Assembly: GCA_004369085.1 (NCBI GenBank)
Contig: ML210217.1
Location: forward strand, 62,001 to 126,000
Direction of reading: 5' to 3'
DNA length: 64,000 nucleotides
Source of the DNA: Coprinopsis marcescibilis
Lineage: Eukaryota > Basidiomycota > Agaricomycetes > Agaricales > Psathyrellaceae
The translations under genes were made by a program, and so were the position numbers. This document shows positions 1 through 64,000 of the stretch, piece by piece. The notes below the pieces were generated by a model. The model made no database searches and was not told the DNA's origin. It saw nothing but the letters and a program-made list of their open reading frames with translations. Numbering within the stretch: position 1 is the stretch's first letter; each line of letters begins with the position of its first letter.

Positions 1-2
1 GA

Positions 3-308
3 GGCGTCATCGCAGGTTTCGCGTATCGATCTGCCGAAGGTCCACGTTACTTTGCGGGTCACGGTCTCCTGATCGCTACCACAACTATGAGCATGTTCTT
101 GTCTTTGTTCATGCACCTGTATCTCCGGAAGGAGAATGAAAGGCGGGATGCTATCTGGAGAGAACAGAACCTCACCATAGACAGCTACACGGAAGATATG
201 AAGACTGCGGAGAGAGAAAAGGGCGACAATGCATCTGTACGTCCTTGTTGTGCTACTATTAATGCTTTTCTCATGTTCTTTATTCAGTTCTTCCGATACA
301 CGCTCTGA
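3..308 (+). CDS. MFS transporter, C-terminal end (Dal5/allantoate permease-like), partial
   Basis: The reading frame is open from position 3, so the gene starts left of the window. The visible part holds the last membrane segment (GLLIATTTMSMFLSLFMHLY), a charged cytoplasmic tail (RKENERRDA..) and, after an intron at 237-287 (GTACGT..TTCAG, phase 0), the final residues FFRYTL and a stop. Dal5/TNA1-type anion:cation symporters typically end in a short 'xxFRYxL' sequence preceded by a tail of this kind, and this is the basis for the subfamily call. It would be a plasma-membrane carrier for small organic anions or amides; the substrate cannot be told from the tail. Confidence 0.75.
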   Translation, partial: GVIAGFAYRSAEGPRYFAGHGLLIATTTMSMFLSLFMHLYLRKENERRDAIWREQNLTIDSYTEDMKTAEREKGDNASVRPCCATINAFLMFFIQFFRYTL

Positions 309-1893
309 TTTTGCCACTACATCGTTACTCTTGGACGTCTTGCATATGTATGGACGTTAATTTACAGACTTAGGGCCTTTACATACCCATGCACACATTC
401 ATTTCACGTTTATGTATGATAGAAAGGGATACCTAAAATAACATTTATAGCATCTGGTACCCTTATTTTGGGCTGAAGCTACGCTCATCATGGGTGGAAA
501 TCGAGTTTGCATACTGTATTGCTATAAACTCAGTAAGACTTAGAAATCTACTTCAGACAATCTGTGTAGAATCTCCCATTGATGAGGTTGTGAGGCAACG
601 AAGTGCGTAGGCACATACAAGAAAATAGGTCGCGTGCCAGTGAACCCGAAAGCGAGACATGAACGGTAAGTGCGATTGATGAGTTCCTGGCCGAAGGGCA
701 CCAGGAAACTACTAGTACAAAGTATGTATCTAATCTATATATACTCGTAACCGATACATTCCAAAGCTCCGCCCATAAACTGTACAATTTTGGAGCAATG
801 TGGAAGGTGCAACTGGGATACGGAATATGCGCGCGTCGGCGCGGGTGATCGATCGAAGTAGGGGAATACGGCTTGAGTGCGCTGAGCCAAGTCGGGTTCT
901 CCACAAGGTAAACTAGTTAAACATGCTTGCTGTTCCTGAAACCTAGATACGGAGAGGCTCTTAGGCCGTATGCCCCTTGTCATGACATAGGAAACCAGGT
1001 AGGCTGTCTGACTATTCGAGGGGGGTCAGGCTGTCCATATTGGGGAAGTCACCTCCGAACGTCGTACTGCCGGTGTCGTTGCGGTGTGGCCTCCTTGGAG
1101 AATTCACCGCCATCGTTCTTTTCTTTGCTCGAGATGCTCATACGTCTGATTAATCACGAACTCGAACTCTCGATGGACTTTGTCTAGTTCTCCAGAGACA
1201 TTCTTCTGATTGATTTAAGCGCTCGTCCCGACCTGGTGGTCTGATTTGTTGATATGTCGTTGGAGCATCTTACATTCATTGGACTTTTTCCAGAAGGACA
1301 GCTATTGACAGTGCTTCTCACCGCTGATGACGTTGGGCTCTGGAGAAGGCGTGGACTCCATGACAGCGCTGGGGATAAGGTATGCTAAAACCCAATACAG
1401 ACGCCTGGGTGTGGATTTCATGGTTTAAACCCCGACCTCATGGGGATCACCTTCTTTCGAAGGCGCTCGTCCAAGCTTTGTAGAACACAGACTTCGCGCT
1501 TCCATGTAGATTGATGTGGATTACGGTCCTAATTATACCCTTGGATTCTCTTAATCTCCGTTCAAATTAATTGTGTTATTAGTGTATCGTCAATTCTCAG
1601 TTCGCGCAGGCCTGGCTCTGGTAGGGCAAGCTTTGATGTACTTAATGGTTACGGATCTAGATTCTCTGTTGAGAACAGTGTTCCCCTCTGGAAATGGGTA
1701 GCCAACTAACAGGAGCCACTCATCGGTGTCAGATTTTGATCTTGATCCATTACAGATCTCTCGTTTCCCATCTCTTATGACGCCATTGACCGGCACGGAT
1801 TACTATTTTCTATGCTTAAAAGGGTACCTAAGGGTCGTTTGCAATGAAAAGCAGAAGCTGGTCTAAGCCTCCCCGCCGTTGCCCGTGCTCAAG
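309..1893. other. Intergenic, no supported gene
   Basis: Short open frames on both strands have no recognisable domain, no coherent splice pattern and no signal peptide. I see no RNA gene or repeat here. Confidence 0.5.
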
Positions 1894-3590
1894 ATGAGTT
1901 CCTTCGCCACTATGATTGAGACCCTTCGACGGGTTGCGTACCATAACAAAGTGTTCAATGTGCGTTGGTTTTCTATTGCCTAGATGCGCGTCTCATTAGA
2001 GCTGGTTGATTATCTACAGTATGCAATGAGTACGAGTCGTTTGTGTCCTGTGGGACGATGTACTAACGCGGGCGCGGAAGTATCCTCCCTTGTGCTTTAT
2101 GTGAGTCTTGACTGTTCGATCCCAGTTCCTAACCCTGATTACTTATTCTGTATCAGGCGGCTGACTATCTGCATACATTCCCAACTGAAGTGCGCCTGGT
2201 GTGGCCAAGAAAATGGTCGCTTGTAAAATGGCTGTACTTGCTGGCCAGAAACCTACCGTTGGTTTATGGACCGTTCATGGCTTATAGTATGTCGTTTCTA
2301 TTGAGAGCCAGTTTCATGACAGCCTGCTGATATTGCTGCTCTCACAGACGGTATACACAAGAGTATCAAATACCACGTGAGTGTCTGTTGAGTCTTTGAC
2401 CGATCGAGTGGCTCTGATTCTGACACACCGCCTGTTAGCAATGCCAACGTACCCATGCTGTGTCTTCGAGTGAGAGAACCATTCACCAAGCTCCCTTAAG
2501 CCCTTCTAATACGGCAGACGCCATTAGTTATACAATTAACAGCAATGACCTTCGCAGAGGGTCAGTCTTCTTACCGCTATAGTCGCTATGTTCAAGTTTG
2601 TTGTCATACTAAGTATTGATTTAGCGATCATGTTCGTCCGTGTTTATGCACTCTGCGGGAGAAACAAGAAGGTTCTTTATTGGCTAAACCTTCAATTTAT
2701 CGTGAGTTCTTTCCAAACCCAAATCTAAGGATTACACGGAAGTCTAATACAGCCCCTTGCTAGGCGATTCATGCGGCTGTATACACTCTTTTGACCATGT
2801 TTCTCTTGAGCTTTGAATGTGCGTGGCTCAGTCTTCTAGTATGTAAAAATGTGGTCTAATACAAGGTCTGGCGAGTATAGACAGACCGTCTCCAATCCCC
2901 GACATAATCGTATGTGTTCCAGTGAGGTCCGACACCAGAAAACTTGCAATGGTCTTTGCAATTATCCTTTCCAGTGAATCGAGTGTGTTTCACTTATACT
3001 CTTATTCTGCCCCCATATTGAGCACGTTTTCAGTCATTATGCTTATCAGTCTCGCCGGATTCTGGAAGTACCGCAAATCAAGTACTCAGTTATTCAAGAC
3101 TTTGAGAAATGACGGGATTATCTACTATGTTTTATTGACACGTGAGTGTTAACTCGACCTATATGTCTAATCTAACTAGTAACACGTCTACTAGTGGTAA
3201 CAGCAGCTAACATCATCTTCGATACTATTGCTGTTGCTCCAGGTAGCTCAATGAAGTTCATGTTAAACATGTAAGCCTTTCACCCAAGTTCTGCAAGTTA
3301 GATCCGATGTTCACGGCTTCCCTTTGCCAAGACCTCAAGCAGTGTTGCACTCTGTTTTGTCCTGCCGGCTTGTCCTTCACTTGTACGAGGTCTCTGAGCG
3401 TGAAGTGTTGGTGCTCGCTAGGCCCTTAGCTAAGTCAAATATCAACTTCGCCCCATGCACTGGCAGGGCCACAGATATGGAGCCGAGTGGTACTGTGATG
3501 GGTACAGTCACTCACAAAATTGAAGTGGAGGGTCGTCAGACCATTCCGACTGAAAGGGACGGAAGCTCTATCATCGGAAGTGGTATGTAA
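1894..3590 (+). CDS. DUF6533-domain multi-span membrane protein
   Basis: A gene broken into many short exons. The DUF6533 signature is clear around 2155-2285: ADYLHTFPTEVRLVW followed by PRKWSLVKWLYLLARNLP. Later exons give IMFVRVYALCGRNKKVLYWL (about 2629-2700), AIHAAVYTLLTMFLLSFE, VRSDTRKLAMVF, LFKTLRNDGIIYYVLL (about 3090-3135), VTAANIIFDTIAV and QAVLHSVLSCRLVLHLYE, then a polar tail ending GSGM. This order (DUF6533, RVYALxGRNKK, LxxDGIxYYxxL, LHSxLSCRLxLHL) is that of a large orphan basidiomycete family with about seven membrane spans. The ATG at 1894 (MSSFATMIETLRR) fits the usual N-terminus, but exon 2 between about 1960 and 2100 is uncertain. Function is unknown; a receptor-like role is often guessed because of the topology. 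Confidence 0.75.
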
Positions 3591-3737
3591 GGTATAACAG
3601 AAATAGCGTTTATTAGGTTCTTGTATTACTGGAGATATGGAAATGTTTGCAACCTAGTTGCGAAATTATCGATGGGTCCTTCTTGGATTTTTTTATTTAG
3701 AGTCAAATATACACACGAACACTTCGAATTCTTCATT

Positions 3738-4178
3738 TCAAATGTTCGTGGAGCTGAAATGCACTCGTAAGCCATCGATGAAGTGGACTGCGTAGACAAG
3801 GGCTTGGTGAAACGGTAGTAGACAGCCGTACGGCCTCAGACTGTCTCCCCCGAGGAATGTGTAGCCACAGCGGCAATATAAGCCAGGTACGATGATCGCT
3901 TCACCGCGTTGTGCTGTGGCAATTATAAGCGCCCAGAACATTTCTGGTTCAAGGCAACCATGGGCAACCATGGCATCTATCTTGTCCGCCAGAAGACTCG
4001 GATTTTTCACTTCTTGGAAGCCTGCAGGGAATTTCACCTCGCAGAAGCTGTACATCTTCAACACAAGCGGATAATCGAGGTTAGGTGGCTTTTCCTCAAA
4101 TCCACCGCACAATATGTTAAGCGAGTCTCGACTCTTCTTGAATGTCATATGAATCCCTCCTCTGCCTTCGTTGCTCAA
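3738..4178 (-). CDS. Hypothetical 146-aa protein
   Basis: An uninterrupted frame of 146 codons on the minus strand. It has no signal peptide or membrane segment. The middle contains a Cys-containing segment (GLYCRCGYTFLGGDSLRPYG). I recognise no family. Length and balanced composition are the only support, and it could be a chance frame, since both strands are partly open here. Confidence 0.3.
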   Translation of the reverse strand: MSNEGRGGIHMTFKKSRDSLNILCGGFEEKPPNLDYPLVLKMYSFCEVKFPAGFQEVKNPSLLADKIDAMVAHGCLEPEMFWALIIATAQRGEAIIVPGLYCRCGYTFLGGDSLRPYGCLLPFHQALVYAVHFIDGLRVHFSSTNI

Positions 4179-4378
4179 CTTTAGCTATACATCAACCTTT
4201 GAATGAACCGGCTATATATGATATTATCAAATGCAAATGCCTCTTTCAACTCGAAGGTTCAGCATGTGGTGTGAAATGAACGGTCCGTGACATCGGATTG
4301 TTATTAAATCTATGTCAGAGGTAAGTTCTGAGAAGAGGAAAGTATTATCAACGACATACAGTGTACAACCATCATTTC

Positions 4379-4646
4379 TCATATGCAGATTCTGAAGGCC
4401 TCGACATCTGTTAGCGGCTTTCCGTCCGAGCCGATATTCCTGAGTCTACAGTTCGCGAAGTCGTTAACAGTACCTGCGTACGCAAAAGAAAGTTGTTGTT
4501 AGCTCAATGTACCAGCTTCTGATTCTGGAAGGGCGCTCGTGTAACATACCATCTTCGCCTGCTCCGTCATCTGGAATTGGAAGAGAAGCGACGAAAGACG
4601 CTGCTGCGAGCGCCACGAACAATGGGGTGATCCTGTAAATCTGCAT
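4379..4646 (-). CDS. Small secreted two-cysteine peptide
   Basis: Two exons give a protein of about 63 aa. Exon 1 starts at 4646 with a strong signal peptide (MQIYRITPLFVALAAASF, then VASLP). An intron follows codon 32 in phase 1 (GTATGT..GCAG, about 76 nt). Exon 2 (GTVNDFANCRLRNIGSDGKP..) ends AFRICI and stops at 4379-4381. The mature part would have only two cysteines, one in NCRLRN and one at the penultimate position. I do not recognise a family. The last-but-one Cys recalls the QCRRWNCM precursors at 16.3, 19.6 and 51.4 kb, but the rest of the sequence and the intron position differ, so relatedness is only a possibility. Confidence 0.6.
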
Positions 4647-6427
4647 TCTCCTCTGTTTCTTGGGCGTTGAGAACGTGATTGTAAGGCGACGGTGGTGGGT
4701 GGAGTTTTATGCCCCTACCTAGCCCATTAAGTGCTTTTGTATGTCATATTAAGAGCCGCACTACTACTTAGCCAAGAGAATGAGTAGATTCAAGTACGTA
4801 CCAAGCGCAGCGGATGAACCTTTTCGCGTAATCTTGTTCACTGCGACGCTGCTATTGAGTATGTTGAGCCTTCTTATCCGCTCTCGAATTGTTCGAGATT
4901 GCCAGGTTACGAGGAGTCAATGATATTGCAATGGAAGATCAGCAGCTGAAGGAAGTAGTCCGAGTTGGCTTCGCATTTCGGTGTTCTAGGTATGGGAGAC
5001 CGGGGTGATGATGTAGAGGTTTCCACTTCTAAGATTGTAGAAGCATTCTGCGACCATCTGCTTCGATGCGGAACATCCATGTATCTAAATTTTGGCAGAT
5101 TCGAATACAGCAGGTGCGAAAACATACCTTAAATTATGTGTCGGGTATGGGCCGTAATCCGCCCAGATGATAATCTTGAAGCTGTGGCCATCATCGAGGA
5201 AATCGCTAAGAACTGAATATGACCTTTCTCCACCTTAGTTGCGGAGCACATTCAGTACACTAGAACAAGGGCGTGCAGCAAGGCAGATAAGTTTCGCGAT
5301 CTTGGGCTTGCTAATCAGAACCCTCTCACCTGAAACAGCTTTACAGCTGGCGACTAGGGCTCGAAGGAATCGCATAGCGAATGTCGGAGATGTGCACATT
5401 AACTATTCAATCAACTGAGACTATCTTGCTCGTTCGCAACGATCGCGGCCGGGCATTGGCAGACAACGAGCCTTAGTACCACACGGATCGCTCATACGTT
5501 TCAATTCCAATTTTGATGAGGGTCAGAATTCCCCTGGTTCCTTTTCCCTGTGACGCTTCTTCCCGCCTAGTCGACTCCAGGTAGAGCTGGCTAGGCTGTA
5601 GTGGGGGATATCGATGACGGTACATCAGTCACTCATAGTGACTGCAATGAATGCCGATTTCCGTCTTATGTTTATGCTCGAATGTCTAGATGAACGGGCT
5701 ACTCCTGGGCTTAGTGTGATAAAGTGAATGGAGTCCGCGATAACTCCGGTGGGCGTGGTTAGTAACAGGTATATACCGTACGGGAGAGAGCAAAGCGTGA
5801 ATGGTGCGCGCAAAAGGACAAGGGAATGCTTAGTTATGGTCATATGGGACCAAGAAGACACACGAAGACACATGAAGGCACAATTTAAAAACGGCAGTGG
5901 AGCGTCGAGGATGATCGAAAGTACCCAACGACCTAATAATACAACAAGAATTTTGCCGTTAAAAAAAGCGAGAACGGCGCGAAGCGCAGACTATGACTCA
6001 CTCGTAGGTGCTCCACTGCAAATAGCCCTTCCCGTTGCCTGATTTCGAGATCGCCTTCGCAGTCCTTCAGTCATATTGGAATTTGGAAGATCCACCCACC
6101 CCAGAATTTTATTGGCCATTATGAGGCCAATGTAGGTGCTAGAATCAGCTATACAAAGCAGACAAGCACATTAAGACAATGTGTACAACTGCATGTACAT
6201 GTGCGAGGAGAGGGAGTGCTGATTTTGGGGATGACTGCTTGGAGACATAGAGTCGTCGAACCAAGTGCGCAGACGATATTTTATTCATTGATCAAGTACA
6301 ATGCGAGGCAAGGGTGGCGGGTCTTGGGCGAAATGAAAATATTATTAACAAAGCTGGCCATGAAGCTGATGTCGATCGTCGAATGAATCAAAAGAGGTTC
6401 TAGTTGATAATGGTAACGGGACCTACT
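4647..6427. other. Intergenic, no supported gene
   Basis: A frame at 5728-6042 (104 codons) is open but has no domain and overlaps an opposing frame. I see no tRNA, repeat or transposon domain. Confidence 0.45.
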
Positions 6428-7144
6428 TCAATCGTGCTCTATTTCAAGCTTCTTGTGAGCCTCGATGTTCATGTCGAGCACACTGTACACCGCACTCCAA
6501 TCATTGCAAACATGGGTTGAACCCACCCGGTCGACTTCAAAGTTTCTGGCCTCAAAATCGCCACTCTCCAAAGTCAGGTCAGCAGAGCACAATGCCACTT
6601 GCCGAAGATAGTTTAGGCAGTGGCCGTTGTGGCCTTTATGGGCGAAGGATTTATACAGCCCTTCGAACTTGGCATCGAAGGCCCAGTTGAAGAATCGGAG
6701 ACAGTGAAGTTGGTGGAACATGGAGACGAGGAAGAATCTGTCGTCTGGCCCTAGGGAGAGAAATCCGCCAGATTTAGGTGGTAGGGACTCCCATTGAGCA
6801 TCCGACCAATTTCCAGACAATGAGTAGTGTCGGGTTTCTTCAACCGTAAGTAGCACATTGTCTAGTCTCCCGAGGGGAAGAGGCAGGGTTTCTGGATAAT
6901 CGTGTCCCTGGTATGCTGCAGAATGTGAGCGAAAGGCCAATCGAGGTCGAGGAGATGGAACTGTACAATAGTAATCATTCACAGTTGGCCCCATTCGCTT
7001 TTTGGCGCCATATATGTCCAAGAGGAGGATCACAATGACGTTCAACGCGCAGGTAACCCCTAGTAGAAGCAAGGTCGATCGTCGATACTGCTTCGCCATG
7101 GTCGTGGCATGCAGGTTGCTCAAGCCAGGACAAGGACTCTCCAA
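6428..7144 (-). CDS. UstYa-like (DUF3328) oxidase 1
   Basis: An intronless frame of 238 codons. The better start may be the internal Met16 (position 7099, context ACCATGGC), giving 223 aa with a short basic N-terminus (MAKQYRRS) before one membrane span (LLLLGVTCALNVIVILLL). The luminal part carries the two family metal-site motifs: HQLHC in FHQLHCLRFF and H..HC in GHNGHCLNYLRQ, followed by LCSADLTLE and a C-terminal VCNDWSAVY. UstYa proteins are membrane-anchored, copper-type oxidases that cyclise or hydroxylate ribosomal peptides in the secretory pathway (ustiloxin, asperipin, phomopsin), and many basidiomycete paralogs have no known substrate. It is divergent from the But2 gene, with 630 bp between them, and a second UstYa lies beyond that gene. 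Confidence 0.88.
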   Translation of the reverse strand: MESPCPGLSNLHATTMAKQYRRSTLLLLGVTCALNVIVILLLDIYGAKKRMGPTVNDYYCTVPSPRPRLAFRSHSAAYQGHDYPETLPLPLGRLDNVLLTVEETRHYSLSGNWSDAQWESLPPKSGGFLSLGPDDRFFLVSMFHQLHCLRFFNWAFDAKFEGLYKSFAHKGHNGHCLNYLRQVALCSADLTLESGDFEARNFEVDRVGSTHVCNDWSAVYSVLDMNIEAHKKLEIEHD

Positions 7145-7775
7145 TGGGCTGCACAGTATGCAGTACGGCTAACCCCTGTAGATAGTTGTCTGTGCTTTCC
7201 GCTGGTAATCTGACCCAAATCGAATGTAAAAGATCAGAGAGACGAGTATCATAGACCTTTGAGAGACCCTCCACACATAAAGCTGGGAAAGCAATCGCAA
7301 GCAGGAAGGCTTCTCCTGCCACTGATGCCAGCAAATATCCAGTTTGAGATTGGTTTGGGACCAGATTTTGATCTTCTTCGCTTCTTTCCTTTGAGCTAGA
7401 ACCATTGAGCTTACGATACAGTGGATTCGTAGCTTATTTGCTGTTCGGCATCAGTTTCTGGGGGTGGTGGACGAGTGGAAGAAAGAGGCGCACGGACCTT
7501 TAACATTGAGCAACCGGCGTTGATGGCGACAGTCTCGACTCTCTTCCTCTGATCATGACATTCATCTTGTGTTACTGGAAATCTTCCCTTCTACATCGAA
7601 TTTCATCGATTGGACGCAATGAAACGCTTCAAATTATGGTCGGCTATTAACACGGAGATTTTTCGCGGCAAATAGGCTTTCGGCAAAAGCCAGGAATTTT
7701 GGGAATTGGTCCCATATTGAGATCTGGAGGGCCACCGAGTAGGGCTTGCACATCTTCTACATCCTTTTCATTGCG
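7145..7775. promoter_or_regulatory. Shared divergent promoter region
   Basis: This spacer separates the divergent UstYa-like (-) and But2-domain (+) genes, so it must hold both promoters. I cannot pick out specific sites. Open frames in it are unconvincing. Confidence 0.4.
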
Positions 7776-8737
7776 ATGAAAGAATATAAGCAGCTTCCAA
7801 CCGCTCCTACTTCGCTGGGTGATGAGGAGCAAGAGGCGGTCATCTACGAAGAGTTTTCGCGATGTATGTGGGTTGTAGTATTTTGCAAAACCACGCTAAT
7901 GTTGTTCGTAGGGGACAAGTATCTTATTCGAATTACATGCGTCTGCGCAACCCTTTCGACAGTGCTTGCATTGAGCGTGTATCTCTCGAGTTCTCCGCCT
8001 TCGCTGAAGATAACCGACACTTTGAGGCGTCCGAGTCCTTATCCAGGGCTTGGAAGGGTTCTGTCCGAGGAGAAGCACGATCCATTGGGGCCGATAACAT
8101 CGCTTTCACAGATGTTGCTGCAAATTAGCGTCGGAGATTCATCCAGGAGGATGACAGAGGACACGTCGCGCCAGCACGATACCTCTCGAGGCACCGTTTA
8201 TCCAGATGATAGACATTTCATTGCATCTCGCGAGGTATGCTTAATCAGTCTGCTTTTGAGAGAGTACTGACCCTCTTTTCAGGCTTCAACTATCGTCCAA
8301 TTCAAGACACTCGACTACGGAATGGAGCGCTGCATCCTACACGCTACCTTTCCCAACCGAACCAAGGAGCTCAACCCGGCAATCGAAGTCGCACCGTTCA
8401 GCACCATCAACGTTTGGCGGCTTGACCGAGACCATGAGATTTCGCCACGCAACCCTGACAGTTGGAAGTACGCACCAAATCGAAAGTCTCTACTTGCGTT
8501 ATTCGATTTCCCTTCCTCGGGGACGTGGTCATCGAAAGAGTTCAACTGCGATTCTTTGAGCTTCGTGACCTTGGAATTTGCCTGTGCTTCATCCAACTGC
8601 CACGTCGAGTTTTGGCAGGACCGTATATCGCCGAATGGTGAGTTGCCGCATGTGCTAGCTGTTCATTTGCTAACACAATATCTTCAGGTATATACCTTGA
8701 ACAATTCGACTCGACGACTAAGGCCAAGTCCCAATGA
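7776..8737 (+). CDS. But2 C-terminal-domain membrane-anchored protein
   Basis: Four exons joined at introns 7864-7911, 8235-8282 and 8638-8687 keep a single frame and give 271 aa. The N-terminus is short and cytosolic (MKEYKQLPTAPTSLGDEEQE), then one membrane span (ITCVCATLSTVLALSVYL). The linker has the family box LRRPSPYPGLGRVL, then GTVYPDDRHFIASRE. The C-terminal But2 domain runs from about residue 145: TIVQFKTLDYGMERCIL, then STINVWRLD, FACASSNCHVEFWQD and the end IYLEQFD. The name comes from fission yeast But2, which binds the NEDD8-activating subunit Uba3. In Agaricomycetes the domain usually sits behind a membrane anchor in short genes like this, with unknown function. Its topology (short N-tail, one span, luminal domain) matches the two neighbouring UstYa proteins, with which it is divergent and convergent (46 bp apart). 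Confidence 0.88.
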
Positions 8738-8783
8738 TAGCTAAGTTACACACTGTACAGTACACGCTCCGCCACGAATTCAA

Positions 8784-9467
8784 TTATTTCGCCCTATGAA
8801 CCTGGTACATGCGATGGTTCTCCTCTGCAGCCTCGTACACGGCTGTCCAGTCTTTGCACGTACTGTGCGTTATATCGGATACCACGATGCCTCTCGCCAG
8901 ATGCCTCGCATGCTCAAGTTGCAAATCCGACCGACACAGGACCATCTGCCTCAAATAGTTCATACAGTGATGCACCAGAGCATCCGGCTTCTGCATCCTC
9001 CCCCCATCCTCAAACTTTATCAAGCCTTTCCGGATGACATTCAAGCAGCGGATTTGGTGGAACATGGAGATGGTATATGGCTCCTCCATGTTCTCGCCAA
9101 AGTGGAGCATCCCACCCCCTGACGGCAACGCCGCTTCCCATTCTTTCTCGCCGAGCGTTGTGTTGTAGGCAAAGTGGACGCTGTTCTCCATCGTGATCTG
9201 TGCGCGTTGCAGTGGAGGTAAATCCCATTCTCGAGGATAGTCTGAGCCTCGGTATGCTAATGGAGCCCTTTAGACGTGTCCGTCATGGATAACGGGAGAA
9301 GCTGCCTCACAGTAAACCCTCGGCTTTTCTAGGACTTTGAATGTGCCGATTTCGATCAGGGTGAGGAGCAGGAGCAGGATACTGGCAGCGAAGAGAACGA
9401 TTGCCGTCCAGTCCAATACACCTCGCCCTGAGCACTGGTCAGTACCTCCTTTGGCTTCATACGGCAT
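8784..9467 (-). CDS. UstYa-like (DUF3328) protein 2, variant first motif
   Basis: Two exons with an intron at 9257-9310 (GTGAGG..TTAG, 54 nt, phase 1). I chose the ATG at 9467 (MPYEAKGGTDQ), which puts a normal short N-tail before the single span (DWTAIVLFAASILLLLLTL). The frame is open further upstream, but that would give an unusually long N-terminus. Luminal landmarks are YRGSDYPREW, TMENSVHFAYN, SMFHQIRCLN, VHHCMNYLRQ, LCRSDLQLE and CKDWTAVYEAAEENHR. The second HxxHC-type motif is intact (H-H-C), but the first reads HQIRC in place of HQLHC, so one predicted metal-ligand His is Arg. The protein may have lost or changed redox activity. It converges on the But2 gene with 46 bp between stops. 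Confidence 0.85.
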
Positions 9468-10678
9468 GTATCTGACCTTGGCATCCCATCCTGTAGTGGT
9501 GGTCAAAGTACAACCAGTCACGTCTTCTACTCTCGGGATGTGTCCCCGAGCAGATTGGGACCAGAAATCAACTTTCTGCCAATTTGTCTCAACCTTGCTT
9601 TGGCTCAATTTTAACCACAATTGTCCATTCCTCGATTTGGTGATTGGCGTGCAGATATCGTTATCGCTTGTTCCCTTCGAATGTCCCGGTGGTGTTTAAT
9701 CGACCGCAACCCGAGCTTCGATTTTCCTTGCCAGTACACATGCCCATGCTCTCCGTGATTTGTACCAAAGCCAATTTTCCGAAGACTTCCCATCTCTGCG
9801 AATGCGCCCCGTAGACGGGTAGATTACACGACATTCCACATGCGTACGTGTGCAATTTTGGAACATTATATGTACAGACTCTCATCTCATCATGATCATC
9901 AGCAGGATCGCTGGACATGTGCTAGACACATTTGACCGGCCGTGTGTCCCATATTGGACAGTGGAGGCTAGTTAAGGGCTGTTAAGGGTAAGAAAAGTTT
10001 TTGGATGTCTGGCAGGAGGTAAAATACGATCAGCTTCGCTTGCGAAGACGACCCCTTGAAACTCGTTCTGTGGCTGACCCGCCCTGATCTTCGCGACATC
10101 GCCTCAAGGCCCAGTTGTTAACTGTTGCTCGCATCCGCAGGGTCATATACCCAGATACGCCGGTTTGCGGACGCAAAGTGCTTACGGCCGTGGTCAGATG
10201 GTCGATCAATATGACAGTACCTCGACCAAGTGTGTGCTCATGCCTCCTCGTATCAACTCGACCGGATACCCATCTCAATGCAATGCGTACGTAGCGAGGC
10301 GACGCCATCTTTGCAGCCTCCAATCGCCTACGAGGATGCAACCGTCCCTTAAGATACAAGATTGTGCGTCGGGGGAGGGGTGGATCAGTTTCCCGCGAAG
10401 CGTCCTACGCAAAGTTATAACACCAAAAATGACAGGTGTTAAAAGGCTCACAAACGCCCCAGGGGCCAGGTTCCATGAAAAAGAAATTCGCGCCTGGATC
10501 ATTTAAATCGATCCGCAAGGGATATCGGCTCTTAGCGCTTCGGAGTCACTTGTATAAAGCGGCTAGGCTCGAGCTTCGGTGTTCTTTCCTTCGTCAGGGT
10601 TCTTTTGCAGCCTCTCTCCGCTCTAGCACTCGCTCGTTGCTCTTTCCCCTGTCGATCGCCTGACTTTGATATCGAACG
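9468..10678. other. Intergenic, probable promoters only
   Basis: Overlapping short frames on both strands lack domains. The region separates the divergent UstYa 2 and seven-span membrane protein genes. Confidence 0.45.
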
Positions 10679-12000
10679 ATGTCCGATAGCAGCACAACTC
10701 ACCTTGACCCTGCATGGAGGACGAGCGGTGATCCTTCGGTGTTGGTGTTTGAACAACTCGTGAATGCCGCTGTGTATATCGGTACCGTTGCCTTTGGTCC
10801 GTCCTTTTTATTATTGTCACTGCTGCTCGGAAGACTTATGGTGTGTTCTATCAGGTGTGCACGTGGCCATATTCGCCAGTTGTTCGTATCACTACCTCCG
10901 TCATTCGAAGAAGTTCCCCTTCCTCCAGCAACTTTATATCACTATGCTGTTCTTGTTGGCTGGGACGACGATTGTGTGCAATATCTACCACAATCAGTTG
11001 ACCTGGATTGACTACAGGGATTACCCAGGAGGTAATTTGATTCATGACTTGGGCGATGGTATAATGGCTGACGAGGTTTTGAATGTTTTAGGTCCTGGGG
11101 CTTTCATTTTTGAGCAACAAGGCTTCGTTTCGAATACGATTGGCAATTCGGCTGGTCTTGTACTGGCGTTCATGGTGGACTCTGTGCTCGTGAGTCTGGC
11201 TCCTTGGTCTTATTTTAATGTACATCATACTGATGTTGTCACCAAAGATCTATCGGTGCTTCGTTGTTTGGAACAGCAACTTCTACGTCATCATCTTGCC
11301 AATTCTTATGCTGATCTCATCTACCGGTAAGGATTCCCTGCTACATCATCCGGCGCTTAAGTTTGCTCATCAAGATTCTAAACATTAGTAATGGCCGTCC
11401 TCCAGACCATAGCCGCGTCCCAGCCCAGCTCTGCCTTATGGTCTGCGCGTGCCGTGCAGTTCGGAACTCCATACTTCTCGCTGTCCATGGCCACGAACAT
11501 GCTCGTGACGGTCATCATCGTTTCTCGGTTGCTCATTGCCAGGAGGCAGATACAGCGCGTCATGGGTCCGAAACACGGGAAGGAGTACACGGGTGTTACT
11601 GCATTGCTTATCGAATCCGCTATGCCCCCGGCGCTCGTTAGTATCGTGCTGATTGCGCTGTACTCGCAGCAAATCCCTGCGCAAGTGCTCTTCTATCCTT
11701 TGCTTCCCCAGGTTCAGGTCAGTATTCATATTTGACAGTTGGTGATATAGCCGAGGTGTCCTTGCTGATGAGGGTTTGTGTGCCCCTTTGTAGGCGATGG
11801 CGCCTCAGCTGATCTTCATCCGGGTCATGCGAGGCCGGGCCTGGAACAAACAGACTTTGACAAGCAACGTGTCCAAGGACGTCCAGTTCGCGAGCAATCC
11901 GTCTGGCACGTTGACCTCCAGGAAGGGACACGGCCTCTCCCAAGAAAAGGGCTCCACTATCAACATCGGCGCTTCGGACTCTTATGAAAGTCGTGTTTGA
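10679..12000 (+). CDS. Seven-span orphan membrane protein
   Basis: Six exons. Start MSDSSTTHLDP at 10679. Splices read AVYIGTVAFG/VHVAIFASCSYHYLR, DYRDYPGG/PGAFIFEQQ, MVDSVL/IYRCFVVWNSNFYVI, LMLISST/VMAVLQT and LLPQVQ/AMAPQLIFIRVM. The result has about seven hydrophobic spans: the N-terminal one, one after KKFPFLQQ, one in SAGLVLAFMVDSV, then FYVIILPILMLI, a segment around SLSMATNMLVTVIIVSRLL, ALLIESAMPPALVSIVLIAL and FYPLLPQVQAMAPQLIFI. A polar Ser/Thr-rich tail of about 50 aa follows. IYRCFVVW and MAPQLIFIRVMRGRAW are landmarks of a large mushroom-fungus membrane family related in layout to DUF6533 proteins. It is not STE3-like. No ligand or function is known to me. Confidence 0.82.
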
Positions 12001-12518
12001 TCGGCGTTTTCTGACTCTAAAATTGGTCGCCTTTTCTAGCCGGAGAAGAGAATGGGGATTTCTGCACTTACCGCCGGTAGACGAAGGGATGGCGGCAAGA
12101 AAGCAGGACTCCGTTTATGTTGGCCCTTTCGATGCCATCGCTCTGGTTAAGCGTTAGGTGTCGATGTAATCTTAATTGTCTCTATAGCTAATTTATTACG
12201 GAGTCCAAGGTTTTGGAATACGGTATAGTGGACTCTAACCGCCGTGTTGTATCAGTATGTAGGTAATTTATTACATTGAAGGGGAGTGCAGTATGAAAGG
12301 TGACGAAGGGAAGAGTGCAGTAGCAAGGTACACATGTATCACATCTAATTCTGCCGGAGCCTAGTTGGAGGAGACCCTGAAATGAGACCATCTATTAGTG
12401 CTTAATCTAAGTTTTGTCCGAGTCAGTGAAATGGGCATGCCCTGGATGGCCGGGCCTCCGATGTCAATCATTCAAACCCTTCCACCTCCCCACTGCCTCC
12501 GACCCGTACTCGGATCTT
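12001..12518. other. Convergent 3' region
   Basis: Lies between the 3' ends of the seven-span protein gene (+) and the FHA gene (-). No coding or repeat signal seen. Confidence 0.5.
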
Positions 12519-13131
12519 CTATGAGAGCATGCTCAACGATGGACTGCACGAGAAAGCTAACTCTGCGATCACGGGCTTGAGGTGGTGATCAGTGATATAG
12601 GATGGCGTGTTCGCACTTCGACTAATTGTCGTTCCAAGAGTCTGTCAAACAAAAACATATGCCATCAGAAGAGCTTATTCTTAACAAATCATTCAACGGG
12701 CGAATACGCACGATAATATCGCCCGATTTGAGGGCCGTAGGTTGTGTTATGCGAGAGCCGTTGAGGAATGTTCCAAATGCTGAGCTTAGGTCTTGGATGT
12801 AGACCTACCCAAGGTGGATAATGAAGCGCAGAATCGTTAACCCTGCGGTGGATATTGACTCAAGGATTGGACTTACCCTACTGTCAGTCGAACTGAACCA
12901 TATCTGTGCGTGCCTTTCGCTCAGCGAAAGTGGGAGGATGTCGGGTTTTATGGGATCCTCGGATATTATCCCCTTGAACCAGCCGTTAGTTTGGGAAGCA
13001 GGGGGATGCTGACTGCGATCCGAGCTTTCTGCCCCGAGAATTAGAGGGGTTGACGTCAGTTCCAGGCGCTTAGCTGCGTAGCAGAAGCTCCCAGATTGAG
13101 GAACGAGAGTAACAGAGATTTGTAGAGACAT
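12519..13131 (-). CDS. FHA-domain protein
   Basis: Three exons (13131-12877, 12804-12712, 12641-12519), introns of 72 and 70 nt, both phase 0, about 156 aa. The start MSLQISVTLVPQ is chosen because it begins just before the first FHA strands; the frame is open upstream but reads through unlikely sequence. FHA landmarks in order: LILGAESS (first Gly-Arg-type strand), PLSLSERHAQIWF (SxxHA phosphothreonine-binding box), RVYIQDLSSAFGTFLNG (the DLxSxxGTFxN box) and ALKSGDIITLG. FHA domains bind pThr peptides in DNA-damage, transport and transcription proteins. Here the domain fills nearly all the protein, so partners are not predictable. The usual 'GR..' of the first strand is not obvious. Divergent from the mitoribosomal gene. 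Confidence 0.78.
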
Positions 13132-13961
13132 GCTGATAGAGTCTTGAGTTTGGAAGCTTTGGAAGACCTGCGAGTGTGAGTGATAGCTTTTAGTCTGTAT
13201 CCTTTCGGTGCCTCCTGTATTTATAGGACGCCTCATCTTCGTGCACACAAACGCACACACACGGCAAGGGACAAGCATGAGGGTTTCATCACAGGATACT
13301 GAGGCGTATGTCACTCGAAGGCTCCACCCGTTCATCTCATCACAGAAACCTGTATAACGCCTTCCAAAATAATTAAATTTGAGCATCCTCTCGGCATTAC
13401 TTTGTTGAATCGGAGGTTGAGTCAGAAACTCAAGTCTTGATTTACCCGTACCCAAGGCGGGAAATAACATCCCCCGAGTTACTTCTAGGTGTTGTAGTCC
13501 TAGCAAGGGCAAAAGTCAAGCATAGTGTATGTAGGCAGGTAGAATGAAGCCTACCGAGTTTCTCAGAGTACTGTATGTTTGGTGCCAAAAGGCCCATTCC
13601 GAGTCCGCAAATTCCGCTAGAATCGCCTTTCTGGTCTAGGAGGTACCAAACTCGCATGCGCCACTACGTTAGCCAGAAGCCAGGAGATTGTAGCTTCAGC
13701 TTTCAATGAAGGCATAGCTTTTGATGAGGAGATTCGCATAACAGCCTTCTCGTTTGTGTACACCCTTCGAAGGATGGCCTTTAAGCTCAATGACTTGACG
13801 AATCAGGGGCCTGTGTGCGTAATCGGGCCGCATAACCTTAATATTTGTTTCTGCTTGGGTTAGATCCCGTCCCGATCACGTGCCTTCCATTTTCTGCGGT
13901 CACTGGCATTGGCGTTGGCGACGACGCCGGACGGGGACCACTTTCGCCAACGCTCTACTCA
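13132..13961. promoter_or_regulatory. Divergent promoter region, FHA / mitoribosomal gene
   Basis: 830 bp between two divergent genes. No specific element identified. Open frame on the minus strand is an upstream extension of the FHA exon and is not convincing as protein. Confidence 0.35.
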
Positions 13962-15002
13962 ATGTCTGCCTCTCGTCGCTGTCTACAGACATGCTATAGA
14001 TCGCTCACAAGGCCTCAGCTAGCCTCTAGAAAAATTGCAAACCAGCGGTTACTTGGTATGTTCCTTTGGGCATTTTCGGGCTAGTTTTTGGCGTCTTATG
14101 ACGGAATTTAGCTGTGAGGTCGTATGGACACGCGGCGCTGCAGGAGCAGCCTCTAGAAGCTGTGCAGTCAACGTCGGGAGCTGCGAGACAGTATCAAGAG
14201 GAAGGACAGCGAAGCTACACGCGACGACACGATGACACGCGATCCAGCAGAGAGGAGAGGCCACCACAGTACTCGCAGCATTTGGCTGATCACCTGAATC
14301 AGCTCTTTTCACCACTGAAGTTCCCTCCAGAACTTGCGCACCGCATTTTGACACATGGAAGCCACGTAGGGGCCAGGCAAGGCCACAATGCGGGGCTTAG
14401 TTTCATGGGTATGTGCGACACGAAGTTCGTGTGCGAAGGAGTGCTGACCGTATTGCATAGGTCGCCGGGTGCTGGAATCTTACCTATTCCTCTTCCTTAA
14501 CGCGTCGGCGAACCTTAAACCATCGCACGACCTCGATGAGATTGCTTCTCATACTCTGAACACGAATGTGCTTGGAGAATTCGTCGGATCGAAATGGGGA
14601 TACGGGAACGTCTTGCAGTGGAAGCCAGCAGTATCGCAGCGGGAATTGGAGGCACAGACCGACACCGACAAGGCTTGGAAGCGCATTGGTTTCTACAAGG
14701 TACAGGGAGATGCTGTCGCCGCTACCATGGGTGCAGTGTTCAGCCAACATGTGCGTCATTTTGATTTAGACTTGGGCGTATCTTCTAATCTAAACTTGTT
14801 ACTGTAGGGTGCTGCTGTTGCCCATCGCCTTTTTCACACTCGGGTACTGCCTCGACTCTTGGTGCCAGGAGGTCTCCCAAATGCCTTCCACGGCGAGGCT
14901 GTCGCGCTTTTCAAGCGAATGGGTGGCAAGAACGCTAATCTCTTGACTGGCGGCGAGCTTCGTCCACCACACCGCTCGCAAAAACCTTCCTCCGATCATT
15001 AA
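13962..15002 (+). CDS. MRPL15: RNase III-like mitochondrial large-subunit ribosomal protein
   Basis: Four exons. Start MSASRRCLQTCYRSLTRPQLASRK is a basic, Ser/Arg-rich mitochondrial presequence. Introns follow NQRLL (about 14056-14110), SFMG (about 14420-14461) and VFSQH (about 14752-14807). The folded part runs FSPLKFPPELAHRILTHGSH, GHNAGLSFMGRRVLESYLFLFL, then TLNTNVLGEFVGSKWG, KAWKRIGFYKVQGDAVAATMGAVF and ending near SSDH. FPPELAHRILTH and GRRVLESYLF are RNase III-fold elements, but the acidic catalytic signature of active enzymes is absent, as in mitoribosomal MRPL15-type proteins, which are structural. The linker after residue 40 (QEEGQRSYTRRHDDTRSS) is low-complexity. The housekeeping role is inferred from family membership. 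Confidence 0.8.
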
Positions 15003-16271
15003 AATTACGATGCGCGTAGAGTGGGTTGTGACTTTACCGGGAAGAAGCAGCCCAGGATTGACCTATTATTCCAGTAATTAACCTAATATCTATATCTAGC
15101 ATTGGGTCTGTAGCCAGAGCCTTCTGTGAGTCAGGTCGAAGCAACTGTCGATTACATTCCAGTGAGTGCAGAAAGCCTTGTTTCGCGCCAAAAAGGGCAT
15201 TCGCGCGACCCGTGTGTGCATTCGGGGCCGAGACTTGTGGGTTTATAAATGAGGAATAAGCATCGGCCTAATAATAAAGAGTCTTGTTTCTCGTTGGCGT
15301 CGTTTCCAAGTCGTTCTGTTTTTCTTATCGAAATTACACGAAGTGCTCGGACAGCGGTGAGAGCCAGTTACTGTCAAGTGGCCCTTGTTTCTCCTCGCGT
15401 AAAGGTACCTTGTGTTTTTGAAAGCTCAGGCTAGGCTCGCGACAGCGACCATCACGTCATTCGCCGGAGCTCATGGGAAGCATTAGGTTGGCTTATACCA
15501 AGTTTATACTGTTGTATTCCAATTTGTTTTTTTGCAAGTGCGATAGTTGTATACATCGTAATGTACAAGGGAGGTCCGATGGTAAGATATACTGCTGATG
15601 ATGCTATGGATACAGATGCGATGCCAAAAAATCCAGGTGAAGGTAACCAAGAAAGTGAGTCTGAGAAACTCGATTAACGAGCTGGTATGCTACAACGAAG
15701 GAGAGATGAAAGTTGAAAGTCTAATGCTTGAGAGAGAAAAGGAATTATCTATATTCCCGATTGTTGAGATGGATGCAGTGGTAATGGATGGTGGTCGAAA
15801 CGATTTGTTGAGAGAAATAATGGGACGCCGGGGAATAGATAGAAATAAAAATGGAAAGAGTGGACGAGCGATGAGAACCTCGCTCAAAGGTGAAGATATG
15901 AAGAACGACAAGGTGTCAGATGGATTGAAGGATTGTGGTGTCAATATTATCGACCGGGACCAGGAGAAGGTGATTCGCAAGATATGATGAGGTGGGGTGG
16001 AGACTGGAGCGCCGTTCTGTGGCGCCGCAGGTCGGTGTGCTCTTCGTTGGGGGCAGAGCGTAGTCCACTCTGGGAGCAGTTCAACAGCCAAGTGCTGCAA
16101 GGTGGTATGTTGGGTGTGTAGATTTCGATTTCTGACAGACGATAGGTCGAGCTTATGCTAATGGAGAGGCATGATAAGAACATGAACGTTTGCCGCAGGA
16201 GGCGATGGTACTAACCTCGATGAACGTAGCAAGTGGGACGGTACGAGAAGACAGGGGCCAGGCAGGCTCCC
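15003..16271. other. Gene-poor region with a weak 129-codon frame
   Basis: A plus-strand frame at 15598-15987 is rich in Lys, Glu, Arg and Met and has no domain. An overlapping minus-strand frame of similar size shows that base composition alone keeps both open. The 3' end (about 16130-16271) probably includes the 3'UTR of the minus-strand peptide gene. Confidence 0.4.
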
Positions 16272-16573
16272 TTACATGCAGTTCCAGCGTCTGCATTGAG
16301 GTTCGGGTTCCCGGACGACTGGGTGCTCTGATGCAGAGCGAATAGCATCGCGGATAGAAACCCGACCGACTGGTTGCGCAGCGGCTTCAGGCTCTGGCAG
16401 CGCTGCACGAGCGATTGGCTGTGAGGCAGCCTCAGAGATCGCCATGGGAGCTGCAGACACAGAGATGGTCACTAGTATTAAGTGATTAGACTAAATGTCG
16501 AGTCTCAGATGCTAGAACAGGAGTACTTACTGCAGAAGGCAGCGAGAGATACGAAGAGAGTGGACAATCGCAT
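16272..16573 (-). CDS. QCRRWNCM peptide precursor A
   Basis: Two exons: 16573-16531 (43 nt) and 16471-16272, intron 16472-16530 (59 nt, GTAAGT..CTAG, phase 1 after codon 14). The product is 80 aa. It starts with a signal peptide (MRLSTLFVSLAAFC/MTISVSAAP), then a pro-region rich in Ala, Pro, Glu and single Arg residues. It ends VVR-EPEP-QCRRWNCM-stop. The spacer EP-EP after Arg is a run of X-Pro dipeptides, like those removed by Ste13-type dipeptidyl aminopeptidase in alpha-factor maturation. The core would be a Gln-started octapeptide with two Cys four residues apart, able to form a ring. Copies at 19.6 kb (same core) and 51.4 kb (Asn to Ser) share start, intron position and ending. The last four residues are WNCM, so this is not a CaaX box. 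I know no named family; signal-molecule or modified-peptide roles are inference. Confidence 0.85.
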
Positions 16574-16680
16574 TTCGGATAAAGCTAGGCTGTAAGGAAA
16601 GTCGGGCAGTTGTAGGAGGACCGAGGATGTCTGGCTGGCAGAAGATGAAATCGATAGTTGGACTAGTCTTCGGGTAAGGC

Positions 16681-16688
16681 ATTATATA
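16681..16688 (-). promoter_or_regulatory. TATA box of peptide gene A
   Basis: On the minus strand TATATAATGCCTTA begins about 108-115 nt upstream of the ATG. Peptide gene B has TATATAATGCCTAA at nearly the same distance. Confidence 0.5.
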
Positions 16689-17914
16689 GTCGACGGTTGC
16701 GAAGCCAGTGAATGTTATGGCGCAAAGACAAGGTAGCTTCTCAATTTGGGAGAACGAAAGTAGAGACCCAGTGCACTTGCCTAACGATGACATGATGCTT
16801 CCGTATAGTACCTCCGGAGTACTGCAAGGTAAGCGCGGGCGTGATGGCGATCCATAAACGCGCCTCCAAAAGGAGAAGCCCACCTTGTCCCCGATTTGGA
16901 CCCACTTCAAGCTAACATCCAATTTAGGCAATGCGACTGGTTTCCTGTAAAGTATCGTAGAAGGCGTTTTCTAATGTTCGGGGATTGTGTAAAGGCAACT
17001 TCTTGTAATATATCGAAGGAAAAAGACTTGAAGAATATAAGACTAGTGGTGTTATCGTCACGATGCTAATGTCGGTGTGGCTGGAAATAGGCCTGCTCGG
17101 TTATGAGGAGAAATATTCCAGAGACCATTACGAGGCTCGGCAGCCTTGGTTTGCTCAACACCCGTCCCGTGGAGATTGAGCGGACTTTGAGGCTGCGTGT
17201 TGCTTCACTCAGTGCACGATACGCCAGAACTTCACTTTCCATCAGATGATGTGCCAGAAGCTCAAAGTGGCACACAGAAGATATTGCTTCAATTGGATAC
17301 TCCTTTGACGCTACTCACTTTGTGAAGCTGAAGCAGTGGCATCCCTCATGATTTCGTGTATCACTATGATTCCAGGGGCATTCTTATCTTCCGATTCGTC
17401 AACAACTCGACTTCTGCCGTCTACCTTCGACTTCGACGTCCGGTCGGTGAGCACCTCACAACATGAAATATCCCCGCCACAAGAACTCTCGGGATTGCCT
17501 TGACCGTCAGAATAATCCCTACCATACTTGATATGTAACTGGAACTCCCGACTGAATTGTAAGTCGAGCTCATCTCCGAGACTGAATTGAAACTTTGTTG
17601 TGGCGGACAGGGGTCGTTCAACTCCACGCATGGCTATCCCCTAAGGCATCCGGCTAAAGCGGCGTCTAATCAGCGAGCATCCAACATGAGTATCCGCAAA
17701 CGGCGACAAGCCCGACATCATCCCATTGTGGCAAATACGGTAGAATACGGTATCCAGAGCTCCGGTGAGAGAAGAAACCCACGAAATGACCGACTGCCGT
17801 TCTCGGGAATATTCTGTATCGCGGGAGGGACAAAGGGATGGTACCTGAGAGAGTTAATTAGCCTGACGTCCTGCAGTCAGAGACGTCCGGGTTGCACACA
17901 CGCCCGGATGAACC

Positions 17915-18174
17915 ATGTCATGTGGAATCAACATTCTGTCATACAATTTTCAAGGTGTCGTTTACTCAGGCTTGCACAATGCACTGAACAAACTGGTCAG
18001 TCCCATAGTATTCTCATTTTCTCTATGGCCTGCTACTTGCCTTTTACAACCTCAGTACTATCGGCAGGATGACCCGGACGATATTCTTGCCCCGAACATC
18101 ACCCACCTTGAAGAGGTCAATTATTTGTTGCTGGGTGGGCAAACGGTATTGCTATACATACATAAGACGACAAG
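17915..18174 (+). CDS. Unrecognised spliced coding fragment
   Basis: Two frame-compatible exons (17915-17995 and 18056-18174) are joined by a good 60-nt intron (GTCAGT..CTCAG, phase 0). The joined text reads ..VVYSGLHNALNKL/YYRQDDPDDILAP.. and later HLEEVNYLLLGGQ, with a further donor (GGTAAAT) at 18175. Composition looks protein-like, but I recognise no family and find neither a clear start nor the downstream exons. It may be a gene remnant. Confidence 0.22.
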
Positions 18175-19556
18175 GTAAATGTTACAAATAGCCTTATGAT
18201 GATCAGAGAAACTCTGACCGAGATATCCTACATGTAGACAACCGCGCGACCATAATCCAATAGATTATTCTACTGAACCGATCATCGAGGGAGAGGAATG
18301 AGATGAACAACCGTCAGAAAATGCCGTAGATAGTGAATATCAGCAGGGATAGATTCAGAGAGTACAAGTAATGGCCACAATTGCAACGAGAACTGCTGCG
18401 TGTGTGTTGCAGATATATTGGTAGAGCTTCGCTGATGTATCAGAGGATGTGGATGTAGTATATACCAAGGGGCAACTGTTGTATCGTAGAAGCTCAGCCA
18501 TATGCTATCGGGAAATCGCCAGATTGTCATAACAAGTTTCTGTATGGAATTGGTACGTCTACCGTCTACCAGATATGCAGCAGACACCCAACTGTATCAC
18601 TCCATTGCGCTGTTCAGTGCCGCTTTGTACTGAGACCATCCTGACGACTGGTAGACCGCAACAGTTGTGCTAACAAGGCTCTTAAATAAACATTCAGTAT
18701 AGCCCTTAGCTGTAATGCAAACGGTACCACAAAGGATGAAGCAAAAAAATCTACTACGTTCTCGCCTCAGTGTGTGTAAGTAAAGAACTGAGTCGAGAAG
18801 AAAGAGATCGATACTTCTCCCAAGGGGGCCCAGAAAGAAGTGCATTAGCTAACTATCTGCAACATGTTTATCTAGGACTCCTCAATCCAGAATGCTATAT
18901 CAGAATTCCATGATGTCGAATCTCGACTCTCTGATTCTGGAATTCTTGTATCGACTGTATCAGGGTAAACGTACCGCTGGACCTATGCGTGCGATATCAA
19001 CCTCTAGGAATACCTTCTCGCAGCGTTTCATGAACCATCTCTCATCTATAAGCTGAGCCGGGAGCGTATAGTCTTCAAAGCTTACTATCTCAGGCGCGGA
19101 TCAAACTGTTCCCGCTATCAAGCGCGTTAGACCGAGTTGGGAATGTCTTGACGCCCAGCCCAGGGCTCTTCAATAACAATAGCCACGATCAGAACTTGAA
19201 GTTGAAAAGCGGCAGCGAGTTGATTCAAGCTGTACTACGTACAAATAGCATAACAATTGTCCATGGGAATATATCTATGCTACATACGAGATTGAGTCAG
19301 ATGCGATGAGTGGGATGCGTGTGAGTGAGGGAGATTAAATAATAATACAGATCGATCGCTGCAAAAATGAGAGGATGGCGCATGAAACGCCTCGTTGGAA
19401 TTGGGCTTCAACTGTGAATATATGGGGAGTGGTAGGATGGCTGAGATCTATATGTATCAAGTCAGTCTTAGAGTGCGATATTTGAATGTCAAAGTGAGCT
19501 CACCTTGGTATAGCCTGTTCTTTGAATTTCGATGAATGGTGGGTGCGGTTGCGTGA

Positions 19557-19762
19557 TCACATGCAGTTCCAGCGCCTGCACTGTGGCTCGGGTGCACGAG
19601 CGTGTATCTCAGGAACGTCTGCTGGGATGGGGATGGGTGCGGCAGACACACAAGTGGTCACTAACAAAGGAAAACTATCAGTACCAACCAACAAGGCTGA
19701 CGTGTACGACCGCACTCACAGCAGAGAACTGCGATAGAAGCGAAAATGGCGGTGAATTGCAT
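19557..19762 (-). CDS. QCRRWNCM peptide precursor B
   Basis: Two exons: 19762-19720 (43 nt) and 19660-19557, intron 19661-19719 (59 nt, GTGAGT..TTAG, phase 1 after codon 14), identical in position and length to gene A. The product is only 48 aa: signal peptide (MQFTAIFASIAVLC/LTTCVSAAP), a very short pro-region (IPIPADVPEIHA), then R-APEP-QCRRWNCM-stop. The core octapeptide is identical to gene A while the pro-region is almost unrelated, so selection appears to act on the C-terminus. The spacer has changed from EPEP to APEP but keeps the X-Pro-X-Pro form. Downstream, a GTGAGC donor (about 19499) and a TATAG acceptor (about 19451) suggest a 3'UTR intron, as in the other copies. Secretion is well supported; maturation and function are inference. 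Confidence 0.85.
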
Positions 19763-20779
19763 CGAGGATAGGAATCGAGTGGAAGTAATGACAGTGTCTT
19801 CAAAGCAAGTATTTGGCTAGCAGAGAGCGATAGCGATAGTCCTCGGTCTCGCTGACATTAGGCATTATATACCTGCCCAGCGTCCCAGCACAAGACGCGG
19901 TTCGAGTGTTTTTTCGCGCACGAACAAGGAACAGGCCAAATCTGGAACCTCGTTCACTCTTCGTCTCGGCCTGGGCGCTACATCATCGCGAGTGCAAGAT
20001 AATAATAGCGAATACTCAGGGCGACTTCTTTGTTATTTCTCATGCCGTGACTGAGGCTGTTTCGTGATAAGTATAAGGGGACATCACGTTGCCGCATTTC
20101 TATGGGCCTCGTGTTTGCGCCTTTCCGCTGGTTGTTATACGCACTCATCCATAGCTGTGTCTGCGGACATGTAAAGGTGAAAGCAGACTCAGGACTTCCA
20201 CAACAACGAGATTGCTCTTCTTCAGAGTCGATACGTACTTGCTGTGTTCTGGTCGACGGGGTGGGTAGCAGTGGGTTCGAACCTCGATGAACCCGAAAAG
20301 TAAAATCGTACCGAGTCCGAGATCTCGGAAGTACCCGACTGAATGGTGACAACCAGAGACGGCCCTTTCCTTGATTTTCCTGCATTAGCTTTACACTTCC
20401 CTATCAGACAGACCATTAATTGAATAGCGCTTAGCATTCAATGTCAGTATAAACCACTTACTCGCAGTAGGCAACAACGAAATGCGTATTCGGGGGAGAC
20501 ACCGCCAATGAATTTAGGGGAGGGAACTACATGAACGTCTCGGATCGAGAAGGACGGTGAGTCGAGCACGACAAAGGGCTGAGATACATGCACAGAGGTA
20601 TGTATGCAGCAGGTACAGGTACATATACATTTCATGGATAGCCCGCTGTTGTGATCGGAAGATGTGCAGACACAGATCGAATCTGTTGTTACGGGATAAC
20701 GATGACCACCCTTTCCTTCGCAAAGCGACACCCTATCACTTGAGGACGCGGCCATGTCCGTCAGCTCTCCCCTTCGACG
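19763..20779. other. Intergenic, no supported gene
   Basis: Upstream region of peptide gene B and downstream region of the first F-box gene. Frames on both strands are short and domain-free. Confidence 0.45.
19864..19871 (-). promoter_or_regulatory. TATA box of peptide gene B
   Basis: TATATAATGCCTAA on the minus strand, about 102-109 nt upstream of the ATG, matching gene A in sequence and spacing. Confidence 0.5.
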
Positions 20780-22087
20780 TCACCCCGGGCCTTCTACAGG
20801 AGAGAAACGGAGAATCCCCTCCTTTCTCAGTTTGGGTAGATATGGCTCGACCTCCTCCCGGTAGTCCCTGGGCCTATCTTGCATGCATTGCTGAATTTTA
20901 ATGCTAATGTTCTTCAGATTTGGAAAACGCAGTCGGTTAGATAGTGTTCCATCGAGTTTCCTCCAGTATGCTGGCCATTGGCCTCTGGTTGTGTCTTTCT
21001 CCTCCTTTACAACAATACATATGGTATCGAGTTGAATGTGCCCCAACGAGAATGTCAGGAGTGGACAGAGAGCAGCCGATGACGTAGGGTTTGCTGCTCT
21101 CGAAGGAGGGTCCCTGATGACTAGGTTCAACCGGCTCATATGAGCAAAAACCGAAATGTCGGCGAGAGTAGACGATTGAGGTCCATCGGCAACAGCTGTT
21201 TAAAGCCGGTAAGCAATATATCCAGATCTAAGATTCTCAGAGTCGAGGCACTTACTGTCGAATAGGACATCAACTGTCAGATGCTCCAACGAACACGCAC
21301 AGTCCACAAGAAAGCGATGTAGGAGCTCTCGCGAAAATGGTGGACCGTCCCTGGTTACCTGTATACCGAGCTTTCGGACCTCGCACAGCTGCCCAACGCT
21401 ACTTCGTTCCAGTAGATGCGTTATTACGCTGTCGGACCCGTGATTGAAAGGGTCCGATATTGAAAGGCAGTTGAGTAGCTTCAGCGAACCTTTCGAAGGA
21501 GTTTTGAATGGTTGCTCCCAACATTGAGCGGTAGCGTGTTTGATCTCCAGCTCCTTCAAGGATGGACCACACCAGTCCACAATGCAGATAGGAGCATTGG
21601 TTAACTTCAGGCACGTCAAAGATTCGGTGCAACAGATGGCGAATATTGCGTCCCTGGCCTCTCGCTGGATTTGCGACCGTCGACACAGGTCCAGAGCGAG
21701 ATATCGGACGGAATTCTGCTGGGCGACCAGGCGAAGGACTTTGGGCAAGTCTTCGTCTTCGTCAAGCCAAAACGTCCTTCCACCACAGCACTCGTCATCG
21801 CGGATGTGGATAGCCCTGACGTAACTTGCGAGCTTCGGAGAGAGTTGGAAAAGATGCCAGAGACGCTGGGAGGGGTAATGCGACGCGCGAGGCTTGTTGC
21901 ACTGACTTTCGAGGTATATGGTTGACAACATCTTCTTTTGACAAGGAACACGGAATGCGGAGCAGACCATGGATGCTGCTCTAAGACAGTCGAGCGAGCC
22001 CGGATGGATGGAGCCATTGAGGTGGTGACTACCGGACGGGATATGGTCTATGATCTGCTCGACAACTTCCAAAGGCACCTTGTTCAT
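20780..22087 (-). CDS. F-box / LRR-like protein 1
   Basis: Two exons: 22087-21256 and 21195-20780, intron 21196-21255 (60 nt, phase 1), 415 aa. The N-terminal F-box reads VPLEVVEQIIDHIPSG, then ASMVCSAFRVPCQKKML. Downstream is a degenerate solenoid: DEDEDLPKVLRLVAQQNSVRYL, SLTCLKLTNAPICIVDWCGPSLKELEI, and in exon 2 RFPNLKNISIKI. F-box proteins are substrate adaptors of SCF (Skp1-Cullin1) ubiquitin ligases; the C-terminal part would select the substrate, which is unknown. It is the leftmost of three same-strand paralogs sharing the intron phase and the WCxPSLxxLEx and RFxxLxxxxI landmarks. These families expand strongly in Agaricomycetes. Confidence 0.8.
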
Positions 22088-22915
22088 TGGAACTGGTTTG
22101 TTGGAATGCTGATAGATGTGGAGGTGTTATAAGGAGAAATGGGACTCGGAGGATGCAAGTAGCGGTTGGACTGGTTCGAAGGAGACCTAGAAACAGTAAT
22201 ACCATTGCATCACTGGCCTTTCTCCCACTCTTGCCAGCGTCACAATAAAAGCACCGCTGCAGGTTTGCTCAAGCAAGTCCCGACGAACTTGAAATCTCCT
22301 GTACACAGATACATTAGAGCTTGTGGAGGTTAGGGCAGCCTAGAGCTCCGAAGGTGAATTCGGTCTGAGTAATTGTCACGGTAAACTTACCAAATCTGTA
22401 ATTACGGGCCAGTAAGTCGTTAGGCGCAGATTGGTCATTGGATTACGTTGTAGACATTTGGAAGATGTCTTTTTAATCCGGCATGAATAAAGTCAGGAGA
22501 GAAGAGGCGAGGAATTACAAGGCGGTTAAAAAGTACTTTTTTACAGCCATTCGAATCGAGGAAGGGTTCAACGTTGAACTTTGGACTTTGGACTTCGACA
22601 CCGCCACTCTGACAAGTCACATTCTAAACCGCCATCAGTGAGGCGCATCATGAGGGCGGCTTTGATCCCGGAGGATCGATCGCGTCGGTATGCCGCCGCC
22701 CCTGCCGGCCCGACGCGACGCCTCGAAGTACCGTGATTAACAATTTTAAACCAGTAATTTGAGATTGAGACGAGCTGGATATACCATATGGCTATGTAAT
22801 GTGGCTAGATACCAACACGGACAATTATCACCTGCACTTAACAATGGGTTCGTACAAATTCGAGTCTGAACAAGACTACAAGCGGATAGACCCGGAGGTA
22901 ATCAGGGATCCAACG
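22088..22915. other. Spacer between F-box genes
   Basis: Contains a GC-rich patch near 22670-22730 and the promoter of F-box gene 1. No gene or repeat with a clear second copy seen. Confidence 0.4.
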
Positions 22916-24321
22916 TTATGGATACAGAAATCCCAACCCTCCCCATGGCGAGTTGAACCATCGCTCCCATGCTTGGGGCCAATATGGGTACCACTCCTCT
23001 GCCTTCATCTCAAGGATTCCAGCCTCTTGTATCCCCGGGAGAAGCGAAGCAATATCTTTCCGTGCCTTCGCAAGCCCGTTCAGCGATTCCGCTCCGGCTG
23101 AGATGCCCATAGTTTGGATTTCGATGGTGACGCACTTCAGTCTCGCGAACCGAAGCTTATCCGTGAGGAGCAAGTCGAGTTGGCCCCAATGATCTGCGTT
23201 GGGTGGTTCGTACAAGTGTGGCCGGTTGCCAATCTCGCCATGGCGAACGATGAGGCGTATGGTTTCGACGACGTGTGGTGCTGAGAGATTGCGCAAACGG
23301 GTGACGAATGGAAGAATGGAATCTCGCGTCTTCGTGTTGCACACCACCAAATTTGAGAGGGTGATGTTTCGGAGAGTTGAGAAGCGAGAGAAGTCGACGA
23401 GATCTTGGGCGCGCATTTTGGCAAGAACAGAACCGAACAAATTGCCATCTGGTCCAACGGGGGCATGACCTGTAACTGCAGCGTTAGCCACACAAGACAG
23501 CAGCTAAGCAAGCATTACTCACGTAGGCTCCACATAGCATACCAAAGCGTTTCCAAGGTGGCTGGACACGCTGAGAAGAGGCGAGTAATTGACTCGAAAT
23601 GAGCTGTCCCTCCCGCACTCTTTGCGGACACAAAGAGCTCCTTCAGATTTTGAAGGTCGATCCATTCAGGCTGCAGAAGATACTCAATCGTCCCCGCGAC
23701 ATCGCCTTGAGGAACAGACAGAAACTGGAGCCCCAGTGGCCCATCCAACGGCCTCAAGTCCGTCCAATCGTCCTCCGTATCCTCTATGCAATCCAGCTCC
23801 AAATGCGTCAGCGACGGCTTGCACCAAGTAACAACGGAGATGGGTGTCTGGTGAAGATATAGGGAGTGGAACGACCGCGAAGCAAATATCGTCGCGATTG
23901 CTTGCTTCGTGGCTGGTGGAATGGTGGAGAAAGGGTTTAGGCACGCCAATCCCAGATGTCGAATGTTATGGTGTTGGACAATGACGTTGAGAGCCCTTGG
24001 AAGATCCTCGTCCTGGTGAATCCAGCCCACTCCATCGCTGTCTCCCATCTCCAACCCCTGCACATATCTCGCAAGCTTGGGCGAATGTTCGAAGAGCGCC
24101 AATAGCTTGCGTCCAGGGAGAACCACCGACTGTGGCGTCTCGCTCGGGCGGTCAAGTTGAATGTAGGAGAAGAGCCTTTGTTGGCAAGGATGTCGGAATG
24201 CAGAGCAGACGAGAGAGACTGTCTTGAGGTCCTTCTCATTGTCAAGGCGATCTCGCGGCAGGTGGTCGACGATGACCTCGAAAAGTTCCAGGGGGAGTTG
24301 GTGCATTGGCATATCCTTCAT
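22916..24321 (-). CDS. F-box / LRR-like protein 2
   Basis: Two exons: 24321-23523 and 23469-22916, intron 23470-23522 (53 nt, GTGAGT..ACAG, phase 1), 450 aa. F-box: QLPLELFEVIVDHLPRDRL then VSLVCSAFRHPCQQRLF. Solenoid landmarks: IHQDEDLPRALNVIVQHHNIRHL, SFHSLYLHQTPISVVTWCKPSLTHLEL, and in exon 2 KLRFARLKCVTIEI. Start MKDMPMHQLPLEL; a second Met five codons in (MHQLPLEL) is an equally good start. Same family, strand and intron phase as its neighbours, consistent with tandem duplication. Likely an SCF adaptor with unknown substrate. Confidence 0.8.
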
Positions 24322-24798
24322 GATTTTGCGCGGGCAGCGAGCTGCTAGACGGTATGCTGGTATACGGGTTCTGTTGCGCAGGACTGGGAATGAGGCAAAA
24401 GCGACATTGGACTATAAGTGGTGGCGGTCATTGATAAGCTAAGACGAGGATAGCGGCATATTCGTGTGAAATTGAGACCAGCTCGGAAAAACAATTGCTA
24501 CCGTATGAGGACTTGGCGTTCTTGGCTTCTTGCACTGGAGAGCGCGACATGCAGTGTCGTGAAGCGCCCGCGACTATGGAGCGAAAGTCATGTTTGCAGT
24601 AATTAGAGACTCTTATGCAACGAATCTAGGTGAGAGGATTCGGGGTTTCAGAAAGGTTTAGAGACACGGTAGGACAGTTCATCTTGCAGTAACCTGAGGA
24701 TCAGTGGTTTCAGGAAGGTTCAGACCATGCTAGGACACATTCTGACGCCAGTACAGGATCTAATCACTTTGGTAGCTTATGCTATAACTAGTAAACTG
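24322..24798. other. Spacer between F-box genes 2 and 3
   Basis: Holds a short imperfect tandem repeat (listed separately) and otherwise nothing recognised. Confidence 0.4.
24643..24768. repeat. Imperfect two-copy tandem repeat, about 63 bp
   Basis: GGTTTCAGAAAGGTTTAGA is followed about 63 bp later by GGTTTCAGGAAGGTTCAGA, and both are followed by a TAGGACA motif and a GGATC.. end. It lies just beyond the 3' end of F-box gene 3. Confidence 0.5.
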
Positions 24799-26144
24799 CT
24801 ACATCAGCGGGAAATTGTTCATTACATTGTACCACCCAAGGTTCCGTATATAACTGGGCCAGTAATGGGTTTCCGTTATGTTTAGAATTCCCTCTGTTTG
24901 AAGATGGGTAAGATATGGCTCGATTTGGTCCCGAACATCTGTGGGATCCCTCTTGGACATCTCCCAGGCAAACTCGACTGTGACTTTTGTCAGGTTTGGA
25001 AATCGTTTCCGGTCGGAGAGGATGCTATCAATAGTCCTCCAATAGTCTGGATTTGGTGGGTGAATTATGTCGTATGTGCCGGCTTGTTGGCAAAGGAACA
25101 AACCAACAGATGTGAGTTGTGGGTGGTAGGATGAAAATGTCATGAGCCGATGGATGACCCAGAGAATGGGGTCAGAGGGACTGATACAGGAGTTTTTGAA
25201 GTTCAAGTTGAGTGCTTTCAGTCGGGTGAACCGGGATAAATCAGGGAGTCCATGCGCCTTCAGGTGTTCCGGCTCTTCTATGGCTATAGATTACACAAGT
25301 TCTGTCAGCTATACAGTCAGGAGCCTAAATATTCTCACTCACGATAATATGGCTTCAGATTCGGACGCTGGAAGGATAAGGTCTCCACATTCACACACTC
25401 GTTCAGTAGTCGTTGAAACTCTCCAGTCAAATCTGGATCTGCAGCTGCAGCATCGAGAACCAGCTCCCGAAGTTCTCCCACAAGCTGCTCTGCCCGGCTA
25501 CCGTTAACAAGATGTGAGAAAACCTCCCATGGATTGGCCATGAACATGTCGGCTATGTGTAGGTAGCTAATCCTCTTGGGCGGTCCAACGGGGGTTACTT
25601 GGAACGATGGATCCTTGCTGTAAATTGGGGCAATAACCTCCACCTCCTTGAGCGATGGGCCAGCCCAGTCGATAAAGTTGATTGCCGTGTTAAACAAATA
25701 AAGCTGGGTTAGGGAGTTACACCGACAGATGGCCAGGAGGGATGCCTTCGCGCTGTCGCCAATGCATGAGCGGCTGCGCGTCCTGATACCAAAGTACTGG
25801 ACCAAGTCCTTTTGAGCGATAAGGTGGAGCGCCTTATGGAGGTCTTCGTCCTCCTCAAGGCACTGGCACACATCGCAGCATGTGTAGTCGCTTATATGGA
25901 CGCCTCTAACGTAGCTTGCAGCGGCCGGGGAGAGCTGGAACAGCCGCCATAGGCATTTGCCTGGGTGTAACGGACGGTTGGGGTGGGTTCGACTGCATCT
26001 GCCTCCAGACACGCGGATTGTTGATAGCAACCTCTTTTGGCAGGGTTCACGAAATGCAGAGCAAGCAAGAGACGCCGCGGAAACGCTATCCTTTGGAATG
26101 TGGGCTATCACATTCTCGATGAGCTCTTGCGGGAGGGTATCCAT
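24799..26144 (-). CDS. F-box / LRR-like protein 3
   Basis: Two exons: 26144-25343 and 25283-24799, intron 25284-25342 (59 nt, phase 1), 428 aa. I start at MDTLPQELIENVIAHIP, which is the F-box itself; the open frame continues 40 codons upstream, but that part looks non-coding. Landmarks: AASLACSAFREPCQKRLL, LEEDEDLHKALHLIAQKDLVQYFG, SLTQLYLFNTAINFIDWAGPSLKEVEV, and exon 2 RFPNLTKVTVEF. A Cys cluster (CCDVCQC) appears at the place where paralog 1 has ECCGG. It is the third same-strand copy and a likely SCF adaptor, substrate unknown. Confidence 0.8.
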
Positions 26145-26927
26145 TGGTGCTGTTAGCTTATACAACAATATGATTTCTTTCTTTAATACTTGTAGATACG
26201 CCTTACCAATAACCCCGGGCTGATGACTGTGTGTACTCAGTCCAAGTCCACTGAGCGTTTCCATCAGGGATTATTCGTTTCAAAAGAATCTTGAGGGCAT
26301 GCGGAAGGAGATTGTTGCGTATGGTGTGTGCGTGTACATGTGTATAGTGTATGAGAGATAGCAGTGTATGGTATGGCTCCGTAAGTGTTAACTTGGACAC
26401 GACTGCTGATATCTACACACTCACTTCCACACACAAAGCGATGTGTATGTCACACACAAGAGTTACAGGGACACCTTCTCAAAGCTCGGGCTCATCAAGT
26501 CAACTTCACGCATTTCAGAACCAGGAGAGGTAGATAAAAGGTTCAGTCTTCAAAGATGGATTGTAGTGCAAAATTAATGTATGGGCAGCGTTAGCCAGCG
26601 TATACAGAAAGACCTACCCCGTAGATCTTTACAACAGTACAGATGAGACCGCAAGGTACTAACGGCTATAAACGTCTAGATTGCAATATCTGCGTAGGTC
26701 GTTCTGATCTCTGAGTAACATTCATGTCCACATACACAATGCAAGCTCCGCACGGTTTCTATGTAACAAGGATACTCAGCAGTCGGCAGAGATGGGGCAC
26801 TGTATAAAACCAGGCAAGACTGAGGAGCATCGAGCTCGGGCCTGGTGCTTTACCTTCTCCTCCTCATTCGAATACTGTTGCGGCTGGTCCATTGTCATCC
26901 TCTTTATCCTATTCAAACCATACATCT
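26145..26927. other. Divergent intergenic region
   Basis: Upstream of F-box gene 3 (-) and the secreted protein gene (+). Contains a TG/CA-rich stretch near 26320-26460 (GTGTGCGTGTACATGTGT, ACACACAAAG). No gene seen. Confidence 0.4.
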
Positions 26928-27929
26928 ATGAAATTTCCCTGTGTCGTTCTACTCCTCTCAATTCTCCTGCCAGTATGGAGCGCCCCAATCCCTGATCATG
27001 TAGTCTTTGATCAGATAGAGGCCAGAGTTCCGGGTATGATCTGCTGCAGAATGAAAGTGACACGTTCTAACTTGACTCTAAACTATATCAGACAAAAGTG
27101 TGCTAAGCCTAGTACTTCGGCACTCTATCATCTTGAACAAGAAAGGCCAGCCAATAGATGGAACCAACCATTGGGCTATTTTGCTCACAACTCCCGATAA
27201 TGTCCAGAGCGAGCATGGATTGGCTATATCTGATGCGAATGCATTGGACTCGGATCGAGGGTACGTGATTGTGTTGTTTGAATAGTTATCGGGGCACGGT
27301 AGCTCAGTCAGCATATTTCTTCCAGAAAGATGTTTTACCGAGAGACCGTAACCAACTATGCGATAATCAGAGACTATACCGTGTCTCCAATAATCGCAGG
27401 AGAGAGTGGAACAACCGATGCAGCTGGACTCAAGAGTTATATTGTAAACATCATGAAACAAAAGGCACTGGGTGTCAACGGCAGTCCTGGTATCGAAATA
27501 ATTGGCAAAGAAACATGGTTGAACTGTTACGATTGGGCCATCAATGTGTTGGAAACGTTGGCAGACAAGGGCGTTGTCGGATTCGAGAACTGGAAGAGAA
27601 GATTCAAGGCTTTGTCAACAGGCGGATCCGATCCCAGTAACGAACTTCCAACAAAAGCAGAAGTTCACAACCTCACCAAGGAGAACTCACTTCGAGTTGC
27701 GAAGAAAGCTGTAGAGAAGAAAAGCAAGAAGAGGGGGATTCTCTCACCTCAAGCTCAAGCTGGACCGAGACGACCTATTGGGAAGGGTACAGTCGCCAAG
27801 AACGCAGTACTGGGCAAAGTCCCAGCTAGGCCAACCAAGCCCAAGCCCTTTCGAAAGCAGGCTGCCAAAGCTCCAGGACCGCCAAAGCCAGTCGGCGGAC
27901 CACGGGCAACGCCCACGCGCCGAAAGTAG
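26928..27929 (+). CDS. Secreted protein with His and Asn-Cys motifs (LRAT/NlpC-like layout), basic tail
   Basis: Three exons: 26928-27033, 27092-27260 and 27326-27929 (introns 58 and 65 nt), 292 aa. Signal peptide MKFPCVVLLLSILLPVWSAP. The central domain has a strand pair with NHWAILL (about residue 60) and, after about 90 residues, WLNCYDWAINVLETLADKG. A His in a strand followed by an Asn-Cys at a helix start is the arrangement of the LRAT/H-rev107 branch of the NlpC/P60 papain-like fold, with His and Cys as the catalytic pair; this is a pattern match by eye, not a confirmed homology. The last 70 residues are very rich in Lys, Pro, Ala and Arg (GPRRPIGKGTVAK.. to TPTRRK), like a nucleic-acid- or wall-binding tail. 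No neighbour suggests a pathway. Confidence 0.6.
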
Positions 27930-28780
27930 CTGTACTTGCATTCTTGTATGCGTAGTTCCCTTGATTGTTTCGCTACAAATTCACTCGCTGAGCATTGGCA
28001 TGCATTCAACCACTTTTGACTCAACCGGGAGTGTCGATGGCAAGACTGTGCTAAAAGCACCGTAAGGGAGGTTAAATTCGAAAAATGTGGCGACGTGGTG
28101 TGTAATGTCAGAGAGGTGTCGCCGTTTGGTCATTGTTTGTGTGACCATGTAATCAAGCCAAATAGGGCGGTCCCAGCGAGTTGTAAAAGGCTGTCTGTGA
28201 TAGCATGGACCAGAAATAAAACAGCGAGCGCGATATGCAAGTTTGGGCGCCTATTGATCCAATGTGGGCGACCAGTACCATGACAAACCTGACACAACAG
28301 CGATCTATCTCTCAGCCGAATCGGGCGAAGAATTACATTGAGATAGACATTTATTAACTTCTGAAAGAAATATTACATGCTCAGGCAGGCAAGTATCGTA
28401 TGTAGACGTACTGACGAGGAAAACTATGAACGAATACTTTACAGCTTAGAAAGTCGACACAGCGAAAAGTATAAATAAGAGCAGAGAGCGAATTTGTCCC
28501 TAGGTTGCTGCTAAAATAAGTTAGAAGGAAAGACGGGAAATAAACGACGAGTGGGAACGAGAGTTTTGAAAGACGAGCTGAAAGCTGAGTCGACGCGCAG
28601 AGGTCGGGATCGAGAGGTATACAAATACACACTAAAAAGAGAAAGAGACACGCGACATAACTTGTCAGCGAAGATAATCGGGAGTTAACGAAACTGAAAT
28701 CAAAGTTGTCACCGAAAACGACGACCGAAACGCAAATCACAAATTCTGGGGGACCATCCAGAGTCTTCCCCACATCACCA
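27930..28780. other. Convergent 3' region
   Basis: 3' flanks of the secreted protein gene (+) and amidase gene (-). No coding signal. Confidence 0.5.
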
Positions 28781-31062
28781 TCACTTCTCGCCATCAACAT
28801 GACGCACCTCCCTGAGATAGTCCGCAACAGCCCTCTCAGCGACTCTCATGCCCTGCAGCACCTTCTCCTCCTCCAGCCGCCTCCCCACCACCTGCACGCC
28901 CACCGGCAGCCCATGCATGTCCTCCAAACGCCGGTCGTACAGGTGGTACACACCTTTGGCCACACTGTTCATGGAGGAGTAGGGATACGATGGAGGCGAT
29001 ATAGACAGGGCGTTTAACGTTGACGAAGAAGACGATGCCGGAGAGGACTCAAACTTGGCCGACGTCGACGTCGACGAGCTTTCATCAAAGAACCCAGGCG
29101 GAAGGGCATCGACAGCTCTGTCCACATTCGTAACTGGCATAACACCAGCAGAATAATCGATCTAAGGCGAGACGCACTCCATCTGTCAGCCGTTTCGCAA
29201 ACATGCAGAAAGATTACTACTTACCAAATTAAACAAAAAGGTATATCCAACGCTCATGAGTGTAACCTCCTCCTGATCTCCAATCTCAAACGCGGGAGTC
29301 GGGAACGGCACCGTGAGCACGAAATCCAAGCCCTCGTCTGCCCAACGCTCATACCACACCCGCTTGTACTCCTCCCTTTTCGCCGTCTCCTCTCGTTCTT
29401 CAAGCACTGTTAATGGATGCATGGTTCGATAGATATTTGCTGTAAAGGGGTCGATGGATTCGAGGAAGTAGGCGAGTATGTTCTTGACGAAACGCGGGAG
29501 GCCGAAAAGCGAGAGAATGCCCTTAGCTGCTGGACTGATGGCTTCTTCACCGCTTGGATGAAGTTGCGAGGCGATTTGCTTGCCTACCAAGCGAAGGTGT
29601 CAATACATGTCTCAGGAATGAATACGGGTTCTTACCCCCATCAGAGAATAGCAGCTTATACCCAATTTGAAGCCCTTCCGCCAGATTTGGCGGCGAGCTA
29701 AAGCGACAAAAGAGCCCCTCTGAGTACGAAATAGGCTCGACGCGATGTTCCACTTACAAGTCAACGACTTCATGACCTTGGCTTCGTAGCGCATTCGCGA
29801 CTGTCGCCAATGCACGTCTACATGCAGGCGTGGATGGAATGGTGGCTATAAACACGCGTCGCGTTTCGACTTTAAAAACTTGGACTCTTCTCGTCACGGA
29901 TATAGGCTCACCATCATCCCACATAATCCCCCACTTCAACTTTCTCCCTTCTTGTTGAAGGTCCACGGGGCGCCACGGAATCGGCAGGCACTACCACGTA
30001 CATAAGTCAGCAGTGTCGTCAAATAGGAAGAACTAAAAATGCACACCGTACCGTATGGTCATACATCCAAGGCCGAGCACCAACGACCCTCTTCCAAAAC
30101 GCCTCCAAATCATCCAAGGTACCAGCCATCGGCGAGCTCACGATTGGCACGCCCTCAAGCCCTCTCATGCTCGTCCTATTCCCCCAGTTCGGGAACCTCC
30201 CCGCACTCCCTTTCAAACTCCAAACCCCGCAAAAATGCGCAGGGATCCTCACGCTGCCCCCAATATCGCTTCCAATGTCGATTTTGCTTCCACCCGAAGC
30301 GAGAAGTGCGGCACCCCCGCCAGACGACCCTGCGGGCGTAAACGCGGTATTATGCGGGTTTCGCGTCACGCCAAAGACATGCGATTGGGTTTCGAGACCG
30401 ATCAGTCCGGCGGGGGCGGTGGTTTTGGCAAGCACGAGGGCGCCGGCATCTTGGAGGAGGCGAACGATGGCGGAAGAGGATGACGCGGGTCGACCAATGT
30501 TCCGACTATAGCCTATTGTGCTATCGTGGCCCTCGATGTCGACGGTATCTATCAGTGGCGTTGTCAGAATATACGGCAGAAAGAACGGAACCGACACACA
30601 CCTTTGATGCTAACAGGGACGCCAAGCAAAGAGCGTTCATTGCTGCCAGTCTCAACTGTGTCTCCACCGGGTCCCCAGCTCGAAACCGCCGGTGTTCTCA
30701 GCGACTCCTCGAACATCACATCACTCAAACAGTTGGTCGCCTCCTGAGCCTGCAAACATTTCTTCCCGTACACCTTCATCACATCCGAGGGCGCGATTGT
30801 CCCAGTACGACACTGGGAAACAATGTCTGACAGTGATAGCGCATGGAGTTTCGACTCTTCTTGTTGGGTAAGCTGGAGCGAGTGAGGTGAGGAGGCATAC
30901 AGAGCCTCGGCGGCAGAGGCAATGCGTGATTGGCGCTCCTTCTGCTTCCACGCGCTATAAGAACGGCGGGAAAAATAAATGGTCAGAACGCAGTCACACC
31001 TCCGCAAGTGGGACGACTCACCACGCGCGCTGATGAGCAGAGGGTGAAAACGAGAAGATCAT
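28781..31062 (-). CDS. Amidase (amidase-signature family, acetamidase/FAAH-like)
   Basis: Seven or more exons. The start at 31062 (MIFSFSPSAHQRA) is joined to AWKQKERQSRIASAAEALYAS. The catalytic Ser-Ser-Lys triad region is visible: Lys in VSIK/DTVDIEGHDST (spliced about 30540-30615), GSSGGGAALLASGG, then GSDIGGSVRIPAHFCGVWSLKGS, where the Ser of GGSVR is the predicted nucleophile. Later exons give GIMWDDG/VETRRVFIATIP, EGLQIGYKLLFSDGG/KQIASQLHPSGEE, DFVLTVPFPTPAFE and, after IDYSAGVMPVTNVD, the usual C-terminal LEDMHGLPVGVQVVGRRLEEEKVL. Fungal members hydrolyse small or fatty amides in the cytosol to release ammonia. A Ser/Thr-rich insert (ESSSTSTSAKFESSPASSSSS) near the C-terminus is unusual for the family core. 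The intron after HGHEVVDF was placed by splice signals. Confidence 0.85.
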
Positions 31063-31225
31063 GTCCAGGTTCCGTTTAACTGCAGGTTACCAGTTAGTTA
31101 ATAGCAAAGCAATTGAGCGTAAGTGGTAGTAAGAGTAAGCAGTAATAGCAGTTGATACCGCAACTCTTCGTACCCCACCTGAAGCCTCGTGCCCTACCTT
31201 ATCCTATACTTATACCCAACCTACC

Positions 31226-31650
31226 AATGCCAGCTAAATCATCCCCGAGGACATCACGGCGATCCAGCCAAGATCTCATAGGTACGACAACTGCGGAAGC
31301 TCCAGCTCCCACTAGGCTCTCCCTTGTTCCTTGCGTAAGCAGCACCTCCCCTCTGAGCTAGAACATCCAAAAACCTTATTTCCACGCCAAAATTATCCCT
31401 CCTTGCCCTCTTTCTTCCCTTGTTCGGATTTTGCCGTCACCCAGGCCTCCCAATTCAGGTCCTTCGATTTCCATCCCCAACTACGTATTCCCTGCCACCC
31501 ATTTATGAAAATGCCATGCCACCCACAACCACGCTGATCGTCAACTTGGAAACCTATCAACCCAGACCGCGGATCGATCTCCTTCTTCCAACCGAGCAGG
31601 GCAAGAATACCGTGTTGCGCCCTCCATGGCGTACGAATAACTATGTCTGA
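31226..31650 (+). CDS. Possible small two-exon protein
   Basis: ATG at 31226 gives MPAKSSPRTSRRSSQDLI, then a candidate intron (GTACGA..CACCCAG, about 31281-31441) joins in frame to GLPIQVLRFPSPTTYSLPP and continues through PRPRIDLLLPTEQGKNTVL to a stop at 31648-31650. The joined text is Pro- and Arg-rich and has no domain I know. It lies divergent to the amidase. The intron is longer than others here, so this is a tentative call. Confidence 0.3.
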
Positions 31651-33450
31651 ACGTTGTCAAGCGAGACCAGAACCCGTATTCATGAGAGATAGAAGAAACA
31701 GGTACATCACCCAGGCTTCCTGTGATCTGCGGCGCCAGAGCGAAGCTCGCTCACCGAGCCCCGCCGATCACGACAACTTTCGTGCATGTCATCTCCATAA
31801 TCTGCTTCCCCCAAGGGACAGAATGAAGCGCCAAACAGAGCGCATGGTGTTGCTATTCAACGTTGTTCGGGGCTGCTGTGTCACAACGGCAAAGAAAGGA
31901 TTGAGCCATTCGCACACATATGGTCACTCGGACTCGGACGAGAGTAAGTAACAGTGGCTGGTGGCGCAGAGCATAGTCTACACTTAACAGTACATGCTAG
32001 TCAGCGATGGAGTTATCCAGACTTCTCGGGAAAAGCAGTTTAACGTCTCCGTTGACTGACGCAAACCTTTGACCTGTGAAATGTGGCGGCACGCCGCCCT
32101 GAATAAACCAAGTCAACCGATGCTATCCAGACCACTATGGTAAAAATTACTCACTAATTGCCACCCGCTGACTGGTACCCTCGCTAACTTGACCTGATCA
32201 TCAGCTTGGCTTCGGGCTTCAAGGGAGTCAGCAAGTCTAAGGAGTGTGAATTAATCATAACATTAATCAACGGAGCTATTCTCCACGCTTCTGCTAGACT
32301 GAATCCATCGCGCTAATGCAGCATTCCGGATTATCATTGTGCATCGGTACTTCGGAATGAGAGGCACCCGGAGACGCTCTGTCAATGCCGCTGCGCACGT
32401 GTGCCAGTTGATGCTCCTCGATCATCCGATGAGAGTGAAGGCACCCAGCGGCGATGGGACTAAAAGATGATCCCAAATCCAGAGGACAGATCCTCTTACA
32501 CAAACTCCAGAAATGCAACTACCGGCAGCTACGGTCCAGTGTCCGGCAAGCTTGTCTATTGCGATGATCCACAACCGGTTTAGATTTCGAAAATGCGACT
32601 TGAACGGAGTTCAAGTACTTACCAGCAACACGGCCATCGTGTAGAAGTACCCCAATCTAAACAACAGAGGATGATATCCGACCGGTGTTGGTCAAAAGCC
32701 ATTCGTCGAATCAAATGGATCATCGCACTTACCTGGAATGGGTTGCCCAGGGGAGGCAAGAGCGAACAGATCACGATCAAACTGAGTATCCAAAGGAGGA
32801 GGAGCCGAAATAGACGCAGAGATAGATCGGCCCTTGACTGGATGCAGGTGAGTATTGAAGGTGTTGCTTAACTTTGAAGCTCTGAAGCTTCTCACTTGGC
32901 GAATCACATCGTGTTTTTGTGCAATGATAGCCAAGCTAACACGGCTTCATTTGCGAGTTATTTTGAGTATCTGCCGAGCCACTTTCAAAGTGTGCCTTAT
33001 ACCGAGACGAAGATGAGTTCGGCGGGAACACTCACGAATAAATCTACCCCCCTTGGATACAATGTCCATACGGATCGCGTTGCGTGTATGTATGCAGCGA
33101 TGTGTACCATATGTCTCCTGAAAACGAAGGCGTCATGGAATCTTGACCGAATTCTACAAAAACATGGAGCCTTCACCCCATATATTGTAGATCCGACCCC
33201 TCGAAGTTAGAAGCGTAAATCTGGCCTAATGCTTTCAAGTGCCGCACGGAGAGCCGATTCTGAGTGAATGAAGAAGCATGTTTGCATCGCCTCACCACAT
33301 GTAGAGCCGATTCTGGCACGGGGTTTATTAGACGCCGGTACTTCGCAAACATTTTAAATCCACCGCATTTGCAACTACTCAACCAATAGTCCCCTTTTCT
33401 TTATCTGCCCCTGCTCCTGCCAAACCTACCACAGGGCTCAGAGTTTCCCC
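31651..33450. other. Intergenic, no supported gene
   Basis: Several short frames, none with a domain or convincing splice chain. The last 100 bp are the promoter of the next F-box-family gene. Confidence 0.45.
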
Positions 33451-34810
33451 ATGGACCGCCTCTCACTCTCCGCCATAAAGAACATTGTCGACTTCTCCCC
33501 ATTGGACATCGCACCTTCCACGTCTCTCGTGAGTAAGGTCTGTCTCGAGCCATCCCAAAGAAGCCTCTTCTCCGCCATACATCTCGTAAGGAAAGACCCT
33601 AATCACCCAGTCCCAGGTCAACGACTTTTGGAGTCATTCAGAGCCAAGTCCGCAGACGTTCCCGGGATTCTCGAGCAATACGTGGAGGCAGTTGCAATAA
33701 CCGACGACGATGGCTGGCTCTTGCAGGATAATGATCTGCATACCGCCCTGGATCGCATTGTGGATAAGGGGCGTGTCAAGTACCTCGCCATGACAGGAGC
33801 TCGTGATTGGGTGCAGGTACCTGTGGGGACCAAGGCTTCCATCGCGGCAATCTGTGGTCTGGAATCCCTAAAAACCCTCTACCTATGCAACTCTCCACTC
33901 CGTATCATCGAGTGGTGTGGACCAAACTTGTTGAATTTAGAGTTGCGGGGGAGAGTGGCCTTGGGTGTCGATGATACCGCGTTTACCGCCCGAGAACGGC
34001 CACAGAATGAGCGGTTGGCACCGCACACGCTGCGCATCGACAGGACCATGCAGAATGAGAATGCGATCAAACATATCGTCACTCTGTGCGCAAATGGGAA
34101 CATGGACCTCAGTGCCTTGCAGGACATCGATATCGATGCCTCGGGGTCGAGTCCGGAATGGTGCGTCGCAATTCACGCGCTCCTTGAGCTGTGCCCAAAT
34201 TTGAAGACGATTGCGTTTAGTCCCCTCTACCAGAGTATGTGGATAAGTCTAATGATTCCCCTGCTAAACTTATACTAACCTTTGTTCCCTCTAACCCTCA
34301 GACCGGGTCGACACTGAACATGAAGGACTCATCCAGCTCACCAGCTTTCCTAAGTTGCAGAACCTGATCGTGTCATACAGCCGTCGCTTTACTAGACCAG
34401 AATCAACCGACGCCATCGCTTGGATCAATAACCGTATCAACACAGCCAGATCTGTCGCGGCTCCACTCAAAACAGTCCATCTCTTCATCCAACACAAGCT
34501 ACAATATCGCGGCGCGAACTTCCAGGCTCCACAGCAGGAGTGGAGGGTATTCAACGATCTACTTTCGGACCAGCTGAGGTTCCCTTCGTTGAAAAGCGTC
34601 AGGATCGATATCAAGACGCCTGGTCCCGGCTCTCTCAATTATGACGCAGAACTCCAGGATGCACAGCGCCTCCGGGACGCAATTCTGCCGTTCCTTTCAG
34701 GCCTTCAGAATCGTGGCCAGGGATTCTTTGAAGTGAACATTGACGACAAGACGCAGCAGAGTTGTCCGCCGTCGCACTGGGAAGCAGAGCTCGCCTTGCG
34801 AACCCACTAA
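33451..34810 (+). CDS. F-box-family / LRR-like protein 4 (divergent N-terminus)
   Basis: Two exons: 33451-34234 and 34302-34810, intron 34235-34301 (67 nt, phase 1), 430 aa. It shares the landmarks of the three minus-strand paralogs: LLQDNDLHTALDRIVDKGRVKYLA, SLKTLYLCNSPLRIIEWCGPNLLNLEL and, in exon 2, RFPSLKSVRIDI, plus the same intron phase. The N-terminus (RLSLSAIKNIVDFSPLDIAPSTSLVSKVC) occupies the F-box position but has lost the leading Leu-Pro, so Skp1 binding is uncertain. Likely SCF adaptor or derivative, substrate unknown. Confidence 0.75.
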
Positions 34811-35816
34811 GTCTGATAGCCCGGTAGCTGCATTATGTACATACTTTTAACTGGCTCTTAGTGCTTGGACTGATGGTTCAACTATATCTCTTTCTCGGTG
34901 ATGTTTCCTTTCTGCGAGAGAACTAAGAGGAGACAGACCTCTATTTATACTTACAGTTACAGTTAACATCCAAAAATCCATGTACATGATGCCAATATTA
35001 ATGTTGACTTGAAGTCGAAATAGGCTATGTTCCTGGCTCATTATAACCTTCATTTTAGATATTCCTGCTACTCCTGGCCCTTATAGTTTAAGCTCTGGGT
35101 CTTGCATTCTGATTCCTGAATTTTGCGGTGTGAAAACCATCGCCGGCTACTTTAGGGGGTCAGCAGATACCATGCGGCCTGTCGGCGGTGGTTTTGCCCC
35201 TATCAGGAACGACTACCCGCCGCGCCCCTGACGAGGACTCCGCCTCGGCTCTCTGATTCCATTCCACTGCAGGATTTTGTGACCTTCTGATCCTTGCGAC
35301 GCAACACTTGAAGACACTTGCAATTGGCATGTACCTTGCTCCCCATTTTACCTGGTGTTGACGGTTGAGCAGTTTGGATGTTATACTTGATCATTGTTCA
35401 CACAGCTGGCTTGTCCAAGGTTGGCACCTTGAATCAGAAACTGGCGTTCTGGAACGGCATACCTACCCCTTACCCCTCGTTCTTGTTCGTTGAGAACTTA
35501 GAGTCGGGTGACCATTCTGACGGATACCATACTATGGAGGTGATTTCTTTTCGCCGGTGGTAAGCATTCACAGAACTGCTTACCTGTTTGAGTTCAAGTT
35601 CCCCAGAAAACTGGAGGATGTAGTATTTGATTCAGCCACCCGAATGTGCCACCCGAATTACATGATGTTGCAGGTTTGTATGCAAGCCACTACAAACCAG
35701 CTTTGGCGATCTGAAGAGTAGAATATCAACACCTTCCGTACTCCAAACGATATATCACGGTAGAAATTCGACTATCGAAATCAAGGTTAGGATGTAGATG
35801 GTCGGGGCTAGCAACT
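34811..35816. other. Spacer with direct repeat copy 1
   Basis: Between F-box-family gene 4 (+) and the NACHT gene (-), convergent. The main content is the 0.56-kb direct repeat listed at 35024-35583. Nothing else recognised. Confidence 0.5.
35024..35583 (+). repeat. 0.56-kb direct repeat, copy 1
   Basis: Nearly identical to 38592-39180 over long runs, for example the stretches beginning CTTCTGATCCTTGCGACGCA, GTTGACGGTTGAGCAGT and CACAGCTGGCTTGTCCAAGG and the end TTTTCGCCGGTGGTAAGCAT. The two copies flank the NACHT gene in the same orientation. I see no LTR hallmarks or open transposase frame. Confidence 0.8.
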
Positions 35817-37997
35817 TCAAGGCGGAGGCATAAGCCATGCCCGTAAAGTAAACCCATCTGAACGCTCTGTTATTGGCGGGTGATGAACCGGCGACTGGGA
35901 TATACGATAGGAAAACGGTGAGACTTTCCAGTTCTTCCGCAGGCATTCCTGGCGGATAGCCCTACGCCAACGGGAGCAGATATCGCCACACCGGAACCAT
36001 CGACACTGAAGGACTCCTTTAGCAACCACACAAGAACGCAAAGGAAATGGAGTTTCACTTACACCGAAAGTCGTGTTATGCACAAAATTGTACACGGAAT
36101 TTAGTTGGCCATTTTGCTTTCGTGTGACCCTCTCCAGAGTCCAGGAATCTGCATCCATGGAATCTAGTACTGTTTGGAGCATAGTTGCTTGATACCCGTT
36201 CTGGAGAATGCCAATGTCGGTGTGGTTGGAAGTAAATAGATCGTAAAGAATGCCGCTTTCGTCTTCAACCCACAATCTGGGAGGTTCAACACATCCGTCG
36301 ATATGTAGGACGTACGGGCAGTTAGGAGTACAAGGCTGTGCCTCTGGGTCATCTCGAATGTGAAACGTGCCGGATGATCGCAGAAGCTGGATTGAGATTC
36401 TCTCCAACAGGGCTTGAAGAGAAATATGCAGATCCAGACCACAGCGACGGGGCGAGTACAGGAAATCTTGCAATGACTTGTGGTGAAGGTTGTACCCTTT
36501 CTTGGAGTCGCCGATTAGTGGCACGGACACCAGCGAATGCAGCTTTCCGAAAACCCTTGCAACGTCACTGGACCGATATTGGAGGAAGGTATTAAACTCG
36601 TTCGCGGACATTGCTCGATCTGGCAAACTGTTTATGCCGATGGATATACGAAGAAAAAGATGGATTGCCATAGCGGACTCCTTGGGTGCAGGGCAACGGT
36701 TGAAGATCGCGGCATACATGTCATCGAGTGGGGCATAGGGATTAGCAGCCGAAGGATCAGTGGTCAACTTCTGAGATGTCGCTGTGTTCTGTGCTATCTC
36801 CATAATAACCTTCAAGTTGCTCGTCGGTTCGCAAGAAGGGCCGTCCACAAACTTGATCACGGTGTCCGCGTAAACGAATTGACCTGACGCGTTGTTGACT
36901 AGGGTTTCGACAACCTCCTCTCCTGGCCACCCAAGCTCAACGTCGTGTTTAGCGCGAATCCGCTCGAAAGACGATCGGAGGAAAAGACGTATGTCATCTC
37001 CAGGTTTGTAAGTGATGTTGAGGTCGATTTTCCGTGTGCATGTGGAACCGGAATCGGATGAGAAGAAACCTCTCATTGGCATGTCTGGTCTGCTTGCCAA
37101 CGCAACACGGAAAGGGAGGCGTCGGGTGACGAGGGCTCTGTGAAGGAGGGTGATGATTTCCAGTTGACGTTGCTCGCCACCCGAGTCATCAATTGTGGAA
37201 GCGATTTTTTCAGTCGAGTGGGCTTCATCGTCAGCCAGTCCTAGATTTCTCGATCCGGGGACTCGTTGGCGGAGGTGGCTGGGCGGGAGAGATTTGCACT
37301 CATCCAATCCATCGATGATGATAAGCTTTGGCCAGCCAACTGCTGCGGAAGGGTCCTTTTCAAGAACGCGCGTGAGAGGTTCGATAATAAGCACATCCAG
37401 TTGCTTCTCCAAAGCCTTGCTGAAGATAAACGGGTCGCTTGTTATTGCTATCCCCAGATACTCCTGTATGGCAGGGATCTTGACGGCGATCTGGTACGTG
37501 AGTGTGGGGATGAGCATCCCATCTCTGGCCGGATACTTGTAGGAGAAGAAGAAGCTGGCGGCCAAAAGGTTCTGTTTGTCTGCCTTCTCTGCGATCGTTT
37601 GGAAGATCGCCGATTTACCCGTGCCCGCTGCACCAGTCATCCACAGGAGAAGTCTGAGCTGCTCGAGGGCCAAGTCGAGGATTGGCAACTGGGCCCAAGT
37701 CATGAAGTCTTCCTGGACTGCTTTTCTAGTCCCTTCGGTGCAGCGAGGAGCGTCGAACCGGATGTCGGCGTCGTACATCGCGTCAGCTGCAACGTACTGG
37801 CGCAGGATTGACATTGCTATGAAAGAATCAGAAACCAACACAGAGCTGTACGATGTTTGCAGCATCCTCCTTGACATACCTTCCGAGAGGGAGTTGGGGA
37901 CCGCGGGGTTGATGTATACCGTGTTCCCTGTCCCTCCAACAGCTGTAATATTGCTTTTGGATATGCTCGGGTTGGCCGCATCTTTCAAGACGGACAT
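35817..37997 (-). CDS. NACHT-domain STAND NTPase
   Basis: The genomic frame is open for 726 codons, but two length-multiple-of-3 introns are likely: one of 63 nt after SLSE (GTATGT..CATAG), giving LSE/AMSILRQYV, and one of 57 nt after TTFG (GTAAGT..TTCAG), giving FG/CRWFRCGDICSRWRRAI. That leaves about 686 aa. Landmarks: N-terminal effector stub (DAANPSISKSNITAVGGTGN), RFDAPRCTEGTR, Walker A WMTGAAGTGKSAIFQTIAEK, Walker B KLIIIDGLDECKSLP, RVALASRPD (sensor-like Arg), and the HKSLQDFLYSP box that ends the NACHT/winged-helix region. The C-terminus ends in a short CRWFRCGDIC segment with no WD40, ankyrin or TPR repeats. Fungal NACHT proteins act in self/non-self recognition and cell death, where known. 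The gene lies between two direct repeats. Confidence 0.85.
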   Translation of the reverse strand: MSVLKDAANPSISKSNITAVGGTGNTVYINPAVPNSLSEGMSRRMLQTSYSSVLVSDSFIAMSILRQYVAADAMYDADIRFDAPRCTEGTRKAVQEDFMTWAQLPILDLALEQLRLLLWMTGAAGTGKSAIFQTIAEKADKQNLLAASFFFSYKYPARDGMLIPTLTYQIAVKIPAIQEYLGIAITSDPFIFSKALEKQLDVLIIEPLTRVLEKDPSAAVGWPKLIIIDGLDECKSLPPSHLRQRVPGSRNLGLADDEAHSTEKIASTIDDSGGEQRQLEIITLLHRALVTRRLPFRVALASRPDMPMRGFFSSDSGSTCTRKIDLNITYKPGDDIRLFLRSSFERIRAKHDVELGWPGEEVVETLVNNASGQFVYADTVIKFVDGPSCEPTSNLKVIMEIAQNTATSQKLTTDPSAANPYAPLDDMYAAIFNRCPAPKESAMAIHLFLRISIGINSLPDRAMSANEFNTFLQYRSSDVARVFGKLHSLVSVPLIGDSKKGYNLHHKSLQDFLYSPRRCGLDLHISLQALLERISIQLLRSSGTFHIRDDPEAQPCTPNCPYVLHIDGCVEPPRLWVEDESGILYDLFTSNHTDIGILQNGYQATMLQTVLDSMDADSWTLERVTRKQNGQLNSVYNFVHNTTFGVSETPFPLRSCVVAKGVLQCRWFRCGDICSRWRRAIRQECLRKNWKVSPFSYRISQSPVHHPPITERSDGFTLRAWLMPPP

Positions 37998-38591
37998 GGA
38001 TGGCTATTCTGTTGAACTGATTCAAGGTCGATAACGGTGGTACGGACGTAAGGCTGGAAATCGTCTTAACCTGCCCTACAAGGGCTGTGTTCAATTTATC
38101 CATTTCCAGTCCCGTGGGTAACCAGACCACATTTGGCGACCTAACTAAGTCGCCGTGCGACGCGCTCGCTCGACACTCAAGCCTCGGAACTGCTAGTGGT
38201 TCCCAGTGTGACAGAAACTCTGCCAGATACCCAGCAATGCGTACAGAGCAAGTACATAGGGAGAAGAGTTTAACTGTCTGCACAGCTGAACTGGAGGTAT
38301 GAAGTATAAAACACGACGACTACGGGTAGCAGGTCGGTCAGCATATCCAGTATTTTCCAACTCTTCGCTTACCCGTTGTATAGTTGCTCCTCTGGCCAAT
38401 CCGTCAGCGGCACCACCAGTCAATTTGCAGTCAATCAACACCTCCGCGGCGTCAATGTCTCAACTCACACCTCTCGAAACCCACCACTACGAGGGGCAGC
38501 ATTCGCCCGTGGCGCGTCAAGGCCCAAGGGGTTAGGCTCGTGAGTCGCGACCATCCCGCACCAAGGCCTTTCCTAACATCCTAGCATCCAA
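37998..38591. other. Upstream region of the NACHT gene
   Basis: Probably promoter of the NACHT gene (-). No gene recognised. Confidence 0.4.
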
Positions 38592-39180
38592 ATATGTTCC
38601 CGGTTAATTATCGCCTTCATTGTGAAAGACTCCTGCTACTCCTGGCCCTTATGTTTCAGGCTCTGAGGCTCTAGTTATGATTTCTGAATCTCGCAGTGTG
38701 AAAACCGTCGCCGGCTACATACTGTAGCCTTTAGGGCGGTGGTTTTGCCCCTATTAGGACCGACTACGCGCCGGGCCCCTGACGTGAACTCTCCGCCTCG
38801 GTGCTCTCCGACCATTTCACGCACCAGGAACTGCGGGATTTTGGACTTCCGGACCATCGAACATTCCATGAAGTTGACCTTCTGATCCTTGCGACGCAAC
38901 ACTTGAAGACGCTCGCAATTGGTATGTGCCTTGCTCCCCATTTTACCTGATGTTGACGGTTGAGCAGTCTGAATGTTATCCGTGATCATTGTTCACACAG
39001 CTGGCTTGTCCAAGGTTGGCACCTTGAATCAGGAACTGGCGTTCTGGAACGGCCTACCTACCCCTTACCCCTCGTTCTTGTTCATTGTGAACTTAGAGTC
39101 GGGTGACCATTCTGACGGATACCATACTATGGAGGCGATATCTTTTCGCCGGTGGTAAGCATTCACAGAACGGCTTACCT
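38592..39180 (+). repeat. 0.56-kb direct repeat, copy 2
   Basis: Second copy of 35024-35583. It has a small extra segment near 38800-38875 and a few substitutions. It ends about 150 bp before the start codon of F-box-family gene 5 and so lies in its promoter. Confidence 0.8.
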
Positions 39181-39328
39181 GCCATTCTTACTAACACACC
39201 GCAGCTGGACCCTGAGTTCCAAAGGAAACGGTATTTAAGAGCCCAGTAACCCACTTCTGCAAAGACAGAGTTCCTATACACATCTCGTATACCCTCACAC
39301 TTCCTTCCGAAACACACTCCGCTGCACC

Positions 39329-40724
39329 ATGAACCCGAACGACAATTTGGGACTATTCAAACAGGTTCCAAAAGAACTGGAGAAACCCATCTTCGACTTT
39401 TTGGGCCTTGCCGACGGCGAAAATCTATCGCTCGTCTCCAAGCACTTTCTGGAGCAAGGAAAGAAAGTAACCCTTACCGGCATCTACCTCTACCATCACG
39501 GCTCCATCCACAAAGGGTCTCTTCCAGGAGCAAGGCTTTTGGCCGGACCTTTCAACGACACCGATATCGAGAAGCGCAATGCGCGAGCAAGCAGTGTGAA
39601 GGCACTCGAAATCAATGGGGACTGGGTGGCTACCGACGAAAACCTCCCAAAGGCCTTGGCCCTTATCGCCAGATTCAAAAAACTCGAATACTTGGCCATC
39701 ACGGACGTGAAGTCGACCAGCTGGACTGCAGCGCCCGATGCGACGAAGAAAGCAATTGCGGCCCTCTGCGCGCTACCCTCCCTCACAACTATCTCACTCA
39801 ACAGCGCCCCTTTCCGTATCCTCGAATTCTGCAGCCCATCGGTGAAGAATATTACTCTGGGGCGTAACCTCCCTTTGTTTTTCGACAACGAGGTCTTTAA
39901 CGCCCTCTCCTGGCAAGGAAGCGAAAAGTTGGCACCTGAAACAATTTCTATAAGCGGAGGCGACCTCGCTGCCCTTCAAAGACTTGTAGCCCTGTCGAAG
40001 GACGCGAAGATCAACCTCGGGAGCGTCAAAAACATTGAGATGGACGTCCAAGAGGCAAGTGCATGGTATCTTGAGACAGTCCCCGAACTATTGAACGCAT
40101 GCTCAGCGTCTTTGGAAACACTTGCATGGGAGGCGTTTGTGGACGGTATGTAACCTGCCCTCATTGGCCGCTCGCTGCTGATTTTGTATGAAATTTGTAT
40201 TAGGCGAAGATCCAACTCAGCCCAAAGGTCTCATAGACCTCTCCAGCTTCCCCAAGCTGAACAACTTGATCGTTTCGTTCGGTCGTCAATTCCCCAAGGA
40301 AGGCTCCATTGACCCGATCGTGTGGGTGAATAACCGACTCAACACGTTCGCCAATCCTCAGCCCTCGCTCAAGCTTGTCCATCTATTCGTCGTAGTTCGG
40401 AGTAAGTTCGCCAACTACTATCACTATCATCCAAAATCTGGGGAATGGGAAGAATTCGATCAGATCTTGTCCAACAAAGGCCGGTTCCCTTCCCTGGGCA
40501 AAGTCAGAATAGATGTGAAGGTACCCATTATTGATGACAAGCCTTTTGGTGATAACGTCAAGACCGGGATCAAGCCATTCCTGCACCAGCTCCAAGCGGT
40601 CAATCTGTTGGAGGAAGGGGAGGTGAATGATGAAGAGCGGGAGCTTTTGAAGAAGTCTCCTTGGGGGCGCGAACTTGCTTTCTGGGCGAAGAAAAATACC
40701 GAACTGACCTTTTTCTTCGAATGA
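39329..40724 (+). CDS. F-box-family / LRR-like protein 5
   Basis: Two exons: 39329-40145 and 40204-40724, intron 40146-40203 (58 nt, phase 1), 445 aa. The N-terminus has a recognisable F-box-like start QVPKELEKPIFDFLGLADG, then LSLVSKHFLEQGKKVTL. Shared landmarks: ATDENLPKALALIARFKKLEYLA, SLTTISLNSAPFRILEFCSPSVKNITL and, in exon 2, RFPSLGKVRIDV. FPKLNNLIVSFGRQF in exon 2 aligns with FPKLQNLIVSYSRRF of gene 4, so genes 4 and 5 are each other's closest relatives here. A TATA-like GTATTTAAGAG sits about 100 nt upstream. Probable SCF adaptor, substrate unknown. Confidence 0.78.
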
Positions 40725-41067
40725 GGATATCGATTCTGCAGTATTTCTAGTTAGAAACTACATGTGCAATTGTGCTTCATTTCCTGTGTTACGATAAATC
40801 GAAGAACTTGTTGGCATCGATCCATTGACTTTGATGCATTTGATGGCGGACGATCAGACACATCGTTGTTTCGCTTTATGGAAAGACGTCATCGACAAAT
40901 CCTGATTTCTTGTGGATGTATGAATGAAGAGTCGTCCATGGTGAGCAACTCCAAAGCGAAAGGATAGCAATCGATCATTCTAATGTACACACATATTCAT
41001 GAAATACACATCTCTTCGTCGTTCTCGACCCTAATACAGGTCAACTTGCGTCCCCCCTGTCGTCCCA
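40725..41067. other. Convergent 3' region
   Basis: 3' ends of F-box-family gene 5 (+) and CSN5 (-). No feature recognised. Confidence 0.5.
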
Positions 41068-42993
41068 TCAGCCAATAGCCATATCGACCACCTCTGACAC
41101 TTGTTGCTGCTGCGCTCGAGGCTGCGTCGAATGGGAAGCAGCAGCACCTGTAGTAGATTGGCTCTTGGGGCGCATAGAGAAGATGACGTCTTTGATGACC
41201 TGCGCGATGAGTCCATGCTGAGCCTCAACCGCAATCTTAGTGCTATAAGCAGACGAAGAGAGCATAAAGTCAGCGGTCGTTATGGTCGTTCTTCGTGATT
41301 TCACTAGGATAGAGCAAGAAAAGAACTGGCGTATGTGTGGCAGTAATGAAAAGTAGCCGAAAGAAACCTGCCCCTCGACGGTCCATAGTAGGACGAAAGC
41401 GAGAAGACGCGATCGGAGGGTGCAAATTAAAAGCCTAGAAACTCGAGCCAGACACTCACCTATCTAACACGCTCTTTGCCAACTGGTTCTCGTCCTTCTT
41501 CTTCTCTTCTTTCTCCTTTTGCTATTAGGTGGTGGTTGGTGCGATAGTGATAAAAATTAAGATTCAGACACAGATGTCAGTCAGCCAGCTATTCATCATT
41601 GAGCAGAAACAAGCGGGAAATGAAGGAAGAGGAAGCGTGATGAAGAAATAGATGGACGCGTAAGGAGCGATGATAAAAGTTGTGGTGGTGACGATGCAGA
41701 AGTCGGGGAGTAATCAATCAGGGAGCGTACACACCTTTCCAGAGCCATCCTTATCTTTCAGCGTCGGTATAATCGGACGTGTACTCGACACACTCGACGT
41801 GGCCTTTACCAGCTTCTGATGCAAATCTGAAAGCTGAGACACCGCATATGCTCGGTTCTGCATTCTCCATCAGCAATTTGATCCAACCTGAGGTTGAAGT
41901 TTGAACGCACTGAAATCAAAGGGCTCTGACTGAGTGTGTTTACCCAGTACTTGTTCCACAGTAGCGCAAGCAGCTCGTTGTCCAGCGTCGATTTGAAGAT
42001 CTCCACATCAACCTGGTAGTATTGGTTCGCATGCACACCGAAATCTTCGATCTTGCTTAGCGGAATTGATTGGTATTCGGATGACGCGGCGCTCGGTGGT
42101 GTGTAGTTCTCTGGGTAAGTGCGGAAGGCGCCGATGTCCACCTTGCCAGCTGAGATGGTGCGGTTGGGGTCTATCTGTAGGCGATGCTGTTAATCGGTGT
42201 GCCTGGGATACGATATGAAGTAAGTACCACAACGGCGACGAAGGGATCTTGAAACTTTTGATTGTTCATTTGGGTGTTGACGTCGATACCTGATAGCCAG
42301 CAGCCATAGCCTGGATGTGAGTGGTACCAGCCGATGGCATTCTCTAGTCTTCCGGCCTATAAATCGAAAGGTCCACGTTAGCACATGCATATGAAAGGCA
42401 ATAAGGGCCGAACTGAGTGAAAAGGCTTATATCCTCGAAGCCATGCAGCTGGAAGATATCCCTTACCTTCTCGCTTCCCTGGATGTATTCGACCATGTAT
42501 TCGTTAGCCTCTGCAGCAGCATTCACTCGTGTCTCGGTTCCCTGGACAGGTAACGCGAAGGAGTCCATAATAACGATTGATGTCCCGACAACCTTTCCTT
42601 GCATTAAACCCATAATTTCGTGCGGAACACCCGATCTTGCGTGGATGACCTATTGGTTGTCTCGATGATCAGCCGCGACATTGCGCAAGCCATTCCTGTA
42701 CACACCATCTTGATCAGAGCCACCGCTGAGATTTTACACGATTTGAAGTAATGTGGACTGCATAGTCGGGTATAGCAGCGAGTTCAACGTTTATAATCCA
42801 GGAGAGAAGCATAGAAAATGAATTGAATATTCTGGCAGTAGCAGTACTTCACTCACTCTTTCGTCCATGGTGCCTCCTGATTTATCCTTCGATTTTCCTC
42901 GGCATCGAACTTGTAGATTTCATCCTGTGGTGATATTTCTAGAATGTTATTCGTCAGAGAGAACGACTGCAGTGCCGTATGCGACGACGACAT
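41068..42993 (-). CDS. csn5: COP9 signalosome subunit 5 (deneddylase)
   Basis: Multi-exon gene. Start at 42993 ([21 protein letters not shown]) followed by [20 protein letters not shown]. The MPN/JAMM domain contains [21 protein letters not shown] (with the JAMM Glu region), [17 protein letters not shown], then across the next exon [21 protein letters not shown], which is the complete His-x-His..Asp zinc motif of an active JAMM protease. Next come [42 protein letters not shown] and [17 protein letters not shown]. Small C-terminal exons end in [14 protein letters not shown] at 41068. CSN5 removes NEDD8 from cullins and so controls cullin-RING ubiquitin ligases in cytosol and nucleus. It is close to full length. 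The window also holds many candidate cullin adaptors (F-box, BTB), but adjacency is probably chance. Confidence 0.93.
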
Positions 42994-43920
42994 CGTCCAA
43001 AAGGCCACAATACGGCTAGTAGCAGCGTAATTAGCGGTTCGTACACACTACGCGTGGACTGCAATGTTTGGTAAAGACCGTGCCTTGCAAATATAGCCAA
43101 GCAACGACATCCAAGCTCCTCGCTGTGTCGCGCGATGAGCACAATCTCTTTGCTCGCTGCGGTCATCGTCGATGACGATGCTACCCAATAATTTTACAAC
43201 TCTTTGCATATGGTTTGCTAACCCGCGATAACTTTATGTTATTCTTCCAACTAGTGCCTCCTTTGCTCACCCCAAGCAACCATGGCAATGTCAATCGGGT
43301 TCCTCCGTTGGGGCACAGAATTATTGACATCGAATCACGTCAAACCTGATGCTTTTGACTTTCGAGACTAGAGACAAACCTAGAATTGTTTGAGAATGGT
43401 ATGTTACACCCGGAGCTTACAAAAACCCCTGACACCAAACTTGACCTTCAGGAGGGCTAAAATACTGTCACAAGAGCCGTTATCGACTGCACCTATCGCT
43501 TTCTCCCAAGTCTGTGCTACCCTGAGACGGCGCTACAACCTTAATGCAGTATCCTCCCATGTCAGCATTGTGGAAGTCTTCTGCTGGATTACATTTTGAG
43601 CGAGAAGAGTGGGGCTTAACTTATACATACATGGCAGGGCCGCGTGTATCCCCGACCTTGCGATGGACAAGGTGCTTGAAACGCTGATCATCAGACACGA
43701 GACATCCTCCACCTATTTATTTATCTTCGACGTCTTTCACAGACGTTCTGCTCTTCCCATCCTTATCCGCCTTCTTTTCCTTCATCATACCCTTCTGAAG
43801 TTCCTCGTTCCCTTTCACGTTGGCTTATAACTAATCGTGGTTTGTGTCGGTGGCCGAAAGTATCTTTTACTGGGTTTTACTTCCCTCCAGTCGCCGAGCC
43901 GTTGCACAGCTGTTAAGGCC
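42994..43920. promoter_or_regulatory. Divergent promoter region, csn5 / P450
   Basis: Region between two divergent genes. A TATTTATTTATC-like sequence near 43714 could serve the P450. No separate gene recognised. Confidence 0.35.
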
Positions 43921-46132
43921 ATGGCTACCGCCTGGTATACGATTACCGCAGGTCTTGGCTGCAGCTTGTTGTTGGCGCTTTTGTTTTTCGGGTGTTCTGG
44001 GAAGCGAGAAAGGAAGTTTCAGAAGGAAGGTTTCCCGTTGCCCCCAGGACCAGCGAAACTACCTGTTTTTGGGAACGCTCTGGATCTTCCTCCCAAAAAG
44101 CCGTGGATCACATATGCCAGGTGGGCCAAAGAGTACAGTAAGTATGTTTTGTGCTTTACGCGTTTCTCAAAGTTACTGACGCGTGATTCCTCTCAAGAAT
44201 CCGATATTATTCATCTCAGAATACTCAACACGTCCGTTGCAGTTCTTAACTCGGCCCAGGTTGCCAACGACCTATTAGGGAAGCGGTCTTCCATCTATTC
44301 GCACAGGTGACCGCCGCCCTTGTTCTCTTTATTTACCCATCTTCCAACGATTCTCTGAACCATCAGGCCCCCCTCAGTCATGATCAACGAGCTGTAAGAA
44401 ACATTCTCACCTTCTCCACACGTCCGCGGTTAACTTACTCGGGAGACAGAATGGGTTGGTCGTGGCTGATGACATCTCTCTCATACGGACGCCATTGGAA
44501 GGATCAGCGACTTCTATTCCACCAACACCTCCACCCCACGGACGACTCGCTGCACAAAGTCAGAACATCAGAGTATGTTCATCGACTCATGTATCAGCTC
44601 GCCACGGACCCTACCGACTTCATGGGCTTAATCAAGCAGTGTGTCTTGCTCTTTCTGCATTTCCATAATCTAATAGTTTTCATTCTTAGCTGCTTTGGCG
44701 GAATTATGTGCTCACTAGCCTATGGACTCAGGACCCATCCGACCAACGATCCTTACATACAGTTCACGGACAAGATCGCTACTGTCATGGGCGACATCAT
44801 GATACCAGCGTCCTCGCTAGTCGATAGCATTCCGCTCCTGAAGTACCTGCCCGAGAGCTTCCCCGGGGCAAGCTTCAAACGCAAGGCCAGAGAATGGCGA
44901 GAACTCACCGTTGGTTTCCGCGAAGTGCCGTTTGACGCCGCACGTGAAGCTATTGTGAGTGTAGACCGAGCCCAGTTTCTTCTATTCGCCATTTCCGGTG
45001 CCGTCTTGTCTTGTCACTATTTATCTTTGAGCGTTGCATCGTTCTGAGCTAACCGATATTCGTCTGAATAGGCCGATGGAACCGCGATCCCCTCTTTCAC
45101 GTCGATGTGCCTGGAAGGGTTTGACAACACCGGCTCGAAGAGTGATAGTGGCAATTCCGACGACGAAGCGTACAATACTGGGCTTGTCAGGGACACTACC
45201 GGGCTTTTCTTTATCGGTGAGTAGCACGTCTTTCAAACTCGTCGGCTTGTCTGACGCAAAATCTCTTTCCCTCTTTAATGCACGATCGTGACCCCAGCCG
45301 GAACTGCATCGACGTCAGCTGTTGTATACACTTTCATTTTGGTGATGTTGTGCTTTCCAGAGGTACAGCGTAAGGTACAGGCGGAGTTGGATAGGGTTGT
45401 GGGCAGGGAAAGGCTACCAGAGTTCAGCGACGAACCTTACACGCCGTATCTCTCGGCTGTGATCAAAGAGGTTATGAGGTAATCTTCTCTTTCAGCTGTT
45501 TTTGAACACCTGTTGACGATGTTAAACGCAGATGGCGGCCGGTTAGTCCTATGGGTATGGCACATTACCTCCAACAAGACGACATATATGAAGGATATCT
45601 GATCCCGGCGAACACGATAATGATTCCAAATGCATGGTATACTCTGATTACTACGTTGCCGGCTGGAATATTCTGACCGTGGCTGTAGGGCAATGTTACA
45701 GGACGAGCGCGACTATCCAGATCCATTCACATTCAATCCCGACCGGTTCCTGACCCCGAATGGTGAACTACGCTCGGATGTCCGCGATCCGGAGACTTTG
45801 CTGTTTGGGTTTGGACGAAGGTCGTGCCCTGGGATGCACATCAGCGTATCGGCGGTATGGCTGACGGCTGCCAACTTGCTTGCCTCGTTCACCATCTCGG
45901 AGGCTGTTGGTGAGGACGGAAAGGAGGTGGAGCCTAGTATGGCGTTTACGTCGGGGGTGACTTGGTGTGTGCTTTTCTTATTTTCATGTGCTTTAGGTTC
46001 AAAGTAGCTGACAAAGTTGTGGCCATGTATAGTCAACCTGAACCTTTCGTGTGCGATATCAGACCGAGGAGTACGTGCGCGGTTGACATGATAAGGTCGG
46101 CTGTCGAGAGTTTACGTGAGGGTGGGGGTTGA
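43921..46132 (+). CDS. Cytochrome P450 (mushroom-type, CYP5144/CYP5150-like layout)
   Basis: About ten exons. Start at 43921 with a membrane anchor (MATAWYTITAGLGCSLLLAL) and proline hinge FPLPPGPAKLPVFGN. Splices read WAKEY/KSDIIHLRILN, IYSH/RPPSVMINEL/MGWSWLMTSLSYGRHWKDQR, DFMGLIK/HCFGGIMCSLAYG and REAI/ADGTAIPSF. The I-helix reads FFI/AGTASTSAVVYTF: the usual acidic residue of (A/G)Gx(D/E)T(T/S) is Ala. The K-helix is AVIKEVMR, followed by RPVSPMGMAHYLQQDD, FNPDRF and the haem loop FGFGRRSCPG with the Cys ligand intact. It ends PRSTCAVDMIRS..GGG. Such enzymes oxidise secondary metabolites or xenobiotics at the ER membrane; the substrate is unknown. It lies just upstream of the duplicated peptide-precursor segment. 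Subfamily is a guess. Confidence 0.88.
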
Positions 46133-47128
46133 CCCTTGTATTTCGGTTGATTGTAATATGAACGTTTTGTTGTCACTGGAATCTAATTTCACTGCCTTCG
46201 CCAATGAGCTGTACTCTGCCCGTTGCCCTCCAAGTTTCCTTTTTGATTTTTGCTTTTGTGGACCTTGTCATCAGGGTTTAAATCGTGGGCGCTGATCATA
46301 CCACCGATTGGGAGGTGGACTTTACTTCAGGCATACTGACACCTGACTCTTTCTATACTCCCGAAGTTAGATGCTGTATGCAGTGATTAATGGATTCTCC
46401 TTCACAGCCGGTAAGGATCTTGCTCATTTGAGTTCGTCTGTCATACTTCCTCCTCCTCGCTTTCCCTGCCTCTTCCTTTCCGATTTTTCCCTGGACATTC
46501 TCAGTATTCCTTTGAATTTCATCAGCACTTCAATATATCCTAGTGCTTGACAGGGGTAGCCATGGGGTACAGAGGTAAATACCCCTACCAGGCACCAGGG
46601 GTAGTTCCTGCGACTTGGGGTTTGGGGATATTCAATAGATAGCACTTTTTGACTCAATGAAAGACTGAGTTCATAGCTTAGCCAACTGTTTGAAGGCCGT
46701 TGTTGGAGGTCTGGACAGTATTACCCTTACCCTTACCCTCTTCACCCTTCGACCCTAGGGTTTCTCTGTACCGTTTTTGACACTCACATACCCTGCCAGT
46801 TCCTCCGCCTCTTTTCTGGTGCTTAGTATTACTTCCGGGAGTTGCCGGGTCCTTTGTAGCTACCCATCTCCTTATTCATAATTCCCCTCTTCTTTGCCCG
46901 GGCAGTGCATCGAACTGTATCCTAGTTCTTTCCTCCCCAAATTTGACCCTGCCCGCTACTACCCTCTCTGTACGATAGCTGCTTCCCGTACCCCATACGC
47001 CAGGACCAACCCATCAGTGTATGTTCTTAACGCCCTGTAATTCTCTTCCAATGCCCTGGATTTCTCTCTGCTCCTTAAAATCACCGGTCGTTCGTGTAGC
47101 CAAAGTCAAGCCACAGTGGGCGAGTCAG
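46133..47128. other. Gene-poor region
   Basis: No gene recognised. A short element AATCGTGGGCGCTGATCAT at about 46283-46301 recurs at about 49759-49777. TTACCCTTACCCTTACCC at about 46720-46737 is a pyrimidine-rich run, not a perfect telomere repeat. Confidence 0.4.
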
Positions 47129-47553
47129 GAGTGCCTTCTTCGGGCGCCAAAACGATTCTCGGGGCGCTTTCGCATAGGCTATGCAGTGGGATTTATGTGC
47201 TTGGCGGAAGGGGGGAAGGGGATTAGGTCGGGATCCCATATATCGTAGAAATAGTCCGCTACTTATATGAAATTAGCCTATTGTAATATTGCAATAATAA
47301 CCCTTATTTCTGATCATCCCAGATTCCAGTCGTTCGTACTGAGTCGAACAAAAGAGACGCCAATGGGGTCGCACCCGATTCGGCCTCACACAAAGGTCCA
47401 ACAACGTGCAGAGATGAACTGAAAACCTATATAAGAAGCCTTCAAGATGAGTTTGTGAGAGCAACAACCACAGCTACACCCCCTAATCCACTGCCAATCA
47501 AACACACTCAACTCTATCTCTCAACCTAGTCCAAATCCGTAACGCCTATGACA

Positions 47554-47744
47554 ATGCAGTTCTACACATTCATTACTACTATCGCTGCCCTCTCCAGTAG
47601 GACTCTTTACGCTGGGCGCTTTGTTCGATAGCTGAGATTGTTAAAATAGTGGCTACCATGATCGCTGCAGCCCCCAGCTTTGTTGAGGGTGAAGCGCCTT
47701 TTATCACCGGCGCTGGAACCGCATGTAAAGAGCTCACTACATAG
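47554..47744 (+). pseudogene. Decayed peptide precursor C
   Basis: Exon 1 (47554-47596, 43 nt) encodes MQFYTFITTIAALS and is followed by an intron at 47597-47649 with the same position and phase as genes A, B and D, then MATMIAAAP. After that the reading frame differs from the family: the sequence corresponding to the core survives one frame off as ..HRRWNRM-stop, with both Cys codons changed (to His and Arg), and the Arg-Glu-Pro-Glu-Pro spacer is missing. The frame actually used continues to a stop at 47742-47744 (..TGAGTACKELTT) without the core. So the secretion signal and gene structure remain, but the conserved octapeptide is lost. It could still make a short secreted peptide of another sequence. 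A TATA box (TATATAAG, 47428-47435) remains upstream. Confidence 0.75.
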
Positions 47745-48168
47745 CAGCAGCAACGCTCAGTCTCTCTCAGGTAGGTCGCTTTGTAAGCCGCATATATTAA
47801 ACGAAACTTAACAGTCCCTCACGGACCACAGCCCCGCATCATCATCTCACAGGATTCCTAACAGAGAGATACACCTTTCGTTAGAGTCGCCTTCTGGCTT
47901 CCTATCAGTTGAAACTGTAGCATAGTACACATTTCTGCATTGTACCTATTCATTCTTGATTATCCCCGTGACTATCTTTGATACTGGGGGTGACCAATCC
48001 TTGATGGTAGTGATGGCTCGCCGGGCGCGGCTGATGTGCTAGGCCCCTAACTTCTCTGAGACATCGAATTTGTGCACTCCTTCAGCATATATTTCCTTAA
48101 ATTCTGCTGTATTTATCTTACTAAATGCTTAATACAACTTTATGTCAGGGCCAATATGAATTAAAGGC

Positions 48169-48438
48169 NNNNNNNNNNNNNNNNNNNNNNNNNNNNNNNN
48201 NNNNNNNNNNNNNNNNNNNNNNNNNNNNNNNNNNNNNNNNNNNNNNNNNNNNNNNNNNNNNNNNNNNNNNNNNNNNNNNNNNNNNNNNNNNNNNNNNNNN
48301 NNNNNNNNNNNNNNNNNNNNNNNNNNNNNNNNNNNNNNNNNNNNNNNNNNNNNNNNNNNNNNNNNNNNNNNNNNNNNNNNNNNNNNNNNNNNNNNNNNNN
48401 NNNNNNNNNNNNNNNNNNNNNNNNNNNNNNNNNNNNNN
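48169..48438. other. Assembly gap (270 N)
   Basis: A run of undetermined bases. Its true length is unknown. Confidence 0.99.
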
Positions 48439-49084
48439 AGTACACGGGAAAGCAGCAATTCACACGGATCAGCAGGCCTGATCCGTGCCAAAACACCCAT
48501 CCCAAAGGCTGAGAGCAGCAAGTATGAAGGCAATTTTCGCATTTGTATCGCAAAACCTGTACAATATACAAAATAAATATACATAGTATCATTTATACCT
48601 CAAGCATTGACCGTGTATTGAACTTTGCCAGCTGGAGCCTCAACAAACCTTGGTTTCGGTGGTCTGTCTCATGATTTGGGACCGGCTGATGGCACCCCAG
48701 CAAAAACCGCAGCCGCGTGATGATCAGAGATTGGTCACCCCCATTGATACGCGAACGACTCTCCTATGACAATGAACTCATCGAATTCCGTCTGTTTGTG
48801 CACACCAGGACTCGGATGTCATTTCATTACACCGATGCTTACTGAACTTGCCCGAGCCTTGTCCCTTGCCTATGTCCTAGCTTGGCTTGAGGTGGAGGTA
48901 ACAAGTAGGCTCTTTACCTGACTGCGAACTCATGTGGTCAGCTTTCTGACCTAAAGTTGCTTTAGCAGAAACGCCAACTAACTACCTGGTTCAAGGCTAA
49001 TCCTCATCTTGCAAGCAGTATCAGCTCACCTGAGGTAAGATATGTGATATCATTAACAAGCCAGAACCTGTGGTACTATAAAAC

Positions 49085-49630
49085 TTTATTTGGCCATGCT
49101 ACTTGTTACGACGCAAGGCGAATGATATGCCTTAGTCGTTCGACGATGGTTTACGATAGAGTCAAGACGATAGATCGTCGAGACAATCGAGTTGGTCGAG
49201 AGGGTTGAGACAAACTAACGTCAAGACGATAGAGTTTCAAGAGTGTTCGAGTGAGACGATCCGTCGACGAGAAGACTAACAAAAGTCTTATTCGTAAACT
49301 ATCGAGTTACAAAAGAGAAACGAGATCGAAACTAAAGTACAACTACCAAGTATGGTAAGTTTAAATACACTATTCTTATCTCTTATCGATATAATCGATA
49401 AGTTCCATCCGTTATCTTTCTATAAATAAGAAACTACTACGTCATGTCCTCATGTTCTTTTTATCTTCCTAAAAATACTCTCTCAAGATCCGAAAGATCA
49501 ATAAGAAATATCTACCGATTCATAATCAAATAGTCCCAATCTTCGGAAATAATCGGCCTGTATCTCAAGACATTCATCTGTTGTTAACACATAATCGTCT
49601 TCATGTTCCACCATAGGAGATGGTGTAACA
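49085..49630. mobile_element. Insertion relative to the distal copy, possible retroelement remnant
   Basis: The distal duplicate goes from AACCTGT to the ATCGTATAAGCGCCC block within about 60 bp, whereas here about 550 bp intervene. The insert is rich in short GACGATAGA/TCGAGA repeats at its left and has an open minus-strand frame at 49498-49704 (..EDDYVLTTDECLEIQADYFRR..) that reads like real protein, possibly part of an element's polyprotein. I cannot see terminal repeats or target-site duplications. Confidence 0.3.
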
Positions 49631-49720
49631 CTACTCACGGACATGTCATAAAATCGTATAAGCGCCCATACGTCTACGTCCAAGTGCCAATCTTGCCTTG
49701 TCACTTAAGGCACAAGCTTC

Positions 49721-51225
49721 TGCTTGTGGCTCTCAAGTTTGCTATGTATAGCAAGGACATAATCGTGGGCGCTGATCATTCCACCGAGTCGGAATGTGTG
49801 AGAAAGTGCGGACAGGATGACGCCAGAAATATCTTCTTGCAGAGACTAGAGGAACAACAAATTTATCAATTCATTTATTCATTTATTTTCCCACCCTCCG
49901 ACGGTGATCGAGGAGAACTGACAGCTTACGAAACAGGTGTCCACAGTCAAGTCTGGACCTGATCAAGACAAACCATCATGGTCGGGTCTTATTCAACCCA
50001 GTGTGGTAAGGCGTACACAACAGTGACTGAGGCTCCTGTCCATCCAACGCTCAGCCCTCAAGCTGAACCAACTGCGAGCCCAGCTTGCTTGTCGCTGTAT
50101 GTATTGAGGCTAACTGTTACACCTAGCCAGTGCAAGCTCATGGTAACCCTGATGAAGTAGGCACATGGCGGAGATGATATCATGACTTGTAAATCGCCTG
50201 GAGTAGGTCATGGAGAGTCTTATGCTCTGAAACCCACCTCCCCTTTTACATGTATATGTTGCGATTGCCAAAAAAACTTACTTAACCGGACAGTGAATAT
50301 GGACGACATACCTACTCTGAAGCCTGATCCATCTGCCAGGTGAGATTTTGGATCTATCTTACTATAACGTCTGCACATCATTGTCATTCTGGCACATACT
50401 GTAGTGAACTGAATGGAAGAGACGTAACGCGTAACGCTGGCCTCGATCTGTCTCTAAAAACGGCCGATGTAACGTGTAACGCTGGGTCCGTCTCTAAAAA
50501 TTCATGCATAAAGATTCGTCAAAAAATGGGATATTTTTGGTAATATAAAGTCAATCTCGGACTCCTAGTGCCTACAGCGAATCCATCCAAGCGCTACCAT
50601 TAATGCTGCATGCCCAATGAGTTCAGGAGCACCAGTTGGGACAAGTGTGCCATCAAGGTCCTTCTCAAGTGAATCTTCGGAAACACAAAATGTATCCAAG
50701 CTTCGTTGTTCTCCTAATCTCCTGAAAGGGCAGGGTCAGCATTGCCAAATGCGTGACTTATCACAGCTGGGAATGGGATCTCTTGAGCTGTCTCCATCAA
50801 CGCCCATGTCTTCGGGATCCTCCTCCACAAACCCTTTCTAGCAGGCTAAATTTAATGTGAGAGTGCCGCGGTTGCTAACTTTCTCAGCTGTAATGCGTAA
50901 CAACGGCCACGTCTCTAATTTGGGACCCCGACAAAATGTAATGCTCCAAAATCCGTCTCTTCTATACAGTTCGCTACAGTAGGCTTAGCGTATCATTCGG
51001 TGCCTAGTACACAATCATAGCTGTCATACTTCCATTTGTGGAGGGGCCAAAGGAATTGTGCCCAGATTCGTTGTGACGTGCGCCAAACCCGGCATGCGCA
51101 CCCACTGATCGAGGTCCACACACAGACACCCTTCTTCTCTCTTATCTCTGATGTACACACTCTCCCAACCAGAAAGATTGGTTAGAATCCTAATTGGCAA
51201 GACCACGTAAGTGCAGACAAATTGA
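49721..51225. other. Gene-poor region between the duplicated segments
   Basis: No gene recognised. Two near-identical short motifs, GTAACGCGTAACGCTGG and GTAACGTGTAACGCTGG, lie about 45 bp apart at about 50424-50486, with a related TGTAATGCGTAACAACGG near 50890. Confidence 0.4.
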
Positions 51226-51284
51226 GCGAGTGCCTTGTTCAGGCGCCAAAACAAACATCTCGAGTGGCTATGCCTGTACAACAC

Positions 51285-51292
51285 TATAAAAA
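51285..51292 (+). promoter_or_regulatory. TATA box of peptide gene D
   Basis: TATAAAAA, about 137-144 nt upstream of the ATG at 51429, comparable with TATATAAG about 120 nt upstream in copy C. Confidence 0.5.
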
Positions 51293-51428
51293 GGACTTTC
51301 AAGGTGCATTTGTTTAAGCACCAGCTACCAACTGTACTTTCCTTCTCTTCCCCCTTTTCCTAGTCAGCCTATACAGCCAACTCGAGCTTCCTCCATCTCT
51401 CAGCCTACAAACCTCAACCTTTGCGACA

Positions 51429-51629
51429 ATGCAGCTCTCCACATTCATTACTTCTATTGCTGCCCTCTACAGTAAGTGTCTCTAAGCGATAGAGGCTCAA
51501 TCGATAGCTGATACGTTTGGTCTAGTGGCTGCCTTGGTCGCTGCAGCTCCAGCTCCTGTGGCGGTTGAGGCAGCTGCTATGCAGGCTCGAGAGCCCGAGC
51601 CTCAGTGCAGGCGATGGAGCTGCATGTAA
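51429..51629 (+). CDS. QCRRWSCM peptide precursor D
   Basis: Two exons: 51429-51471 (43 nt) and 51526-51629, intron 51472-51525 (54 nt, GTAAGT..CTAG, phase 1 after codon 14), 48 aa. Signal peptide MQLSTFITSIAALY/MAALVAAAP, a short Ala/Val-rich pro-region, then QAR-EPEP-QCRRWSCM-stop. Compared with genes A and B the only core change is Asn to Ser at the sixth position; both Cys, both Arg and Trp are kept. A 3'UTR intron is likely (CTCAG/GTTAGT at about 51677 to CCACAG at about 51740), also present in copy C. Expression support is good in principle: TATA box, canonical splice sites, AAATGCAG start context shared with copy C. Function unknown. Confidence 0.85.
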
Positions 51630-52510
51630 AGATCTCAGCACCGTACAACAGCAGCAAAGCCGGTCTTTCACTCAGGTTAGTCACTTTGCGAGACACTCCC
51701 AGTTCAGACATAGCTTAGCAACCACTCACATACCACAGTCCCCAGTATATCCATAGGCTTTCTAACAGAGAGAGATACAATTTTTCGTTTGAATCACCCT
51801 TTTAACTTATCTTCAGTGGTTAGTACGATATACCTCCCACCCTGTGGCCTTAATACTGTAGCATAGCACACTTTTCTGCAGCTTACCTTGTTCTTATACA
51901 ACTTCTTATCCTGCACCTGCCACTAGACAGAGCCCCTAGGGGTACGCCGTTCTCAATGCGTACGGTGTTTGTCCAGGGATGGCAATCAATCTTGGCTCAT
52001 TGCGATACCAGGAGAAGTTCCGGCACAATTACATAGCCTAGTAGTGTCGCACAAGCTACATCGAATCTCTGAGACCTCAATAACGAGTCGACTGGACATC
52101 AAAGACATAGAGCCCAATCTCATTGCCAACGCATGCAACAAAGTCCATCAACTCGCATATTGTGCCACGGTAGACCTGGCTTGAAGCGACTCGGCATGGA
52201 TGGTGACTAGTAAGCACTTTCTTGGTTACGAACTCGAACGGTCAGCTTTAACGTATTGCCTTAGCTGAAACGCGGCCTATCTACCCGGTTCAAAGCCATT
52301 CAAGCGATATCAGCTCGCAGCTCGCCTGGGGTAAAAAAAGTGCATGTTATTATTAACAAGCCGGAACCTGTCATTACGGCACTAATAAGCGAGGTCTATA
52401 CTTGGGGTCATGTTCACGTACATGTCGGAAAAATCGTATAAGCGCCCATCTGTCTAACTTCAAGCATCCTTCCTTGTCTTTTCGGCCCATAAGGCATCTG
52501 GTATACTGCT

Positions 52511-54021
52511 TCAGTCTTTTTTTCACACCTCACAACGGCGACGGCTTGAAATCGCTATCTCCGATGGGTCGGATCTTAAACATGACCGGAGGTTCTACTA
52601 TAATAACTCTAGTTAACACTCAAGTGGAACTTCTCCGGGTTTCCTCCGTGGTGTCTGGAAACTTGGAAGTTCTACATGCATCCACATTCATTGAATGTGA
52701 TCGTGGAGTCTACGGCGGTGATTACTTCATTCGTATCGCACGAATGAAAGATGCGATGGGGTTTGGACTGTTTTGGGGAGGGATAAAGCGAACGATGATT
52801 TAACTTGCCCCAATGGCTGTCAATAACTGTTGAAGAATGATGATGTCCCTTGATGTCGAGCGACGGGAGTCAGTCTGGCTAGTCTGGGTCGGTTAGTCGC
52901 CGCGTGGGTGCTGACTTGGCGGAATGGTTAGTTACTGGGATGATCCTTTCAATGGGCTTGGAATGGTCTGGGATGGCTTGGGGTTGGTCTAGGCCGTCTA
53001 GTCTCCACCTTCGGCGCCATAGAGATTTGAGTCAGTACCAGGGTTAAATACGCATGACTGGGGGCTTGGAACTTGGTTGGGTGTAGGCGCTGGGTGTTTA
53101 AGGCGCTTATTGGTTAAATGTTGAGCCCGCAATGCAACCCCTGTTTGCATGTTGTATTTCACTCCCGTGGGCCCGGAAGCAAAATCGAAGCGGCTCTAGA
53201 CATGAGCTCACCCGGATGACAACGTGGACGTGCCTAGGCGTTCCATTGGATAGTGCTCTCGGCCCCCCTCTTTGGGTACCTAAATGTTAAGACGTTCGAC
53301 CTATGGCTGTGGGTGCAATCTTCAGCGGACGAATGATGTCTGCCCCGGTTACTGTCAGTGCGATCATTGGTACGAATCTACTTCAAGTTAACCGGTGTGG
53401 ATCGTAAAATGCTAATGGGCAGGCAATGGCCGACAAACACGCTCTAATTAGCTGCTATCCGGAGTTTTATCAGTCACTAGCGCTTACTTCATGAAATAGA
53501 ATGCCTTCGAAATCCAATACGAATGGGAGCTCGGTAAAGCGGAAAAATATTAAAGGTCTAAGCAGGTTTACGACCTTTCTAGGTCTAAGTATCTATCCGT
53601 TATCAAATGTTCATTTAATGCGCAGAGTGAGTTGTAGCCTGATTTTTGAGGATCGCGACAGTGGGCCAATCGGCATTTGGGCGCTATTTTAGTCACCGGG
53701 GTCAATTAAATTGCCCGGTGAACGGCCTGAAAATATGTGCAGTTCTGAGACGACATCTTGCGATGATGTCTTTGATAGTTGTTGAATATCCAAGTGGGCC
53801 GTTCGAAGTGGGATAAAAATGCAGGTATTTATGGCGCGAGAGATGCGTGGGAGTTTTGGGGTCGCATAAGAGGACCCAATAAAGAGTGAGATCAATGCCT
53901 GCCATTCTATAACATTTGGGCATATAATCGGACCAGGGTCCTGTCCGTTTTTTATATATCCCCAACACAATATTTCCCTCTTGACCAGTGACCACCACCT
54001 GAATCTTCCTAATCGCCTACT
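52511..54021. other. Gene-poor region and ACL promoter
   Basis: No gene recognised. The last few hundred bases are the promoter and 5'UTR of ATP-citrate lyase, with a CCAAT-type ACCCAATAAAG near 53875. Confidence 0.4.
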
Positions 54022-57000
54022 ATGTCTTCCAAAGGTATGCTCGTCGTCGTGCACAACGTCCAGATACTCTACTCATCGACATCATCACAGCCATCCGTGA
54101 ATATGACGCTAAGCTCTTGCTCGCTTACTGGCTCGAGCGTGCACCCGCCGTCGCCGCTAATGCCCAGATCAAGACCAAGTTCTCGTTCCCTGCGCCAAAA
54201 GTCGCCCAGATCTCATGGGATCCAGCCACCGACTCGATCACCCCTGACACCAAGCTGCCCAGCTGGGTGTTCACGACCCAGCTCGTCGCCAAACCCGACC
54301 AGCTGATCAAGCGACGAGGCAAGGCCGGATTGCTCGCCATTAACAAGACCTGGGATGAGTCCAAGGCATGGATCTCCCAGCGTGCAGGAAAGCCCCAAAA
54401 GGTGTGTTTCTGTTTGTCTTACCCTTGGTCGTCGTGTGCGGGGACTTGCTACGCGATTTTCTGTATCTTCATCATCACAAAACATGGATTACGGCTTGAT
54501 CTAGATAATCCATCTAAGCGTTATCTTCTTCTGATCATTTCTTTTGCAACCACCTGAGGTCGTGCTTTACGCGAGGCATCAGGACGCGTCACAATCGCCC
54601 TACCCTTAATTTGCTGCACGTGACCGATTCTACGATCCACCCTGCTCGACTTTCAGGGTCTCCGCCAAAACGGTTTACTGATTGAATCTGTTCACAGGTC
54701 GAGTCCGTCACTGGAACCCTCAACAACTTCATCGTAGAGCCTTTCCTCCCTCACCCCTCAAACACCGAGTACTATGTTTGCATCACCTCTCAGCGAGAGG
54801 GTGATTCTATCCTCTTCACCCATGAGGGAGGTGTCGACATTGGCGACGTCGACGCTAAGGCTCTCGTCCTCAACATCCCCGTTACTGAACCCTTCCCATC
54901 GCGCGAAACCATCACCGACACCCTATTGAAGCACGTCCCAGCCGAGAAGAAGGACACCCTCGTCGACTTCCTCATCCGCCTCTACAGTGTCTACGTAGAC
55001 CTCCACTTCGCCTATCTCGAAATCAATCCCCTCGTCGTTCTCGACTCCGTTGATGGTCAGCCACCTCAAATACATTACCTGGACATGGCCGCCAAGCTCG
55101 ACCAAACCGCTGAGAGCATTTGCGGACCCAAGTGGGCTATCGCTCGTGACCTGACTGTCTACGAGAACAACGAGTCGGATAACACCAAGTCTACCGCTTC
55201 CAAGAGCGGCAGGATCAATGCTGACCGTGGTCCTCCTATGGTACGTACATTGCTTTTTTGCGATGACTACATCCTTAACAAATTACCTAGGTCTGGCCTG
55301 CACCTTTCGGTCGTGATTTGACCAAGGAGGAAGCCTACATCCAGAAGCTGGATGGCTCAACCGGTGCCTCCCTCAAGCTCACCGTCCTTAACCCTGAAGG
55401 TCGCATCTGGACCATGGTTGCTGGCGGTGGTGCTTCGGTCGTCTACTCCGATGCTATTGCCGCACACGGTTACGCAGACGAGCTTGCCAACTATGGTGAA
55501 TACTCTGGTGCGCCAACCGAGGGTCAGACTTACGAGTATGCCAAGACCATTGGTAAGTTTACTTGTCGACCTTCTTTCTATGCCGTCTGATTTCTTTCAT
55601 AGTGGATTTGATTACTCGTGGTGCTCCTCGTTCCGATGGCAAGATCCTAATCATCGGTGGTGGTATCGCCAACTTTACGAACGTCGCCGCCACTTTCAAG
55701 GGCATCATCCGCGCTTTGAAGGAGTTCAAGTCCCAGCTCATCGCACACCAGGTCAAGATTTTCGTGCGCCGTGGTGGTCCCAACTACCAGGAAGGTCTCA
55801 AGGCCATGCGCTTGCTCGGTGAGAGCTTGGGCGTCCCTATCCGTGTTTTCGGCCCCGACACCCATATCACCGAAATCGTTCCATTGGCTCTGGGCATCGA
55901 CCTCTCCAAGACGAAGAAGTCGAACGCACCTGAAAGCGGTCTCCATAGCGTACAACCCGGCACCCCTCTGCCTCAAGTCGCCCCTGTTGCTGAAGTTGGC
56001 CATTCCGTTGGCTCCATTCACGCCGATGGCGGACGTACTCAAGCCTCCGAGAACATCATTCGCTTCGAAACCAGGCTCAACGAGGGCGGACGACCCTGGT
56101 TCAGACCATTCGACGCCAACACTCGCTCTTTCGTCTACGGTCTCCAGCCTCGTGCCATCCAAGGAATGCTCGACTTCGACTACTCTTGCGGACGTCAAGC
56201 TCCCTCAGTTGCTGCGATGATTTATCCTTTCGGTGGTCACCACATCCAGAAATTCTACTGGGGAACCAAGGAAACCCTTCTTCCTGTTTACACCAGCTTG
56301 AAAGAAGCCGTTGCCAAGCACCCTGACGCGGATGTTCTCGTCAACTTTGCCTCTTCGCGTTCCGTGTACTCGAGTACCCTCGAGTCCTTGGAGTTCGAGC
56401 AAATCAAGGCAATTGCTCTCATCGCAGAGGGTGTCCCTGAGCGACATGCTCGCGAAATCCTCTGGAAGGCTGCCGCTAAAGGTGTCCTCATCATCGGTCC
56501 GGCCACTGTTGGTGGTATCAAGCCCGGCTGCTTCAGGATTGGTAACTCTGGAGGGTAAGCTCTATCGTTCTGTTGGCTTTTTTTATGCTTACCCTCTCAC
56601 GTTAGCATGATGGATAACATCATCTCTTCGAAGCTATATCGTCCAGGATCTATCGGCTATGTCTCCAAGTCCGGAGGCATGTCCAACGAGCTCAACAATA
56701 TCCTTTCCCTTGTCACCGACGGTACCTACGAGGGTATCGCCATCGGCGGTGATCGTTATCCCGGCTCCACCTTCATTGACCATCTCCTCCGCTACGAAGC
56801 CGACGACAACTGCAAGATGCTCGTCTTGCTCGGTGAAGTTGGTGGTATCGAAGAGTACCGCGTCATCGAGGCCGTCAAGACTGGCAAAATCAAGAAGCCC
56901 ATTGTCGCCTGGGCTATCGGTACTTGCGCCAAGATGTTCACCACCGAGGTACAGTTCGGTCATGCAGGAAGTATGGCCAACAGCGACCTGGAAACTGCCG

Positions 57001-58178
57001 ATGCTAAGAATAATGCCATGAGGGAGGCTGGATTTGTTGTTCCCGACACCTTCGAGGAGTTGCCTCATGTCTTGCGCGAGACCTACGAAGCACTTGTTCG
57101 ACAGGGCACCATCGCTCCCAAGAGAGACGTCGACCCACCTGTTATCCCCATGGACTACAAGTGGGCTCAAGAGTTGGGTCTCATCCGAAAGCCCGCTGCC
57201 TTCATCTCGACCATCTCCGACGAGCGTGGCCAAGAGCTCTTGTACGCCGGTATGCGTATCTCCGACGTCTTCAAGGAGGACATTGGTCTTGGTGGTGTCG
57301 TCAGTTTGCTCTGGTTCAAGAGACGTAAGTTTTCTTTTTGATTTCGTTTGGAGTCTATGCTGATATCAACATATTAATAGGCCTTCCTCCCTGGGCTGCC
57401 AAGTTCATCGAGATGGTTCTCATGCTCACTGCCGATCATGGTCCCGCCGTTTCTGGTGCCATGAACACCATCGTCGCCACTCGTGCTGGCAAGGATTTGA
57501 TCTCATCCTTGGCTTCTGGTCTCTTGACCATTGGTAGCCGATTCGGCGGTGCTCTTGACGAGGCTGCATCCATGTTCTCCAACGCCCGCGATACCGGTTT
57601 GACTCCTCGCGAATTTGTCGACCATTCCAGGAAGGCCAACAAGCTCAGTACGTTTTTTCTGCTGCATCTTCGTTGTTTTCGACACTGATAAATTTTGTCA
57701 TGAACAGTCAGCGGTATTGGGCACAAGATTAAGAGCGTGAACAACCCCGATCTCCGTGTCGAGCTCGTCAAGGAGTACGTCCACAAGCACTTCCCCAGCC
57801 ACACCCTCCTCGACTACGCCTTGGCTGTTGAGAAGGTCACCACTGCCAAGAAAGATACAGTAAGCTTGCAATAATGCCTTGACTATCGAACAAACTAACA
57901 CCCGTGCTTAGCTTATCCTGAACGTCGATGGTTGCATCGCTGTATGCTTCGTCGACCTCCTCCGAGACAGTGGCGCCTTCACTCCTGAAGAAGCCGAGGA
58001 GTACATCAAGATTGGTACCCTCAACGGCTTGTTCGTCCTCGGAAGGAGCATCGGTTTCATCGGCCACCACCTCGACCAGAAGCGACTCCGTGCACCTCTC
58101 TACCGTCACCCTGCTGATGATATCTTCATCAACATGGCTGACGTTGCTCAACCTCGTGTCTTGGGCAAGATGCAATAA
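54022..58178 (+). CDS. acl1: ATP-citrate lyase, fused single-chain form
   Basis: About nine exons; the first codes only MSSK and is spliced to [19 protein letters not shown]. The second intron is long (about 54402-54697). The total is about 1,160 aa, the length of the fused animal/basidiomycete form; in ascomycetes the two halves are separate genes. Order seen: ATP-grasp (KFSFPAPK.., [27 protein letters not shown]), citrate-binding ([37 protein letters not shown]), a variable linker ([17 protein letters not shown]), CoA-binding ([33 protein letters not shown]), the phosphohistidine loop [12 protein letters not shown], and the citrate-synthase-like end ([67 protein letters not shown]). It makes cytosolic acetyl-CoA and oxaloacetate from citrate, feeding lipid and isoprenoid synthesis. 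Ends GKMQ at 58178. Confidence 0.95.
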
Positions 58179-58848
58179 GCACGTCCCCCCTTCGTCTTCA
58201 CTGCGTCATCGCACACATACATCCGCATTTCGCCATCGACACCATCATCATCGCACGCACACTAATCGCACCTCCACATACATACATCCATCCATCTGCC
58301 TAGATTTCTCTGGAACTTTTTCATCTCATTTCTTCGTCGTCAACAAAAGTGTATAAGATATATTTCATTTGTAACAATTTGGATAGTTAGTAATAGCGGG
58401 CGAGATGCCATGGGCATTGGAGGGGTTTTTTCGAGGACAGGGTTGGCGGCAGCTCCTCTTCGGGGTCGAGCAGTAGCTTCATCTTGTTTCTTGGGATACT
58501 CTTTCTTTATGTTTGTCATCTAGCTCGTTCAATCGGTTTAATTATATTCTTTGCTTTGCCATACTTTTTGGGACTGGGGTGTAGGCTACGACTCGGAAAT
58601 TGGAATCTGGGCGGAGATTCCTTTTCAAATCTTTGCCATTCTAACGATGTGGAGGGTGGACTATTGAGACCCAGGCCCTGAGGCGAGTGTCTCAGTTATT
58701 ATCGCAAAAGGTAATTCTCAATACAAGGTCGGGATAGGAAACTTCTTCAATATAAATTAGATACTAGACAAGTGTCCTTCTTAGGGACCATCCAGATCCC
58801 CTATTACTCGGTCGAGGAGAATACGCGTATCGTCCACAAAATCAAATA
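58179..58848. other. Convergent 3' region and start of tandem duplication
   Basis: 3' flank of ACL, then (from about 58538) the left end of the BTB tandem unit. The block TTAATTATATTCTTTGCTTT here recurs near 60545. Confidence 0.5.
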
Positions 58849-60325
58849 CTACCACTTGTACTGAAAGTAGTTCGACCTGCGCTGATGCTTCTCCAACCTT
58901 AGAGCCCGTTCTATCCTTTGCACTTCTAGAAGTTTTACTGCCTCCTCCTCCTCCGCCCGTTTGATCGCCTCCTCCTCTGCCGCGAACCTCATATCTTCCT
59001 CCATCGCTGCTAACTTTTCTTGTTCTGCACGTTTTTTTGCTGCAAGTTTTTTGGCTCGTATCTCTTCGCGTGCATTTGCTAGTAGCTCTTGTTCTTCTGC
59101 AAGTCTTTTGGCTCGGAGCTGTTCTTCTGCAAGTATTTTGGCTCGGAGCTGTTCTTCTGCAAGTTTTTTTTCTTCCACTTTCCCCTTTTTCGCTCGTTTC
59201 CTTGCCAGCTCTTCTTCCTCCGCACGTTTTCTTGCCATCTCTTCCTCCGCTCGTTTCCTTGCCAGCTCTTCTTCCTCCGCACGTTTCCTTGCTAGCTCTT
59301 CTTCCTCCGCACGTTTTCTTGTCAGCTCTTCTTCCTCCGCACGCTTCCTTGCCAGCTCTTCTTCCTCCGCACGCTTCCTTGCCAGCTCTTCTTCCTCCGC
59401 ACGTTTCCTTGCCAGCTCTTCTTCCTCCGCACGTTTCCTTGCTAGCTCTTCTTCCTCCGCACGTTTCCTTGCTAGCTCTTCCTCCGCTCGTTTCCTTGCC
59501 AGCTCTTCCAGCCTTTCAGAACTGGTGAGGAAATCTGGTTGTCGGTTATTTATGGGGGCGAAATCATGAGATAACATGCATTCGATACTGGATTCTGTGA
59601 GAGGTGGCGGATTGCGCAAAACGTGGCGTCCCTCTCGCATTGCACAGAGATCTATGGCGATCTCCCATCCAATCTCCCGGGCCACTTCTACAGTGACCCT
59701 CTCGGACCTGGTCACGAGCTCTTTGTACCCAGATGAAAGCCAGGGGGCAAAGGTCAGTTCTTTCGCCAGCTTGATACGCTCTACAGGGCACATCCTGGCT
59801 ATGTAGTCCTTCAGTTTGTCGACAGCCGTCTTTCGCAGGTCGTTGAAGTACCATTTGGTGGAGAGGCGGAGGATGGACAGCCAGCCTTCCTCAGTGATCT
59901 GTGCGACGGCGTCTGCGGTTCTGCAAGTGATTTTGTGAGCGGGTCTATTGCGATTTGGAACCACAGAGTTATATCAGAGTGGTAGTAATTACTGACTTGG
60001 GGTAGAGCACGGTCAAAAAGGGGCGGAAGTCTTTGATGGTGACGTCCAGGTCGATGACCTGAGGAGGCTTGTCCGCATTCATATCAACAACCTCGAAGTC
60101 TGTGCTAGGAGTAATACTGCCACTCTTCAAGTCATATTCGGAAACGAAGTAGTCCGATCCTTCAATGAAACGGTAATCAGGGACGCAGAAAAAGCGCCCC
60201 TGAGCCTGGTAGATGATGAGTTCAAGGTTCAAGGTAAAGCGTGCAGTGACTGACTGTGAAGCGAACAAAGTTCCAGTGGTAGTCGGGATCGATGTCTTGA
60301 GGAGAAGGCATGGTCATCTGTGTCA
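58849..60325 (-). CDS. BTB/POZ protein with expanded Glu/Arg/Ala coiled-coil repeats
   Basis: Three exons. I start at the first of three in-frame ATGs (60325; MTQMTMPSPQDIDPDYHWNF). Intron 1 joins VRFT/AQGRFFCVPDYRFIEGSDYF and intron 2 (about 59914-59995) joins TVLYPK/TADAVAQITEEGWLSILRL. The BTB fold covers exons 1-2 and the start of exon 3 (IDLDVTIKDFRPFLTVLYPK, STKWYFNDLRKTAVDKLKDYI), then RMCPVERIKLAKEL and a C-terminal region. From TSSERLEE the protein becomes 11 units of LARKRAEEEE, then related KR/AE repeats (EQLRAKILAEEQLRAKRLAEEQ), a long charged helix likely to form a coiled coil or single alpha-helix. BTB proteins are often Cullin3 adaptors or dimerisation modules; function here is unknown. 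The tandem paralog at 60987-62275 lacks the regular repeat array. Confidence 0.82.
59191..59508 (-). repeat. Coding minisatellite, 11 units of 27-30 bp
   Basis: Each unit encodes (L/M)(A/T)RKRAEEE(E). Units differ at few bases (GCTCG or GCACG, TTTCC or CTTCC or TTTTC). Two units are 27 bp, and the last reads into AKKGK. Array length stays a multiple of three, so the frame is kept. Confidence 0.9.
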
Positions 60326-60986
60326 TGCGACGAGGCTGGCGTAGGTATACAATGAAGAATAGGAAGAACCCTGGTAACGTGGGTAAAGATGCTGCTATGC
60401 CTTTATATATCGTGTAGGCGCCTCCATTAGATCATGTGGTAGAAGCCCATTGAAAACGATAATTTGACATTCTAAAGAGATCTTTCATACAGATCATTGG
60501 AGAACTCAAGGTTAATTTGCATCTACTGGGAACGAGTCCACCACTTAATTATATTCTTTACTTTGCCATGCTTTTTGGGACTGGGGCGTAAGCTAGTAAG
60601 ACTCGGAATCGGGGCGAAGAGACTCAAACATTCTGTCTCCCTCTCCTGTTTCATTATAAGATTGCGTGCTCACAGCTTCGTCAATAGCCCGTCAATTCCA
60701 CAATCTTCAGCCCGCAAACGAAAGCACTCTTTTGGTTCGTGTGCACTTGTGCACAGTACTTCGAAGTGTCCTGACAGGAGGTGCATGTCAGTGATGTGAT
60801 TGGTATGGACGAAGATGAGCTATTGGGAGGTTGATGGTGTCTTATTAAAAGATAATCGATAATGCGATAATGGCCAGCACAAGGTCGAGAATTGAGAGTC
60901 GAAACTGTCGATCAGTCATATGAAGGGCGCGTCTGTCCTTCAAGTTCGCTCGAGGGCCACTAGACGCGTCCTCCAATGATGAAATA
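60326..60986. other. Spacer between the tandem BTB genes
   Basis: Holds the promoter of BTB gene 1 and the 3' flank of BTB gene 2. The first part matches 62276-62500. No other gene. Confidence 0.6.
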
Positions 60987-62275
60987 CTACCACTGGTACT
61001 GCTCCAACCTGCGCTGATATTCCTTCAACCTTTTCCCCCGTTGTTTCTCTCGCACTTCTAGAACTCTCTGCGCCTCCTCTTCCTCTGCGAGTCTAATCGC
61101 CTCCTCCTCTGCCGCGATCTTTCCTTCTTCCTCTTTCATTGCTATGTTCCGCTTCTGCATCCTTCGCTCTTCCTCCTCCTTCATTTGCTTTTCCTCTAGC
61201 TCCCACTCCTGCATGCTTCGCTCCTCCTCCACCTTTCGTCGCTCTTCGTCTAGTTCCCGCTCCTGCCACTTCCTTCGCTCTTCCTCCTTCATCCGCCTTT
61301 CCCCTAGTTCCCGCTCCTGCATCCTTCGTTCTTCCTCCGCCTTCCTTCGCTCTTCCTCTGCCTTCCTCATCCTCTTCTTTTCCTTGTTCGACAGCGGCTT
61401 CATCTCATCCAGGTCAGTCTCGGGACTTGCGGCAGCCTCTACCAACTCCATAGCTTCACTCTTCGCTTCGTCTCCCAGGTTGCTCGCCACCTCGAGTACC
61501 TCAGGGGGGAAATCACAAGATAAGATGGATTTGATGCCCGATTCTGTGAGAGACGGCGGATCCCACGAGACGTGGCGTCCCTCTCGCATCCCGCAGAGCT
61601 CTATGGCAATCTCCAATCCAATCTCCCGGGCTACTTGTACGGTGACCCGCTCGGGCCTGGTCACGAGCTCTGTGTACCCAGACAAAGCCCAGGGCGCATG
61701 GGACAGTTCTTTCGCCAGCTTTATGCGCTCTACAGGGCACATCCTGGCTACGTAGCCTTTCAGTTTGTCGACAGCCGTCTTTCGCAGGTCGTCGAAGGAC
61801 CATTTGGTGGAGAGGCGGAGGATGGACAGCCAGCCTTCCTCGGTGATCTGTGCGACGGCGTCTGCGGTTCTGCAAGTGATTTTGTGAGCGGTCTGTTCGT
61901 TTGGAACCACCGAGTTATATCAGAGTAGTAGTAATTACTGACTTGGGGTAGAGCACGGTCAAAAGGGGGCGGAAGTCTTTGATGGTGACGTCCAGGTCAA
62001 TGACCTGAGGAGGCTTCTCCGCATTCATATCGACAACCTCGAAGTCTGTACTAGGGGTGATACTGCCATTCTTCAAGCCATATTTGGAAGCGAAGTATTC
62101 CGATCCTTCAATGAAACGGTAATCAGGAACGCAGAAAAAGCGCCCCTGAGCCTGGTAGACGATGAGTTCAAGGTTCAAGGTAAGCAAGTATGACGCGTCT
62201 GACTGTGAAGCGAACAAAGTTCCAGTGGTAGTCAGGATCGATGTCTTGAGGAGAAGGCATGGTCATCTGTGTCAT
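60987..62275 (-). CDS. BTB/POZ protein, tandem paralog with charged tail
   Basis: Three exons with the same splice pattern as its neighbour: MTQMTMPSPQDIDPDYHWNF (start 62275), then AQGRFFCVPDYRFIEGSEYF, IDLDVTIKDFRPLLTVLYPK/TADAVAQITEEGWLSILRL and RMCPVERIKLAKEL. The C-terminus differs: it has a spacer EVLEVASNLGDEAKSEAMEL, then an irregular charged helix (RKAEEERRKAEEERRMQERE.., MKEEEERRMQKRN..) and ends YQRRLEQYQW, matching the end of the other copy (HQRRSNYFQYKW). So the BTB part and extreme C-terminus are conserved, while the charged middle has evolved by separate repeat growth. Probable Cullin3-type adaptor or scaffold, unproven. Confidence 0.82.
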
Positions 62276-62499
62276 GCGACGAGGCTGGCGTAGGTATACA
62301 ATGAAGAATAGGAAGAACCTGGTAACGTGGGTAAAGATGCTTTTATGCCTTTATATATTGTGTAGGGGCCTCCATTAGATCATGTGGTAGAAGCCCATTT
62401 GAAACGATATTTGACATTCTGAAGAGACCTTTAATACAGATCAATGGAGAACTCAAGGTTAATCTGCATCTACTGGGAATGAATCCACTACTTGGTTAA

Positions 62500-64000
62500 T
62501 TATGGACCGAAACTCCATCTCGGCGGCCAAAGGTGCCAACCTCGACTACACCAGTTGGCCCATCCTTCCAGCCGTTCGTCGTCAAACAAGATCCTGACCT
62601 TACCGTTCTCGACATGCACCTCAGCCTTGTCTCCTATCCATTCCGAGCTATCTTCAGCTCCTCCTCGTCCGCTCCCGCGTTTCTTGAGCAACGACCGATG
62701 TTTGCGGTGTTCACTTCTATGTGGAGCAGGCGGCGGCGTCTCTCCAGCGTCTTCCTCGTCGATCGCGTCCGTAGCATCACGTTCCTCCTCTGATCCTTCC
62801 TCCTCAATATCAGGAAGATCGCCAAGAAAGTAGCCTCTGCTCGTGCTGTCTTCGGTTATTGTTCGGGCGACTGATTGGACGCATGGGGAGAGCCAGACGT
62901 GGTTGTCGATGTTGCCGGTTTTGATGTTGATTGTGAGGGGCCCGTAGAAGGAGCGGGGGAGGTAGAGTGTGAGAGGCGAGTCGGATGTGAAGGTGGTAGT
63001 GCCTGGTTGAGAGGACTTGCAGGATGCCTTGAGTAGGAGTGGGGGCCGGGGGAGAGGCGCGTTCTATGAAGGTAATATGAGAGTGAGGAGTGACAATGTA
63101 TAGGTTAGTGACAGACTTACTAGACGGATGATGCATGGGTATGCTTTGAATAGTGTCGGGTGGCTTGCGACGAGTTTCGCGTGGAGTCTTGTTGGGTTTG
63201 GGACAACTGGCATATTCCTTGAGCTGGAGGCAGACGGGCGTGCTTGGCGGCGAGGTTGGGGCCCGTCGTCCCCGTCAGAGTTGGACCTGCTCGACTTGCG
63301 ACGGAGTCGTGCAGAAGACTTGCTCTTGCGAAGATAAGCCGAATGAACGCTGTCATCGGGTACGAGGTGGATGTCCACATCCATTCTGCCATCGATCAGC
63401 TGCAACGACATGTTCTTCCTCGTGTTTTGGGTGCTGCCGGTTGCTGCGAAGGGGTTGTTCTGGGCCCCTGATCCTGCGCCATTTTCTGGGAGAGGAGGGC
63501 TTCCAATGGCTTCTAGCACGCTTGAAGGGACCTTGAGGTGCGGGTCGATGCATAGCGTGTCGGTGATCCTAGGTTTCGCTTGGAAGAGTTGGAAGAAGGC
63601 AGATATTCGAGGGTAGCTGCTGAATGGGATTGTGGCTCGCCGGGAGATGGAGATGAAGTTGGAGACGTTACGAGGGCCGCGGAGGGGCTCGAAGTCTCTT
63701 GGGCCGGGTCCTTGGGAGTGGTTGAACACTGATGTGGCTGCTGTTGGTACTGCGAATACTTCGGTTGATGCTCCGTACTCTGTGGTGACCGCTGGAGCTA
63801 CTGGAGTCTCAGGCCTCATATCGGCTGGATCGGCTTCGAGAATTCGAACTGAGCGTCCTTGCCATTGTTTTGTTGCCGTGATTCCCCCCACTGCTTGAAG
63901 ACGTAGGAGAGAATTTGGGTTAGAAGTAAAGGGTGTGCGACTGTCGTTGTCATTGTGGGCGCTGTTGGCTACAGGGTCTGGCCTCGCGTGCTCTGATTCA
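62500..64000 (-). CDS. DUF7330-like protein, N-terminus beyond window
   Basis: Two exons are visible with an intron at 63064-63120 (57 nt, GTAAGT..CATAG). The frame stays open to the window edge without an obvious start, so the gene is probably partial. The first visible part is low-complexity and charged (LRKSKSSARLRRKSSRSNSDGD). The domain begins before the intron and runs through PLTLYLPRSFYGPLTINIKTG, NIDNHVWLSPCV, SRGYFLGDL, an acidic insert (PDIEEEGSEEERDATDAIDEE), then WIGDKAEVHVENGKVRILFDDE. 'FxGPLTI', 'xFxGDL' and 'WxGDxxxVxxxNGxVxxxxxDE' are landmarks of DUF7330, a basidiomycete domain of unknown function. The C-terminal 20 residues after the domain are Trp-rich (WANWCSRGWHLWPPRW), which I do not recognise. 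Confidence 0.65.

Follow-up and report, generated by a model that had tools for sequence, protein, structure and literature searches.

Tiny secreted precursors of Coprinopsis marcescibilis with a single conserved C-terminal core, probably working like α-pheromone precursors

At least four tiny genes for secreted precursors are present in the genome of Coprinopsis marcescibilis, three of them (g1, g2, and g3) within the 64,000-nt stretch of contig C72 that was analyzed here (the window) and the fourth (g4) on contig C89. They probably encode precursors that contain a single peptide core and work like α-pheromone precursors without being members of that class. The claim is restricted to the way of working because the putative Kex2 site is a monobasic Arg rather than a dibasic site and only one core is present. 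The view taken in an earlier note on this DNA, namely that g1-g3 are secreted precursors of a fixed and perhaps modified C-terminal peptide outside any recognized family, is partly supported.

Gene organization and selection on the core

The three genes reported in the earlier note were confirmed as intact and encode proteins of 80, 48, and 48 amino acids ending with QCRRW(N/S)CM. The g1 gene (16272-16573, minus strand) is composed of exon 1 (16531-16573), a 59-nt intron (16472-16530), and exon 2 (16272-16471), the g2 gene (19557-19762, minus strand) of exon 1 (19720-19762), a 59-nt intron (19661-19719), and exon 2 (19557-19660), and the g3 gene (51429-51629, plus strand) of exon 1 (51429-51471), a 54-nt intron (51472-51525), and exon 2 (51526-51629). 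This single coding intron is of the GT..AG type and interrupts the putative signal peptide in phase 1; a 43-nt exon 1 followed by a phase-1 intron is common to all four genes. On the strand of the respective gene, TATA-box-like sequences are located 115 nt (g1, TATATA, 16683-16688), 109 nt (g2, TATATA, 19866-19871), and 144 nt (g3, TATAAA, 51285-51290) upstream of the ATG, and candidate donors of a 3′UTR intron, which might be spliced, 56 nt (g1, GTTAGT, 16210-16215), 53 nt (g2, GTGAGC, 19498-19503), and 46 nt (g3, GTTAGT, 51676-51681) past the stop codon. Within 600 bp upstream of g1-g4, no 8-mer was common to all four genes and no 9- or 10-mer to at least three.

All four proteins start with a signal-peptide-like segment, recognized by eye and by hydropathy as a hydrophobic stretch followed by A-A-P or A-A-S. 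Further downstream, in place of KR, RR, or KK, they have a lone Arg with A or V in front of it. Between this Arg and the Q-C of the core lies a spacer with an even residue count and with P or A at every second position. This spacer reads EP-EP in g1 and g3, AP-EP in g2, and EA-LP-EA-AP-EP in g4, so that its length changes from 4 to 10 residues while the X-P/X-A rhythm is kept. Arg and dipeptides, encoded at 16299-16313 (g1, minus strand), 19584-19598 (g2, minus strand), and 51588-51602 (g3, plus strand), might serve as a Kex2-like and then STE13-like cutting signal. Directly adjacent are the cores with their stop codons, QCRRWNCM at 16272-16298 (g1, minus strand) and 19557-19583 (g2, minus strand) and QCRRWSCM at 51603-51629 (g3, plus strand). 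The fixed octapeptide end described before is real, but the conserved block is longer and covers 12-13 residues, R-(E/A)P-EP-QCRRW(N/S)CM. The regions in front of it had been called almost unrelated, which did not hold, as the signal-peptide-like start, the exon/intron layout, and the candidate 3′UTR intron donor at 46-56 nt are all common. Each of the four precursors carries one core, not the several repeats by which Kex2-processed repeat proteins (KEPs) are defined. In g1 a relict-looking second spacer is present, but no second core.

In the 11 core codons of g1-g3, pN was 0-0.04 and pS 0.36-0.75, whereas pN of exon 1 was 0.28-0.32. In the comparisons with g4, the corresponding pN values were 0.21-0.25 for the core, whose silent sites are saturated, and 0.57-0.62 for exon 1. 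These estimates, which are derived from 11 codons of only four paralogues, two of them with identical core, support selection on the core of g1-g3, with changes almost only at silent sites, and are in agreement with the earlier proposal of a secreted precursor selected for its C-terminal peptide.

A fourth paralogue, a weak relative, and the specificity of the signature

A two-intron model of g4 is identical letter for letter to the annotated NCBI protein FA15DRAFT_706134. It terminates with R-EA-LP-EA-AP-EP-QCRRYNCG and retains the QCRR-aromatic-N-C of the window cores, which also speaks for selection on the peptide. The gene is flanked by two DUF1996 genes.

Within the window, CxxWxCM-stop is confined to g1, g2, and g3. 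Its DNA form was found at five places of the 36.3-Mb genome (one in the reversed-pattern control), and the two places other than g1-g3, on C13 and C14, gave no signal-peptide model in a one-intron scan. With a family-core score of maximally 75, g1-g3 reached 73-75 and g4 72; the best other place in the scanned parts of C72, C280, C59, and C89 scored 31, compared to a maximum of 30 when the C72 stretch was shuffled three times by single bases. CRR-aromatic-x-C-x-stop was present at 22 places of the genome compared to 20 in the reversed control. Four of these are the family, and six of the 18 others, on C2, C48, C100, C73, C240, and C15, were read and had neither an X-P spacer nor a one- or two-intron signal-peptide model, using a script that did recover the C89 gene. 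PEPQC was found at 10 places (9 in the reversed control), four belonging to the family and six without the core. For R-(E/D/A)P-EP-x-C there were four places (9 in the control), namely g1-g3 and one encoding Ser where Arg is expected. Since the pattern counts are not above chance, the case for a family depends on what the matches encode.

In a database of 5.8 billion proteins, g1, g2, and g3 were not retrieved. The protein database search with g2 alone gave no candidate, and of the 171 candidates obtained with a g1-g3 profile, not one passed E ≤ 10. Using a four-member profile, two of 355 candidates were retained, one being g4 itself. A weak relative (E 0.25 in the four-member profile search, hhalign probability 95%) is a 74-aa protein of Collybiopsis confluens (D9757_006029), a species of a different mushroom family, with the C-terminus R-EP-EP-LCRFDCI. 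Its layout again agrees with the proposed selection on the peptide. Loss of C-terminal conservation in homologs had been named as an observation that would refute the interpretation, and this applies in part: the Collybiopsis core differs and is one residue shorter than the C. marcescibilis cores, but cutting signals and cysteines remain. A search of the C. marcescibilis genome at the protein level recovered g1-g3 alone, without g4.

Proposed processing and comparison with known peptide systems

The precursors might be processed as follows. After removal of the signal peptide, a Kex2-type protease would cut behind the lone Arg of (A/V)R, and a STE13-type dipeptidyl aminopeptidase would trim the X-P/X-A dipeptides (EP-EP, AP-EP, or EA-LP-EA-AP-EP), leaving mature QCRRWNCM, QCRRWSCM, or QCRRYNCG. 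The N-terminal Gln may cyclize to pyroglutamate and the two cysteines may close a six-residue ring. From these sequences we infer the cleavages, both modifications, secretion, and a role of the peptide as an intercellular or interspecies signal. A disulfide in the mature peptide is plausible; that it represents the active form is doubtful, because the α-pheromone of Fusarium oxysporum, in which an intramolecular disulfide can form, is described as inactive when oxidized (PMC7289986).

Searching the genome for the proteases gave matches to P_proprotein, the hallmark domain of Kex2, at three loci, two of which show internal stops in the six-frame match, as expected from introns, and DPPIV_N matches in one DPPIV-type gene. 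A Pfam search for STE2 yielded no match in the genome, but the controls were equally silent. Three kex2 genes are reported for C. cinerea and other agaricomycetes (PMC9769878). According to the same source, a C. cinerea precursor produced in Pichia was cut at RR and gave STE13-trimmed QMRPPSW and QYKAPSW, the latter also with pyro-Gln, and several products from three precursors suggest cuts behind single Arg residues. STE13 signatures in basidiomycete precursors are also described in PMC6339444.

QCRRW(N/S)CM does not occur in the literature searched. The view that these genes belong to no described family holds, within this literature, for the core, but the cutting signature, as far as reported, is that of α-pheromone and STE13-motif precursors (PMC6339444, PMC9769878). 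The described basidiomycete KEPs with STE13 motifs, such as KEP 490115 of Coprinopsis cinerea, which belongs to the same genus, and KEP 1091723 of Pleurotus ostreatus (PMC9769878, PMC6339444), share with g1-g4 the signal peptide, a basic site followed by X-P/X-A dipeptides, and short released peptides, some of which start with Gln and were found as pyro-Gln. As described, they differ by several repeated cores, dibasic sites, and linear, often W-ended peptides, whereas g1-g4 have one core, a monobasic Arg, and a Cys pair. One two-Cys peptide is printed for a basidiomycete yeast, its sequence being different from the g1-g4 core (PMC6339444). The α-type pheromone of F. oxysporum (PMC7289986) resembles the predicted peptides in the cleavage order proposed here and in containing W, R, and two Cys at position 2 and the penultimate position, but its core is unrelated and its ring has 8 residues instead of the possible 6. 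Ascomycete α precursors contain about five repeats on average (PMC6339444) compared to one core in g1-g4, and the ascomycete pheromones act in mating through a Ste2-type receptor. Hybrid-type pheromone precursors of Hypocreales are likewise short, with Kex2-type sites, a terminal Met, and a Cys close to it, but are described as carrying their motif in triplicate and a CaaX box at the C-terminus, neither of which is present in g1-g4 (PMC3068285).

Mating in basidiomycetes is held to rely on a-type lipopeptides (PMC9769878). An α-type peptide comes as a surprise in this group and would therefore be without known receptor there. Knockouts of six KEP genes in C. cinerea are reported to show no phenotype (PMC9769878). 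We tentatively consider a broader, less secure idea: mushrooms could possess an unrecognized class of single-core two-Cys peptide hormones that use the α-pheromone protease route for purposes other than mating and receptors other than Ste2, with cores (QCRRWNCM, QCRRYNCG, LCRFDCI) turning over fast between species and a fixed R-(X-P/A)n code. Most would have been missed by annotation and KEP surveys, as the surveys seek repeats and predictors easily skip spliced genes of 48 codons, so that single-core precursors can escape both. Our results suggest that a class of peptide signals may be overlooked by current gene finding and repeat-based searches. Short and chemically simple with a predicted mature form, such a peptide makes its role in mushrooms directly testable in the laboratory genus Coprinopsis.

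UstYa neighbors and alternative explanations

Two UstYa-family (PF11807) matches are located in the window on the minus strand, at 6431-7168 (Pfam E 5.5e-18) and 8832-9113 (C72:70832-71113). We do not count this pair as part of the peptide system. Its distance to g1 and g2 is about 7-13 kb, which raises the question whether these are RiPP precursors whose core is cross-linked by the nearby UstYa (DUF3328) proteins to a dikaritin-like modified cyclic peptide. Dikaritin precursors (PMC9233826, PMC7329392) are likewise secreted and cut by Kex2-type proteases, Trp/Tyr of the core could act as cross-link partner, DUF3328 neighbors are reported for 22% of all surveyed KEP genes (PMC7329392), and the eight UstYa matches listed genome-wide form four pairs on three contigs, from which we estimate a chance of about 1% for a pair in a 64-kb window. 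On the other hand, the linkage is not repeated. No such precursor was found in the stretches of 30-40 kb that were read at each of the three remaining pairs (C280 and two on C59), the g4 contig has no UstYa match among those listed and the gene sits between its DUF1996 neighbors, and the pair in the window is separated from g3 by more than 40 kb. Moreover, UstYa clusters have their own common companion, a But2-like gene, dikaritin precursors typically contain several cores, and for basidiomycete KEPs the reported share with DUF3328 neighbors is only 6.1% (PMC7329392). The further modification suggested earlier thus has the one nearby pair in its favor and more evidence against it, and we regard it as unlikely. 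No repeat-type KEPs were recognized in uninterrupted frames around the UstYa pairs.

The proteins could alternatively act whole, for example as effectors that use the C-terminus as a binding motif and release no peptide. Small size, the signal-peptide-like start, missing repeats, and the exclusively monobasic Arg would fit to this, but it is improbable in view of a core in which nearly all changes are silent beside a length-variable spacer that keeps its X-P/X-A rhythm and the preceding Arg; the residual protein would also be very short and probably would not fold. Precursors of basidiomycete lipopeptide pheromones are not known to have a signal peptide. Several tiny genes with a Cys near the C-terminus and, in three of them, a terminal Met are reminiscent of such CaaX precursors of the B locus. 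We rejected this identity, which has hardly any probability left, because the last four residues (W/Y-N/S-C-M/G, Cys penultimate) form no CaaX box, g1-g4 have a signal-peptide-like start, and the STE3 receptor matches among those listed are on C24, C40, and C210 and not on C72 or C89. Very improbable, too, is a stop codon that is spliced out to reach a further coding exon. Donor-like bases are present at the stop of g1 (ATGTAAGG) and g3 (ATGTAAAG), but a good donor is absent there in g2 and g4, a better one follows 46-56 nt past the stop in g1-g3, and the stop codons vary (TAA, TGA, TAA, and TAG in g1-g4). We rejected such an exon; the NCBI protein of g4 also terminates at this stop.

Three precursor genes and a fourth member

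Three small precursor genes, as the earlier note had claimed, are present in the window (contig C72:62001-126000): g1 (16272-16573, minus strand), g2 (19557-19762, minus strand) and g3 (51429-51629, plus strand), with introns of 59, 59, and 54 nt and spliced products of 80, 48, and 48 aa, respectively. In all three, the first exon comprises 43 nt and ends in phase 1, the intron donor is GTAAGT or GTGAGT, a TATA-like box lies 109-144 nt upstream of the ATG, and 46-56 nt past the stop codon there is a good donor for a further intron. Because this layout of exon, intron, TATA box, and donors is common to g1-g3, chance open frames are very unlikely. The genes were absent from the results of protein database searches and are therefore apparently unannotated.

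A genome search (36.3 Mb, 448 contigs) for PEPQC gave 10 places compared to 9 with the reversed control. One of the seven places beyond the window, on contig C89, reads PEPQCRRYNCG-stop and belongs to a fourth member, g4. Its first exon, again of 43 nt and ending in phase 1, precedes an intron of 59 nt, and the core exon is set apart by a further intron of 68 nt. The 51-aa model is identical to "hypothetical protein FA15DRAFT_706134 [Coprinopsis marcescibilis]" and is thus independently confirmed. An isolated IQCRRYHCA-stop frame on contig C100 (89105-89128, minus strand; stretch L051), which has neither an X-P spacer nor a signal-peptide model, is probably due to chance.

Conserved core and dipeptide spacer

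The conserved C-terminal octapeptide described in the earlier note was recovered in the alignment of g1-g3, but the conserved block is longer than eight residues, reading R-(E/A)-P-E-P-Q-C-R-R-W-(N/S)-C-M. Over the 11 core codons PEPQCRRW(N/S)CM, pairs among g1-g3 differ by 2-4 silent and 0-1 replacement changes. The core pN was 0-0.04 (pS 0.36-0.75) versus an exon 1 pN of 0.28-0.32. Between g4 and g1-g3, pN was 0.21-0.25 in the core, with silent sites saturated, and 0.57-0.62 in exon 1. Although these substitution counts are small, they indicate that the core is under purifying selection.

Each of the four members has an Arg and, behind it, two or five dipeptides with P or A as second residue and then Gln-Cys; in g4 this region reads R-EA-LP-EA-AP-EP-Q. 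Judged by sequence, this rhythm is the signature by which STE13 sites are known in the alpha-pheromone precursors of ascomycetes, outlined in PMC9769878 as repeated XP or XA dipeptides behind a KEX2 site, with X often Asp or Glu. The strongest single argument for this reading is that the spacer length differs (4 versus 10 residues), yet the rhythm is kept. Upstream of its main spacer, g1 also carries R-AA-LP-EP-EA-AA-QP-VGR, which looks like a remnant of a second spacer. The genome itself carries a DPPIV_N gene (C197) and, on C6 and C2, three loci with P_proprotein domains. According to PMC9769878, C. cinerea and other agaricomycetes have three kex2 genes; in the same paper, C. cinerea precursors produced in Pichia yielded STE13-trimmed peptides starting with Q, including pyro-Gln forms, and some products suggest cuts after a single Arg.

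Like ascomycete alpha-pheromone precursors, g1-g4 have a STE13-type spacer behind a basic site, but their Kex2-like site is always monobasic and each contains only one core. For these reasons, g1-g4 most likely work like alpha-pheromone precursors, yet we do not class them as members. In our view, they are alpha-pheromone-like precursors of a mushroom that have a single core, two Cys, and a monobasic site. They are not repeat KEPs (Kex2-processed repeat proteins), whose cores are repeated, and the lack of a CaaX box makes lipopeptide pheromone precursors very unlikely. The STE3-type receptor matches listed lie on other contigs (C24, C40, and C210); the search for STE2-type receptors gave no match and was uninformative, since its controls were equally silent. 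With respect to a candidate disulfide in the core, PMC7289986 reports that oxidised alpha-pheromone of Fusarium is inactive. Core and spacer-core junction strings had no match in the largely open-access literature searched, and no description of such precursors was found at title/abstract level in literature on Kex2/STE13/UstYa small or single-core precursors.

Of the 355 candidates obtained with the four-member profile, one more protein proved similar: D9757_006029 (74 aa) of Collybiopsis confluens (Omphalotaceae), with a database E-value of 0.25 and an hhalign probability of 95% against the profile. It ends in R-EP-EP-LCRFDCI and shares with g1-g4 the signal-peptide-like start and then Arg, EP-EP, Cys, Arg, an aromatic residue, and Cys, with a single residue left ahead of the stop. 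The E-value alone is insufficient, but this agreement in layout makes a common origin or a common design likely. If this holds, the cleavage code is conserved, and it is the core that changes.

The UstYa neighbourhood

A pair of genes of the UstYa family (PF11807), which comprises RiPP cyclases, lies in the same window as g1-g3 (6.4-9.1 kb), and the core might accordingly be modified by UstYa as in dikaritins. We consider this improbable, as the link is not repeated at g4 or at the other three UstYa pairs. The eight UstYa matches listed form four pairs on C72 (the contig of the window), C280, and C59, and reading 30-40 kb around each of the remaining three pairs revealed no QCRRW-type gene. 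C89 is not among the contigs with listed matches, and g4 sits there between two inverted DUF1996 genes (L055, the stretch read from C89: 537-1843, plus, and 3975-5048, minus). Moreover, the UstYa clusters have a common companion of their own, a But2-like gene. In the window, the cluster (6431-11732) consists of the two UstYa-family genes, an intervening plus-strand gene (frame 8271-8741) that is related to the But2-like genes of the other clusters, and further frames on the plus strand (10764-11732), which have their counterpart at C280:13.5-14.6 kb. The combination of UstYa and But2 is found again on C280 and, in two places, on C59.

The stretch 4379-4646 (minus strand), about 1.8 kb away from the UstYa pair, has one predicted 76-nt intron and encodes a small protein of secreted type (63 aa) that ends in ..CRLRNIGSDGKPLTDVEAFRICI. 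Its sequence is unlike the QCRRW genes, and it is a possible candidate precursor for the UstYa cluster.

Other features of the window

The stretch 21203-40150 holds five or more members of a diverged protein family of ~300 aa (21.2, 23.5, 25.3, 33.4, and 39.2 kb), of which one has an F-box match under the cut-off; with a further relative at C72:45.6 kb, the family forms a local expansion. A small multi-exon family has several copies on both flanks (window 2139-3587; C72 42-53 kb and 126-128 kb). Its hydrophobic frames appear membrane-protein-like, and Pfam gave no match for the single exon searched. A run of 270 N (48169-48438) is either an assembly gap or a withheld stretch. Two tandem, very similar, strongly basic and repeat-rich stretches (58.9-60.4 and 61.0-62.35 kb) occupy 58852-62350, their matching frames being 71-90% identical.
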